NCBI GenBank assembly: GCA_963669155.1 | Contig: OZ022597.1 | Coordinates: forward strand, 14,465,965-14,529,964 | Origin: Arbacia lixula | Taxonomy: Eukaryota > Echinodermata > Echinoidea > Arbacioida > Arbaciidae | Length of the DNA: 64,000 bases | Direction: 5' to 3' | Shown here: positions 1 to 64,000 of the stretch, in pieces | How positions within the stretch are numbered: the first letter of the stretch is position 1 | Layout: each line of letters starts with the position of its first letter | Program-made: the position numbers and the translations under genes | Notes under the pieces: model-generated | Told to the model about the DNA's origin: nothing | The model's database searches: none | Seen by the model: the letters and a program-made list of their open reading frames with translations, nothing else

Positions 1-329
1 TATGCATGCCCTCGAATTAGTAGTAGACTACTTCTAATACTACTTCTAATGGTAATAATAATGATAATCATATTTTATTTTGTGTTTATCTTATTCCCTG
101 ATTCACTATCTTCTCTATTATACTCACCAGGCAATGTCGCGAAAGCCCAACACTCTTTCGAGTTAGTTTGAATTCGGCCTCGGCCTCGATCTCGTACACT
201 CCACCGCGCTTCGCCATAGATGGCGCTATTTCATAACAACATCCATAGTCATCAATTTGAAATATATACTGACTTGTATTTATACCTTTTGTATACTCTC
301 CTACATATTTGCGAGTCAGTATCAATCAC

Positions 330-809
330 TCCCCCCCCCCCCCCCCCCCCCCCCCGCCAGGCAAAATAGCACAAAAGTCACAAGAGTAATTGTTCATGCC
401 GTTTTAACAGTACATTTGGGCATTTCTTGTGCGATTTTTAAAGTGTTTTCACTCAACCATGACACGAAAATGACTTATGTTTACACAACAGGTCTATGTC
501 AAAATATCCAGAGTTTTATCTTTCACCAAAATAAAGGGTTTTTAAAAGTTTCAAACTCAAGAGAGAAGAGTACTTGTTAAACGGTGCTAACTCAACCAGA
601 ACAATGGGTTTTGTGTCGGGATAGGTGTTAGTGCATCGAGAGATGGATGATAAATATACACCAGAAATGGAATTCTTCAAAAATTCATCTGACAGAATTC
701 CAAAATTACCCTTGTGACATTTTTGCCTTTAAAAAATTGCCCACTCCTGCATGACTAGTCTTATTGGATTAATGTGATTTTCACACATAAACTTACCTTT
801 TTGTTGTGT
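330..809. mobile_element. Foldback/MITE family H, 5'-truncated copy
   Basis: Matches the element at 28175-28708 but lacks its left terminus; a poly-C run at 330-355 sits at the break. The right end (ttaccttttt gttgtgt) is kept. A diverged relative lies at 44242-44993. No coding potential. Confidence 0.6.
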
Positions 810-2510
810 TTATGTTGTATTTTATCTCCCTATATGTTCATGTTACTATGTATTATTGTGTTATTTGTACACAGGGCCTCCAGGGAGAACAGTGGCAAGC
901 CCATTGATGGAGCTACGCTATTTTAAAAATAGACTTAATAAATAACTAATTAACAGTTTGGCGCACTCAGTTTTAGTACGTGCACCATGGGGCATTTTGT
1001 TTTTTATGCTTGCCCAACAAAGCAACACGCCCAATAATTTGACCTATTAAAACAAAGGGAGTTGGTCAAACTCTGTGCATACATATGGCTCTGATAACAG
1101 ATAATCTGGCAGCTAAACGGCAAATTAGGCCTAACCTTGATATCTTTGATGTATAGTTCTTTTTTTCCTGCTCATTATTCATCTATGGTGTCTATGTAAT
1201 GATATCTAGGATGGTGTGGAGTACTCATTCTTCAGCATGTTTAATTAATCAAAATGGCCTCAAATATGGCTGCTGATAAGGACAAAAATTACAAGTGTCC
1301 TCCTACTTGTCTACTATCTCAGTGGCGGATCCACCGAATTGCCCCCCCCCCCCTTCCCCCTCCCTTTTTTTTTTAAATTAGAGGGGGCGGAATCGGCCGC
1401 GGCTGCCCCATTCCCAAGCAAGAAAAAAAATTTCATATTAATTCCATAACACTCCAAGTCATGTAACTATGTAACAAATAGTTGTATTATTCTCATTGCT
1501 TTTGCTTTCTTTGAACCATGTGTGCCATGGCTGTGTACCACGCATCCAGCACAGAAAACTGGCAAAAAGTGACATTCTGCCCTTTTGAGCTACGCGTAAA
1601 TGGTTTTCTGGTGAGAACACCCTGCTGGTAATACACACCTTTCACATAGGGTAGTATGGAGTCTGGCAGAGAAGGAATTAACTCTTTATGCACCATTGAC
1701 GGATTTTGAACTGGTGATACACACTATTCCCATAGGGCAGTATGGAGTCTGGCAGAGAAGGAGTTTCATGCAATTCTTTATGCACCATTTCGGCATATTT
1801 GCATTCAGTCTGGTAATTCACATGGCGCCGTATGGAGTCTGATAGAGAAGGACTACACAAACAATCATAAACTATTATTGCATGGACCCACACTACAACA
1901 GATGTGCTGCATTCATCCACGGCAAATTAGAAGTAATCAGCTTTTATTGCAAGAAAACATGACAACATAATTTTTTAGCATTTCACTACAATGGTATTGC
2001 ATGAAAAAGGATATATCAATGTACCTTATTTCAACATATCAATAATAATTGAATGACAACTTCTCTCACAAGGTATTCATTAAAGATTGAAGATTATTTT
2101 CATATTATTTATGACACTGAACATACATGTAATATTGCTCTTTATAAAATACAAATTATTGTGGCATGAATGGTATCTAAAGAAACAAGTTTGCACATAG
2201 TAATTGTATTTTTGGTCATAAAACTTTGCACATGGTTTTCTAACCTTGTCCCCATGCAGCTAGGCATTTACATGTACATGTATAAACCAAACTATTTAAT
2301 AAATGGGTCAGAATACAGTAGACTAATCAAGCTCAATTTAATTGCAGGCTCCCTATGGCACGTTCTGAGAAAAGAGAAAGATGATAAATGTGACTAGTCT
2401 AAGAGTATGGCACTAGATTCATTTTTAGTTTGGATAAAAAAAAACACAGCTTGGAAGCCAGTCTTGTGGCACTCATGTCAAACCAACAGTGGCAAGAGTT
2501 TTTCAAGTGT

Positions 2511-2930
2511 TGGGTGATTCCACAGGGTTGGGGCAATCTTTGTGTCATACCACAACTCCACATCCATATAATTTTCAATAAACCAGGCAAATATAGTCCA
2601 ATAATGACATGAGCAAAAAAATGGGGTCCTATCCACTGTTATTTCCCAAAGACCATATGATGGCAAATTGCAATTTAAGTTATGAAAAATTCTTGTCCAT
2701 GTAAAAATAATATGATGTCCATGTAACGGTGGTAGATTTTTGTATGCCTGTTGCTTCAAATCCATAAAAAATTTCCAATTTTAATGTCTATTACTGAGAA
2801 AAGAGAGCATTTTTTCATTGATAGCTCAAAACTTAACCACATCTGAATCGATCTTCATGGTTATCTGTTCATACCTCCGTTACATGGACATTGCATGGAA
2901 ACTTTGCCCGAACCCCATGGAATGACTCTC
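2511..2930 (+). mobile_element. MITE family E, copy 1
   Basis: Terminal inverted repeats begin TGGGTGATTCCACAGGGTTG and end in a near reverse complement (ccccatggaatgac). An inner inverted pair (atgtccatgtaacgg and ccgttacatggacat) makes a second stem. Other copies are at 16369-16755, 30959-31340 and, inverted, 52135-52465. Confidence 0.85.
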
Positions 2931-3449
2931 CTACAAAATACACGCTAACGGCCATGAACAAAAAAAAGATGGGCAGCAATCTTCTACAAAGCAGATTTCA
3001 GCCACAATTTTAAATAACAACCTACAATACACAGCTACATGTAAGCACAATCATGTAAATTATATACATACCTCATTTTTCATACTTTAACCTGCACATT
3101 TCTTTTTCAAGACTCACCCAAAATGTAAGCGATAGACGTTTACATTCAATAAGCCCACAGCTAGGCCTTCATGGATTCAACAAGTTTTTTTTAAAAAAAT
3201 AGTATTAATTAACAGCTATGCACATGAACATACATATTTTTGTAAATAAGCCTTGATGCTCCTTTTCAACACTCTTGCAAAATGTAGGCGAGAAAAGTTA
3301 CATTATATGAGCCATCAACATGATTCAGCCAGGTTCAGCCACCATTCAACCCAATTATATAAAAGCAATGTTCATTGAAGGCTGCAATTGCCGATAGTGC
3401 TTAACTGTATAGGAGCTAATGTAGAAAATTTAACTGACTGGAGTATAGC

Positions 3450-3698
3450 TTAAAGATTGTCCCTCCCTTTTGCAAGCTTAAAATTTGCAATCGTCTATCA
3501 CGATCGTAAATTGAAGAAAGTGTGATTCAAGACCATTTCTAAGAATTTAGCATGACGTTTTTTATGTGCATTATTTAAATTTTACACTAAGTATCAGTTG
3601 CAAATTATGAATATACAGCTTGCTAACATTTCTCGATTTGTTTTGCCAATGTTTCGATGATTTTGTGGTGATCTGAAAAAGGGATGGGCTGTCTTTAA
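3450..3698. mobile_element. TTAA-ended MITE family C, copy 1
   Basis: Begins TTAAAGATTGTCCCTCCCTT and ends with the imperfect reverse complement (aagggatgggctgtctttaa). Other copies are at 31856-32102 and 61005-61545. This copy lacks about 290 bp of interior present in the third. Confidence 0.8.
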
Positions 3699-4325
3699 GC
3701 ATAGCTTATTGTGTGTACTCTTGCTTGACCGGGGAAGTCACCAGAAAATCTTTTACGGAGGGCTCAAAATGGCAGAATGTCACTTTTTGTGAGATATCCG
3801 TGCTAGACGTGTGGTACACAGCTATGGCACACATGGCTCAAAGAAAGCAAAAACAGTATGAATAATAAGACTATTACTGATTTTACATGTGGTGCAGCAA
3901 ATTTGCGCATAGCTTACAATCATTTTCTGTAACCCACGCGTAATGTTTGTGCCGCACGTTTTTTATACTGGGAACCACCGTGTGCCTTGTATTTTGTTGA
4001 TGAGCCTTCTGGCGTAACAGTCTGTACAACTCACTTAAGCTACACTCCAGTCAATTAAATGTTCTATATACATATTTATATATCTACATATAGATATATA
4101 GATACATATGTATGTATACATGTATATATATACCGGTATTTATACAACTATATATAGGAAATTAAACACATATCCTTTTTAACCCTGCAGTTGCTCTGTA
4201 TTCATGCAAAATGTACATAATAGAAATGACATTCAATAAGTGAAGTGTAAGATTCAGCCAGGTTTTAAAACCAATAAATATGGACACAGCTAGGAACTTG
4301 TAAATACATATCCTTTTGAATAATC

Positions 4326-4824
4326 TTAAAGGGATAGTTCACCCTGAAGATAAGTTGGTTGCATTAAAAACAGAAACATGAAAGAAACATATTGGTGAAG
4401 GTTTGACGAAAATCTGTCAAAGGATAAGAAAACTATGATCTTTTGAAATTTTGGAACGTCACATGCGAGGTGCTCACTCATATGTTGTGTACAGGATAAT
4501 TCCATAAAGTGCTCTTTCTCTGTTTTTGACAATGGAATGGTTATTTTCTTCATACAGGTACATGTGAAAAATGTATTTCTAATGATGCATCAAATGCACA
4601 GGTAAAAGGATGCATATCTGTTTGAGAAAATGCACACTTTTGAAAAAAAAAATATACAACATATGGGCGAGCACCTCACACATGACGTCACAAAATAAAA
4701 ACTATAAAAGATCATAACTTTCTTATCCTTTGACGGATTTTCATCAAACCTTCACTAATATGTTTCTGTCATGTGTCTGCTTTCATTGAAACAAACTAAA
4801 TTTCAGGGTGAACTATCCCTTTAA
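4326..4824. mobile_element. TTAA-ended MITE family A, copy 1
   Basis: A 499-bp near-palindrome. It starts TTAAAGGGATAGTTCACC and ends with its reverse complement. Long inner arms share gacgaaaatc, aggataag and gatcttttgaaatt. Further copies are at 32738-33216, 15378-15847, 57023-57527 and, partial, 9371-9643. Confidence 0.9.
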
Positions 4825-5412
4825 CATCGCTCTAAAGACTCGTGCAAAATGTATGCAATGGATATTACATTCTATGAGCCAAGAGCAGGATGCAGCCAAG
4901 TTTTACAAAACAAAATATTATAGAGTAGGGAGCTAGAACATGTAAATACATATATTTGGGTTATACACCCTGATTTTGCTTATGAGCACACACATAAAAT
5001 GTACATTGTAAACAATGAAAACTACATTCAATGAGCCTACGGTTTGGTTAAAAAAAAAGGATATACAGTTAAGCCCCTGGAGACACATATTTGTTCTTAT
5101 AAACCTACATATTGCTTTTCAATGCTCATATAAAAAAAAATCAAATAAGTAGTTCAGTTTTATGTACATACATTAACAAGAACAAATCACATATCATAGG
5201 GTTCAGAATGGTAAATAACTTTTCTGATTGCAACCATTTATACCAAGACTATAATGATTCATATGAATTGATTAAAGAGGAATGAAACCCTCAAAGTTAT
5301 TCTAAATTAGGTAAAACAAGGAAATCCAGACAAATTGTAAGAAAGTTGTGATTTTGTGAAAATCATGATTACTTGCACTTATGCCCGATTATTACCCTTC
5401 ATGGAGAACTAT

Positions 5413-5650
5413 ATGAGTACGTACTGTATGGAATTATACGAACAAGATTCGCTGGTCACTGCTTTAGGGCCAAAGACCAAGTAATCTCAGATGTGATCTG
5501 CATGAGACTCCCGTGACCTAACAGAGGAAGGAGACCTCTGAACTACATGGATTGTATTGCAAGGGACATCCAATGTGAAACTGGGGACTTGCAGGCATTG
5601 ATGATGGATAAAGATTCATGGCATTGCGGATGCATCCGCCTATTATTAGT
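5413..5650 (+). pseudogene. Non-LTR retrotransposon fragment, end of reverse-transcriptase ORF
   Basis: Translation gives a stretch beginning RFAGHCFRAKDQVISD and then NRGRRPLNYMD, followed by a run ending near MMDKDSW. This is the usual end of LINE ORF2 proteins (basic RRGRP-like motif, then RD...LQ..M.D...W). A TGA interrupts it after MRLP. It is the longer of the two copies in the duplicated block; the copy at 33797-33975 is intact through that point but deleted beyond the NYMD motif. Confidence 0.7.
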
Positions 5651-5948
5651 AGTAGTAGTAGTAGTATGGAACTATTGTTGATCTTGTGTAGACAAGCTAA
5701 CACCCAGAGCACCACTTGCCTACTTTTAGTGTTAAGAGCAATTCTATAGGGTTACGGTAGTGAAGATGATTGTCCAACACATTTTATTGCCTGAAAGTCT
5801 GTCTTACCTCAAACTTCTGATTATCTGTTTGTCCAATTTTTCCAGCTCTTATACAAGTCAACTTTATTACATGGATTAAATTCCCCTGTAAGTAACATTT
5901 CAGATTTGTAAGCATAAATGTGCAGACTCTACATTTATTCTTGGACAT

Positions 5949-5950
5949 TA

Positions 5951-5981
<31 letters not shown>

Positions 5982-5982
5982 A
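5949..5982. repeat. (AAAT)n microsatellite
   Basis: About eight units of aaat/taaa; the run is shorter in duplication copy 2 near 34226. Confidence 0.9.
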
Positions 5983-6781
5983 GGATTGGCAGGTTAGTAA
6001 AGAAGCACATTGTCTACATTTAAGCTGGCAGAGGTGATGTAGGCAGACGAGGTATATATTGACATATATAGCACGCTTACTGTTTGCATCGGAAGCACTT
6101 CAATTATTACACATAAATTGAGTAGGTTTATACCATAAAGGATTGTGCTTATAGCAGGTTGGTAAAGAAACACATTGTCTAAATGTACATTTAACCTGGC
6201 AGAGGCGATGTAATACAGACGAGATATCTATTGACATGCATAGCATGCATGTCCCGCCACGTTTCAAGGCACATAACAAACATTAGCCGTAAATTGAGTA
6301 GGTTTATACTATAAAGGATATTTTTTGAAAATCAGTTTGAATTAAATATGCGTAACAGGCCCATCCCCAGAGCTACCAAGTCTCACACATTATGGGTGAG
6401 ACTCCATCATTTTGGACTCTTGCTAATCCCCTCAAATCTCTGTCTCACGCAACTATCACAGAATATCCCCATATACATTGTACACAATGTCTGTGATCTC
6501 ATGCAGATTCACAGAAAATCTCACACATAGCTGATCTTTGAACTTAGCAGCTCTGCAACCCCAGACTAGGGCTACAGTACACAGACAGCAGAGGGGTATG
6601 TATGAACACAGTGCATGCATACGGATGGGACATACTGCAAGTGCAAGTACTAGAACATGTACAAGTACAGTACAGCCTTGCACTGTGCAAATTGGCTGTA
6701 GTAATAGTAGCCTACACTGCACACATGCATTTTCTGACCGTCTTATCAGAACTTCCCTGACATCCTACGCAGTCCTGTCTA

Positions 6782-6838
6782 TGTGTGTGTGTGTGTGGGG
6801 GGGCGGGGGGGGGGGGGGGGGGGGGGGGGAGGGGGGGA
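6782..6838. repeat. (GT)n followed by poly-G
   Basis: A gtgtgtgtgt run passes into about 40 G with rare interruptions. The same structure is at 35050-35088. Poly-G here precedes a scaffold gap and may itself be poorly assembled. Confidence 0.9.
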
Positions 6839-6918
6839 TGACATACTGGTGTGAGTCGGCTAGAGGCAGTGTTTCCATTACTCCCGAAATACAGGAAATT
6901 CGGGGGGAATTTGGTGTT

Positions 6919-7118
6919 NNNNNNNNNNNNNNNNNNNNNNNNNNNNNNNNNNNNNNNNNNNNNNNNNNNNNNNNNNNNNNNNNNNNNNNNNNNNNNNNNN
7001 NNNNNNNNNNNNNNNNNNNNNNNNNNNNNNNNNNNNNNNNNNNNNNNNNNNNNNNNNNNNNNNNNNNNNNNNNNNNNNNNNNNNNNNNNNNNNNNNNNNN
7101 NNNNNNNNNNNNNNNNNN
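6919..7118. other. Assembly gap (200 N)
   Basis: Exactly 200 N, the same size as the gap at 62920-63119, which suggests a placeholder length. It interrupts the duplicated block where copy 2 carries a MITE (35130-35510). Confidence 1.
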
Positions 7119-7574
7119 GATTTATAAAGGAGAAGAGAGAGGGTTGATATATAAAGGAGAGAGAGAGATATATATTGATATATAAAGGAGAGAGACAGAG
7201 GTTGATATATAAAGGAGAGAGAGAGAGGTTGATATATAAAGGAGAGAGAGAAGAGGTTGATTATATAAAGGAGAGAGATATTGATATATAAATGAGAGAG
7301 ACAGAGGTTGATATATAAAGGAGGGAGAGAGAGGTTGATATATAAAGGAGAGAGAGAGAGGTTCATATATAAAGGAGAGAGAGAGAGGTTGATATATAAA
7401 GGAGAGAGAGAGAGAGATTGATATATATATAGGAGAGAGAGATGTTCATATATAAAGGAGAGAGAGAGAGGTTGATGTATAAAGGAGAGATAGAGATTGA
7501 TATATATATAAAGGAGAGAGAGAGAGGTTGATGTATAAAGGAGAGAGAGAGGTTGATTATAAAGAGAGAGAGAT

Positions 7575-7623
<49 letters not shown>

Positions 7624-7740
7624 AGAGAGAGAGAGAGGTTGATGTATAAAGGTGAGAGAGAGGTTGATATATAAAGGAGAGAGAGATTGATATAGGAGAG
7701 AGGGGGGGGGGGGGTAATTGAGATAGGTGAAAGAGGGAAA
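7119..7740. repeat. GA-rich satellite with gttgatatataaagg units
   Basis: About 20 units of roughly 25-35 bp, each gttgatatataaaggagaga plus a variable GA run, with an (AT)n block at 7576-7620. The plus strand is almost purely purine outside the tata parts. Long open frames here (Ser/Leu-rich) are low-complexity translations. Confidence 0.95.
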
Positions 7741-9032
7741 GAGAGAGAGGTCTTGCTGGTGAAATGAGTATCTCCACTGTTTCCGAACTTCATTGAGGAA
7801 ACTTGCATTGGGACTTTCTTCTGAACCGACCAGTGCTGTGTTCTAACTGAATATTAACACTCAATCCATATGTTTTTATATCATTGTGAATTATTTTCTG
7901 ACAGTCCCATCAGCTAAAATTACATGCACGGAGACTGTCGAACTTGTGATAAACGGTATTCGTGTAAAAACGCGTACACGCTGTGTGTGATTTGCCTGCG
8001 TATGATCTGGACACAGTGCGCGCTCAGTATCGCATGGCAGATTTAAGCAAAAAAGGACGAACATGCGGGTGGAAAATGGGTTTTTACTCAAAAAGTTGCA
8101 AAAATATGCAGCCAAATTTGGTACCATTGTAAAGCATGAACGATAATAAAGGCATTCATGATATTTGTAGCGCAGAATTCGACGGGAATGATGACCATTT
8201 TTTAGCATGAAAAAATGAAAAAAAAATGCATGAAAAAAAAATGTTTTTTGTCCTCCCATTACTTTGGGTTGCATCATGAATTACTTCGTGGAGGAATACT
8301 TCTTTGCCTTTAAACTGTATAGTGATGTGAAATAACGATTCTACAACAGGCAAATGCAATATTAAGGGGATTAAATGATTCGTTTGGCAAAAAACTTCAA
8401 AATAACGCACTAGTACATTTATATACAATGTACATAATAATCCATACATCAAAGAAAAATTAAAGAAAAATTACCCACTTAAAACCAATTTCAAGAAGAA
8501 ATATTGTTTAGAGGTGTGCCATCAGAGGTTGTAATCTTTGCTGAGAATGTGAAGAAAAAAAAACGAATTTTGTTTTGATGACCAAACCCCTATTTTGGTG
8601 CACTTTTGCTCACGCCTGGCCCACTGTGCGGCGGTCACCAGATGCGACAAATCTTTTCACTCTGAAGGTATTCAAATATTGCAAAGACACATCTTAGCAT
8701 TTCGATCTGGATTTCATAAGCGAAACGGCCGGGGCACGAGCGTCATATTCTTAATTGTTCCGTTGCAATTCGCTCAAGTATATACGTCATCTCTCTAAGC
8801 CTCTTATATCAAATGGAAAAGGGTGAGCTAACTGAAACGACTATCGAAGAAGCGTATCAACTTTCATACCATTTGATCTGTCACGGTTCAAAAGAAGGGC
8901 TGCGCTTTCTTGTGTGTGTTTTAACTCGAGAAGTCGTCTTTGTAACGGGTGAGTTTTATTCGGTGCTTAACTCAATTCACTGTGTACACGTTCCTTGAAG
9001 AAAGGTCCTTGCGTGGAGAAAAGTGATAATCC
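7741..9032. other. Unique-looking AT-rich DNA with no supported gene
   Basis: No recognised repeat ends or protein family. The only point of note is a short frame starting at 8813 (ATGGAAAAGGGTGAG) with good codon texture, ending at a donor-like gGTGAGT near 8947. It is treated as an unproven first-exon candidate in the findings. Confidence 0.5.
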
Positions 9033-9374
9033 TTAAAGGTAGCCCGTCCCTTTTGCAGACCTTATTCTGAAAGTTCCCTGACTTTGTCGTCATTTGAAAG
9101 AGAGTGGCTATATAACCTTTCACTGGAATCGACAAAGTGTAATATTCGGTTTAACGGAAAAAATCTTCGGAAATTGATCAACCTTTCTTTTTTCCTACCA
9201 TGAAAATCGTCAAATCTCTATGAAAACTAAAGTTAGATTTTCATTTATTCTACGGGAGTTATAGAACCTCTGACCTTAAGATTTCACCGTTAGTATTCCA
9301 AAAGTACGTGTTGAATATGTGTAAACTTTCATGGAGTTTGCAGATGTTTGTAAAGGGGACGAGCCATATTTTAA
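9033..9374. mobile_element. TTAA-ended MITE, family C-like (C')
   Basis: Begins TTAAAGGTAGCCCGTCCCTT and ends aaaggggacgagccatattttaa. The ends resemble family C but the interior differs. Its right TTAA is also the left TTAA of the family A fragment at 9371. Confidence 0.65.
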
Positions 9375-9643
9375 AGGGATAGTTCACCCTTCACCCTGAA
9401 ATTGTTTTGGTTTCAATAATAGGAGACTCAACATGTTTCTTGAAGAAAGGTTCTTGCATGGAGAAAAGAAATAGTCCTTAAAGGGATAGTTCACCCTTCA
9501 CCCTGAACTTATTTTGGTTTTAATAAAAGGAGAGCATCTCGTACGTAACGTCACAAAATAATTTTTTAAAATCTTAAAATATTTCTGTCATGTATCTCAT
9601 TTGATTGAAACCAAAATAATTTCAGGGTGAACTATCCCTTTAA
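9371..9643. mobile_element. TTAA-ended MITE family A, rearranged copy
   Basis: Two left ends (ttaaagggatagttcaccct at 9371 and again at about 9478) and one right end (ggtgaactatccctttaa). Much shorter than the ~500-bp complete copies. The segment before the second left end repeats the segment before 9033 (cttgaagaaaggt..cttgc..tggagaaaag). Confidence 0.75.
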
Positions 9644-9650
9644 GATGATT

Positions 9651-11103
9651 GTTGGGTTATTCTTACCGAATATCCCCGAACGGAACAGATCAAGAGAGCG
9701 ATTGAGGAAAAAAAAAAGTTAGAAGTAAGAAAGTGAGAATATTGGATAGGGTAAAAGTAAGGAAGCCGGAGCTATTTCGAAAGGAATGAGCCAATAACTT
9801 TTTTTAGGGCCAAACTATCGGAAAGAATACCTTACTTTCATCCTCTCTAGGATAGTTCATCCTGAAATTAAGTTGGTTTCATCAATGGTAATACATCGGC
9901 AAAATTGCCGCAAATGTTGCGCTTTTTGGCGGATGGGTGATGTATATGAACGGGGTTTCTGGTGTGAATGACATGGATTATCTATTCATTCAGCTCCATT
10001 CAGGACAGTGTCCAAAATGTGTAGAATGGTTCATGTGCTGGCCGTATTTTGTAGTTGTGGTGAGATCAGGCCAATATCAGGGTCCATATATCTATTCTCC
10101 ATGGTAAATTCTATTTGGTGTTAAATTTTTTTCGAGGCATTACCTGTCCTCATAATTGCAGTATCCTCCAACAGAGAAGGTGGATATTTTTATTGCATGG
10201 TTCTATGTTCACTTGTAGGTCTACACCCCTGTAAACAAGATCTAAATCATTACTGATCATTCTCCGAGAAGATAATTATGATAAATCACTATTCGCAGCC
10301 CATGCCGCATATTCAATACTCTATAACACCATGGATGTTTAAGCACATGTACATCGCTTTGAACAAAATGTGATTTGAACAAAATTGATGCCGCCACTTA
10401 GTATTCATGACTAGCTCTCAACAATATGATGCATACGCGATTGCGTCACGTTCACCTGGATTTTATAATAGGTCATACGCATTCCTATACATGCATACAT
10501 TTCAGCTTTCGCTGCTGAACTTTTGTCACTAAGTGTTTGTTATGTAGTTAATAAGTACAAGCGAATACGAAATTTAATACTTTTTGAAATGGAAATACTA
10601 CCTTGGGCACAGATGGGCACGTTTTTCATGTTACTTGTCTGAAAGGAAAATATCTGAAAGCAACGTTTCATGCAACTTTTTAAGCAGGTATGATGCGGAG
10701 CATTGTTAAGTTGCGACTATTATACACTGCAACTTGATATCACATTTAGAACCTTTTTGCCCTATTGTAACACTATGCATCGATTGAATCTTTATAGATG
10801 CGTCGTAGGTAAAATTACATGTCACAATTGCGCAAGCATATGGGGTGAGGATATTTCCCCAAATTCTTCTGCGCATCCGATTTTGTTTATACGTCAAATC
10901 CAAGCAAAAATCATCCAGAGAATCGGCGGATTCGAACACGGGGGATCAAAGAACAAAATCTTTGCTAATCGTTCTTTTGTGACTAGAAGGAGAGTACAAA
11001 GAATCTACATGCATTAAGCAGCTGAAACACCCAAGTAGATCCTTGCCATTTGATTGGAGGATAAATGGGTCACGTGATATTAAATATTTGTTCCATTCCA
11101 TGG
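9651..11103. other. Intergenic DNA, no supported feature
   Basis: A degenerate family A terminus (aggatagttcatcctgaaat) is visible near 9850. The 104-codon frame at 10703-11017 shows no recognisable family or splice context. Confidence 0.5.
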
Positions 11104-11672
11104 TTAAAGGGTTACTAAATTAGAAAAATAAGTTTCCATAAATCTATGTAAGATTATCCACTAAAAACGAATTTCACATTGGTTTGCCGCAATAAAGCCT
11201 CATTTTTACGAAAATTTGAAGAAAAAAAAACGCACACCTCCAGTGACGTATGAGAAGTCAAAATGCCATAGATTGTTCGGAAGTCAACAATAGACCATTT
11301 TCGTAATGTATTCACAACTTTCCCCCTAACTGCGTAGTTACGCGTTATTGTATTCACCTGTATCCTGTCATTCAGATTCAATGAATGGAATTCACTTTGA
11401 ATCTACTAGTTGTTGCTCCTCTGACAAACCTCGGACAAGCTTTGGGGTTCCCATTGGTAACGTATTGTTTGAATGGCGTCACTAACATATTTTATTTACG
11501 CTGTTGGCATTTATGGTATTTTGACTTCTCATACATCACTGGAGGCGTGCGCTTTTTCTAATTTTCATCAAAATGGGCCTTTATTACGGCAAACGAATGT
11601 GAAATTCGTTTTTAGTGGATAATTTTACATTGATTAGTGGGAGCTTATTTTTCTAATCTAGTAACCCTTTAA
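11104..11672. mobile_element. TTAA-ended MITE family B, copy 1
   Basis: A 569-bp near-palindrome with ends TTAAAGGGTTACTAAATTAG and its reverse complement. Arms share aatttcacattggtttgccg and gacgtatgagaagtcaaaa. Second copy at 13806-14350; a core-only fragment at 38180-38345. Confidence 0.88.
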
Positions 11673-12897
11673 GCGTGCATTTGTGTTCCATGCAATTTTT
11701 TCCATTGCACGCCTCCACCTTTTCAGTGTATGCGCGACACGCAAAATTTTTACGCGACAAATTTCTTTTCAACTGCTTTTTTAGCATTTTTAGCGGAAAA
11801 TCATTGGGCCCGCAAGGGGAACCACCGCGGTGTTGTGGCTGAGGTGCCACTTAAATTTCCGTTGGTATGCTCAAGCCGCAGAAAATTTTAAAAAAAATGA
11901 ATCGGGGTCCCCCGTATTTATCCAACGTTTAGAGCTCAGGGCATGGACCCATCATTAAATAGATGAAATATCAATAAAGGAAACAAATATTTGTTCATCT
12001 TTATTCGGGAATTATTTACAAATGACAAGAATCTACTTAGATGCTGTATTTATAAAGCAAATAATGAATGTTTTTCCCTTCGTGCAATGGAAAGAATATT
12101 TTCTTTCACCTCACGGAAATATTCTCTCCATTGCACTCATAAACATTTATTATTTGTATACTATCTTTTGCAATTCGTGTTAGTCGGTAGATTGGCTGCT
12201 CCATCCATTGCTTGATTCTGATAACCGTTGTCATGGTCTGCCCTTTCTTCTCTTGCCCGGTAAGTTGGTCAGCATGATTGTCCTTTCGAGGACACAAATC
12301 ACACAAGTATCTGCAATAAGCACAGTGGCTGGATTCCATAATATCAGACTTTAAACAAAGAATTGCCATTCCCTTTTTCATTAAGTCGAAGATAAACGAA
12401 TTAGATATCTTCATTTTGTTTTAGTTCTCATTTTTCACACAAACCCCTCAGTGGGGAAATGATTGTGGTTCCCTGGCTTAGTTCGAATTCATCGTTTCAA
12501 TGTGTTCTACACGGTCAAGTGCATCGTTGGGGGCGGGGAGGGGGGGGGGCAACTAAACCCTTTTGTCAAGAGGAAGGGGGTAGGGGTAGAATTTTCAAAT
12601 TGATAATGTCTATATGCAGTAGTCTACATTTGGCCATTATGGACGTTTAGATTCGATACACATGGTCATAATGGTTGCGTGTTAAACATATGGCGGAAGT
12701 ATGCGCAAAATGCTGATTTACCAAACATCAAAGTTTCAAATTTGGAATGCTATAACTATACATCATGAAATGGAATGTAATTCATTTTTACACACAATAT
12801 AGAACATAAACATAGGAAAATTTCCATGACGTTTCAGTTCATTTGTATGAAAGATTTTTGAAATATGAACCAATATGTATTTGAAGAAAATTTCAAA
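11673..12897. other. Intergenic DNA with one short hairpin
   Basis: No gene is supported. At about 12056-12160, aataatgaatgtttttccct and gtgcaatgga recur inverted (ccattgcactcataaacatt), forming a hairpin of about 100 bp. A G-rich patch lies at 12530-12585. Confidence 0.5.
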
Positions 12898-13040
12898 TCG
12901 CTAGAACAGTAATCTGTTGTCTCACGATAAGGCAAACTGGAGATTGCGACGTTTCGACCGCTACTGCTAGTCTTCGTCAGGCAATGTGGACAATCTCCAG
13001 TTTGCCTTGTCGTGAGACAACAGATTACTACTCTAGCGAT
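12898..13040. mobile_element. Foldback element with 49-bp arms and a hammerhead-like loop
   Basis: Arms at 12898-12946 and 12991-13040 are almost perfect reverse complements (gtaatctgttgtctcacga and ggcaaactggagattg). On the minus strand the 44-bp loop contains CTGACGA (12974-12980) and GAAA (12952-12955), separated by a segment with GAC and GTC at its ends. That is the order of conserved boxes in a hammerhead ribozyme core, but an extra A follows CTGACGA and no cleavage-site helix is clear. Confidence 0.8.
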
Positions 13041-13257
13041 ATTACTACCACGATGATCAACATCTTCCGCAAAATTTAAAATCTTGGAAATTTTGTTTAA
13101 AAATCACATTTTTGCCCCCAAGTTTCATAAAAATTGTCCCAAAGCGAAATGAGTTTGATATCATCTTGTAGACAATTTAATTGGCTTTAATATCATACCT
13201 TATATATAGCATCTACTTCTATTAAAAGTGGGTAGAGTACAGTAGTACTAGTTACGT

Positions 13258-13612
13258 ATAGAGCATAGGCTTGAGAGTAAAAGAGAGGGGGTGGGGAAGG
13301 GCAAAGGGGGAGGGGCAGGGGCAGAGCATGACAAGAGCATAGGCTTGAGAATAAACGAAAGGGGGTGGGGAAGGGGGAGGGGCAGGGCAGTATAAGAGCA
13401 TGGACTTAAGAGTTAAAAAAAGGGGGTTGAGGAAGGGGGAGGGGCAGGGCAGAACAAGAGCATAGGCTTGAGAGTAAAAGAAACGGGTGGGGGAAGGGGG
13501 TGGGGAAGGGCAGAATGAGAACCTGGGCTTGGGCGTTAAAGAACGGGGAGTTGGGGGAAGGGGGGGGGGCAGGGCCAAATAAGAACATGGGCTTGAGCGT
13601 AAAAGAAAGGTG
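13258..13612. repeat. G-rich minisatellite, ~61-bp unit, about 5.6 copies
   Basis: Units start gagcataggcttgagagtaa and continue with a G-rich ggggtggggaagggggaggg part. Starts are near 13261, 13335, 13396, 13458, 13519 and 13583. The strong G-run strand asymmetry could allow quadruplex folding. Open frames here are repeat translations. Confidence 0.93.
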
Positions 13613-13805
13613 CATTGAGTAAAAAAGACATCAATGAAAAAGAAAGAGAAAAGAGGTGCTGAGCTAGGATTTGTTTCATTCATTAGCAGTCTGCAGCCTC
13701 TTTCCTGAAACAAATGCAAACAAATATTACGAGAAGGGAAACGTTTTAGCTAAAAACAAATCATTTAATCTTATCAATTAACCGTCTAGCTTAGAAACCC
13801 GCCTT

Positions 13806-14350
13806 ATAGGGGTACTAAATAAGAAAAATAAGTTCGCACTAATCTATGTAAAAATTATCCACTAAAAACGAATTTCACATTTGTTTGCTGCAATAAAGTC
13901 TCATTTTAACGAAAATTTGAAAAAACGCACGCCTCCAGTGACGTATGAGAAGTCAAAATTCCATAGATTGGAGGGAAGTCAACACTAGACCATTTTCGTA
14001 ATGTATTCACAACTTTCCCCTTAACTGCGTAGTAACGCGTTATTGCATTCACCTGTATCTTGTCTTTCAGATTCAATGGATGGAATGCACTTTGAATCTA
14101 TTAGTTGTTGCTACTCAGACAAACCTCGGACAAGCTTTGGGGTTCCCATTGGTAACGTATTGTTTGAATTGCGTGAAGAAAACATTTTATTTACGCCGTT
14201 GACATTTATGGCATTTTGACTTCTCATACGTCACTGGAGGCGTGCGTTTTTTCAAATTTTCGTCAAAATGAGACTTTTTTTCATGTTTTTAGTGGATAAT
14301 TTTACATAGATTAGTGGGAACGTATTTTTCGAGTTTAGTAACCCTTTTAT
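13806..14350. mobile_element. TTAA-ended MITE family B, copy 2
   Basis: Same palindromic arms and core as 11104-11672 (aaacctcggacaagctttgg in the centre). Its left end is diverged (ataggggtactaaataag). Confidence 0.85.
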
Positions 14351-15106
14351 GTGATGTGTGTACACATCAATTATGCACCATGGTCTTTTAGATGCAAATC
14401 AAAATATAGCTCACATTATATCATGCACATAAACTCCTCGTAGATTTCCTTTTGATATCTGACAAAGTCCAAAACCAAACGCGCGGTTAACATGGTAAAT
14501 CTATATAGAAGCCTCCCAACTAGTTGTTTCCATGTTTCAGGATTTCGCAGAGAAAAGTTCAATAACACTTATCTGCTTTCGGGTTTTTTTTGTGTGCGTG
14601 TGTGCGTGTGTGCGTGTGCTGTCTTCAAATCAAGCTTATATGAACCTGCTATGAAAATCTTACTCCAGCGGGAAATTACATAATGCACATTTTTTTATTC
14701 TCACGCCGTTGGTCGCTGAAACCCAATAGTTATATCACTGTTCCAAAAGCAGTGCTGATCATGTGGAACAAACATCCGCGCTTTTCCTTCCGTGCATTGA
14801 CATTTTGATACCCAATATTCATGACTGCGTTCGAAGGCATTTTCCTTGTAATGATTAATAATTAACCCGTCAGCACTTTCGATGTCAATTCTTCATGGCA
14901 ATCCGTGATTAACTCTTTGTGCGTTTACTTATGAACCCCTCTGCAGAGTGCAGAGATTTCACAAAACCCCGACAGGGGAGCATTGTAAATCAGGCGCTAG
15001 TTTTGCATTGGATTGTTTTGAATTAAGGAAAGTGTTCTGTAACAAAGTGGTAAAAATTTAGTTGGCTTTCTAGTCCTTCTTTACGACAGAGAGGAGTGGA
15101 AGGAGA
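14351..15106. other. Intergenic DNA, no supported feature
   Basis: No inverted ends, gene family or RNA gene seen. A short (gtgtgc)n run lies at 14592-14620. Confidence 0.45.
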
Positions 15107-15132
15107 TAAAGAGAGGGGGAAAGAGAAAGAGG

Positions 15133-15186
<54 letters not shown>

Positions 15187-15187
15187 A
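15107..15187. repeat. (GA)n then (GACA)n microsatellite
   Basis: A gagagaga run followed by about seven gaca units. Confidence 0.95.
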
Positions 15188-15377
15188 AGGTTGAACACTT
15201 CAATTGTTTGCCGCAAGGGAAAAAGATTGTTGTATTAATCAGTAGCAGCCTCGACTGGATATTAGATATTTGGGAGACGACGACCGTGTCTAAATCTCCC
15301 TCGACTGGTGATAAGCTCATTATTCGGCTAAAAAAATCCACTTTTTGCCGCACCTACAATATGCTATACAACATGGG

Positions 15378-15847
15378 AAATGGATTCACCCTGAAAATAA
15401 GTTGGTTTCAATAAAAGCAGAAAAATGAAAGAAACATATCAATGAAGGTTGACGAAAATCCGTCAAAGGATAAGAAAGTTATGATCTTTTGAAATTTCAA
15501 TTTTGTGACGTTACATGCGAGGTGCTCTCCCATATTTTGTGTATAGTATTATTCCCTAAATTGCCCTTTTTCTGTTTTTGACAACGGAATATTTTTTGTA
15601 CAGGTATTTGTATAAAAAGGTATTTCTCGTGATGCATCAAAAGCACAGGTAAAAGGATGCATATCTTTTAGAGAAAATGCACACTTTCGAAAACATAGTC
15701 ACACGTCTTTTTTACACAAATTTTAAAAGATCATAACTTTTTTATCCTTCGACGGATTTTCGTCAAATCTTCACTAATAATTATGTTTCTTACATGTTTC
15801 TGGTTTGATTGAAACCAACTTATTTACAGGGTGAATAATCCCTTTAA
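15378..15847. mobile_element. TTAA-ended MITE family A, copy with degraded left end
   Basis: Interior and right end (cagggtgaataatccctttaa) match family A. The left end begins only at ttcaccctgaaaataagttg. Arms with gacgaaaatccgtcaaagga and its inverse are kept. Confidence 0.85.
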
Positions 15848-16019
15848 GCCTATGTGCATTGTAATAACCGAAAAGCACAAAAAAAAGTGTGACTCAATTT
15901 ATGTTTAATTACACATTCCTCCCCTCTCATTCCCTCGCTTAGCAACTCCGGGCGATTGTTTTTCTTTTTACGACCCAAGTCCTGCGCGCAAAATTTCACG
16001 CCAAGCTGGTCTCACCTTG

Positions 16020-16110
16020 TCATACATCCCCGCCCCTTCACCCCCCACCCCCCCCCCCACCCCCACCCCACCCCCAAGTCCCCCCCCCCTCCACACCCAC
16101 ACACACCATT
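16020..16110. repeat. C/CA-rich low-complexity tract
   Basis: Dense C runs with interspersed ca and cacaca. The overlapping Pro-rich frame is not a gene. Confidence 0.85.
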
Positions 16111-16368
16111 AGCAAAAAGCTATATCCGCGCCCGCAAATCAAATGAACAGGTTGATCGTTACAAAAAAATTTCTTTGTCCACAATCAGACGATTTACCGC
16201 ATCTCCCTGCTCGACCATAACGCATTTCATCAATGTTCAAATGGCTCACAGTGAGTTTTGGTCGTAGATGGCGCTGTTGCAGTTTGTCGGCCAGAGCCCT
16301 TTTACACAGATCTCTTTTCTAAATGGCGTATTATTCTTTACCTGTTGCACCGTAATATATCATGTATA

Positions 16369-16755
16369 TGGGTGATTTCACGGTATTGGGGCAGTCTTTT
16401 GTGACGTACCAAAACTCCAAATCAATATCTTTTTCAAACCAAGCAAAATATAGTCCAATAATGGCATGAGCAAAAATTGGGATCCCAATCAGTATTTATT
16501 TCTCTAAGACATTGGCATATTCCAATTTGACTGATGAAGATTTCTTATCCATGTAAAAACAATATGATGTCCATGTAACGGTGATAGATTTGTGTATGCC
16601 TGTTGCTTCAAATCCATAAAACATTTCTGTCACTGAGAGAGAGAGCAAACTTAACCACACCTGATCTGATCTTCATGGTCAACTGCACAAAGGCTGATGC
16701 CTCCGTTACATGGACATTGCATGAAAACTTTGCCCCAGCCCCATGGAATGACACA
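16369..16755 (+). mobile_element. MITE family E, copy beside GPCR 1
   Basis: Starts tgggtgatttcacggtattg and ends gccccagccccatggaatgac. It shares the inner atgtccatgtaacggtg stem and the atgcctgttgcttcaaatcc segment with the other copies. It ends about 125 bp before the receptor start codon. Confidence 0.85.
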
Positions 16756-16879
16756 TACAGGGCTTTGATGTCAGCGTACGTCTGAGCATGAGGAGTTTCT
16801 TATAGTGGAATGCTCCATAATGATACATTTGTATTTATATTGTTACTTGTATTCAATAGGTAAAATAGGTTTTGGTACG

Positions 16880-18487
16880 ATGCAGCTGAACAATACGCTA
16901 ATGGACACCTTGACGTCTACATGGCTGCCTGGCGGAAATTACACCACACCTGGCGTGGGGCCTGTAGTCCTAGCCCGCTGGCTCCCCGGGGCAGCGAGCG
17001 TCGTTGCTGCGTCCCTGTACCTCATCATCTCGCTGGTCGGACTGACGGGCAACCTGCTCGTGCTCCTTGCCGTAGCCCTCTCGAGGCGACTACAGACGAA
17101 GGACACGGCCTTCGTGGTCGCCCTGAGCGTCAGCGACCTGCTCACGAGCGTCACGCTGCCCATCCAGAGCGCGTCGCTGCTGGGCGCCTGGTCGCCGGCG
17201 TTCCTGGTGTGCTGCCACCTCGCTGCGGTGTCCTCCTACGTCTCCATCGGCTCTAACGTGCTGCTCCTAGCCGCCATTGCCTTCAATCGCTACGTCTACG
17301 TCACCAAGACGCCGCTGACGTACCGTTCGCATTTCAGCGCCATCAAGGTGGTGCTGATGATCGCGACGGCGTACGTCGTGCCGTTCTCCATCACCGTCAG
17401 CGGGCTTGCACTCGGCGGCGCCAAAAGCGGCGTGTGTCCATCTGTGAGGTCAAAGGTAAACACATGTACGATCAGCGGGCATACGTTTGATTTAGTCGTT
17501 CTCTCCGTCATCGGGGTGTCGCTGGCGATCACGCTGGTGTTTTACATCCTCATCTTCGTGCACGTCAAGCGACATTTTCAAGCTGTCGCCACGGTGCCGC
17601 ACAAGAATAAAGTCAGCGTCATTTCGACACGGGGGCTGGTCAGTGGCAATACCTCGCCCGTCGTATCCCGCGAGACCGTCTGCAGAGGAAGGTGTCACAG
17701 CGAGAAATCTCTGCAGAGTGTGTGCAGCAGGGAGACACATTGTTCTGGAAACTTTCCAGGCACGTCACGCGGGAGGCGGAGTAGTTTTATTCCTCGACGA
17801 CATCTTGCTCCTCCATCGACGCTTCACCCCGCTTCTGCAGAGCTGACCCGTGCTGGACAGGTCTCGAGTCGCACCAACCACCAAGCAGCATCGCGGCCAT
17901 CTACATCCGACTCTACAGACACTCCTCCCCGTGTGAAGAGGTCTCAGGGCTGCTCCGCTGAAGGCAGTGACATGCCTCAACTGGAAGCCGAGACAACGTG
18001 CACCGCGCATCCGCTTCCCGTAGAGCAGCCCAAGTCGATTGATGGTTATTCCCAAAATAGCCAGCAGTCGGATAGGTCTCAGCGGGAGACCAGATCGTCA
18101 GCAGGCACCCAGCGGGCTACCTCTCGCCCCGATCCACCGGTGATCAACCAGCCGAACGACGAGGGAAATCACTTCCGCTTTGGGCGGAACCGTTTCGAGG
18201 CGACGATCACCAAGAACATGTTTCTCGTTGTCCTCGCCTTTCTGGTGTGTCTTACCCCGACCGTCGCCTTCCTCTCCTACGTCCAGAGCATGACCAGTGC
18301 GGGATGCTCGCTCACGGAGGCCTACGTGGTGATCCTGTTGAGCGCAAACTGCGGGATCAATCCCATCTTGTACGGCTGGCGGCACCCGCTGTTCCGGCGG
18401 ACATTCGTATGTATACTCACTCGGAGGTTCCGGGACATCGAACGACCCTCACCCTGGCTGAGACGAGTTCTGCACCGCAACCGATGA
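16880..18487 (+). CDS. Rhodopsin-family (class A) G protein-coupled receptor, orphan
   Basis: Predicted plasma-membrane receptor of 535 residues. The chosen start MQLNNT follows a possible acceptor (ttcaatag); the open frame extends upstream only to a GTG and one other ATG (16820). Seen: N-glycosylation sites NNT and NYT in the first 22 residues; TM1 with GLTGN (54-58); TM2 with SVSD (D86); TM3 ending FNRYVYVTK (NRY at 136-138 in place of DRY); ECL2 cysteines 186 and 196; a very long third intracellular loop of about 210 Ser/Arg-rich residues; TM6 with CLTP (457-460) in place of CWxP; TM7 with NPILY (494-498); a short basic tail. There is no TM4 tryptophan. NRY with a permissive TM6 recalls melatonin-receptor-like and Tre1/GPR84-like groups (family knowledge); the ligand is unknown. 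The exon is much more GC-rich than its surroundings. Confidence 0.92.
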   Translation: MQLNNTLMDTLTSTWLPGGNYTTPGVGPVVLARWLPGAASVVAASLYLIISLVGLTGNLLVLLAVALSRRLQTKDTAFVVALSVSDLLTSVTLPIQSASLLGAWSPAFLVCCHLAAVSSYVSIGSNVLLLAAIAFNRYVYVTKTPLTYRSHFSAIKVVLMIATAYVVPFSITVSGLALGGAKSGVCPSVRSKVNTCTISGHTFDLVVLSVIGVSLAITLVFYILIFVHVKRHFQAVATVPHKNKVSVISTRGLVSGNTSPVVSRETVCRGRCHSEKSLQSVCSRETHCSGNFPGTSRGRRSSFIPRRHLAPPSTLHPASAELTRAGQVSSRTNHQAASRPSTSDSTDTPPRVKRSQGCSAEGSDMPQLEAETTCTAHPLPVEQPKSIDGYSQNSQQSDRSQRETRSSAGTQRATSRPDPPVINQPNDEGNHFRFGRNRFEATITKNMFLVVLAFLVCLTPTVAFLSYVQSMTSAGCSLTEAYVVILLSANCGINPILYGWRHPLFRRTFVCILTRRFRDIERPSPWLRRVLHRNR

Positions 18488-18520
18488 AAACACTCAGACA
18501 AATATCGACCCACAGTGCCT

Positions 18521-18660
18521 GGCCCCTGTTGCATAAAACTTACCATGATGGCAACTTCTTATGGCAACCTTGAATTTGATTGGCTGTTGAGCAATGTTAC
18601 CATGGTAGTTTCCATTGATGATAGTGTTACTATCAATGGTAAGTTTTATGCAACGGGGCC
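18521..18660. mobile_element. 140-bp MITE with GGCCCC ends
   Basis: Starts ggcccctgttgcataaaact and ends agttttatgcaacggggcc, 33 bp after the GPCR stop codon. It therefore probably lies in the 3' UTR. The inner arms ccatgatggcaac and gttaccatggtag are partly inverted. Confidence 0.85.
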
Positions 18661-18790
18661 TAGATGTGCTACCAACGGCAACTTCTATGGAAACCTTGCA
18701 TCTGATTGGCTGTCACACGGAGCAGTGTTACCATGGTAGTTACCACTGATGACAGAGTTACCATTAATAGTAAGCTTTGCAACTGGGCCC
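18661..18790. mobile_element. Diverged sibling of the 18521 MITE
   Basis: Shares ggcaacttctatggaaacct, gattggctgt and gttaccatggtagt with the preceding element in the same order, and ends aagctttgcaactgggccc. The two form an adjacent tandem pair. Confidence 0.65.
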
Positions 18791-18965
18791 TGGAGACTAA
18801 ATGGTGACCTGTTGGAAACCTAGTCTCCGTGGCGGATTCGTGACGTCCCCGTAACGTCTCCATAATGCCTCCAAGACGTCTCCCTGACGTCCTTGCGATA
18901 GCAAGATACTGTGCCTGTGACATCACTCCCTCACGACCAAGTTGTCAATGACATAATGAATTTTT

Positions 18966-19514
18966 TTAAAGGTGATATTCATAGAAAATCCCTAAATATG
19001 AAGATGTTCATCTACAGAAAGCTTTTAAGTCATACAATGAGCTTGGATGGCGTTCAAACAATATATCCCTTCGGAAAAAGTGAAATTAGGGTGAAAACAA
19101 TCACCCTATTCTCTGGGACAAATTTGCTCTACTGTCATCCGAAACGGCCTTTAGGTTTGACGTAAGAAAAGGGAGGTGTTATTGTGCATCGCACATGCCA
19201 ATCCGCAGCTTCTTTTCCGCCAGAAGCATCATGCATCATTAAAGAAACTGTGATGGCAGTTGCTAGTGGATTAACAGGTGTGTTACACAATGGTCATTGT
19301 GAAGCATATCCCGACTGTGACGTACACACAAAGCCACTTTCCCTCGGGCGATTTCGTAGGTCAGGAGAGAGTCAATTTAGTGAAATTCGATTTTCATAAA
19401 ACACACAACTTAACACTTTCATGGCATGTTAGCTGCATAATTTGCTTGTAACTCATTTAATTATAAAATGAACTATATTGATTTGATTTTATTTCCAATA
19501 AGTATCACCTTTAA
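18966..19514. mobile_element. TTAA-ended MITE family D
   Basis: Begins TTAAAGGTGATATTCATA and ends agtatcacctttaa, so the outer bases are inverted TTAAAGGTGATA. The 549-bp interior has no recognised coding sequence. Single copy in the window. Confidence 0.7.
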
Positions 19515-21045
19515 ATGTTGCATGGGCCACATGACCAAATTATTTGAACTATGGACTTAATTAGCAGTGGTATACAATCTAAGATGTGCACGAAGAAAAT
19601 AGAAATATCCAGTTTGCCTGCGAGCTTCTCTTTCGTCCATCTACCATTATGATAAAATCACAAGCTTGAAAACAAATATTCATGTGTCTGTAAATCCTAA
19701 ATTTCATTTCGTTTATTAGATTGTGGTATTAATGTCTGCAAGTTCTAGACTATATCGTCGGCCTTATGCCAAAAGGGCCTTAACCCGATTTTGGGGGGTA
19801 TTGAGTTATTCACATCATCTTGTAGGTCTCAAGATTCTCTTTAAAATGATGTGCTTCACTTGTTGAAATTCGATCTATTTATGAAGATAATTATGAATTC
19901 CAAAAGGCCCTAATGCGTAAACTCTCATTTTCGTTACGCCAGAAGGGCCGTAACATACGCGGCGTTATGCCAAAAGGGCCCTAACTTGCCGTTATCGCAG
20001 TTAGCGCCCTTTTGGCACAAGGGTATTGTTTGGTTTCGCAGCACATTTGACTTGCCAGAAGGCCCCAAACATTGATAAAACTGATGTAACGTCCATCAAT
20101 GTCTTCAAAAATCACCACATGTAAGTAGTTTTTCTATATGAGTATTTTTATTGATATAATGCAGTTGTTGGTGAAGTAAATGTTCATAAATCGTACATTT
20201 AGGACACCTCTTTCGTCGTTAATTTTCTTACAGTCCCATGCATTGACATACGCGTATTTCAGGTGTTACTCGCAATTCATGCATAGGGCCTTCAAAGTTA
20301 CATACCTAACTTAAATCTCACTCAGAATTCATGAGCTTAATTCATGATATATGTCTGTTCTGATTATTTTGTATTGTATTATGTATACTTGTGTTTTGAA
20401 TAGTGTTTCGATTGATATGAATTGGGCCTAGTCTAGACTAGTTCCTGCCACTGGAAAAGTCTAGAGTCTACTGTCTATAGACAGTCTAAAATAAAGCGTA
20501 GATCTAGCTAGATTTAGATAGAGGTTTGATGACAGGACTAGATGACTCATGCCTATCATTTTAGACTTCAGCAAGTTTTTGATTATTAATCCAAAGCTAC
20601 TCTGAAGTTTGATGGTACTAAGCCCTAATACTACAATGTGCAGTTTGATCTTGATTTTATGGGATATCATTTCTTAACTCATAGGTTTAGTCCGACCTGC
20701 TCTATACAATACCTGATGTCATTCCTTCCTTTGCATTTCATGTCTTTTTATTTTATTTCATGATAAAACAGTTAGGAAATAGGAAATGAATAATCTGTAT
20801 GTTTATTTGCCTTTTAAATTCTAAATTACACAAAAAGATAACAATATCAAGATAAAAATATAATATTCTGTGTTTTTTTGTTTGTATCCAAGGGAAATGG
20901 ATCCTGACACAGATTTCTTTGCCAAGTGGACTAGTACTAGGACTACAAGACATCGGATGACGCATCTTCTTCGTCCACAATATCATCCATGGCATCAACA
21001 TATTCAACAAAGACTTGCATGTTCTTCACATCTGCTCCTTCTCAG

Positions 21046-21242
21046 ACAACCCGTGGTCACCTCTACAAACTGAATGTAAGGAGAAGCAGGTTAAAAGTTA
21101 GGCAGAATATTTTCAGTGCCAGAGTACAGTAGTAGATTACTGGAACTCATACCCAGCAGAAATAGCTGCAGCACCAACAATAGACAACTTCAAGACAAAG
21201 TTGGTGAAGTTCTGGTCTGCACTACAGTATGTCCACCCATAG
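21046..21242 (+). pseudogene. Non-LTR retrotransposon remnant, C-terminus of reverse-transcriptase ORF
   Basis: One frame gives TTRGHLYKLNVRRSRLKVRQ, then FSARV. After a small frame-disrupting insertion (21124-21136, with in-frame stops) another frame gives VDYWNSYPAEI and DNFKTKLVKFW up to the TAG at 21240. This RGH...L....R...R..FFS.RV...WN.LP...V.A.....FK..LD.FW pattern is the known end of many LINE ORF2 proteins. The upstream reverse-transcriptase core is missing. Confidence 0.8.
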
Positions 21243-21620
21243 GACTAGCCTTTCCACCAAGTTAGCACAACACACTGGCATAAAGTAAAAACAACAACTA
21301 GAGACAGAACCTGAAGTTAGCAACCAGCAGAAGATATTCCTGGAAACAAGACTGCTGAAAAGGCTTTATTTTTCTAGTAGATCCTGTAATAAAATATTCC
21401 ATTGGCGCAACTGAAGAGGGATGATATAACACTGGTGATGATTGCACGCCTTTGGCACAGGTAAAAACTTAAATAAAATGTTTTCATTATATAAGGACTT
21501 ACAAAATTGTATTAAGAAAATGAGTATTTTCAATATCATTAGTGGAATAATAGAAAAACAATGCGGTAATTGATATTAAGCTTCCTTTTCCCCCTTCTAG
21601 AATTAGATACCATTATCTGT

Positions 21621-21783
21621 AGGGCGTTTCATGAACGTTGTCAGCACTAACCAAATGGTCAGTGCTGACAACTTCAGTGAAATCCTTGGTTTTGATTGGC
21701 TGACAGGCACTAGCCTCTGACTGTTACTACGGTGACTGTCGGCTTGACAGCTTGTCAGACGAAAAATGTTCATGAAACGCCCT
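21621..21783. mobile_element. 163-bp MITE with AGGGCGTTTCATGAAC ends
   Basis: Starts agggcgtttcatgaacgttg and ends aatgttcatgaaacgccct. The inner stem gtcagcactaacc and tggtcagtgctgac is next to the left end. No clear target duplication. Confidence 0.85.
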
Positions 21784-22791
21784 CCAGGAGGTGGGGTTGG
21801 GGATGGTGTGTTTGGTTGTCAATCTGCTAAGGCACTTTTGCTTCCTTTAAGATCCTTTATGCCTGAGTGCTGGCTAAGTAATGGAATGTTTTTTTTTGTA
21901 ATGGCAGTCATCCGTTTCCACAAATATTTCAAGTCTGATATAAACAGTGTATTCTGTCATATTACAAGGCTAGCATGGATGTGTCTTTAGTAAATATCTT
22001 AATGATCTTATGTAGTTCTTTTACTGGGAACTGATGAGAACTCTTAATGAACCAGTGATACAAAACTAAACATAAGTGTACTCAGTGCTTGTCCTTGCTA
22101 TGGTTTGAACACGTTAAGAAAGTCATGTCCTAGAATTGTGTTAGAATGATTCTTTTTATGCATGTAATGGTTTCTAGATCTACCCTCGCCTTCAATTTAA
22201 TATCTAGCCTCTAATGTGTTAATTACGTAAACAGACTACACAAGGATACTTCTCTATACATAATTAGATGGACGAAACACATTAAAAATATGTTGTAGAT
22301 AAGATTTCTTACATATGCTTTGTAATAGATATATTGATTTAACAATATGTAGTTTCATTCCTTTTACATTTTCTTAATGAAATGCTTCATTGACTGTTCA
22401 AGTCATGAATGGAATAAAATTATTGTCTTCTTTCAAAACAAAGAGAAGGAAACCTTCCAACCAAGTGAAACATATTATATGTACTTAAAATCACACAATT
22501 ATGCATACTACAAAGTGCATTATAAATCATGTTTTCTTCTTCAAAGAGTTTTCAATTTCTGCTCATTAGACACTGAAACATTATGATCCTTAAAACATAT
22601 ACATGACATCCCAACTTTGCAGGACTTTCTGTGAAGATAGTTACAGAAACAGTCACAGATTTTCATTTGTTAGGATAAAACTCACTTTTAACATCATGTA
22701 TGAGAGCTGGGAGAAAGAGAGAGGGGCGTTGGGTTAGAAATGCTTAATCTTTTTGTATTTATAATATTCAATATAAACTGAGGCTACTTTT

Positions 22792-23925
22792 TGTCTCGCC
22801 CACCGGAGGTGAAGGCGAGACTAAGGGATCCAAATGGCGTCCGTCCGTCGTCCGTCCGTCGTCCGTCCGTCGTCCGTCGTCCGTCCGTCGTCCGTCGTCC
22901 GTCGTCCGTCACAAATGTTAAAGTTTACCTGCAAGACTCTCTTTTGACAAATAACTTCACATGGGTTGCTTGGATTACAACGTAACTTGGGTCATAGATG
23001 CACTGGGGGTACCTTCATGTTATGGTACCGTTGGAGGTCACAGGATAAGGTCAAAGGTCATTTGAGGTCATACGTTAAAGTTTACCTGCAAGACTCTCTT
23101 TTGACAAATAACTTCACATGGGTTGCTTGGATTACAACCTAACTTGGGTCATAGATGCACTGGGGGTACCTTCATGTTATGGTGCCGTTGGAGGTCACAG
23201 GATAAGGTCAAAGGTCATTTGAGGTCATACGTTAAAGTTTACCTGCAAGACTCTCTTTTGACAGATAACTTCACATAGGTTGCTTGGATTACAACCTAAC
23301 TTGGGTCATAGATGCACTGGGGGTACCTTCATGTTATGGTACCGTTGGAGGTCACAGGATAAGGTCAAAGGTCATTTGAGGTCATACGTTAAAGTTTACC
23401 TGCAAGACTCTCTTTTGACAAATAACTTCACATGGGTTGCTTGGATTACAACCTAACTTGGGTCATAGATGCACTGGGGGTACCTTCATGTTATGGTGCC
23501 GTTGGAGGTCACAGGATAAGGTCAAAGGTCATTTGAGGTCATACGTTAAAGTTTACCTGCAAGACTCTCTTTTGACAAATAACTTCACATGGGTTGCTTG
23601 GATTACAACCTAACTTGGGTCATAGATGCACTGGGGGTACCTTCATGTTATGGTGCCGTTGGAGGTCACAGGATAAGGTCAAAGGTCATTTGAGGTCATA
23701 CGTTAAAGTTTACCTGCAAGACTCTCTTTTGACAAATAACTTCACATAGGTTGCTTGGATTACAACCTAACTTGGGTCATAGATGCACTGGGGGTACCTT
23801 CATGTTATGGTACCGTTGGAGGTCACAGGATAAGGTCAAAGGTCATTTGAGGTCAGGGATACAATTCTTTTGCGTAGCAACGGAGATCACGATATTTCTA
23901 GTTATTTTCGCAAGTGGGCGAGACA
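22792..23925. mobile_element. TIR element carrying a (CCGTCCGTCGT)n tract and a 157-bp tandem array
   Basis: Exact 12-bp inverted ends TGTCTCGCCCAC (22792-22803) and GTGGGCGAGACA (23914-23925). After the left end come an inner cggaggtgaaggcgagacta, a ccgtccgtcgt tract (22838-22909) and six 157-bp units. No coding sequence. A second element with a similar plan is at 47181-48436. Confidence 0.8.
22917..23858. repeat. Six tandem copies of a 157-bp unit with nuclear-receptor-type DR1 sites
   Basis: Unit starts fall at 22917, 23074, 23231, 23388, 23545 and 23702, exactly 157 bp apart, with only scattered substitutions. Each unit carries gttaaagtttacctgcaaga near its start and AAGGTCAAAGGTCATTTG near its end. 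AGGTCA-A-AGGTCA is a perfect direct repeat with 1-bp spacing. A further AGGTCA follows 4 bases later (after TTTG), and another lies upstream in ggaggtcacagg. Binding in vivo is untested. Confidence 0.97.
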
Positions 23926-25992
23926 CAATATTGCTAATGCCTTGTTTATAAGGATGAATGTACCTTGCAAAACAAATATATTGGCAAGAGATATTCCAAA
24001 TTATATGTATGTGCATTTTCCTTATTTTCTCATCAAGCCAGAGTATTATTACAGCATAAATTGTAAATTAGCTTAATTTGATTAATCTTCTTACATGTGA
24101 TTTCATTCATTATCATCTATTTTAATTTGAATTAAATCTAGACAAAAAGCAAACAAAAGAAGATTACCATAGCTCGATTGTTGGGCTTTATTATTTCATC
24201 CTTTCTGAGTTTCCATAACCACATTGAGTTTTGTAATGATTCATTCAAAGAGGTGCATTGGGAAAGAAACAAGATACATTATCATCATTGTTACATCTTT
24301 GAGGTTTTTCATTTGTATTATTCTTTAGAAACATGAGACTAAAAAGAGATCTGGTTTATTGCAGAGGAATACTTGAAATGAGAAGTACATGTATTTTCAC
24401 ATAAATTACCTCTGAGAAATGTGTTCATGAAGTAATCATCCTGCTCTAGTTCTCGACATTTCATCATTTCACAAAATATCAATTGCTGCCAATTTCTGAT
24501 TCTTACAAGCCATTTTTCTCCAGTAATGAGTTATTATTACATAGTACAGGTATTACAGTGTACATTCATGTTAATCAGTGAAAAATTTCAATGAATCGTG
24601 CGGTACACTAGTTTCTATTATGTTGTGATTTGTTAAATCTTTCAATGAAAAAAAAATACTATAATTTAATTGTATGCACCCAACAATTCTCTTTTTCATT
24701 TTGTCTTCTTTCTCTCGGCTGTTCTTCCTTTCTTTCATCTTGTTTGTTCTGTCTCAATCAAATGTACGCTAATACGGGAGATTTATTTGATTTCTGTTTT
24801 CACTGCTATTTTGTTTTTACTGTTACCAAATTAAAGAAACTATTAAAGGATTGTGAAGTGACTATTTGTAAGTGAAAACTGTTTTGTAGTATATCATGTC
24901 ATCGTGATGAAATTACATTGTCTATTTCGCCCGAAGATCTTGCAATTGATTGAAGATGCTTGACATAATATGTTTATCCAGCTATTAATGAAAGTTAATA
25001 ATAAAGTGAAATATTTATGAAAAATTACATGTGTATCAAACGAATTGTTACAGTAATTCTTAATATTACATGTATGTACGTTACAATTACAATATTTTTA
25101 TAAAATTATTAAGCTCTAATATGATTAAAATGAAATATTTGAAACAAAATTCCTTATCCTGATATACGGGTATGAAAAGCGATGCTCGATTTTAAAGTAT
25201 GGATTAATGAAATGCTAACGAATTGGTCGCTATTCAAATTAATTTAATAAACTTTTAAAATATATATATATATTTGTTTTTATGTGATGTATATTGCGTC
25301 TCATGTAGCTAAATTGATTAAGATACAGTAGTGAACAAAATGTGATACATGTATTTGCTTTTGTAAACTGCATGCACTGTGAGATGCGAAGGGAAGCAAC
25401 TACAAATTATGACTATTTAAGGGACTTTATTTTTTATGAAGAAAGAAGATACTTATCAATTCCAGTAAAATTTCAGCTCTCTGTGGAGGTTGTTAACTAG
25501 AACTTAGAAACACTATAAATACATGTAATGATAATTTTAAAAAATAGTATCAATATCATGATACTACTTGATCATCTTCGTCTTCATCATCATGATCATC
25601 ATCAACCTTATTGTATTACACTAAAATCACAAGATTTTCCTAAAAGAGCAACACAGAGATCGGATAAATATTTAATAAGTACTTGTGAAACACAAAAGAG
25701 ATGTGAATCGTGATGCAAAGACAGAGAGTTTATGTTGAGAAAGTGAATAAAGAACGGGAGAAGATATGTGTAGAGTCATTGTAAGAGTGTAAGTGAAGAA
25801 ATGAATGAAATAGAGTGGTAAATTGGCATGAACCTCCCCCCCCCCCCTCCAAATCTTTATCAAGAAAATTTCCCCCTATAATACAATACTTCAATACATG
25901 TATAAAAGTGTAGTCTTCACTGCCTGCAATGCAGCTGCATTACAATAGGCCTTCGAGCATAATAAATTCATCGCCTGTAGTTCAAATTTCTG
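23926..25992. other. AT-rich interior of the 6.6-kb TIR region, no supported gene
   Basis: Very AT-rich with short frames only. No protein motif, RNA gene or internal inverted repeat recognised. An (AT)n run at 25261-25274 and a C run at 25835-25848 are the only simple repeats. Confidence 0.5.
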
Positions 25993-26539
25993 TATGCCAA
26001 ATGGCCCCTATCGTGCGCATCACACTGTTACGGCCCTTTTGGCAGAGATACGCGCAGATAAGCCTTATGCCAGAAGGGCGATATCGCGCGCGGGCCTGCG
26101 TTACGGCCCTTCTGGCACAAATGCGCTACATTCAAGCCACATGCCAGAACGCCCCTAACGTGTTTTTTGTACATAGCATAAAAACCTCTGAATATTTTGC
26201 AACAAATTTAGAGTATATCATGTAAAACTTGATAACTTAACACATTTATCGAAATTGACTTCAAAAACAAATACACGACCACACAATTTAAATTTTCAGA
26301 GAGGCCAAAACTTTAAACGCGATTATCTCGGAATGGCCAAAAACAGTTAAGGCCCTTCTGGCATAAGGCCGACGATATTTTAGTCGACCCGTTAAAAATG
26401 CTTCTGAAATGTAACAATCATTATTCACCCATTAAATCTCCTTTTTCAGGTCCCGAATTGTGAAAGAAATCTGAAGTTTTGTTTTCATGAATATATAGCA
26501 ATTCATATAAATAAACATACATGTATATATAAATCATAA

Positions 26540-26676
26540 AGAGAGAGAAGGAGAGAGAGAGAGAGAGAGAGGGGGGAAGAGAGAGAGAGGGAGAGAGAGA
26601 GCGCGAAGGAGACAGAGAGAGTGGAAGAGAAAAAGAGAGAGAGAGCGAGCGAAGGAGACAGAGAGAGAGTGAAAGA

Positions 26677-26735
<59 letters not shown>
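26540..26735. repeat. (GA)n microsatellite
   Basis: About 195 bp of gagaga with scattered substitutions. The overlapping Ser/Leu/Phe-rich minus-strand frames are artefacts of this tract. Confidence 0.97.
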
Positions 26736-26736
<1 letters not shown>

Positions 26737-27273
26737 TTAAACAACTACCTATTTTAGGCCTCAAAAAGATATTCAAATAAGCCAAAACTGTACGATAATG
26801 TTCAATATTGTCGCCGGTGCAACTTGCCTATGAGTATTAAACAATACAAGCTTACCATGGTCTTTAGGCTAAAAGATTGTGTGATTTATATGAAGTAGAA
26901 TTGACGTGATTGAAATGTTGTTATTTCAGCAACTTATCTACCGTAGGTCGTACTTGACTTTTTCTGTGTCGGCACAGTGTGTAAACAAGCAAAGGTTATA
27001 TCGCTAGTTGTCCGTGTTTGTACTTATAAATGCTGCATCCACTGTTCACTTATAAATGTACTAGGTGTTAAATTTAAAAAAAAAATAGACACTTATGAAA
27101 AACTGATTAAAAATCGGATTAAGGATGGACTGTGCTCGGAGAGACTTCATTTGATCTACCATGAGAGGTGACTTAAACAATACGCGGTATTTCTCATTAG
27201 GCAATACCTTGCTCTGAATAACAGAAGAAAATCTGGTTTGAGAAGTGTTCCAACCGTTCAGCCTTCGCTGGGG

Positions 27274-27504
<231 letters not shown>

Positions 27505-28174
27505 ACCCTGAACTATCTGCGAATCCCCTCACACTGTGGGGGTCCAAACAGGGTACTGCGAGAAGAGGGAGAAGTCGGGCAACTTACATTAGTGTATATA
27601 TTAAAGAATGACAATCCGGATGACAATGGCCTTGATAGCGTTTAGAGCTGAAGACAGCCATGTTGGATAGACAGGTCTGGAGGTGCTACGTTCATGGAAC
27701 CCGAGATGGCATAGGCTGAAGCCTATGCATGCCCTCGAATTAGTAGTAGTAGACTACTTCTAATACTTCTTCTACCAATACTACTTCTTCTAATGTTAAT
27801 AATAATGATAATCTTATTTAATTTTGTGTTTATCTTATTCCCTGATTCACTTTCTTCTCTATTTTACTCACCAGGCAATGTCGAAAGCCCAACATTTAGT
27901 TTGAGTTAGTTTGAATTCGGCCTCGGCCTCGACCTCGTACACTCCACCGCGCTTCGCCATAGATGGCGCTATTTCATAATCACATCTAGTGTCCCTGTAT
28001 TAGGGACACTAACAACATCCAGAGTCACCAATTTAAAATAAATACTGACTTGTTGCGAGTCAGTAGCAATCACATAACATTTACTCACCAATTTACGAGG
28101 TTTCGCTTGTATAATGCACGTGGAAGCATCGGTCCACCTTCTCCTTCTGTTATGTTCCACATCAGTTGATCTAA

Positions 28175-28708
28175 ACACAACAAAAAGTAAGTCCCCCCAC
28201 GTACCCCCCCCCCCCCCAAGCAAAATAGCACAAAAATCACAAGGGTGATTGTTCATGCCGTTTCAGCAGTATATTTGGGCATTTCTTGTGCCATTTTAAA
28301 AATGTTTTCACTCAACCATGATATCAAAATGATTTATGTTTACACAACAGGTCTTGATACATCTTTGTCAAAATATCTAGTCTTATCTTTCACCAAAATA
28401 AAGGGTCTTTAAAAGTTTCAAACTCAAGAGGGAAGAGTACTTGTTAAACGGTGCTAACTCAACCAGAACAATGGGTTTAGTGTCGGGATAGGTGTTAGTG
28501 CATCGAGAGAAGGATGGTAAATATTGAAAGGACATAAATTATGCACCAGAAATGGAATTCATCCAAAATTCATCTGACAGAATTCCAAAATTACCCTTGT
28601 GACTTTTTTAAAGTGGCATTTTTGCCTTTAAAAATTGCCCACTCATGCATGACTGGTTTTACTGGATTAATGTGATTTTTCACACATAAACTTACTTTTT
28701 TGTTGTGT
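28175..28708. mobile_element. MITE family H, complete copy
   Basis: Starts acacaacaaaaagtaagtcc and ends acttacttttttgttgtgt, inverted ends of about 18 bp. Poly-C at 28204-28217 follows the left end, as in 44242-44993. Confidence 0.8.
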
Positions 28709-30434
28709 TTATGTGGTATTTTATCTACCTATATGTTCATGTTACTATGTATTATTGTGTTATCTGTACACAGGGCCTCCAGGGAGAACAGTGCCAAGCT
28801 CAGTGATGCAGCTACGCTATTTAAACAAGACTAAATAAATAAATAAATAATAAACAGTTTGGTGCACTCAGTTTTAGTACTTACACCATGGGGCATATAT
28901 TTTTGTTTTTTATGCTTGCCCAACAAAGCAACACGCCCAAATATTTTACCTCTTAAAACAAAGGGAGTTGCCCAAACTCTGTGAAGACATATGGCTCTGA
29001 TAACAGATAATCTGGCAGCTAAACGGCAAATTTAGGCCTAACCTTGACATCTTTGATGTTTAGTTCTTTTTTTCCTGCTCATTATTCATCTATGGTATCT
29101 ATGTAATGATATCTAGGATAGTGCGGAGCACTCATCCTTCAGCATGTTTTATTAATCAAAATGGCCTCAAACATGGCTGCTGATAAGGACAAAAATTACA
29201 AGTGTCTCTCTCTCTGCTATCTCAGTGGCGGATCCACCGAATTGGCCCGCCCCTCCCCCCCCCCCCCCCTTTTTTTTTTTTAAATCAGAGAAGGGCGGAA
29301 TCGGCCGCGGCTGCCCCATTCCCAAGCAAGAAAAAATCTCATATTAATTCCATAACGCTCCAAGTCATGTAACTATGTAAGAAATAGTTGTATTATTCTC
29401 ATTGCTTTTGCTTTCTTTTGAACAATGTGTGCCATGGCTGTGTACCACACATCCAGCACAGATATCTGACAAAAAGTGGCATTCTGCCCTTTTGAGCTGC
29501 GCGTAAAAGCGTAAGAAATAGTTGTATTATTCTCATTGCTTTTGCTCTCTTTTGAACAATGTGTGCCATGGCTGTGTACCACACATCCAGCACAGATATC
29601 TGACAAAAAGTGGCATTCTGCCCTTTTGAGCTACGCGTAAAAGATTTTCTGGTGAGAACACCCTGCTGGTAAGACACACCTTTCACCTTTGGCATAGGAA
29701 CATTACCACATTTTTGCACTTGCAATACATGCCATTCCCATAGGGCAGTATGGAGTCTGGCAGAGAAGGAGTTAACTCTTTATGCACCACTGAGGCATTT
29801 TTACACTGGTAATACACACAATTCACATAGGGCAGTATGGAGTCTGGCAGAGAAGGAGTTTCATGCAATTCTTTATGCACCATTTCGGCATATTTGCATT
29901 CAGTCTGGTAATTCACATGGCGCCGTATGGAGTCTGGTATAGAAGGACTGCACAAACAATCATAAACTATTATTGCATGACCCCACACAACAACAGATGT
30001 GCTGCATTCATCCAAGGCAAATTAGAAGTAATCAGCTTTTATTGCAAGAAAACATGACAACATAATTTTTTAGCATTTCACTACAATGGTATTGCATGAA
30101 AAAGGATATATCAATGTACCTTATTTCAACATGATATCAATAAGAATTGAATGACAACTTCTCTCACAAGGTATTCATTAAAGATTGAATATTATTTTCA
30201 TATTATTTATGACACTGAACATACATGAAATATTGCTCGTTATAAAATACAAATTATTGCGGCATGAATGGTATCTAAAGAACAAGTTTGCACATAGTAA
30301 TTGTATTTGGTGTCATAAAACTTTGCACACGGTTTTCTAACCTTGTTCCCATGCAGCTAGGCATTTACATGTATAAACCAAACTATTCAATACAGGGGCT
30401 TGGCTACAGTAGACTAATCAAGCTCAATTTAATT

Positions 30435-30797
30435 CAGACCTGCCAACTTCTGGAGTTCAAAAACTGTATTCTTTAATCCAAAAAGTTGTATTTTACCAAC
30501 ATAAAATGTATTAAAAAAAAAAACGGATCAATGTCTCTTACAGTTCCTACATCGGGCATTTTTTATGGAGCATTGGTTGAATATGCATGATTTTGTCATG
30601 ACTGGTGTGCTAGATGAACCAATGAACATCCCCAAATTGCTAATGTGAGATGCTGGTAGGATACTTTACAAAACAGAATGGGCATTTCGCCATTGAATAT
30701 GGCACACGCACAAAATAAGATTTAAAAAATCGTAATGTCGTATTCAGTTCTAAAAATCGTATTAAATACGACTAAATCGTACTGGTTGGCATGTCTG
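30435..30797. mobile_element. 363-bp recent MITE insertion with TTAATT target duplication
   Basis: Absent from the matching site in duplication copy 1 (near 2340), which gives the empty site caatttaattgcagg. Ends are CAGACCTGCCAAC and, inverted, CAGACATGCCAAC (12 of 13 identical). TTAATT flanks both sides (30429-30434 and 30798-30803). The interior is AT-rich and non-coding. Superfamily unassigned. Confidence 0.93.
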
Positions 30798-30958
30798 TTA
30801 ATTGCAGGCTCCCTATGGCACAGTATGAGAAAAGAGGACAAGGATAAGCGTGACTAGTCTAAGAGTATGGCACTAGATTCTTTTTTAGTTTGGATTAAAA
30901 AAAAGCAGCTTGGAAGCCAGTCATATCAAACCAACAGTGGCAAGAGATTTTCAGGTCC

Positions 30959-31340
30959 TGGGTGCTTCCACAGGGTTGGGGCAATCTTTGTGTCATACCA
31001 CAACTCAAAATCCATATCGTTTTCAAACCAGGCAAATATAGTCCAATAATGGCATGAGCAAAGAAATGGGGTCCCATCCACTATTATTTCCCAAAGATGG
31101 CATATTGCAATTTAACTTATGAAAATTTCTTGTCCATGTAAATACAATATGATGTCCATGTAACGGTGGTAGATTTTTGTATGCCTGTTGCTTCAAATCC
31201 ATAAAAGATTTCTAATTTTAAAACGGCTATTACTGAGAAAAGAGAGCATTTTTTCATTGACAGCTCAAAACTTAACTGTTCATATCTCCGTTACATGGAC
31301 ATTGCATGGAAACTTTGCCCGAACCCCATGGAATGACCCA
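30959..31340 (+). mobile_element. MITE family E, copy 2
   Basis: Matches 2511-2930 in the duplicated block; it ends gaaccccatggaatgaccca. Small internal deletions distinguish it from copy 1. Confidence 0.85.
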
Positions 31341-31855
31341 CCTACAAAATACACGCTAACGGCCATGAAAAAAAAGAAGATGGGCAGCAATCTTTTACAA
31401 AGCAGATTTCAGCCACAATTTCAAATAACAACCTATAATAAACAGCTACATGTAAGCACATGTAAATTATATACATACCTCATTTTTCATACTTTAACCT
31501 GCACATTTCTTTTCCAACGCTCACCCAAAATGTAAGCGATAGACGTTCACATTCAATAAGCCCACAGCTAGGCCTTCATGGATTCAACAAGTTTTTTTAA
31601 AAAAAATAGTATTAATTAACAGCTATGCACATGAACATACATATTTTTGTAAATAAGCCTTGATGCTCCTTTTCAACACTCTTGCAAAATGTAGGCGAGA
31701 AAAGTTACATTTTATGAGCCATCAACATGATTCAGCCAGGTTCAGCCACAATTCAACCCAATTATATAAAAGCAATGTTCAATGAAGGCTGCAATTGCTG
31801 ATAGTGCTAACTGTATAGGAGCTAATGTAGACAATTTAACTGACTGGAGTATAGC

Positions 31856-32102
31856 TTAAAGATTGTCCGTCCCTTTTGCAAGCTTAAAATTTGCAATCGT
31901 CTATCACGATCGTAAATTGAAGAAAGTGTGATTCAAGACCATTTCTAAGAATATAGCGTGACGTTTTTATGTGCATTATTTAAATTTTACACTAAGTATC
32001 AGTTGCAAATTATGAATATACAGCTTGCTAACATTTCTCTATGTGTTTTGCCAATGTTTCGATGATTTTGTGGTGATCTGAAAAAGGGACGGGCTGTCTT
32101 TA
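31856..32102. mobile_element. TTAA-ended MITE family C, copy 2
   Basis: Begins TTAAAGATTGTCCGTCCCTT and ends aagggacgggctgtctttaa. Counterpart of 3450-3698. Confidence 0.8.
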
Positions 32103-32737
32103 AACATAGCTTATTGTGTGTACTCTTGCTTGACCAGGGTGGTCACCAGAAAATCTTTTACGGAGGGCTCAAAATGGCAGAATATCACTTTTTGTCAGAT
32201 ATCTCTGCTAGACGCGTGGTACACAGCTACAGTATGGTACACATGGCTCAAAGAAAGCAAAAACAGTAAGAATAATATGACTATTACTGATTTTACATGT
32301 GGTGCAGTAAATTTGTGCATAGCTTACAATCACTTTCTGTAACCCATGCGTGGTGTTTGTGCCGCACGTTTTTTTATACTGGGAACCACCGTGTGCCTTG
32401 TATTTTGTTGATGAGCCTTCTGGCGTAACAGTCTGTACAACTCACTTAAGCTACACTCCAGTCAATTAAATGTTCTATATACATATTTATATATCTATAT
32501 ATAGCTATATAGATACATATGTATGTATACATGTAGATATATACCGGTATTTATACAACTATATATAGGAAATTAAACACATATCCTTTTTAACCCTGCA
32601 GTTGCTCTGTATTCATGCAAAATGTACTTAATAGAAATGACATTCGATGAGTTAAGTGTAAGATTCAGCCAGGTTTTAAAACAAGTAAATATGGATACAG
32701 CTAGGAACATGTAAACACATATTCTTTTGAATAAGTT

Positions 32738-33216
32738 TTAAAGGGATAGTTCACCCTGAAGATAAGTTGGTTTCATTTAAAGCAGAAACATGAAAGAAAT
32801 AGGTGAAGGTTTGACGAAAATCCATCGAGGGATAAGAAAACTATGATCTTTTGAAATTTTAGAACGTCACATGCGAGGTGCTCACTCAAATTGCTCTTTC
32901 TCTGTTTCTGACAATGGAATGGTTATTTTTTTTCATGCAGCTTTGTGAAAAACGTATTTCTAATGATGCATTAAATGCACAGGTAAAAGGATGCATATCT
33001 TTTGAGAAAATGCACACTTGAAAAAAATAGTACAACATAAAAAAAAAAAAAATTATGGGGGAGCACCTCACATATGACATCATAAAATAAAATTTTTAAA
33101 AGATCATAACTTTCTTATCCTTTGACGGATTTTCATCAAACCTTCACTAATATATTTCTGTCATGTGTCTGCTTTCACTGAAACAAACTAAATTTCAGGG
33201 TGAACTATCCCTTTAT
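32738..33216. mobile_element. TTAA-ended MITE family A, copy 2
   Basis: Counterpart of 4326-4824. The right end reads ctatccctttat, so the right TTAA is mutated. Confidence 0.88.
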
Positions 33217-33796
33217 CATCGCTTTTCAAGACTCGTGCAAAATGTATGCAATGGATATTACATTCTATGATCCAATAGCAGGATGCAGCCAGGTTATACA
33301 AAACAAAATTTTATAGAGTAGGGAGCTAGAAGATGAAAATACATATATTTGGGTTATACACCCTCCTTTTGCTTATGAGCACTCACATAAAATGTACATT
33401 GTAAACAATGAAAACTACATTCAATGAGCGTACAGTTTGGTTTTAAAAACAAAGTACGTACAGTTAAGCTCCTGGAGACACACATTTGTTCTTATAAACC
33501 TACATATTGCTTTTCAATGCTCATATAAAAAAATCTAATAAGTAGTTCAGTTTTATGTACATACATTAACAAGTCATAGAACAAATCACATATCATAGGG
33601 TTCAGAATGGTAAATAACTTTTCTGAATGCAACCGTTATACCAAGAATGATTCATATGAATTCATATGAATTGAAGGAATGAAGCCCTCAAGGTTATTCT
33701 AAATTAGGTAAGACAAGGAAATTCAGACATATTAAAAGAAAGTTGTGATTTTGTGAAAATCATGATTACTTGCATTAATTCATGATTATCACCCTT

Positions 33797-33975
33797 CATG
33801 GAGAATTATATGGGTCAGAAACTCTGAATTTACGTACCGCACTGTATGGAACTATACGAACGAGATTCGCTGGTCACTGCTTTAGGGCCAAAGACCAAGT
33901 AATCTCAGATGAGATCTGCATGAGACTCCCATGCCCTAACAGGGGAAGGAGACCTCTGAACTACATGGACATGAA
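33797..33975 (+). pseudogene. Non-LTR retrotransposon fragment in duplication 2
   Basis: Reads through RFAGHCFRAKDQVISDEICM and PCPNRGRRPLNYMD without the stop seen in copy 1, then is cut short by a deletion that joins it to acccagagcaccacttgcct. Confidence 0.65.
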
Positions 33976-35049
33976 CACCCAGAGCACCACTTGCCTACTT
34001 TTGGTGCTTAGAGCAATTCTATGGGGTTACGGTAGTGAAGATGATTGTCCAACACATTTTATTGCCTAAAAGTCTGTCTTACCTCAAACTTTTGATTATC
34101 CGTTTGTCCAATTTTTCCAGCTCTTATACAAGTCAACTTTATTACATGGATTAAATTCCCCTGTAAGTAACATTTAAGATTTGTAAGCATAAATGTGCAG
34201 ACTCTACATTTATTCTTGGACATTATAAATAAATAAATAAATAAATAAAGGATTGGCAGGTTGGTAAAGAAGCACATTGTCTACATTTAAGCTGGCAGAG
34301 GTGATGTAGGCAGACGAGGTATATATTGACATATATAGCATGCTTACTGTTTGTATCGGAAGCACTTCAATTATTACACATAAATTGAGTAGCTGTATAA
34401 AGGATTGTGCTTATAGCAGGTTGGTAAAGAAATACATTGTCTAAATGTACATTTAACCTAGCAGAGGTGATGTAATGCAGATGAGATATTGACATTGACA
34501 TGCATAGCATGCATGTCCCGCCACGTTTCAAGGCACATAACAAACATTAGCCGTAAATTGAGTAGGTTTATACTATAAAGGATATTTTTTGAAAATCATA
34601 GTTTTAATTAAATATGCGTAACAGGCCCAACCCCAGAGCTACCAAGTCTCATGCGCATTATGGGTGAGACTCCATTATTTTGGACTCTTGCTAATCCCCT
34701 CAAATCTCTGTCTCAAGCAACTATCACAGAATATCCCCATATACATTGTACACAATGTCTGTGATCTCACGCAGATTCACAGAAAATCTCACACATAGCT
34801 GGTCTTTGAAGCTGGCATCTCTACAACCCCAGACTAGGGCTACAGAACACAGACAGCAGAGGGGTACATGTATGTATGGACACAGTGCATGCATACGGAT
34901 GGGACTCACTGCAAGTACTAGAACACGTACAAGTACAGTGCAGCCTTGCACTGTGCAAATTGGCTGTAGTAATAGTAGCCTACACTGCACACATGCATTT
35001 TCTGACCGTCTTATCAGAACTTCCCTGACATCCTACGCAGTCCTGTCTA

Positions 35050-35050
35050 T

Positions 35051-35081
<31 letters not shown>

Positions 35082-35097
35082 GGGGGGAAGAGGGGGG
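35050..35097. repeat. (GT)n followed by poly-G, duplication copy 2
   Basis: Same structure as 6782-6838 with a slightly different G-run length. Confidence 0.9.
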
Positions 35098-35129
35098 GAT
35101 GACATACTGGTGTGAGTCGGCTAGAGGCA

Positions 35130-35510
35130 GTGTTTCCATTTCTCCCAAAATACAGGAAATTTGGGGAAAATTTGGTGTTGTCAAGGAAATTTCCACGATG
35201 TAAAATAATTCCAGGAAATCCATGAACTATTACAAAAAAATGGAGTGTCCCAAAATGAGTTAAAAATTGTAGAAAATGTTGTAAAAAGTGTCAAAAATAG
35301 AACTAATTTTCTTACAGGCTATACAGCCTGCACCGATCTGTGCGTTGATAATGCGGAGATCTACTTTTTTTCACTCTTTGAATGTAGACCCCCTCCTTCT
35401 TCCGCTTAGTGCCTCCAGGCACTTTTTCTACTATTTCGAGGAAATAGTGGTAAAGTCCAGGAAATTTTAGAGTTCATTTCAGGAATTTTACTTTTGGAAA
35501 GTGGAAACAC
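35130..35510. mobile_element. 381-bp MITE with GTGTTTCCA ends
   Basis: Starts gtgtttccatttctcccaaa and ends ttggaaagtggaaacac. Inner segments caggaaatt and aatttcc recur in both orientations. In duplication copy 1 the same left end runs into the gap at 6919. Confidence 0.75.
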
Positions 35511-35965
35511 AGTGGAAACAACAGATCGTACTGCAACCAATACGAGGCAAGGTAGTCATAAATATTCAATACCTAGAAAGCCCGGGGTTAACAAAGGCAA
35601 GTGAGAATGGGAGTTATTTTTCTTAGCCAAATGTGACTTGCAAGTTCTGGTAATGTAAGGGTTAACCGTTGGTCAGGGTTAGATTTTCTGGCTTTGTGAA
35701 ACCCGGTCCAGTTAGAATGTTCTACACTGCAGCGAAGTGTGGAGTGCATGGACACAACTGAACTGGGTCTGGATAAAAACTACTGTATGTCTGGTAACAC
35801 AGACTACTCTGTGAGTAGTGCCATTGTAAGGTCATTTTCTACCAGCAAACTGCACATTCATGTACATGTACCTGTACTTAGTACTGGCTCATAGGAGAGT
35901 GGGAGTAGTCTGTGTTACTAGACATAGTTGTGGTAATAAAGATTTCTCCCTCTCCCCTCTACACA

Positions 35966-36443
35966 AGGTGCATCTTCATTAGCCTGATCAGATGAAATAG
36001 CGAGCTATTTTGCTGATCCGGGGAACTAGCCTGAAGTTGCAATCGCATCTTCATTAGCTCAAAACTCGGGATGCATAAATTATCCCAAGTTTCGCACATA
36101 CCAGCAGTGTGCGACGGGAATAGGCCATGACCGCACGGCTTCGGTTGTGAGCTCGCATTTACGCACGTATAAAAACCTATTACGTAAACAATGCCTCGTG
36201 GGCACTGATACATGCCGGGATCAAGAAATTTTCTGGCTAATGAAGACACTCCGTGCTAGCTTGAGCTAGTTCCATCTAGCCCAAGATTTCTTGGGAAATT
36301 TTTTTTCTCGACCAAATAGCTCGCTATTTTGCCTGATCTGGCTAATGAAGATGCGAATAGCTAGCTATTTCGTGATCTGGCTAGCTAACCCGATCAGAAC
36401 AAGCTCGCTATTTCGCCCACATCGGGCTAATGAAGACGCACCT
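35966..36443. mobile_element. MITE family G, copy 1, with nested inverted motifs
   Basis: Ends AGGTGCATCTTCATTAGCC and ggctaatgaagacgcacct are inverted. The motif tcttcattagc or its inverse recurs five times inside, and ctagctatttcg and gctcgctatt also repeat. The central part (caccgaagcc-type sequence, gcacacagcagtgtg region) is shared with 40961-41471. Confidence 0.85.
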
Positions 36444-38180
36444 ACAGAGGGGAGCAAGGGGGGGGGGGAGTGATCCTTTCCACAGTTGGGTACCACGCCT
36501 CCAGCACAGACACAAGACAAAAATTGACATTTTGCCCTTTAGAGCAACGCTTTTCCATGGTAACTACCCTGAGCTATTCTGAACGAGTCACTTGCATACT
36601 GTACACGTACGTTGTGATGTTCAAACTGACAATGCTGTGTAGGTACTAGACTACATGAACTATACTTTCCGATGACCCGCTTGAATATAAGATGACCACC
36701 TTACGTGGTATACAAATAATACCGGTACCCCTTTGTATGCCTGAAAGAGTTCTATACATACTTGTAGCATAGTATAGTGGTTTTATAGGAAAAAAATGTA
36801 CAATACTTTCTCTCAGAATGAAAGAACTAATAAATGACATTCAAGTGATTAATATTGATGTACATTTCAAGTAGATGTTTAGACTTGCACCTACATTGTA
36901 ATTTCCAACACACCCAATCATGTCAATAATGTATGCAGAAAAATTTCTTTTGTGATTTAACACACTACGACAATGAACTCTCTTGTCTTGGTTCCTTAGT
37001 ATTACACACAAATCCCATAGAGCAGCAGTTTGATAAAGACAAGTGGATCGTTTTGCTGTTAGCTTGAACTTCTATTTTGCATTTTAAAAAAAAGGGACCT
37101 AAGCCTGAGAGGCAAGCTAGCCAGAAATATGGATTTTTCAGTTATTTTCATGCTACCAGCCTGTCCTCTGCCTTATTATGTTTACATTGCACTGCATATA
37201 TTGGGAGACAGATGTTCAGTAAATATACCTACAGTGTATACAGTGTATACTTCCTATGCAAAGCTGGGAGGGATGGAAGCAACATATATTACATGTACAG
37301 TGCATGAACTCTTTGTTCATCATTCAAGGCATTTTTGCAACAGTAGTGCACACAAACCCATAAAGCAGACGATTGCCTATACGTGTGTCTACTAAAAAAT
37401 AATTTTTGAAATGGTGGCCAAGCAAAACATATTTGATTCGGGGGGGGGGGGGGGGGGGGGGGAGGGGGGGGGGGAGAGATTCTCAACTTTCATCTGACAC
37501 CAAAACGTCCACAAATAATTCTTGCTTGAATGAGCACTGCTCACTTTTGTAAAGGGTATGAAAATTAGGCTGCGCAGGAATTAGCCTTTACTTAATAACC
37601 AGATTGGGATTATGTAAATTCATATACGTTTTGTTGAAAAAGAAAAGGAATGTCTCAGCTACTGGATGCCTATTCTTCAGGTTATCCATTGACCTAAAAA
37701 ATAAATTGCCGACATGTGACATTCTTTTATTTTGACAAACCATAATTGAATATTCAACCTCTCGCAAAATTGGAAGGTTAATTCCTGCGCAGCCCAATTT
37801 TCATACCATTTACACAAGCGAGTAGTGCTCATCCAAGCATGAATTATTTTCAGAGCTTTTCGTATAATATGAAAGTTGAGTTCCGATATTGTCTATAAAG
37901 CTACAGTAGTGGCCGCCATTCCCAATAACCAAATTACACTCCCCGTTGTGATCACCGCTGCTTGCTCTACCCGTATTGTTTACAGCCAGTTGTCTTGACA
38001 ATAATGCTCAAATGGCATCACACTATAGCTCACAGCTGGTTTAATGATGCATACATGTACATGAATGCAATTGGCAGCTGCTATTTATCGACAGCTGGCA
38101 CTATTTATTCGGTGTGGCAGAGCGTTAAAATCTGTTGTAGACAAGAAGCAATTTTCATAGTGGATGCACAACTTAATTGC
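36444..38180. other. Intergenic DNA with a poly-G tract
   Basis: 36483-36560 is a solo arm of element J (gttgggtaccacgcctccag). 37438-37474 is poly-G. An inverted pair at 37555-37625 and 37740-37805 (atgaaaattaggctgcgcag and ctgcgcagcccaattttcat) marks a further unnamed foldback. No gene supported. Confidence 0.55.
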
Positions 38181-38345
38181 CTGGTGACCAGTTATTACAT
38201 TCACCTGTATTAATATGATTCAGTTTCAATGGGTGGAACGCACTCTGAATATACAGTTAGATATAAGTTGTTGCTACTCGGGCAAACCTCGGACAAGCTT
38301 AGGGGTTACCATTAGTAATGTTTGAAGTACGTGAATGAAATTTGC
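38180..38345. mobile_element. MITE family B, core-only fragment
   Basis: Shares ttcacctgtat, gttgttgctactcgg and caaacctcggacaagctt with the centres of 11104-11672 and 13806-14350; the terminal arms are missing or unrecognisable. Confidence 0.6.
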
Positions 38346-38681
38346 ATACATAGCAAATATGGTCCATTCACGTATGGTCGACTGTCTCGCCAATGTTCAT
38401 GTACATTAGGTTCAAGCCTGCGGAGTGCGTGGACACAACCGAGTCTGTTATAACAACTATGTTTAGAAGCACAGACTACACCCTACTCCCACTATCAGGT
38501 CTTGCCTGGCCTCACAAGGATGATGAGAAGTCAGGCCAGCAAGTGGGCTCAGGGGCATAGTCTGTGTTACCAGACATAGTTGTTACCAGATTTGGTTGTG
38601 TCCATGCACTTCACAGCCAGCTATTGCCAGAGTGGGAAGCCAGTCCAAGAATCATTACAACAGGTATCACTGCATAACAAC

Positions 38682-38819
38682 TGCTTTAACCTAAAAAGCA
38701 TCATGTTTCATGCTGAACTGGACAAAATATACTGCGGTCTAAAACTGCAGCTCCTTTACTTTCTTCCCTTTCCCTTCCCTATGCCAATTCCTTTGAGCTG
38801 TAATGTAGATGATAATGAA
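38682..38819. mobile_element. MITE family F, right half only
   Basis: Contains atgtttcatgctgaactgga, ggacaaaatatactgcggtc and atgccaattcctttgagctg in the order of the right halves of 54454-54684 and 56281-56505. Confidence 0.85.
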
Positions 38820-38945
38820 TCTTCTACAGTGCGTCGTCTCATTCTGTTCAATGCTTTGCCACGTGGCAGAGCTTAACACAAACATCTTTAATTTCATAGG
38901 GTTCCTGTTTAACTGTCTACATACATGTACATATTGAAATCGTCT

Positions 38946-39133
38946 GGGCTCCGTTTCATCAAGACGTGCGTATGCCAAGAGTGACTTTACATACAATTGG
39001 TGACCTGTACTTCTGCCAAATAAAATACCCTGTACCCCAATCATTGAGAATCTGATTTGGCACCCAAGAACAGGTCACCAGTCCTGCGTTAAGTTGTACA
39101 TAACTTACGCACATCTTGGTGAAACACCTGCCA
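38946..39133. mobile_element. 188-bp MITE with gtttcatcaagacgtgcgta ends
   Basis: Left gggctccgtttcatcaagac and right cttacgcacatcttggtgaa are inverted. An inner pair ggtgacctgt and acaggtcacc is exact. Confidence 0.75.
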
Positions 39134-39313
39134 GGAGTTCTAATTTGGGAGCCTGTACATGTATGTATTGGGTGCCCATTGCACACTGTATAAATAAACA
39201 AATTTAGTTTTATACAAGCAACTCACATAACTGGATTATATCACGGGATTACATCATTCATACTTAAAAACCTGTCCGATGTTATTTGTTTCACATTACA
39301 TGATCCAATGGTA

Positions 39314-39319
39314 TTTATT
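39314..39319 (-). promoter_or_regulatory. Candidate polyadenylation signal of the sulfotransferase gene
   Basis: AATAAA on the minus strand, 84 bp past the stop codon at 39403. Position and sequence fit; use is not proven. Confidence 0.4.
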
Positions 39320-39402
39320 TTTTTGATAGTATACACTAATTAAGGCATAACATTTATCAGTGACAGTGAAATACAAAAGGGTAGAATTTGGTTGAGTTCA
39401 TA

Positions 39403-40181
39403 TCATAGGGCGTGAGCTTTCTTTCCAAAGTATTTCGCAATTTGGTTCTGCCTAATGTAGTTGGTGAATGGCAGTTCTGTTTTGGCCATGAGCTGACAGT
39501 CTTTGTCGTTAGCCGCGCTGGACTTGACTTTGAAGCTTTCCACAGCGATCCCTGGGGGATGCCACACATTGTTATCATTGACCACCACCTTCTCAATACA
39601 CCGCTCTTTCAACATTTCGTTCGCCTGCTCAAGCTTGGCGACCTCCTTCTGCATCCGCTCCGTGCCAAAGGCCTCTACCTTCTCCCAGAACGTCCTGTTG
39701 AAGTGGGTGTACAGCTTCATGTCGCCGTCGTTCCACTCCCGGATCTTCTGCCCCAGCGACTCCGACACCTCCTTCACCGACGTCTTGCTCCGCGCGTTCA
39801 TCTTAAACGAAGTGATATCCTTGAAGTCCCAGCACATGAGCTCCTTGAGGAGGATCAAGCTCTCTGAGAAGTACTCCGTCAGCATGACCAGGTCAAACTC
39901 CGATGCGATCCGCTCGATCTTCTTGTCCACCTCCGCAGGAACGGTCTTGAGCTCGTTCTCCAGGCCCAGGTCGTACAGCATGGAGTCCTTGGCGTGGTCT
40001 TTGCCTCTGTTGGGAAGGTAGTATTTGTTTGGGTTGACCAGGAAGGTCCTCAATGCATCCGTTCCGCTAATCCCATACCGAGCAGGGTACTTCAGATATG
40101 TGAAGGTCGATTCAAACATGGTTGCTGGATCACGGATTATGGTGACGAACACGGTCTTCGGTGGCATCACGGAATCAAAAC
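39403..40181 (-). CDS. Sulfotransferase exon 4 (3'-phosphate site to C-terminus)
   Basis: Acceptor gtgtgtttttccag|GTTTTG; the first codon is completed by the last G of exon 3 to give Gly, then FDSVMPPKTVFVTIIRDP. Ends KKAHAL and TGA. GC-rich relative to the introns. The open frame upstream of the acceptor is intron. Confidence 0.95.
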
Positions 40182-43100
40182 CTGGAAAAACACACAAAGA
40201 GTAAAGAATGTTAAAAAAAAAACATTTTTTCATCCAGATATAAATTTCTTGAACTGAGGTATATGGCAACACTGAACCATATCGAAACCTGGAAAAACAC
40301 AAAAAGAGGAAAAGAAATCAAAGAATGTTGCGGTTGACCTGTTAGTCACATATGTTAGGTTTGAAACAGAATCTAGACAAAACACAAAAATGTACTATGT
40401 GCTTTTTTTTTAACGTGGTTTCTTCCCACATTTGCACAATCAGTCATGTTTACTTGTGAAGCTCGATTCAAACAGGATCACGGATAATGGTGACAAACAC
40501 AGTTTTGGGTGACATCACTGAATACGATCAAAACCTGGAAAAACCCTCAAAGAGGGAAAGAAAGCAAAGAACGTTGCAGTTGACCTGTTTATCCCTGATG
40601 CTGGGTTTGAAAGAGAATCTAGACAAAAGACAAAAATGTACTTTAGCTCTTTACATGGCTTGTGCGCACATTTGCACATTCGGCGAAGCATGTAACATGC
40701 AATTTGCACAGATGCACGCAAGTCTATAGAGAATCATAATTATGAGCATGTTGCCAAGACAACTGTTTTTAAACAAAATCAACTAACTGGTCTACTGTTC
40801 CTAGTGGACAAGCGTCCGACACTCCTAATTAGAGTCCCCACTGTGACCACCGCTCCTTGCTCTATCCACATACATGTAGTTTAGAACCAGCTGTCATGAC
40901 AATAATGCTCAGATTATGTCACACGAGTACCATACTCCATTTTGTTTTCTTACACATTTGGGGTGTCTTCATTAGCCCGATGTGGGCGAAATAGCGAGCT
41001 TGTTCTGATCGGGTTAGCTAGCCAGATCACAAAATAGCTAGCTATTTGCGCCTTCATTAGCCAGATCAGGCAAAATGGCTCGTTATTTGGTCGAGAAAAT
41101 TTCCCTAGACGGAGCTAGCTCGAGCTAGTTTGCGAACTAGCCGCGAACTAGCTCGAGCTAGCTCGGAGCGTCTTCATTAGCCTGAAAATTTCTCGATCCC
41201 AGCATGCATCAGCGCCCACGAGACATCGTTTACATAATAAGTTTTATACGTGAGTGAATGCGAGCACACAACCGAAGCCATGCGGTCGTGGCCTATTCCC
41301 TTCGCACACTGCTGGTATGGGCGAAACTCGGGATAATTTATGCATCGCGAGTTTCAAGCTTACGTATCTCAAGTTTCGAGCTAATGAAGACGCGATTGCA
41401 ACTACAGGCTAGCTTACCCGATCAGAACAAGCTCGCTATTTTGCCCACATCGGGCTAATGAAGATGCACCTATTGGTACATTGGAAGGAGTAGAACATCA
41501 ATAATTGAATAAGAGTGACCTCCATTGAAATAAAGGATTACTGTCTCTAGAGTGGTCACTTCCTGCTTATTATGAGTGAGCCCTTGGGGAATACACCTCT
41601 TTACAAATTTGTTTGCTTCCCCTTTGTCTCAACAAGCATGGTGATTCTGGTTTCAATAGAACTACTACAGTTGGGCCTGAGATCAATGTCACAGCTGATT
41701 ACAATCTACAGTATTGCAGTCAGACTGCAGTCTTGCAATCACTGTGAATTTGATCTCAGGCTCAACTGTACATCATGACCAAAATTTCTTTCTCACGACT
41801 AGAACACGTATCTTACCCTAAAAAAGTGAAGAGTGACAAGAATGTCAAAAGTTAAAATTCTCCTATACAAGCAATGATAAGTAACGTCAAAATTAGAATG
41901 GTTAATCTTTTCAAAACTTGAAACAAATGACGTTATCAGAAAGAGCACTTACTTTTCTCTAACTTTTATGTGCAGCATTTTAAGAAATAATTAATATTAC
42001 AAATCACATAAGAAGTTATTAAGTGAGACAAAATCATTCAGTGCCAATCAGGCACAGTGTAGAAAGCTCCTTTCTACATGACCTGTAGGGGGGGGGGGGG
42101 GGGGGGCTAACCTCGCAATAACAGGGCCATGCCAAATAGTCCAGGGCTAAGAGCGCAAGTGAGAACAGAAACGAAAAATAGTATGGGGCTAAGGAAATGC
42201 AGTGTCAGATCTCAAGGCCAAAACAAAGAAAACCAATCAGATAATGTGAAAGAGAAGAAAGGTGAAAGAGCTGCAGTTATATTCCGCGGTATATTTTGGC
42301 CAGTTCAGCATGAAACATGATACTTTTTAGGCTAAAGCATCGTGTTTCATGCTGAACTAGACAAAATATACCGCGGTTTGAAACTGCGGCTCCTTCCATT
42401 TCCCTTTCCCTATGCCAATTCCTTTGAGCTGGAGTGTACTGTATGTACATGTATTGGTTCATGCAATGTGCACGTGAAAATAACAGAAATTTTTAGTAAC
42501 TGCATCTGCAAAGGTGACACAACACAATCAATGTTTAAATGTTAAATTTGTTTACCATTTTAAGGCTAAAACAAATGAGGGGGGGGGGGGCAGAGGATCA
42601 AAGAGACACCTTCACAGTAAGCACAATTACAAGTACATGTTTGTACAGGATTGTACATGTATGTTCATGTCCTGTCATTGTAACATTGTCTCTAGTATTC
42701 TACTGTACTGTACATACAATGTACATGTTGCATACAGCCTACACACATGTACCCGTACACACAGTGTGATTCAGCTACTGTAGCACAGGAAATGCCACTT
42801 TTGGCATAGAGCCGTCCATCTCTACCCACTGCTCAGCCAGTGCACAATGTGTACAGCGTACACTAGAATAAAGCGCTACATGTATGTAATTAAAACCTGT
42901 ACTGAGGCTTGCAAAAACACAGATGGTACAGTTGTAAATAATGCATGATATTCTCACTCTGCGTGAGAAGTGTGAAGGTTCACACCAAACAGACTTAGAG
43001 AGGATGTAAACAATTTTGTGCAGGCCTGCAAGAAAGAGAATTGTTAATTGGACCCAGGTTAAGTTCAATTCGTTTTTGCTAAAAAACAGACATGAAATTA

Positions 43101-46100
43101 CAACACAATAGTCCCATTTTCATTGGGCTTAAAAAATCGTGAAGTTAGAAAAATCGCGAAGTTAGGGTGAAAGTCGCCTAGCAACCGTACCAAAAGCCGA
43201 GCGGTCCTATTGTCCTGGTCCCCTAACATCGCGATTTTTCTAACTTCGCGATTTTTTAAAGCCCAATGAGAATGGCACTATAGTAGCAAATTGGATGATT
43301 ACAAATGTATGTACATGTATGATTAAAATCATAATGAATAGCTGGATTGCACGGAGAAACATATGAGTCAGTATCTTTTTAAGGGAGTTAATCTTTTTGC
43401 AACCACCCACACAATGCACATCATGCTGATTTTGTTAGGCAGAATTTTTGTATTGACAAATCCCCAGTTTCACAATTTCACAGTTGTGCCAAGACTCTCA
43501 ATCTCTCATACATGTATGTGTAGCATGAGACTCCCGCATTAAAGGTTCCTCAATTGCTCACACCCCCAGCAACATTTTTCTCACGCATTTACAGCTTGTC
43601 AGACAAAATAATAAAGTCAACGTGCTGAATTACCTGCACTGATTCTATATCGACTTTTAAACTCACAACCACATATTTTAAATGCTTTGTTCCCCAATAC
43701 TGACCTAGTTTTGGTTTGGGCTCATTGAAAACATGTTCAACCTCACTATTTACTCAGATTACAATGTACACATGTAGCGCATACTTCAATGGGAAACTGA
43801 CTTCAGCGACCACTTGTGGGTTTTTTCATTAAAGATTGAGTTAAACTTCATCTATTTATGAAGCATGTTTTCTAGTACTAATTAGCTTGTTGCATTGATT
43901 GTTACAGATTTACTATTTTTTATTTCCTTTTCCTCATATCCACAAAATTAATTGTCATCTTTTCATAATTGTAGGTATAAAGGTATTAATTTCCATGTGC
44001 AGTCTAAAATCTCACAATTGACAGAGAATTATTGCCTACAAAATGTGTAAAAAGAGACACTCCCTAACACGCAAATTGCTAAACACTTTAAAGTACAAAC
44101 CTTAATTTTTTTTAGCCCACTGGCCAGTACAAGACTTTGAATTGCTTCTGTCAGAACCTCATGTCTTCTTGATTAACAATTGAAATGTCACAGAATAGTA
44201 AACTTCTCCATTCTTGCTTTCCTTCAATCAAGACTAACAATGCAACAAAAAAAGTCCCCCCCCCCCCCTTTCAAAATATCGTAACTTTTTAACAAAACCA
44301 GTTTAAGCAAAATAATTTGGCAGGAATGTTCTTACACTCATTGACTAACTTCTACATGAAATGTGAGTGATCCATCAAGTCATGCATAAATAAGCTTGCA
44401 TTAAAGGTAAAAGTGTCACTTTTCAAAAGTCACAGGAGTCAATTTTCATGCCCCACAACAGTAAATAATAGTATTTTTTGCTTTGTTTATGTAGTGTGAG
44501 CACTCATAAATGGCATTATTATAACTTCTTATGTTTTTAGAAAATGTGAAGATATATTTTACTGGAAAAAAATCAATTTTACTTTTTGAATAAACTTCAT
44601 GGATTTCACCATTTCAACAATTAGGAATGCTGAAAATATGTGAATTGAGCTCTTTCAACTCTAAAGAAATATTTAAAGTGTGATGGGGTGTGTAAGGGGG
44701 TCATTTGATTGATGATCATCATAGCACTTAACTATTCACCAAAAACAGAATTGGTCAAAATCCTGTATCACAATTAATTTCCCCAAAACGACCCTTATGA
44801 ATTTTGAAAAGTGACATTTTTGCCATTGATATGTGCTCACTCATGCATGACTTGACGGATCAATCACATTTTCACACTGAAGTTAGTCAATGAGTGTAGG
44901 AACACTCTTGCCAAATTGTTTTGCTCAAAACTGTTTTGTTTGAAAGTTATTCATGCTATTTTGAAAAAGGGGGGACTTACTGTTTTTTGTTGCGTTTGGA
45001 TCAATAATAAGAACGAGACATACTTGTGGACAAGTATAAGGTGGTCTGTATGGCAAATTCTTGCATGGCACGGTGAGTCTATTCAGAAGAAAAAAATAGG
45101 CAATGCTAATGGAAGTGCATAGCGCACCTCCAACATACTAACACTGCAAAGATTTGCCTGAATGGTTCCGTGTATGTGCCAACAAAATGATCACAATCCC
45201 ATATTTTAAATGCTTTGCTCCCCAATCCTGACCTAGTATTGGTTTTGGCTAATTGAAAACATGTTCAACCTCACTATTTACTCAGATTACAATGTACACA
45301 TTTAGCGCATACTTTCATGGGAAACTGACTTTAGCGACCACTTGTGGGTTTTTTTTTTCATGAAAAATTGAGTTAAACTTCATCTATTTATAAAGTATGT
45401 TTTCCAGCAACAATGAGCATGTTGCATTGATTGTTACAAATTTAGTATTTTTCATTTCCTTTTCCTCATATCCACAAAACTAATTATCATCTTTTCATAA
45501 TTGCAGGTAAGGTATTAATTTTCAGGTGCAGTATAAAATCTCACAATTGACAGAGAATTATTGCCTACAAAATGTGTAAAAAGAGACATTCCCAAGAGAC
45601 ACTTGAAAGTACAAACCTTAACATTTTTTAGCCCAGTACACGTCTTTGAATTGAACTTTGAAAACATGGTTGCATTCACGCGACTTTTTTCGAAAGTGAT
45701 TCTGCAGAAACTCTCCGCATTTCATGTTTGCATTTTGAATCACGTTTATATTCAATTTTCGTCTGAACACAATCGTAATTCTCCAGAACCGCGTTTTGAA
45801 TCATGATTCTAAGGCAGAAAAGTGTTGCATGAACGCAACCTAAATACACCATTCATACAGTGTATATACACCGAGAAAGCCATAATATTGTGTGTTGGAC
45901 AGGTGGACTCTCTCTTCGCAATACAGATTAACGAATCACATCCCAGAGCGCGATGCACAAGACGCAACATTTATGGCTATTCTGCAGACACAGTTTATAA
46001 GATTGGCTTCCCGCAACATTGCAGTATTTTCACATACAGCGTACATACACATGTAGATATGTCAATCTGTAAAATAGCCACAAAATAAGCAGATAAAGGA

Positions 46101-49100
46101 AGGAAGCAAATACTAATTTATTTGAGCCATTCCTGTTCCTATACAGTACGCAACTATCAGTAATGCATTGGCAAAACTGTTGCAAAAGTTGCGCTTAACT
46201 TTAAGGTTATTATGAACATGGTTTAAGAGGAAAAATTATTAAATAAAAAATCTAAAAGCGAGGCAGACTCTTCCCATAAATTTTGAGTGGGACATTGTGG
46301 GAAAGTTTCAAGAGTAATATTTTTGAGAAGATTGTGTTTGCTCCAGACTGGCAAAACTACGAGAAGCAAAATTCCCAGAAGTTTCTGGCAGTGTGCACGG
46401 CCAAACCGAGTGTAGTTGTATTATGTACCAACAGAAAAAATAATCAGGGATGTGAGAAATGTCTCCATGTTTACTTTTATCCAATTCTTGGCCACCCACC
46501 TTTCAAAGGAAATGTAATCTGATAACCTAGATATGTAGACACTATGTAAACTATTCAAACTTGTTTGTATGCTGCATACACCCTGTACTACATGTGTACA
46601 CACATGCTCTTTCCCAACATTTGAGATTCAGTGAAACCTAACTCAAACTCTCAAAATATTTACAATGTAACTTAAGCATTGTATGAATGCAAATGGTCCT
46701 CCTGTTATCTACACTGTAGACCAAACAATATCTACCTTGTGCGTTGCATGAACTTGTATCATATTACTGTACAAAGATTTACAGATCAGACAAATGCTGC
46801 GTTTTACGTTGCTCAACTTTTGGGGCCAAAATCAGCGTTAATTCAAAACGTGCTTGCGTTCACGCTCCTTAAGATATAAATGCTGTTTCAAAACATTGTT
46901 TCAAAACGCACAAAAGGGTGCGTTTGCGATCCCCGATTCTGACTTAACATGTTTAATGGGGAAGCATGAACGCAAAAGTGATAGGTACACATCACACGTT
47001 TAAATGACGTCATCTCAACAGTAACAATACCCCCATAAAGCATTTTCAATCAGCGTTTCAAAACGCTACTGTACTAAACATCAATGAGTCAGACTGTACG
47101 GTCATGAGGTGCATTCATGTGTACCTCATTGTAATCAGAAACTAGAGCAATTCGACTGCCATGCAGTCAATAAATACATGTATGCCTCGCCTCTTTGCTA
47201 GCTCAATTTAGAGTTAGATTTATGTGAATGTTTGGTGGGCAATATACCATTGAATTCCTATGTGAAATTAAAATATCATATATGTTTTTCCATGTTTAGC
47301 TAAGTTTGGCAATGTTCATTGACCTTTGACCTCCTACTTCTTTGACTTCCAATCCAACCAGTCATCCACCCTTGTATCAAGTTTTCTTAAAATTATCAAA
47401 TTTTGGGTGAAGTTCATTGACCTTTGACCTTTGAGGAATTTTACCAAAACTTCGCCAGTCTATCTTTATTAAGTGATATATCTCTATGCTATGTTTGGTT
47501 TGAATCAAATCACTAGATTTGGATTCAATGTAAGAAAATATGGGGGCAATTTATGGCCAATTTTGGCAAAGTTCATTGACCTTTGACCTCTGACCTTTGA
47601 GAAATTTCACCAAAAATGTCATCAGTCTACCCCCAATGAGTGATCCATCTTTGCACCATGTTTGGTTGGTATGCACCATTAGATTTGGAATTATTTTGAA
47701 AAACATCACTTTTTTAGCTAACTTTTGGCAAACTTCATTGACCTTTGACCCCTGAACTCTCAGGAGTTTTACCCAAACTTCCAACAGTCTTCCTCCATGA
47801 AGTGATACATCTCTGTACCATGTTTGGTTAGAATTGCACCATTGAATTTGGCTTTAGGTTTATTGTGAAAAATATCAATTTTTGCAAAGTTCATTGACCT
47901 TTGACGTCTGACCTTCCAGCAATATCACCAACAATGTCACCAGTCTACCCCCAAGAAGTGATCCATCATTTCACTACATGTATGTTTGGTTGGAATTGCG
48001 CCATTGGATGTGGATTTATTGTGAAAAATATATACATGTAGTTTTGGGAAGTTTCTAGCAAGTTTGGACAAAGTTCATTGACCTTTCACCTCTGATCTTT
48101 TAGGAATTTTACCAAAAGTGTCACCAGTTTACCTCCAAGTAGTGATCCATCTTTGTACCCGGTTTAATGATAATTGCATCCATGGATTTGTATATATTGT
48201 GAAAAGGGTCAATTTGGGGGCAATGTTTACAAAGTTCATTGACCTTTGAACTTAATCAGATTTGACCCCTATTTTACACACTTCATTGGTTTCATGCAAT
48301 ACACACATGTACCAAGTTTGAAGTAAATCTGGTTAATGGTTCTCAAGATATTGCTGAAACAGATTCGGGACAGACGGACGGACGGACGGACAACCCGAGA
48401 ACACAAAGCCTCCAGCCACTTCATGGAGGAGGCATAAAAATACTGTACCTGGTATTTTCTAATTGCTAATGGGCACCAGGGACCATATTCATGAAACCTT
48501 ACTAAGCCTAGTAAGCTACTAAATTGCATTCAGCTGCATGCATTTTAGTAACTAACTAGGCTAGTAAGCTTTCATGAATATGGCCCCAGTACGCTACCCT
48601 GGTCAGAAAATACTGATTATTTTGTCTGTGTGAAAGCAAAGGTCTTGTAACATCACCAACAGAAAAACACCCGAAATTCAGTTTTGCAAAACTACTGGTA
48701 ACCTCACATTCACAAGAACTTAGCCACTTTGGGGAAAGGGGTTGGGGAAGGGGGGTGCAAATGAACAAAATAATTACAGGGGGGTTTTAGGGCCTGAATC
48801 TGATCTTGTACCTGATCAGGGAAGTGTGAAAGCTGTTGGTGAGTCACTCTCTTAGTGTACAGCGTCATCCTGACTTTTCTGTCGACTAGAACTGACCTAC
48901 TAATTTGGGTCTGTAGGAAAAAAGAAATGTAGATCTACTGGTATACCAGTTTCTACTGTATACACTGTCTAGATAGATTAATTCATTCAATTAGCATCAA
49001 TCTGGCCTGATAAGCTTCTGTACTAAGTATTTCCTTAAATGATTGATGAGCTTTTTTGTTAATGTTATTTGTCTGCGGTACGATTGTATAGCAGACAAAT

Positions 49101-52100
49101 GTTGTTTGTATCATTAATTAATGCATACTTATTTGGGTATGGGGCCGTTGCCCCGATGGAATGTACAGTAATTTGCATATAGGCAGCTCGGACAGGTGTG
49201 CAAGCTAATTCTGCCATGGTGACCAGGGCACGTGCTGGGGTATGTGGCATCAATTAGTACGTAATAGAATCATTCTAGCTTGAACTTTCCACGAGACAAC
49301 TTTTATTTACAATTAAAGTGTGTTGTTTTATGTTATGACCTGACTTTAATGTTTTCCAGAGTTTTAATAGAGATGGCAGACTGATTACATACATGTGTAC
49401 ACACATACAGTGTACCTGTAGCATAGATCTACTGGTCTGAGTGATAAAACGATCAGCTCATCAAGTATTTAAGCAAATACAGGCCCAGACTGATGCTAAA
49501 TGAATTAATGAATTAATGAATCTTCAGAGAAACATCACACATGCTCATAGAAACAGGTACAGTGTACATGTGCAGAATAAAAGCATTTCTAGATACCAGT
49601 TTCTGTGATGTTTGTCTAGATAGATTAATTCATTGATTTAGCATCAATCTGGCCTGATACGCTACATACATGTTTGCTTAAATGCTTGATGAGCTGAACT
49701 CATCAAGTACATGTATGTACAGCACTTAGCTTATCAAGCCAGATTAATGCTAAATGAATGAATTAATCTACATGTATGTAAACATGTAGACAAACATCAA
49801 CCATGTGCTGGTATACAAATACATCTGCAAATATGTGTGTATATGTATGGATTGAGAGAATCTTTGCTCCTTTTTTAAACGTTGTTCATACTGTACTATG
49901 TGCTTGTATAGCCTACAAGATAATTTTCATTCCACAGTCATATGATATGTACCTACAGTGTTGTAATGTGGATACAACTTACTTTCAACACAGACAGGAT
50001 GGACATGCAGACAGACAGACAGAAAAATTGACAGACAGGTGAACAGACAGAAGAATGGACTTACAGACAAACAGACGGACAGATATAACGATGGATGAAC
50101 AGACGGATAGACAGGAAGATGTGTGAATCGTCCAGAACACTATTGTACGAGTATGCCGCCATCCATCACATCATCTACAGTTGCTAGCAAAATTATTCCA
50201 CCCCTTGCATGTTGGACATTTATAAAACTGCCAAAATGAGGATACATCTCAACTGCAGATTATTACTAAACCATACAAATATTGAGCAGATAGTTTATTA
50301 CAATTAAATACCAGATCAATAGTCTTTGATTTGTCTGAAAGTTTTAGTTACAAACTGTGATTATTCATGCATGACGAGATATAATCCAGGAAGCACATTG
50401 ATGGTTGCTTTCAGTGGTCATTGAAGCGTGACTCGAAATGCTGCACTGATCATGGTTTGTTTAGTCATTGTTTTGATAGATGATATAATATACATTTGAT
50501 CTTAATATCTAAATTCCTACTTTTCATTTCAACAAACATTTTAACTGAGTGAATTTCTGTTGAGAGCTGGCTCCATTGAGTTTGCACAGAGGTTGCTAAT
50601 GAGATTAATATTAATTCAAATTTCAGGTGTAATGTTAGTCTTTTTGCCAGAATGTCCAAAATTATGCAATGGGGATTGAATAATTTTGCTGGCAACTGTA
50701 CATGTATGTTTGTATGGCCTGCGGGCTACACAAAGGCACGTGAACTGACCTTCTTTGCTAAAGCGTGTGTGATGGCAGAGAATATTATACTCTTTCACAG
50801 GGAAGGTCATGGCAAACTGCTTCCTGAAATAGTTGCTCCCCAGGTAATTTCCTGAGACCGGCAGCACAAAGTTGAGGTTGTACCGGTCCCCGAACCGCAT
50901 CAGAATGTTCTGCATGGTACTGCTACCACACTTGTGCATCTTGAAGAAGGCTATGTTGTTTTGTTTCTGGCAGGACCTCTCGGTTCCGGCTCCCGCGTCA
51001 CTGGCGTTGTCTATCCGCATCGCAGTCAGGCCGTTGAGCGGCTTGTCATCCCCGCTGTCCTGTATTTCACCAAGCAATGGATCACCTTGATGAATATCAG
51101 TCTCGTTCTATGAAAAAAAACAAAATAAAAGGATAATTCACACCGCGATCTGGATCTTTTTTATTATCATTTGACTATGAAAATAACACCATTGCAAGAA
51201 AGAGACATTTGTACAGAACCTGAAACAGAACATAAGACACAATACAATACAATACGGATGACAGAAAAAAAACAGTGTGTGGGTCAGGGTTCACCATGTT
51301 TCATTTTCACAGAAAAAAAAATTACATTTCATATTTGTTTGTTTGCATTATGTGTACATGTAATATCAAATGAAATGTTGATTGTCAATAAACTATTAAA
51401 AAATATAATTGCAAACTGGGTGCTCACATTTGCACCAGACAATTACGGATGTGCTTCATTGATTATAAAATGTAAATTAAGTGCATGAAATTAGTCTTCA
51501 GCCATTGTACACAATTTAAAAGAAAAACAGCTAAACAAAAAAAAAACCCATGCTACGTACGTATGTACCTTTGTAAATGAGACATGTCACATGGACATAC
51601 ATGTACATGCATCAACATGTCATTGTTGATGCAAATTGTTATTCAGCTTCCACACAGAAAATATATTAGGCTGTACATTCAAAACAGAGGTTGAATGCAA
51701 ACAATGTACAGTGGAATATCAAATAAAACAACATGAGATATTATCATTTTATCATTCAATAAACCAGTAATTGATTTTGTGAGTGCTGGGAATCACTATA
51801 TACCGGTACTGCTATTGAGTTTGTCCATTTCATAATTACACTGAATAATTGAAATCATCAAATGTGATTCTGTGATGAAAATTAACGATTTTATGACAGC
51901 ATCAATCAGATGACTAATTTTGTGCCCCATAAAGGTGGTATACTGCATACAGTATACAGTACATACATGTACATGTACTTATATACCGGTAGATAAACAT
52001 GTTGTACTCAATCTACATACTGGTAAATTATGCCACATGTTAAAAGCCAACAGTACCATGCCATTCCTTAAAAGTGCTGGTAGAAGATTACAATGCACAG

Positions 52101-55100
52101 TACATGTACTGTATGTACCTGTAGGTTGTACAGTTGGGTCATTCCGTGGGGTTGGGGCAAAGTTTTCATGCAATGTCCATGTAACAGAGGTTTTTGAAGT
52201 TTTGAGCTATCTCTTTTCTCACTAATAGACGTCAACATTGGAAATCTTAACAGGCATACAAAATGTTACATGGACATCATAGTGTTTTTACATGGACAAG
52301 AATTTGTCATACGTCCAATTGCAATACATGCCATGGTCTTAGAGAAATAATACTGGATGGGATCCCATTTTTTTTGCTTATTCCATTATTGGAATATATT
52401 TGCCTGGTTTAAAAAAGATGTTTGGAGTTGTGGTACGTCACAAAAATTGCCTCAACCCTTTGTTAATGTACTACAGGTGCCATTATTGGGTAGGGAGTGT
52501 ATGGAGTCAAGTAGCTTTGAGGAAAGTGCATACTGTACAAGTATTGGACATTACTTTTACTTACAAGTACTATACATGTACAAATACTGTACTGTAAACC
52601 ATTTGGGATCAAGTACCACAAATTCATGTATGTATGTGGTTTGGGGCTGTAACTACAGTCTATTGATATTAACTATTAAAAATGATAACAGATGCATCAT
52701 GTGAAAGAGCATAAATTTGATTAATCCATTTGGGGTAATAAGTGATATTACCTTCATTATGATTTTTCAAAGCAAAATAAGGAGCAAATGGTCACTACAT
52801 TGTAAATCTTCAAATTGGCAAGTCACTGAAAAGATTGATACATGTATCCCTCTTTCGCTCTTTAAATTGGTATGATTTTTGCTATAAGTTGAATGATTTT
52901 GACACTTTATTGATCTAAAATAGAATTTACATCACGTTTCTGCATAAAAATAAAATCATCTGAAAAAAAAGTGTTGCCAATTTGGAAGCCAAATAGTGAT
53001 AAGTTTTGCTCTAAAAAGACATTGGTAATGCATGAGTTAAAGCCCTAATATGAATTCAAATCCTGTTCAAAATAACAAAAGAACACAATTGGGTGGCTTC
53101 ACATAGGTTTGAAAACACTCAAATAAATTAGTCTTGAGTTTCTCTGAAAAAAATTTGTTAAATTCTTGTTTGAGAAACCTTCACCAACCTGGGTTCCAAA
53201 CATACATGTAATTTGACTTACCTCATTATTTGTTGCAGTGAATGTTCTCCATAACCTGGACATATCCGAGGACAGTGGTCTACATGTAGTTGTTCAAAGA
53301 ATAAAGAAATATATAACCCTAATTAACATCAATTTAAATCGTCTCACCCTTACATTTCAGAAACAGTTTACCTAAAATAAAACTGATTGGACATGTAACA
53401 TCTGGGCCCTGTAAATAACAGTTTGCAATCACTCGCAAAATGGCAATGGCCAATCAACATCATTGTTGCATGCACATTTTGTTCAAAAGACTGACTAGTA
53501 ACCAATCAGAATTTGTCTTTCAAATTTGCAATTGATCGCAAACCTTCATGTTACGGGGCCCAGAGTAGTCAACATTTCAATGATATTCTAAAGGCACATA
53601 CACACAGTGTAGCAAATGGGGTGATGTTTGTTGATGCCAATGTGTCATTTCTGAAGCGTTGCTTTTCTTTACACACAAATTTGTAGGCTTGTTGATCCAA
53701 AAGTGAAAAGAGGTTCGTTTATCCGACCATTTATTGCATTAATTCAAAACAAATAGGTAACATGTTTGTTAATTCCAGTTTGTAATTCCGAAGTAAAAAT
53801 TCTGAACAAACAAATTTATCATATCTTTGGGCGAGACAAATACTGTATACGCCACATATATTTTGGGAGTCTAATATTAGTACGTGCTCATGCACGTTGT
53901 ATTCACATTTTTTTAAATTCGCGAAAGAGCATCCGACTTACGAATTCGCGAAAATAAAAAAAACTCAAAATATATGGCGTATAGCCATATACAGTAGTGA
54001 AAAGGGGTTGTTATTAAAAAGGTTAGTTAATCCAAACAATACAATTTGTTAACCCAAAAATATTATACAGTGAATATGGTTCACACACACAGCAGAATTT
54101 GACAGTAATCAAACAAACGCGTAGGAGATACTGTAGAAACATCAGTCTGGTCTGGAAACCAGACTACTCATGAATGAAAGCATTATTCTGTACATCCAGT
54201 TATACAGGAAATAAATCCAGAAAGAAATGTAGTGTACCCTTCTTTACTTCCTTCTCTGCTGGACTGCACACTGCCATATGGCATAATGTGAAATTACCAG
54301 CACTTGCATTTAGAATAAGTAGAAAAAAAATATGGCAAAGTAATCATTTTCAGAGTAAGAAGCTTTATTTCATATATAGAACTCTACCAGTATTTCATTT
54401 TCAGAGGATCAAACCTTCAGAGTATTTAAGCCTTTGCAATAACAAGTTCTACATACACTCCAGCTCAAAGGAATTGGCATAGGGAAAAGGGAAGAAAGGG
54501 AAGGAGCCACAGTTTTAAACTGTGGTATATTTTGTCCAGTTCAGCATGAAACACAATGTTGTAGCCTAAAAAGCATCATGTTTCATGCTGAACTGGACAA
54601 AATATACAGCGGTTTAAAATTGCGGCTCCTTCCTTTTCTTCCCTTTCCCTTTCTCTATGCCAATTCCTTTGAGCTGTAGTGTATGGGCACTGTGGTACAG
54701 TATAGTGGTGAGAGGTCTTAACTCTCCCAGAGAGATCCTGGGTTCGAGCCCAGCCCGGTGCCCTTGGACAAGATATTTTGCTCATGTTTGCCCCACTCAA
54801 CCCAGATGTTGTAAATGAGTACCTGACAAAATATAGCATTCCTGATCTAATTAGGTTATTTAGCTCTCAGCGCTACACGCTTGGCTGCTTGAGCTAAAGC
54901 CATGGTAATAATCGAGCGCTTTGGGTAGTTATGTACTTCATACTACAGTGTAGGAAAGTGCAATGTATTAAGCTGATACTGTATGTTGCTTGGGTACAAC
55001 TAGCAGCCCATGTTCAGCAAAAACGCATACGTAGAAAGAACTTTATGGTGCCACACCAACAAACGCAAAGGTATCATATTTGCCACAATTCTTCCATCAA

Positions 55101-58097
55101 AACAACATAATGAAGAACAGACAAAAGCAAATATTTCATGATGATGTTTTTGTTTTTCACAGTAAGAATATTACTAAAATTATATTTAAATCTATTTCAG
55201 AAATACAATCGCATTTGCCACTATAGCATATTGGATTTTAAGCCCATTGTCAATGAAAATAGAAAAATACATGTTTAATGTTAGGTAGTGTATATATCGG
55301 CACAGTCACAGTGTCCCCTAGATTTGTTTCATTTTTGTGTTGAGGACACAGTAATATTAGCTAGCCTACTAGTATCAGAAAGAAGTGGATATCAGCACTG
55401 TCACGATATCAGTAACACCAGCCAATCCGACACACTGTATGGTTGGTCCTGTGGTCCTCTACTGCGAATGCACATGTACACATTCAATCATGCACAAAAT
55501 GAGCTATAAAATGGCGAAAAAGAGTCTGAAAAATATTTTTTGCACTGTAAGACACACATGCATTATTGTCTGCTTTACATCTCCAACCTTACGCGAAGCC
55601 TCTCAAAATGCAGAAGGAACAAAGTAGTATGCATGGAGTCGTTGTGACTTACATACGTACATACACCTCACGTGTATCCACGTGCTCACGCCTATCCGTA
55701 TGTGACAGTGGGTTCTTTATGATTTTTTAAGGGGGAGGGGGCAGGTAACTAAATGTTTGGTGTATGAATCAGAGGAAATGCATGGGGTGTCAGTCTCCTG
55801 GGTCACTATATACCCCATAAGGACAGGTAAGACCGCAACATACAACTTCCTCAAGCACTACACATTGCTTCAAAAAGGGCAAAGGCAATTGTTAGAGGTA
55901 ACGGTTATCACAACAGATCCACGAACTATGTGCGCAAAAACATGTCAATCCAGTAGTAAAAGATCTCATGACGTGCACTAGATCCTGGTCAATCATGTGG
56001 CGTTTCAAAACACTGCTTCGTGTGTGCGCAAGACTACAATGCTGGGGGGGAAAAGAGCATAAAATCCCACCACCCTGGTGTCCGCTGCGCAAGAATCATC
56101 CATGGGAACACCGTAACGGTGACTGAACGCACAAAACGAATCCTTGGGGAGACCACGATGTTGCCGATATCAACAGTCTTAATGTTACAATTTAGTTACT
56201 CTATGTTATGTGCTGTATGATTCCAAATTTTTTTTTCTGTTTTTTTTTGATGCAGGAATAAATCTTTTTCACAAAGGTATGTACACTCCAGCTCAAAGGA
56301 ATTGGCATAGGGAAAGGGACTGGGAAAAGAAAGGGAAGGAGCCGCAGTTTTAAACCGTGGTATATTTTGTCCAGGTCAGCATGAAACACAATGCTTTAGC
56401 CTAAAAAGCATCATGTTTCATGCTGAATTGGACAAAATATACCGCGGTTTAAAACTGCGGCTCCTTCCCTTTCCCTATGCCAATTCATTTGAGCTGTAGT
56501 GTACAGTACATCAATAATGTAAAAACATGTGTCTAATGATAATATTCACAGGACTCAGATAAAATAGTTCATATTCTGTTGAGAGAATGAAAATGTTCTT
56601 GTGCGCGATGGTGCAAAATGAACATTTCAAAAATTTCTTATCCTTCCAACGGATTATTTCCAAACATTTTCTCGTCGATTACAATCAAGTCTCCCGTCAT
56701 TTTTTTGTCCTACTCAAAAGAACATGATTAATAAAACACAATACTGGTAGGATTTAACAGAGTTATCGGACGTAATCATTGGGGGCCGGTTTCAAGGTTC
56801 AGTCTCAGAGTCTCTGTGTGAATAAACAATGATGTTTTACCAATTGATACTCGAAGCGCAAATTCTCTGACAGTTTCTCTTCAATTTATAAAATAAATAG
56901 TTCTTTAGAGCATATAATTTTGTTGATCTGGGAGTGAAATGTCAGTCTTTTACCTGTTCATCTTGGTACAACTATATTCATAAGAAAACAGTGCCGGTTG
57001 GGGCAGACCGCATCATATGATGTTAAAGGGGAAGTTCACCCTGAAATTATTTTGGTTTCAATAAGAAGAGACAAATGAAAGAAATATATTAGTGAAGGTT
57101 TGACGAAAATCGGTCAAAGGGAAAGAAAGTTATTTGATTTTAAAATTTTGATATTGTGACGTCACGTGCGAGGTGCTCTCCCATATGTTGTGTACAAAAT
57201 AAGTCGATAAATTGCTTTTTTTCTGTTTTTGACAACGGAATGATTTTTTTTTGTACAGGTATGTGTGTGAAAACGTATTTCTAATAATGTATCAAATGCA
57301 CAAGTAAAAGGCTGCCTATCTTTGTGAGAAAATGCACATTTTCGAAAAAAAATTGTACACAACATATGGGAGAGCACCTCGCATGTGACGTCACAAAATC
57401 AAAACTTTAAAATCAAATAACTTTCTTTTCCTTTAACCAATTTTCGTCAAACCTTCACTCATATGTTTTTTTCATTTGTCTCTTTTTATTGAAACCAAAA
57501 TAATATTAGGGTGAACTTCCCCTTTAATGACAATGAGCAGCTCTTACCTCGAGATCTTTTAAAAAAAAACTGTGAAATAGCACGGTATTATAAACAGTGA
57601 TGTGATTCATAATGGTGATGCAGGCAGCCTAAAATGCCAACCACTCATTTTTTACATGCACCTGTGTCAGTGCTATTATTTTAGTTCACCGTCCCACACA
57701 ACATCTTCAACCATGCATGTCAACCTACATTGTACTTGTGAAGGACACAGAACTACCCTGAACAAAAAAAAAAAAAGGCTGAAGAAGAAGAAAGTTTTGA
57801 GGACCCATCACGCATCAACAAATCCATAAGAACAGTCATTAGATCTAGCTTTACAAGTTTCTTGTGAGGCAATTCTTAATCTTATTCTCAGTCTTATTCA
57901 GCATTTTCTTCAATGGTAGACTACCAATCTTGATCCCACGGGCCCTAAGATTCGTGATGGGCTGCGATTCAACGTTACCTGTTCGACTTCATAACATCCG
58001 TCCGGAGATATTTCATGTTGGATGGAAGTAGGATTGCAACGACGATTAACACAAACACCACGATCGTCACAAACGCTTTTTTCGATCGGGTCGTCAT
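39403..58097 (-). CDS. Galactose 3-O-sulfotransferase-like (galactosylceramide sulfotransferase family), four coding exons
   Basis: Predicted Golgi type II enzyme that transfers sulfate from PAPS to C3 of galactose on glycolipids or glycoproteins (family knowledge). The join is 58097-57979, 53279-53222, 51107-50750, 40181-39403, all GT-AG. Phases match (119+58+358+779 = 1314 nt, 437 residues); family members are about 420-490 long. Seen: basic N-terminus, then a signal-anchor at 8-24; stem with NET (60) and NAS (93); 5'-phosphosulfate loop FFKMHKCGSST (113-123); CHHTRF (170-175); 3'-phosphate segment TIIRDP (192-197) followed by FEST; a late NRT site; and a C-terminal stretch with DCQLM and NYIRQNQ near the end. 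Introns are about 4.7, 2.1 and 10.6 kb. The substrate cannot be told from sequence. Confidence 0.9.
40182..40700 (-). repeat. Tandem duplication of the exon 4 boundary and adjoining intron
   Basis: The sequence around aacctggaaaaacac (acceptor complement) recurs at 40181, about 40287 and 40534, each followed by related intron sequence (aaagaatgttgcggttgacc at 40322 and aaagaacgttgcagttgacc at 40566; aatctagacaaaac at 40371 and aatctagacaaaag at 40617). Confidence 0.85.
40457..40534 (-). pseudogene. Decoy copy of the start of sulfotransferase exon 4, frameshifted
   Basis: Minus-strand reading after tttttccag| resembles the first ~80 nt of exon 4 but has 4 extra bases early (after TTTTGAT), which bring in an in-frame TGA, and lacks about 8 bases after CGTGATCC. 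It keeps a good acceptor. If spliced in, it would truncate the protein before the 3'-phosphate site. Confidence 0.82.
40961..41471. mobile_element. MITE family G, copy 2 (in intron 3)
   Basis: Inverted relative to 35966-36443. Has the same nested tcttcattagcc motifs and a central palindromic run of gagctagctcg-type sequence (41110-41165). Confidence 0.85.
41668..41768. mobile_element. 101-bp hairpin element
   Basis: cagttgggcctgagatcaa and ttgatctcaggctcaactg form the outer arms; gactgcagtc-type sequence is at the centre. Confidence 0.8.
42076..42106. repeat. Poly-G tract
   Basis: About 18-20 consecutive G at 42089-42106. Confidence 0.9.
42253..42441. mobile_element. MITE family F, copy 3 (left end truncated)
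   Basis: Palindromic core: cagttcagcatgaaacatga and its inverse around 42300-42355, with ccgcggtatattttg arms and the right end cctttgagctggagtgtac. Confidence 0.88.
43107..43282. mobile_element. 176-bp MITE with ~60-bp inverted arms
   Basis: Left atagtcccattttcattggg and right cccaatgagaatggcactat. Arms contain aaaaatcgcgaagttag and its inverse, with only a short centre (gtcgcctagcaaccgtacc). Confidence 0.9.
43669..44150. repeat. Direct repeat, copy 1 (about 480 bp)
   Basis: Matches 45190-45660 in order: aaatgctttgttccccaata, gaaaacatgttcaacctcac, atcttttcataattg, acagagaattattgcctaca. A family H element lies between the two copies. Confidence 0.88.
44242..44993. mobile_element. MITE family H, diverged long copy with >100-bp arms
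   Basis: Starts gcaacaaaaaaagtccccc and ends ggggggacttactgttttttgttgc. Arms include acactcattgactaacttc and its inverse about 530 bp later. Inside is another inverted pair around tcatgcatgacttga and tcaagtcatgcata. It lies in intron 3 of the sulfotransferase gene. Confidence 0.88.
45190..45660. repeat. Direct repeat, copy 2 (about 470 bp)
   Basis: Counterpart of 43669-44150, with small deletions near 45505 and 45590. Confidence 0.88.
45661..47180. other. Intron 3 DNA, no supported feature
   Basis: Contains several gcgttttga/tcaaaacgc-type short words (45740-45800, 46850-46930, 47050-47070), suggesting degraded inverted repeats, but no clear element ends. No gene on either strand. Confidence 0.5.
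47181..48436. mobile_element. TIR element with seven degenerate ~160-bp units and (GGAC)n
   Basis: Ends TATGCCTCGCCTC and, inverted, TATGCCTCCTCCA. The string gttcattgacctttgacct or a variant recurs near 47314, 47412, 47571, 47733, 47889, 48073 and 48233. On the minus strand it reads AGGTCAAAGGTCAATGAAC, a DR1 arrangement, exact in the first three units and decaying after. A (ggac)n run at 48368-48391 precedes the right end. Same plan as 22792-23925 with unrelated terminal sequence. Confidence 0.8.
48479..48587. mobile_element. 109-bp hairpin MITE
   Basis: ggaccatattcatgaaacct and gctttcatgaatatggcccc are inverted; inner actaagcctagtaagct and actaactaggctagtaag continue the stem. Confidence 0.85.
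48588..49985. other. Intron 3 DNA, no supported feature
   Basis: A segment around 48930-49040 (agatagattaattcattcaa, tagcatcaatctggcctgat) recurs near 49618-49690 and, inverted, near 49480 and 49740, so a degraded repeat pair is likely. No exon-like sequence. Confidence 0.5.
49990..50115. repeat. Degenerate (ACAGACGG)n microsatellite
   Basis: agacagacagacag, then spaced gaacagacgga units. Confidence 0.85.
50178..50698. mobile_element. 521-bp Tc1/mariner-like non-autonomous element with TA duplication
   Basis: Ends CAGTTGCTAGCAAAATTATT and, inverted, CAGTTGCCAGCAAAATTATT, flanked on both sides by TA (50176-50177 and 50699-50700). CAGT ends with TA duplication are the Tc1/mariner pattern. No transposase frame. 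It ends 51 bp from the exon 3 donor of the sulfotransferase. Confidence 0.88.
50750..51107 (-). CDS. Sulfotransferase exon 3 (PAPS 5'-phosphosulfate loop)
   Basis: Acceptor tttttttcatag|AACGAG; donor GAAG|GTCAGT. Encodes NETDIHQGD..., the loop FFKMHKCGSSTMQNIL and CHHTRFSKE. The HK..SST pattern is diagnostic for the family. A Tc1-like MITE starts 51 bp beyond the donor. Confidence 0.92.
51108..52134. other. Intron 2 DNA
   Basis: No exon-like sequence beyond the acceptor. The stretch ttattatcatttgactatga to gtgggtcagggttcaccatg (51160-51300) resembles 62340-62490 and looks like a LINE-type tail, but no reading frame supports this. Rich in tacatgta words. Confidence 0.45.
52135..52465 (-). mobile_element. 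MITE family E, inverted copy (in intron 2)
   Basis: Starts tgggtcattccgtggggttg and ends with a degraded complement of the family's other terminus (aattgcctcaaccctttg). Inner atgtccatgtaac and gttacatggacat are kept. Confidence 0.82.
53222..53279 (-). CDS. Sulfotransferase exon 2 (58-nt stem exon)
   Basis: Too short to appear as an open frame. Acceptor ctacatgtag| follows a T-rich stretch; donor is GAG|GTAAGT. Begins with one base and ends in phase 0, exactly what is needed between exons 1 and 3 (which do not fit each other directly). Encodes PLSSDMSRLWRTFTATNNE after the shared Arg. Found by splice-site and phase logic. Confidence 0.75.
53402..53563. mobile_element. 162-bp MITE with CTGGGCCC ends (in intron 1)
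   Basis: ctgggccctgtaa at the left and ttacggggcccag at the right. Inner tttgcaatcactcgcaaa and tttgcaattgatcgcaaac are related in inverse. About 120 bp upstream of exon 2. Confidence 0.85.
53841..53996. mobile_element. 156-bp MITE with tactgtatacgcca ends
   Basis: tactgtatacgccacatata and tatatggcgtatagccatatacagta are inverted; inner attcgcgaaag and cttacgaattcgcg are too. Confidence 0.82.
54454..54684. mobile_element. MITE family F, copy 1
   Basis: Near-perfect 231-bp palindrome: tacactccagctcaaaggaa to cctttgagctgtagtgta, with gcggctccttcc, ccgcggtttaaaa-type and ttcatgctgaactggac arms around a short centre. Confidence 0.93.
54685..54940 (+). mobile_element. tRNA-derived SINE (in intron 1)
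   Basis: The first 79 nt (54685-54763) look like a tRNA: gggcact pairs with ggtgccc, a tatagtggtgag segment resembles an A box, and GGTTCGAGCC (54741-54750) is a B box with a cctggg/cccag stem. A non-tRNA body follows (ccccactcaacccagatgtt, gtaaatgagtacctg), ending near cgagcgctttgggtagtt. tRNA head plus such a body is the SINE2 arrangement, so it is not a working tRNA gene. It abuts family F exactly. Confidence 0.8.
54941..56280. other. Intron 1 DNA, no supported feature
   Basis: No splice-flanked coding segment that fits the sulfotransferase phase and no clear element ends. Several short frames have no recognisable motif. Confidence 0.45.
56281..56505. mobile_element. MITE family F, copy 2
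   Basis: 225-bp palindrome with the same ends and arms as 54454-54684 (gtacactccagctcaaagga to cattt gagctgtagtgtac). Confidence 0.93.
57023..57527. mobile_element. TTAA-ended MITE family A, variant copy
   Basis: Ends TTAAAGGGGAAGTTCACC and ggtgaacttcccctttaa: terminal variant (ggggaag for gggatag) with compensating change on both sides. Inner gacgtcacgtgcgaggtgct and its inverse are kept. Confidence 0.9.
57979..58097 (-). CDS. Sulfotransferase exon 1 (signal anchor)
   Basis: Starts ATGACGACCCGATCG and encodes MTTRSKK, then a hydrophobic run TIVVFVLIVVAILLP, ending in phase 2 at AACAG|GTAACG. The start is supported by the basic residues just before the membrane segment and by the CpG-rich DNA upstream. 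An upstream frame on the opposite strand is a shadow. Confidence 0.82.
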
Positions 58098-58249
58098 TTT
58101 GAAAGCCTACTTTCTCATGAGAATAAGAGTAAGACGTTTGATGTTGGTTGAGTTGACTTTATTCCTCTTTCTGGCTCTGTTGTTACAGCGCTACAATATA
58201 CGACAGCAGCTGATATCCAATCGCTAGCTTTACCGGTACCGTACCCTTG

Positions 58250-58410
58250 GCCTAGCATGCGCATTGTAGCGGTGTACGTGTTCGCTCACAGTCGGCCGGA
58301 TGAATGAGCAATGTGTGCTCGATTCGCTCATCGATCCTGCATGGCGCATGCGCGTGTCGCGCGAACCGTTCAGCTCAGCTCGATCGTGTCGCTCAACCTT
58401 TCATGCGTGA
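58250..58410 (-). promoter_or_regulatory. CpG-rich promoter region with NRF1-like sites, sulfotransferase
   Basis: Lies 150-310 bp upstream of the exon 1 ATG and is strongly CpG-rich against AT-rich flanks. Contains the palindrome GCGCATGCGC (58344-58353), an exact NRF1-type site, and a second GCATGCGCA at 58255-58263. No TATA box is evident. Could also drive transcription the other way. Confidence 0.55.
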
Positions 58411-58931
58411 GTGCATACACCATCCGTGGACGTATTATAAATTATTAATTTATTATAATAAATCATAAAAGCTGTTGTTGTAAAAATATTCTCAGTCAAG
58501 GCTTGATTGTTTTACTACAATTATTTCCAAACACGTTTCACAATCCCCCTTCTCGTTTTCTTTCTTATGATCAATTAAGGAATTGGATGATAAATTATTA
58601 TTTCTGATATACCCAAGTTAAAATATATACATGGCCATACAAAGCTATTTTTTCTTCTTCTTCATATTCATTAATTGCATGGAATCCGAAGGAAAAAAGG
58701 GGGGGGAGCGGGTCATTAGATTTTGAAGAGATATATCGAGCGGGTCGTCAAAAACATATATAGCCTATCATGCCTATAGAGACCGGAAACCAATTTTGCG
58801 CTAATGCCAAACCGGTCCGCTCCCACAGTGCATTTTATTTCTGACTAGAGGGAAATATGAGAACAAGAGACAGAGACAGACAGACAAACAGACAAACAGA
58901 CAGACAGACAGAGATGTGAGAGACAGACAAA

Positions 58932-58993
<62 letters not shown>

Positions 58994-59583
58994 CGATCAT
59001 GATAGCCCAATGGAAACAGAAAACATAGATGTATTTATGTGTGGTGGGGTGCATGGGGGTAATGGGTACGTGGGGTGGGGTGGGGTCGGTCGTGTTGGGG
59101 TGGGGTGGCGGGATGGATGGCGGTGAACAATTACCACTTTACGACCCTTACAATTAAAAACCAACCAGGAAGTAACATTTTGCATTTCCTGCCCTCCTTT
59201 TGTCCATTATACCTGTAATGATAGTAAGTCTTGAGACAAGACTAGTGCACTTCTCAAGATGGCAACTGTATCAACACACACACGTATAGTCTGCTGCATT
59301 AAAGTTACTACAACGTAGAAGCCTTGTTTGAGTCATCCTATCTGAGTCTACACAAGATCACAACAATACCTTTTCGTGTAGATTCATTGTATGACTTAAT
59401 TGGGTTACCTGTGCCAATATTTGTTCATCAGTAACCCAGATAGCAGTGTGAATTGGGCCAATGTCACTCGAGATATTGGGCCAACATCAAATATTAACGC
59501 TGACGTTGGCCTAAACATTAAAATGTCCACCCGCCAAACATTGGCCCATTAAGACGTCGGGTCAACGGTGTTAATTCTTCAGT
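58411..59583. other. Intergenic DNA with GACA/GA microsatellite and GGGGT tract
   Basis: 58864-58991 is (gaca)n then (ga)n; 59042-59130 is ggggt-rich. At 59440-59580 the word ttgggccaa and relatives (aacattggccc, gccaacatc) recur in both orientations; this continues at 60950-60990 on the other side of the next element, so an older repeat was split. No gene. Confidence 0.6.
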
Positions 59584-60940
59584 TAGGGGAGACCGGGGTA
59601 AATACGTAAAAATAGGACAATACCGGACATGCCTGTTTTAGGACTATCGCGACGGATGTCGTTCTAACTCTATCCTGGCTGAGATGCTCTACACGTGACA
59701 AGTCAAGTTCCAGAAAATATCTTTATTAAATGTCCGCCATTTAATGATAAGTTATTAGACAAAATGCTATTTCTACCCCCAAAATGTGTTTGAGTTGATC
59801 GATTCATTGCCATTAGATTAACAGTATTTTTTGCAACAAAGTTTTATTCCGTGTGATCCATTAAATGCAGTGTTAATTGCTAAGAATGAGTGGTTTAGGC
59901 TGCATAAAGGTATCATGGGTCAAAGGTCAAGTCACACTGAGTGGGGTAATAGCGGACGGGTGTACGTTATGGCCCCATGTTGTGCGGTATTCACGTAAAA
60001 ATTACTATTAAGTAAAGAGAAATCTATAAAACAGGAGTGAATATGTCATTGTCCCCAAAAGCCCGTCAAAGGGAGTTCCATCGCTTGATAATTATTGCGT
60101 CGTATTTTACGGAGCCTGCCCCTAAAACACTGAAGAACGACTTGAAACTTGGATGCCATTATACGCGCAGGGTATAGGATGTTTTTGACTTGCCATCTAA
60201 TTTTGCTTCAAAAATCCATATTGTTGATTATTTTCATATTTATGACTGAGCTTTATATTTATTACTGCTCTTCTTGTTTAAGCACAATTTGACTCAAACC
60301 GTAATTCACTAACTGTCTGAAAGACTGGTAAGTTCCAGTTTCAAATCAAGAATAGAACGTGTTCCACAGACCTTTCGTTTTCGTGTTATGGCTTGTGTTT
60401 GGTTTTAGTAATAGAAATCTAAGCTGAATTAACATTTTATATATTCAAAGCAGTCCGATATCTTCTCATTAACGGATCAAATTACACGAGGCTTAGCTTA
60501 AACTTGTACAAATGGATCGATGATATCCAGATCAAATAAACCTATTGCACATAATTAGTACGCTTCTCAATGCATAGGTCTGGACAAAGTCAAGATAAGA
60601 AAACTATGTACGGAATAGTTAGTGTCTGCTTCGATTGCTTAAGCGTTGGGAGGGGATAGCTTATTCAGGCAATGCTCAAAACACTCAACCTTATCCTCCG
60701 TCCGTATTTGCCTCACCACATGTCCGTAATTCCCCACTTTTGGTCGGGGAATAGCAGACATCTATGACAGTACTTTTTTAAAGATAACTTAAAAAAGAAT
60801 TAACGGTGTTTGCTTTTATCTATGCCATATTGATGGTACGCCGCATAGGTACATTATACGATGTCCACTTGATGATGGGACTACTCGTGCTAACACAGAA
60901 GTTTGAAACTTAATGTATGTAGTTACCCCGCTCTCCCCTA
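59584..60940. mobile_element. 1357-bp TIR element, TAGGGGAGA ends
   Basis: Left TAGGGGAGACCGGGGTAAAT and right gttaccccgctctccccta are inverted. Inside, ggggtaatagcggac and attccccacttttggtcggg look like subterminal relatives. It splits an older repeat (ttgggcc words on both sides). No open frame of note, so non-autonomous or decayed. Confidence 0.75.
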
Positions 60941-61004
60941 TTCGGCCATAGCAACGTCAAAAGCTGACGCTGGCCCAACATCAATTTTAAGACGTCGTAT
61001 ACAG

Positions 61005-61545
61005 TTAAAGATTGTCCGTCCCTTTTGCAAGGTTAAAATTTGAAATTGTCTATCACGATCGTAAATTGAAGAAAGTGTGATTGAAGACCATTTCTAAGAA
61101 TATAGCATGTTAAACAGTTAAAGCTTTCTGTATATGTAAAAAAATTCAGCCGTTAAATTTCAAACCGACATTTTTCGTACTACGAAAAAAGTATTAGTCT
61201 TCGTTACAGTATCTATGTGGTTATTATGGGTGTGTGAAATCCTAATTTTATGAGTAATTACCAAACTTTGGAGATGATTCCTTCCATAGAACATTTTTTT
61301 TTTCATAATGCGTTTTGTAATTTAATAAATAGATTAATCAATAAAGCAGATATTTCAACACAAACTGCTAAGAGCCTGAGGTAAAAACTATTAATCAGAC
61401 GTTGTTTACGTGCATTTTTTTAAATTTTACACTACGTATATCAGTTTCAAATTATGAATATACAGCTTGCTAACACTTCTCTATATGTTTTGCCAGTGTT
61501 TCGATGGTTTTGTGGTGATCTGAAAAAGGGGCTGGCTGTCTTTAA
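61005..61545. mobile_element. TTAA-ended MITE family C, long copy
   Basis: Starts ttaaagattgtccgtccctt and ends aaaaaggggctggctgtctttaa. About 290 bp between tagcatg and gtttacgtgca are absent from the copies at 3450 and 31856, which therefore look like deletion derivatives (or this copy has gained an insert). Confidence 0.85.
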
Positions 61546-62919
61546 TACGCAGTATTTTGTCCAAAATGCTATGTTACATTTTTGGTCAGCAGATGACCGT
61601 AGCAAAGACAAATCAATTTTTTTTAAAGAAGAAGAAATGCCAAAACTTCAGAGCATGAACAATTCCAAAAGAAATATGTCGTATGATTTTTTAAATACGA
61701 TGACCAAAAAAGTAACAAGTAACACGCATCCAAAAAATATGCATAGAGCGTACGCAATATTTTCTCCAACTTAACGCGCATTCTACCAAAACGTTATATC
61801 CTACTATTGGTCAGAAGATGACCATTAACATGGCAATATACTACATCCATAATGCTTTGAAAAGCTAATGAGATGCCAAGCACGACCAAGTGAGTTTAAA
61901 AATACATTGTGGTTTGGGTTCTGAACTGCAAGAATCGAAACAGTTTCAATAAAAAAAGCACAACAAACTAAAAAAAGTGTTGCATTTTGCCTTTTGCTCT
62001 TCAAATTGGCATTTTTTTTGCTCAAACTTGATTGATTTTGACGTTTTGTTAGTTCATAATACGTTTCTTCATAAAAATTGAATTTGAAAAAAAGTGTTGC
62101 CAATTTAAAGGTTTTGCTCTGAAAGAACTTGGTCCTGAATGAATGAAAACGTATTCTTTCCAATTAAATGATGGGGAAACCTCAAAGCAAGATATTTCTT
62201 TTGACAGGTGTGCTATCCCCTTCTTTGCCAAGCAAAGCCCTTCTGGAATGATAAAGTTCCCAAAGACATACCAGAACACAAGGTCTTTCTTTAAAAAGAG
62301 GACGTGTAAGCTAGAAATGTAATCAGCAAGAAGAGTTTTATTATTATCATTATAATTATTTGACCATACGAATAACATGATATAATTTTATAGCAACATC
62401 ATAACAAAAAATACACGGATAACGAAACACAATGGACATAATACAATAGAATATAAAAGACAGAAAGAGACAGCATGTGGGTCAGGGTCCACAAAAATGA
62501 AGTCATATACTCTTGCCCGAGGGCACGTGAACCCACACACGCTGTGTCAAGAAGAAGAAAAAATGACACAAGTTATATAATCATTAAACAAAGAACATTC
62601 TTTCCACACCAGATATACAGACTCTTGTTATTCTAATTGCTGTGGTAGAGACTAATCAAATTTGTATATTTCTACTGTAGCTAAAAATTGAGGAATGTGA
62701 TAATAATGAAAATAAATTGCATGCAGTGACAAATATTTGTAAAAGGTATGTACATGTCTTAAGTTCAAGCAATATTTAGTTATAAAAGGAATATCTCTTC
62801 CAACATGTTGATGAACGTGTATGAAGAGTTATGGACTTTGCTCAACAGCACAGACTGAAATATTCAAGATTTCCCAATACTTATATTCGCTATTCACACT
62901 ATAATCATACAAAGTGATA
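61546..62919. other. Intergenic DNA, no supported gene
   Basis: A segment near 62050-62130 (aaaaagtgttgccaattt, ggttttgctct) resembles 52960-53015, an unnamed repeat. 62340-62490 resembles 51160-51300. No recognised coding sequence. Confidence 0.5.
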
Positions 62920-63119
62920 NNNNNNNNNNNNNNNNNNNNNNNNNNNNNNNNNNNNNNNNNNNNNNNNNNNNNNNNNNNNNNNNNNNNNNNNNNNNNNNNN
63001 NNNNNNNNNNNNNNNNNNNNNNNNNNNNNNNNNNNNNNNNNNNNNNNNNNNNNNNNNNNNNNNNNNNNNNNNNNNNNNNNNNNNNNNNNNNNNNNNNNNN
63101 NNNNNNNNNNNNNNNNNNN
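62920..63119. other. Assembly gap (200 N)
   Basis: Exactly 200 N, about 275 bp before GPCR 2; promoter or 5' UTR sequence may be missing. Confidence 1.
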
Positions 63120-63394
63120 TGTGCAACAAGTGTATTTCTTCACAGGTAATATATACGCACAGATCCTAAAGACCAACATTGTGTTTGGTACAAACAGGCC
63201 ATTTGGAGGGTTAACAGGATTTCTGCAGTAGTACGTACTACGTACAATCAAACTAGCGACGTCATTGTACAAACGGAGGATAGACGTAACGCCCACGATA
63301 TCGACGTACGTTGGATAATTGCCGAAATTGATTCATATAATTGTCATGTGCAATACTTTTCATCGCATATTGCTCGGAGTTCAACGCTATCAAC

Positions 63395-64000
63395 ATGAAT
63401 GATACAAGTCTGGATAACGACTTTGTGCTTTATTTCTATAGCAAAGAGCCATACGTTACAGTTATTGCTTGCGTCGTATTCATAACGCTGGCGGTGCTGA
63501 CGTTGCTATGCAACGTTTTTGTTCTCGCCGTTCTTCATCGCGGTCGACGCGCATTCGACGCGGTCATGCGCGTCTTGATCCAGATGCTTGCGGTCACGGA
63601 TCTGATTGGTGGGCTTGGTTGCAATGTGGTGCACGTGATGATGATTGCTTCTAGCGCTAGGTTGACCATCCTCTGCACGTTCGCACCTGTGGGAACCGTG
63701 TATCTCATGCTGCAGTCGCTGTACATCGTGTGTTTCATCAACATCTACCGCTACGTCTCCGTTGCTTGGCCATTCGTCTGCATCCGTTACGCAACGCCAA
63801 GGAGAGTGCAAATCGTCATCGGGTTCGTGAAAGTCCTGGTGTTTAGTTTTGCAGCTTTGCTTCTTCCTGTAGACGGTATGCCGTTCCACGGGTTTATCAC
63901 TCACTTCTGCGGCATCGGGGACCACCACAATACGACTATAAATCAATTCCTCGCCCTAAAGCGCGAAATGACGACGACCATAGCGATCACGGTCACCGCT
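63395..64000 (+). CDS. Rhodopsin-family (class A) GPCR, 5' part, runs off the window
   Basis: Open from ATG (caacATGaat) through base 64000: 202 residues. Seen: N-glycosylation site NDT at 2; TM1 with LLCN (N40 in the conserved Asn place); TM2 with LAVTD (D69); Cys 94 at the top of TM3; TM3 ending INIYRYVSVAWP (YRY 118-120 in place of DRY); TM4 about 138-158 without the usual Trp; ECL2 with C172 and an NTT site at 179; TM5 beginning about 193. This ATG is chosen because it gives a short extracellular tail with a glycosylation site just before TM1. No intron is seen. Ligand unknown; shared oddities with GPCR 1 suggest an orphan lineage expansion. Confidence 0.88.
   Translation, partial: MNDTSLDNDFVLYFYSKEPYVTVIACVVFITLAVLTLLCNVFVLAVLHRGRRAFDAVMRVLIQMLAVTDLIGGLGCNVVHVMMIASSARLTILCTFAPVGTVYLMLQSLYIVCFINIYRYVSVAWPFVCIRYATPRRVQIVIGFVKVLVFSFAALLLPVDGMPFHGFITHFCGIGDHHNTTINQFLALKREMTTTIAITVTA

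Follow-up and report, generated by a model that had tools for sequence, protein, structure and literature searches.

In the 64,000-nt window (the whole stretch of Arbacia lixula DNA that was analyzed), two elements with tandem arrays of DR1, a known nuclear-receptor site type, were mapped: A on the plus strand at 22792 to 23946 and B on the minus strand at 47140 to 48435. Since these ends are shared with other copies and fit empty sites (one of another A copy, those of two other B copies), A and B extend 21 bp and 41 bp, respectively, beyond the limits given in a preliminary description of this DNA. The 5' end of A is common to nine A copies, eight of which also share the 3' terminus ...AATGCCTTGTT, and the flanks diverge beyond. 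At its 5' end, A carries a subterminal inverted repeat (subTIR), GTCTCGCCCAC (22793 to 22803), which upon folding forms a hairpin with an internal inverted repeat, GGCGAGAC (22814 to 22821). A CGTCCGTC microsatellite (22838 to 22910; detected by TRF) is followed by the central array (22917 to 23855), in which TRF found 6.0 units of 157 bp with 98% matches; the number and length of the "six exact units" described previously thus held, but the units are not identical. Every unit contains AGGTCAAAGGTCA plus further RGGTCA half-sites, with exact DR1 sites starting at 23048, 23205, 23362, 23519, 23676, and 23833. The 3' side consists of a subTIR, GTGGGCGAGAC (23914 to 23924), and an 8-bp palindrome, CAATATTG (23926 to 23933; read directly), all on the plus strand. 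A different 3' palindrome, CCTT..AAGG, was rejected because its AAGG belongs to the flank.

Element B has the same layout on the minus strand. Its 5' subTIR, ATGCCTCCTCC (48425 to 48435), forms a hairpin with an internal inverted repeat, CTGGAGGC (48408 to 48415), and precedes a GTCC microsatellite of 24 bases (48368 to 48391; minus-strand offset 15609). The central array (47320 to 48252) comprises seven degenerate units of ∼160 bp with anchor spacings of 161, 184, 156, 162, 159, and 98 bp. As described previously, the units carry a DR1 core, present as four exact sites (starting at 47320, 47418, 47577, and 47584) and five sites with one mismatch (47739, 47895, 47902, 48079, and 48240). The 3' subTIR, GAGGCGAGGCAT, occupies 47182 to 47193 and a 15-bp palindrome, GACTGC-3-GCAGTC, 47154 to 47168.

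Counting sites with at most one mismatch, the window holds 17 DR1-like sites, 15 of them in A and B, against 0.20 expected (the largest of 100 shuffles gave 1), and all ten exact DR1 sites sit in these two elements; the ∼160-bp tandem DR1 arrays are therefore real. The reported CGTCC/GTCC tract was likewise present in both. DR1 had also been described as lying in opposite orientation in the two elements; this holds only because A and B are inserted in opposite directions, and relative to the microsatellite and the ends, its orientation is the same in both.

The window contains several other repeats. A block of ∼4.3 kb occurs twice, ∼28 kb apart (1704 to 5974 and 29799 to 34249), the listed pieces being 95 to 98% identical, and a 134-bp tandem duplication (29377 to 29643; 98% matching) has a related copy (73%) at 1470 to 1602. 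A repeat family with AGGGTGAACTATCCCTTTAA-like ends and inverted arms nearby is found at 4756 to 4827, 9575 to 9646, 15779 to 15850, 33148 to 33219, and 57459 to 57530. At another locus, L039, a B element interrupts a relative of window positions 57090 to 57268, a stretch adjoining such a AGGGTGAACTATCCCTTTAA-like repeat. An assembly gap, visible as a run of N at 6919 to 7118, adjoins an AG-rich tandem array.

The preliminary description had classed A and B as TIR elements. Oriented by GTCC, both instead display the order typical of HINEs (non-autonomous Helentrons): a 5' subTIR immediately followed by a complementary inverted repeat (seen by folding in A and B and by eye in a third family, C, described below), a microsatellite, tandem central repeats in fixed orientation, a 3' subTIR, a palindrome (clear in B and C, weak in A), and the terminus. 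The end survey, which covered the fetched loci and the window, recognized both ends in 33 rows, which correspond to nine A elements and 23 different B elements because one B element accounts for two rows; an end is doubtful in four rows (three B and one A). Another five hits showed one end only. TTTT directly preceded the 5' end in 9/9 A elements, and at least four T residues did so in 17/23 B elements. When 30 joined flanks were compared with fetched DNA, four had spanning matches; one of these reflected a miscalled end. For the other three insertions, one of A and two of B, five empty sites could be aligned, which place the element inside a T run without any other duplication, as in the TT insertion of HINEs. 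This does not fit cut-and-paste TIR transposons, and neither do the 3' repeats, which are set back from the end by 22 bp in A and 42 bp in B. A and B do have different end sequences, as had been noted, but the repeats concerned are subterminal rather than terminal.

The arrangement of DR1 relative to the microsatellite was equally consistent. Among 20 loci fetched by the microsatellite, 14 had DR1-like sites, on the same strand in 14/14 and on the opposite strand in 0. The other six comprised four loci with no recognized HINE end and two with B-type ends. One of the latter, on the minus strand of L041 from 941, is a B element of 169 bp with both ends and no central repeats, which suggests that the array may be dispensable or can be lost; the other, near 920 to 1020 in L042, is a variant of the B-like 5' end, followed by a GTCC microsatellite but by no DR1. 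Conversely, in 16 loci found through DR1 with at least three sites on a strand, the microsatellite lay on the same strand in 13, was absent in 3, and was opposite in 0.

Our main reading, to which we assign a probability of roughly 0.85, is that A and B are HINEs, i.e., non-coding elements moved by Helentrons, that share an ancestral DR1-bearing repeat, and that DR1 spread as the elements spread. They would add new members to a known class. The elements were presumably mobilized by a rolling-circle Helentron transposase, the central array probably lengthened as units were duplicated in the course of copying, and DR1 would have been inherited from the ancestral repeat and carried along as the elements multiplied. 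Two features of A speak against this assignment: its 3' palindrome is short (8 bp), and the distance from its subTIR to the 3' end (22 bp; 42 bp in B) is smaller than in mite HINEs (about 38 to 60 bp, in the available text of PMC4067079).

The shared ancestry of the repeats is best judged from the units themselves. The repeat length is 157 bp in A and about 160 to 172 bp in B. With DR1 removed, A and B units aligned with a score of 181, which 0/2000 shuffles reached (mean, 109.4; standard deviation, 15.2), whereas the reverse complement scored 119. A profile of the A unit detected the units of B in matching strand and register, these hits including DR1. The DR1-free alignment therefore argues for common descent of the repeat unit and decides against convergence, which had been offered as the other option. 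The ends, in contrast, aligned no better than shuffles (P = 0.27 and 0.10), which would be expected if A and B were two unrelated TIR transposons that had gained DR1 arrays independently. The two nevertheless share the HINE layout, the subterminal repeats, and the lack of a target-site duplication, and their units are homologous without DR1. The end structure, the empty sites, and the homology of the units led us to reject TIR transposons with convergent arrays, an origin that we regard as extremely improbable.

A third family, C, was encountered around an A insertion in L026, where an A element is nested inside it (minus strand, around 1570 to 3750), and at L043 (3723 to 4200). Its ends read GTCTCGCC... 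and GGCGAGAC; it has a palindrome, GTGGTTCGCGAACCAC, in L043 and a GTCTGTTG microsatellite, and its 172-bp units contain GGGTCAAAGGTCA. The CCTTGTT end of A is seen in L026. C is probably related to A and B as judged from its units, a kinship less certain than theirs because the unit alignments gave P = 0.025 to B and P = 0.07 to A; moreover, C was met through DR1-like sites and is not an unbiased or independent draw. Separately, a link to the bivalve BIV160 satellite via two published primers was dropped, as one of six comparisons gave P = 0.03 and five were not significant.

The genome encodes candidates for the mobilizing machinery in that it has 43 Helitron_like_N matches, many of them within open frames of >3,000 aa. 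One Helitron type carries an OTU protease domain and a DUF6570 domain; OTU genes have been reported for Helentrons (PMC4067079, as excerpted). Eight stretches beside Helitron genes contained no DR1, no GTCTCGCC, and no GCCTCCGCC, and the ends of A, B, or C were not found in the stretches beside Helitron genes, outside which lay the 5' ends of the long-frame type and of the OTU type. Within that scope, no autonomous partner was linked to A or B, a further point against the main reading. ATGCCTCC occurred in two copies each in L054 and L056, one L056 copy being in no T run or hairpin.

Both families are abundant. In the 607-Mb assembly (590 contigs), the exact 5'-end 30-mers of A and B matched 1,744 and 1,369 times, respectively, with 0 matches for the reversed controls. 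Exact DR1, AGGTCANAGGTCA, occurred 28,986 times, compared to 144 for the reversed control. Of the first 100 exact DR1 sites listed, all within the initial 3.7 Mb of a single contig, 98 were covered: 45 fell in A, 46 in B, and 7 in neither, a share (91/98) that also refers to an element library including the sampled elements themselves. In the 20 loci fetched by the microsatellite, 84/84 exact DR1 sites were located in B. Should 91/98 apply to the whole genome, most hits of a screen for DR1 receptor targets in this animal would be transposon copies, and its receptors would encounter some 27,000 sites within arrays. In a side search of viral contigs, one motif had 0 matches and another motif matched 65 stretches.

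The preliminary description had proposed comparing the decay of DR1 across copies with that of the rest of the unit. In family A, an exact 20-mer with DR1 was found 9,936 times genome-wide and one control 20-mer from elsewhere in the unit 10,184 times. For B, the analysis used 20 copies not found through DR1, after 6/26 copies without close relatives had been dropped; an earlier step had removed L041, which lacks repeats, L032, the end of which is doubtful, a duplicate call of the L038 element, and three rows in which the 3' end was not found (L030, L124, and L136); L136 had no DR1-like site in 1.65 kb. Uncorrected, private changes were rarer in DR1 (33/2185) than in other columns (563/16973; P = 8e-7). 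B units differ more outside than within DR1, and therefore exchange between units can mimic changes there; such exchange would explain the larger uncorrected contrast. When only columns that were equal between units and not near gaps were considered, the counts were 22/1144 in DR1 and 101/4414 elsewhere (P = 0.50). The 22 DR1 changes compare with a base-matched expectation of 34.7, and stratification by base and group yielded an odds ratio of 0.69 (P = 0.14), so that weak extra conservation of DR1 in B is possible on these alignments. An initial comparison, in which copies retrieved via DR1 were still present, had shown fewer DR1 changes in B (groups of 4: P = 0.013, 0.14, 0.16, and 0.11) and no deficit in A (36/729 versus 294/6533). 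The later A counts were 14/710 in DR1 versus 265/7405 (P = 0.02), or versus 99/6308 once other columns bearing variants at ≥10% were left out.

Preservation of DR1 after insertion was thus rejected: the difference in B was not significant once corrected, the A 20-mers were about equally frequent, and DR1 was not detectably longer-lived than comparable unit positions in either family. There is, therefore, no sign of host-level selection, and most inserted copies are probably not kept by it, although a minority of copies may have been co-opted by the host. That the arrays are regulatory or nucleosome-phasing devices whose individual copies the host maintains would agree with the near-nucleosomal period and with DR1 being a recognized receptor site type. 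We nevertheless consider such maintenance very unlikely, given that DR1 does not detectably outlast comparable positions and that a period of ∼160 bp is usual for HINE repeats. The periodicity noted previously is indeed ∼160 bp in both elements, but it needs no nucleosome role because the consensus lengths of oyster HINE repeats range from 138 to 181 bp (PMC7492417, Table 1, in the portion available).

Selection could also have acted at the level of the element. Besides DR1, the unit consensus of A, B, and C contains extra RGGTCA half-sites, all on the same strand, with spacings that differ by family (40-7-1-4 in A, 1-1 in B, and 1-5-2 in C) and an excess over shuffles of P = 0.0003 (A), 0.086 (B), and 0.004 (C). 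These half-sites might be kept for the benefit of the element if receptors bound to them made chromatin accessible in the germ cells or the early embryo and so aided copying or landing; selection would then act on source copies and not on each inserted copy. The same-strand excess and its family-specific arrangement point this way, as does the absence of common variants from the DR1 columns of A (0/13 with a variant at ≥10%, the highest being 3 of 54, versus 20 other columns). Between the master units of B, AGGTCAGAGGTCA (the triplet's first pair) likewise ranked 3rd of 154 13-mers in conservation. AGGTCAAAGGTCA, however, ranked only 66th of 154 (partly due to gaps in 3/17 units), 11/17 B units had fewer than three exact half-sites, and 5/17 had TGACCT on the other strand. 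Other unit blocks were as conserved as DR1 between B units, and a test for shared variants in B was not significant (1/454 versus 33/3442 columns; P = 0.17). Local duplication, which the C unit suggests, or chance may, furthermore, account for the extra half-sites, and C, having been found via DR1-like sites, adds no independent case. On balance, we regard a benefit to the element as unlikely, though it retains some weight.

An equally tentative alternative is that the conserved blocks, DR1 among them, serve as binding sites for the Helentron's own protein, like the iterons of rolling-circle plasmids, and that the likeness to receptor sites is incidental. Conservation of several separate blocks between units, and not of DR1 alone, would be expected in that case, and Helitron-type genes with long open frames are present in the genome. 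The repeat-free B element in L041, on the other hand, suggests that repeats may be unneeded, unless they were lost after insertion, and no partner has been linked to the elements.

Judging from the motif, the spread of HINEs may have led to receptor binding (RXR, HNF4, or COUP-TF type) at the arrays. Slightly more doubtful than either of the above is the fuller proposal that HINE repeats here are receptor-docking platforms, whose source elements would gain and keep direct RGGTCA clusters that DR1-binding receptors open in the germ line or embryo. As a by-product, most consensus DR1 sites of the genome would come to lie in transposon arrays able to titrate receptors or to seed enhancers.

The spread of host-factor sites by mobile elements has parallels in Alu, which is a SINE, and in a Drosophila miranda Helitron. 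Alu has brought HNF4alpha sites, and thereby likewise a nuclear-receptor site, to very many places (PMC3252374), and the rolling-circle Helitron has spread sites for the male-specific-lethal complex (PMC9301316), as A and B may have spread DR1. In the accessible text of these sources, the Alu sites are of low affinity and backed by ChIP and reporter data, and the Helitron sites are said to serve dosage compensation, whereas A and B bear arrays of consensus DR1 with putative receptor binding. Searches of open-access papers returned no description of DR1 within Helitron or Helentron repeats, and the motif appears to be unreported in what they covered.

Structurally, A and B resemble HINE/DINE-1 elements, for which the available text of PMC4067079 lists subTIRs, an inverted repeat near the 5' subTIR, a microsatellite, central repeats, a 3' palindrome, and a T-rich target. 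Autonomous partners are linked there, in contrast to A and B; for Cg_HINE of the Pacific oyster, no linked autonomous partner is given, as is the case here (PMC7492417, in part). Compared by description only, the bivalve Pearl elements are non-autonomous, carry short arrays of ∼160-bp repeats, and have since been placed with Helentrons, and the sea urchin Tsp transposons are listed as DINE-1-like (excerpts of PMC7492417 and PMC4067079). The excerpted account of Cg_HINE matches A and B in the 5' subTIR with its adjacent inverted repeat, a GTCY/GTCC microsatellite, central repeats of ∼140 to 180 bp always in one orientation, a 3' subTIR with a palindrome, and TT insertion without target-site duplication (PMC7492417). 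That text mentions no receptor motif, whereas the repeats of A and B carry DR1. In Cg_HINE group 2, related ends can hold unrelated repeats (PMC7492417, as excerpted); A and B present the converse, different ends with related repeats, and so add another animal in which HINE repeats and ends evolve as separate modules.
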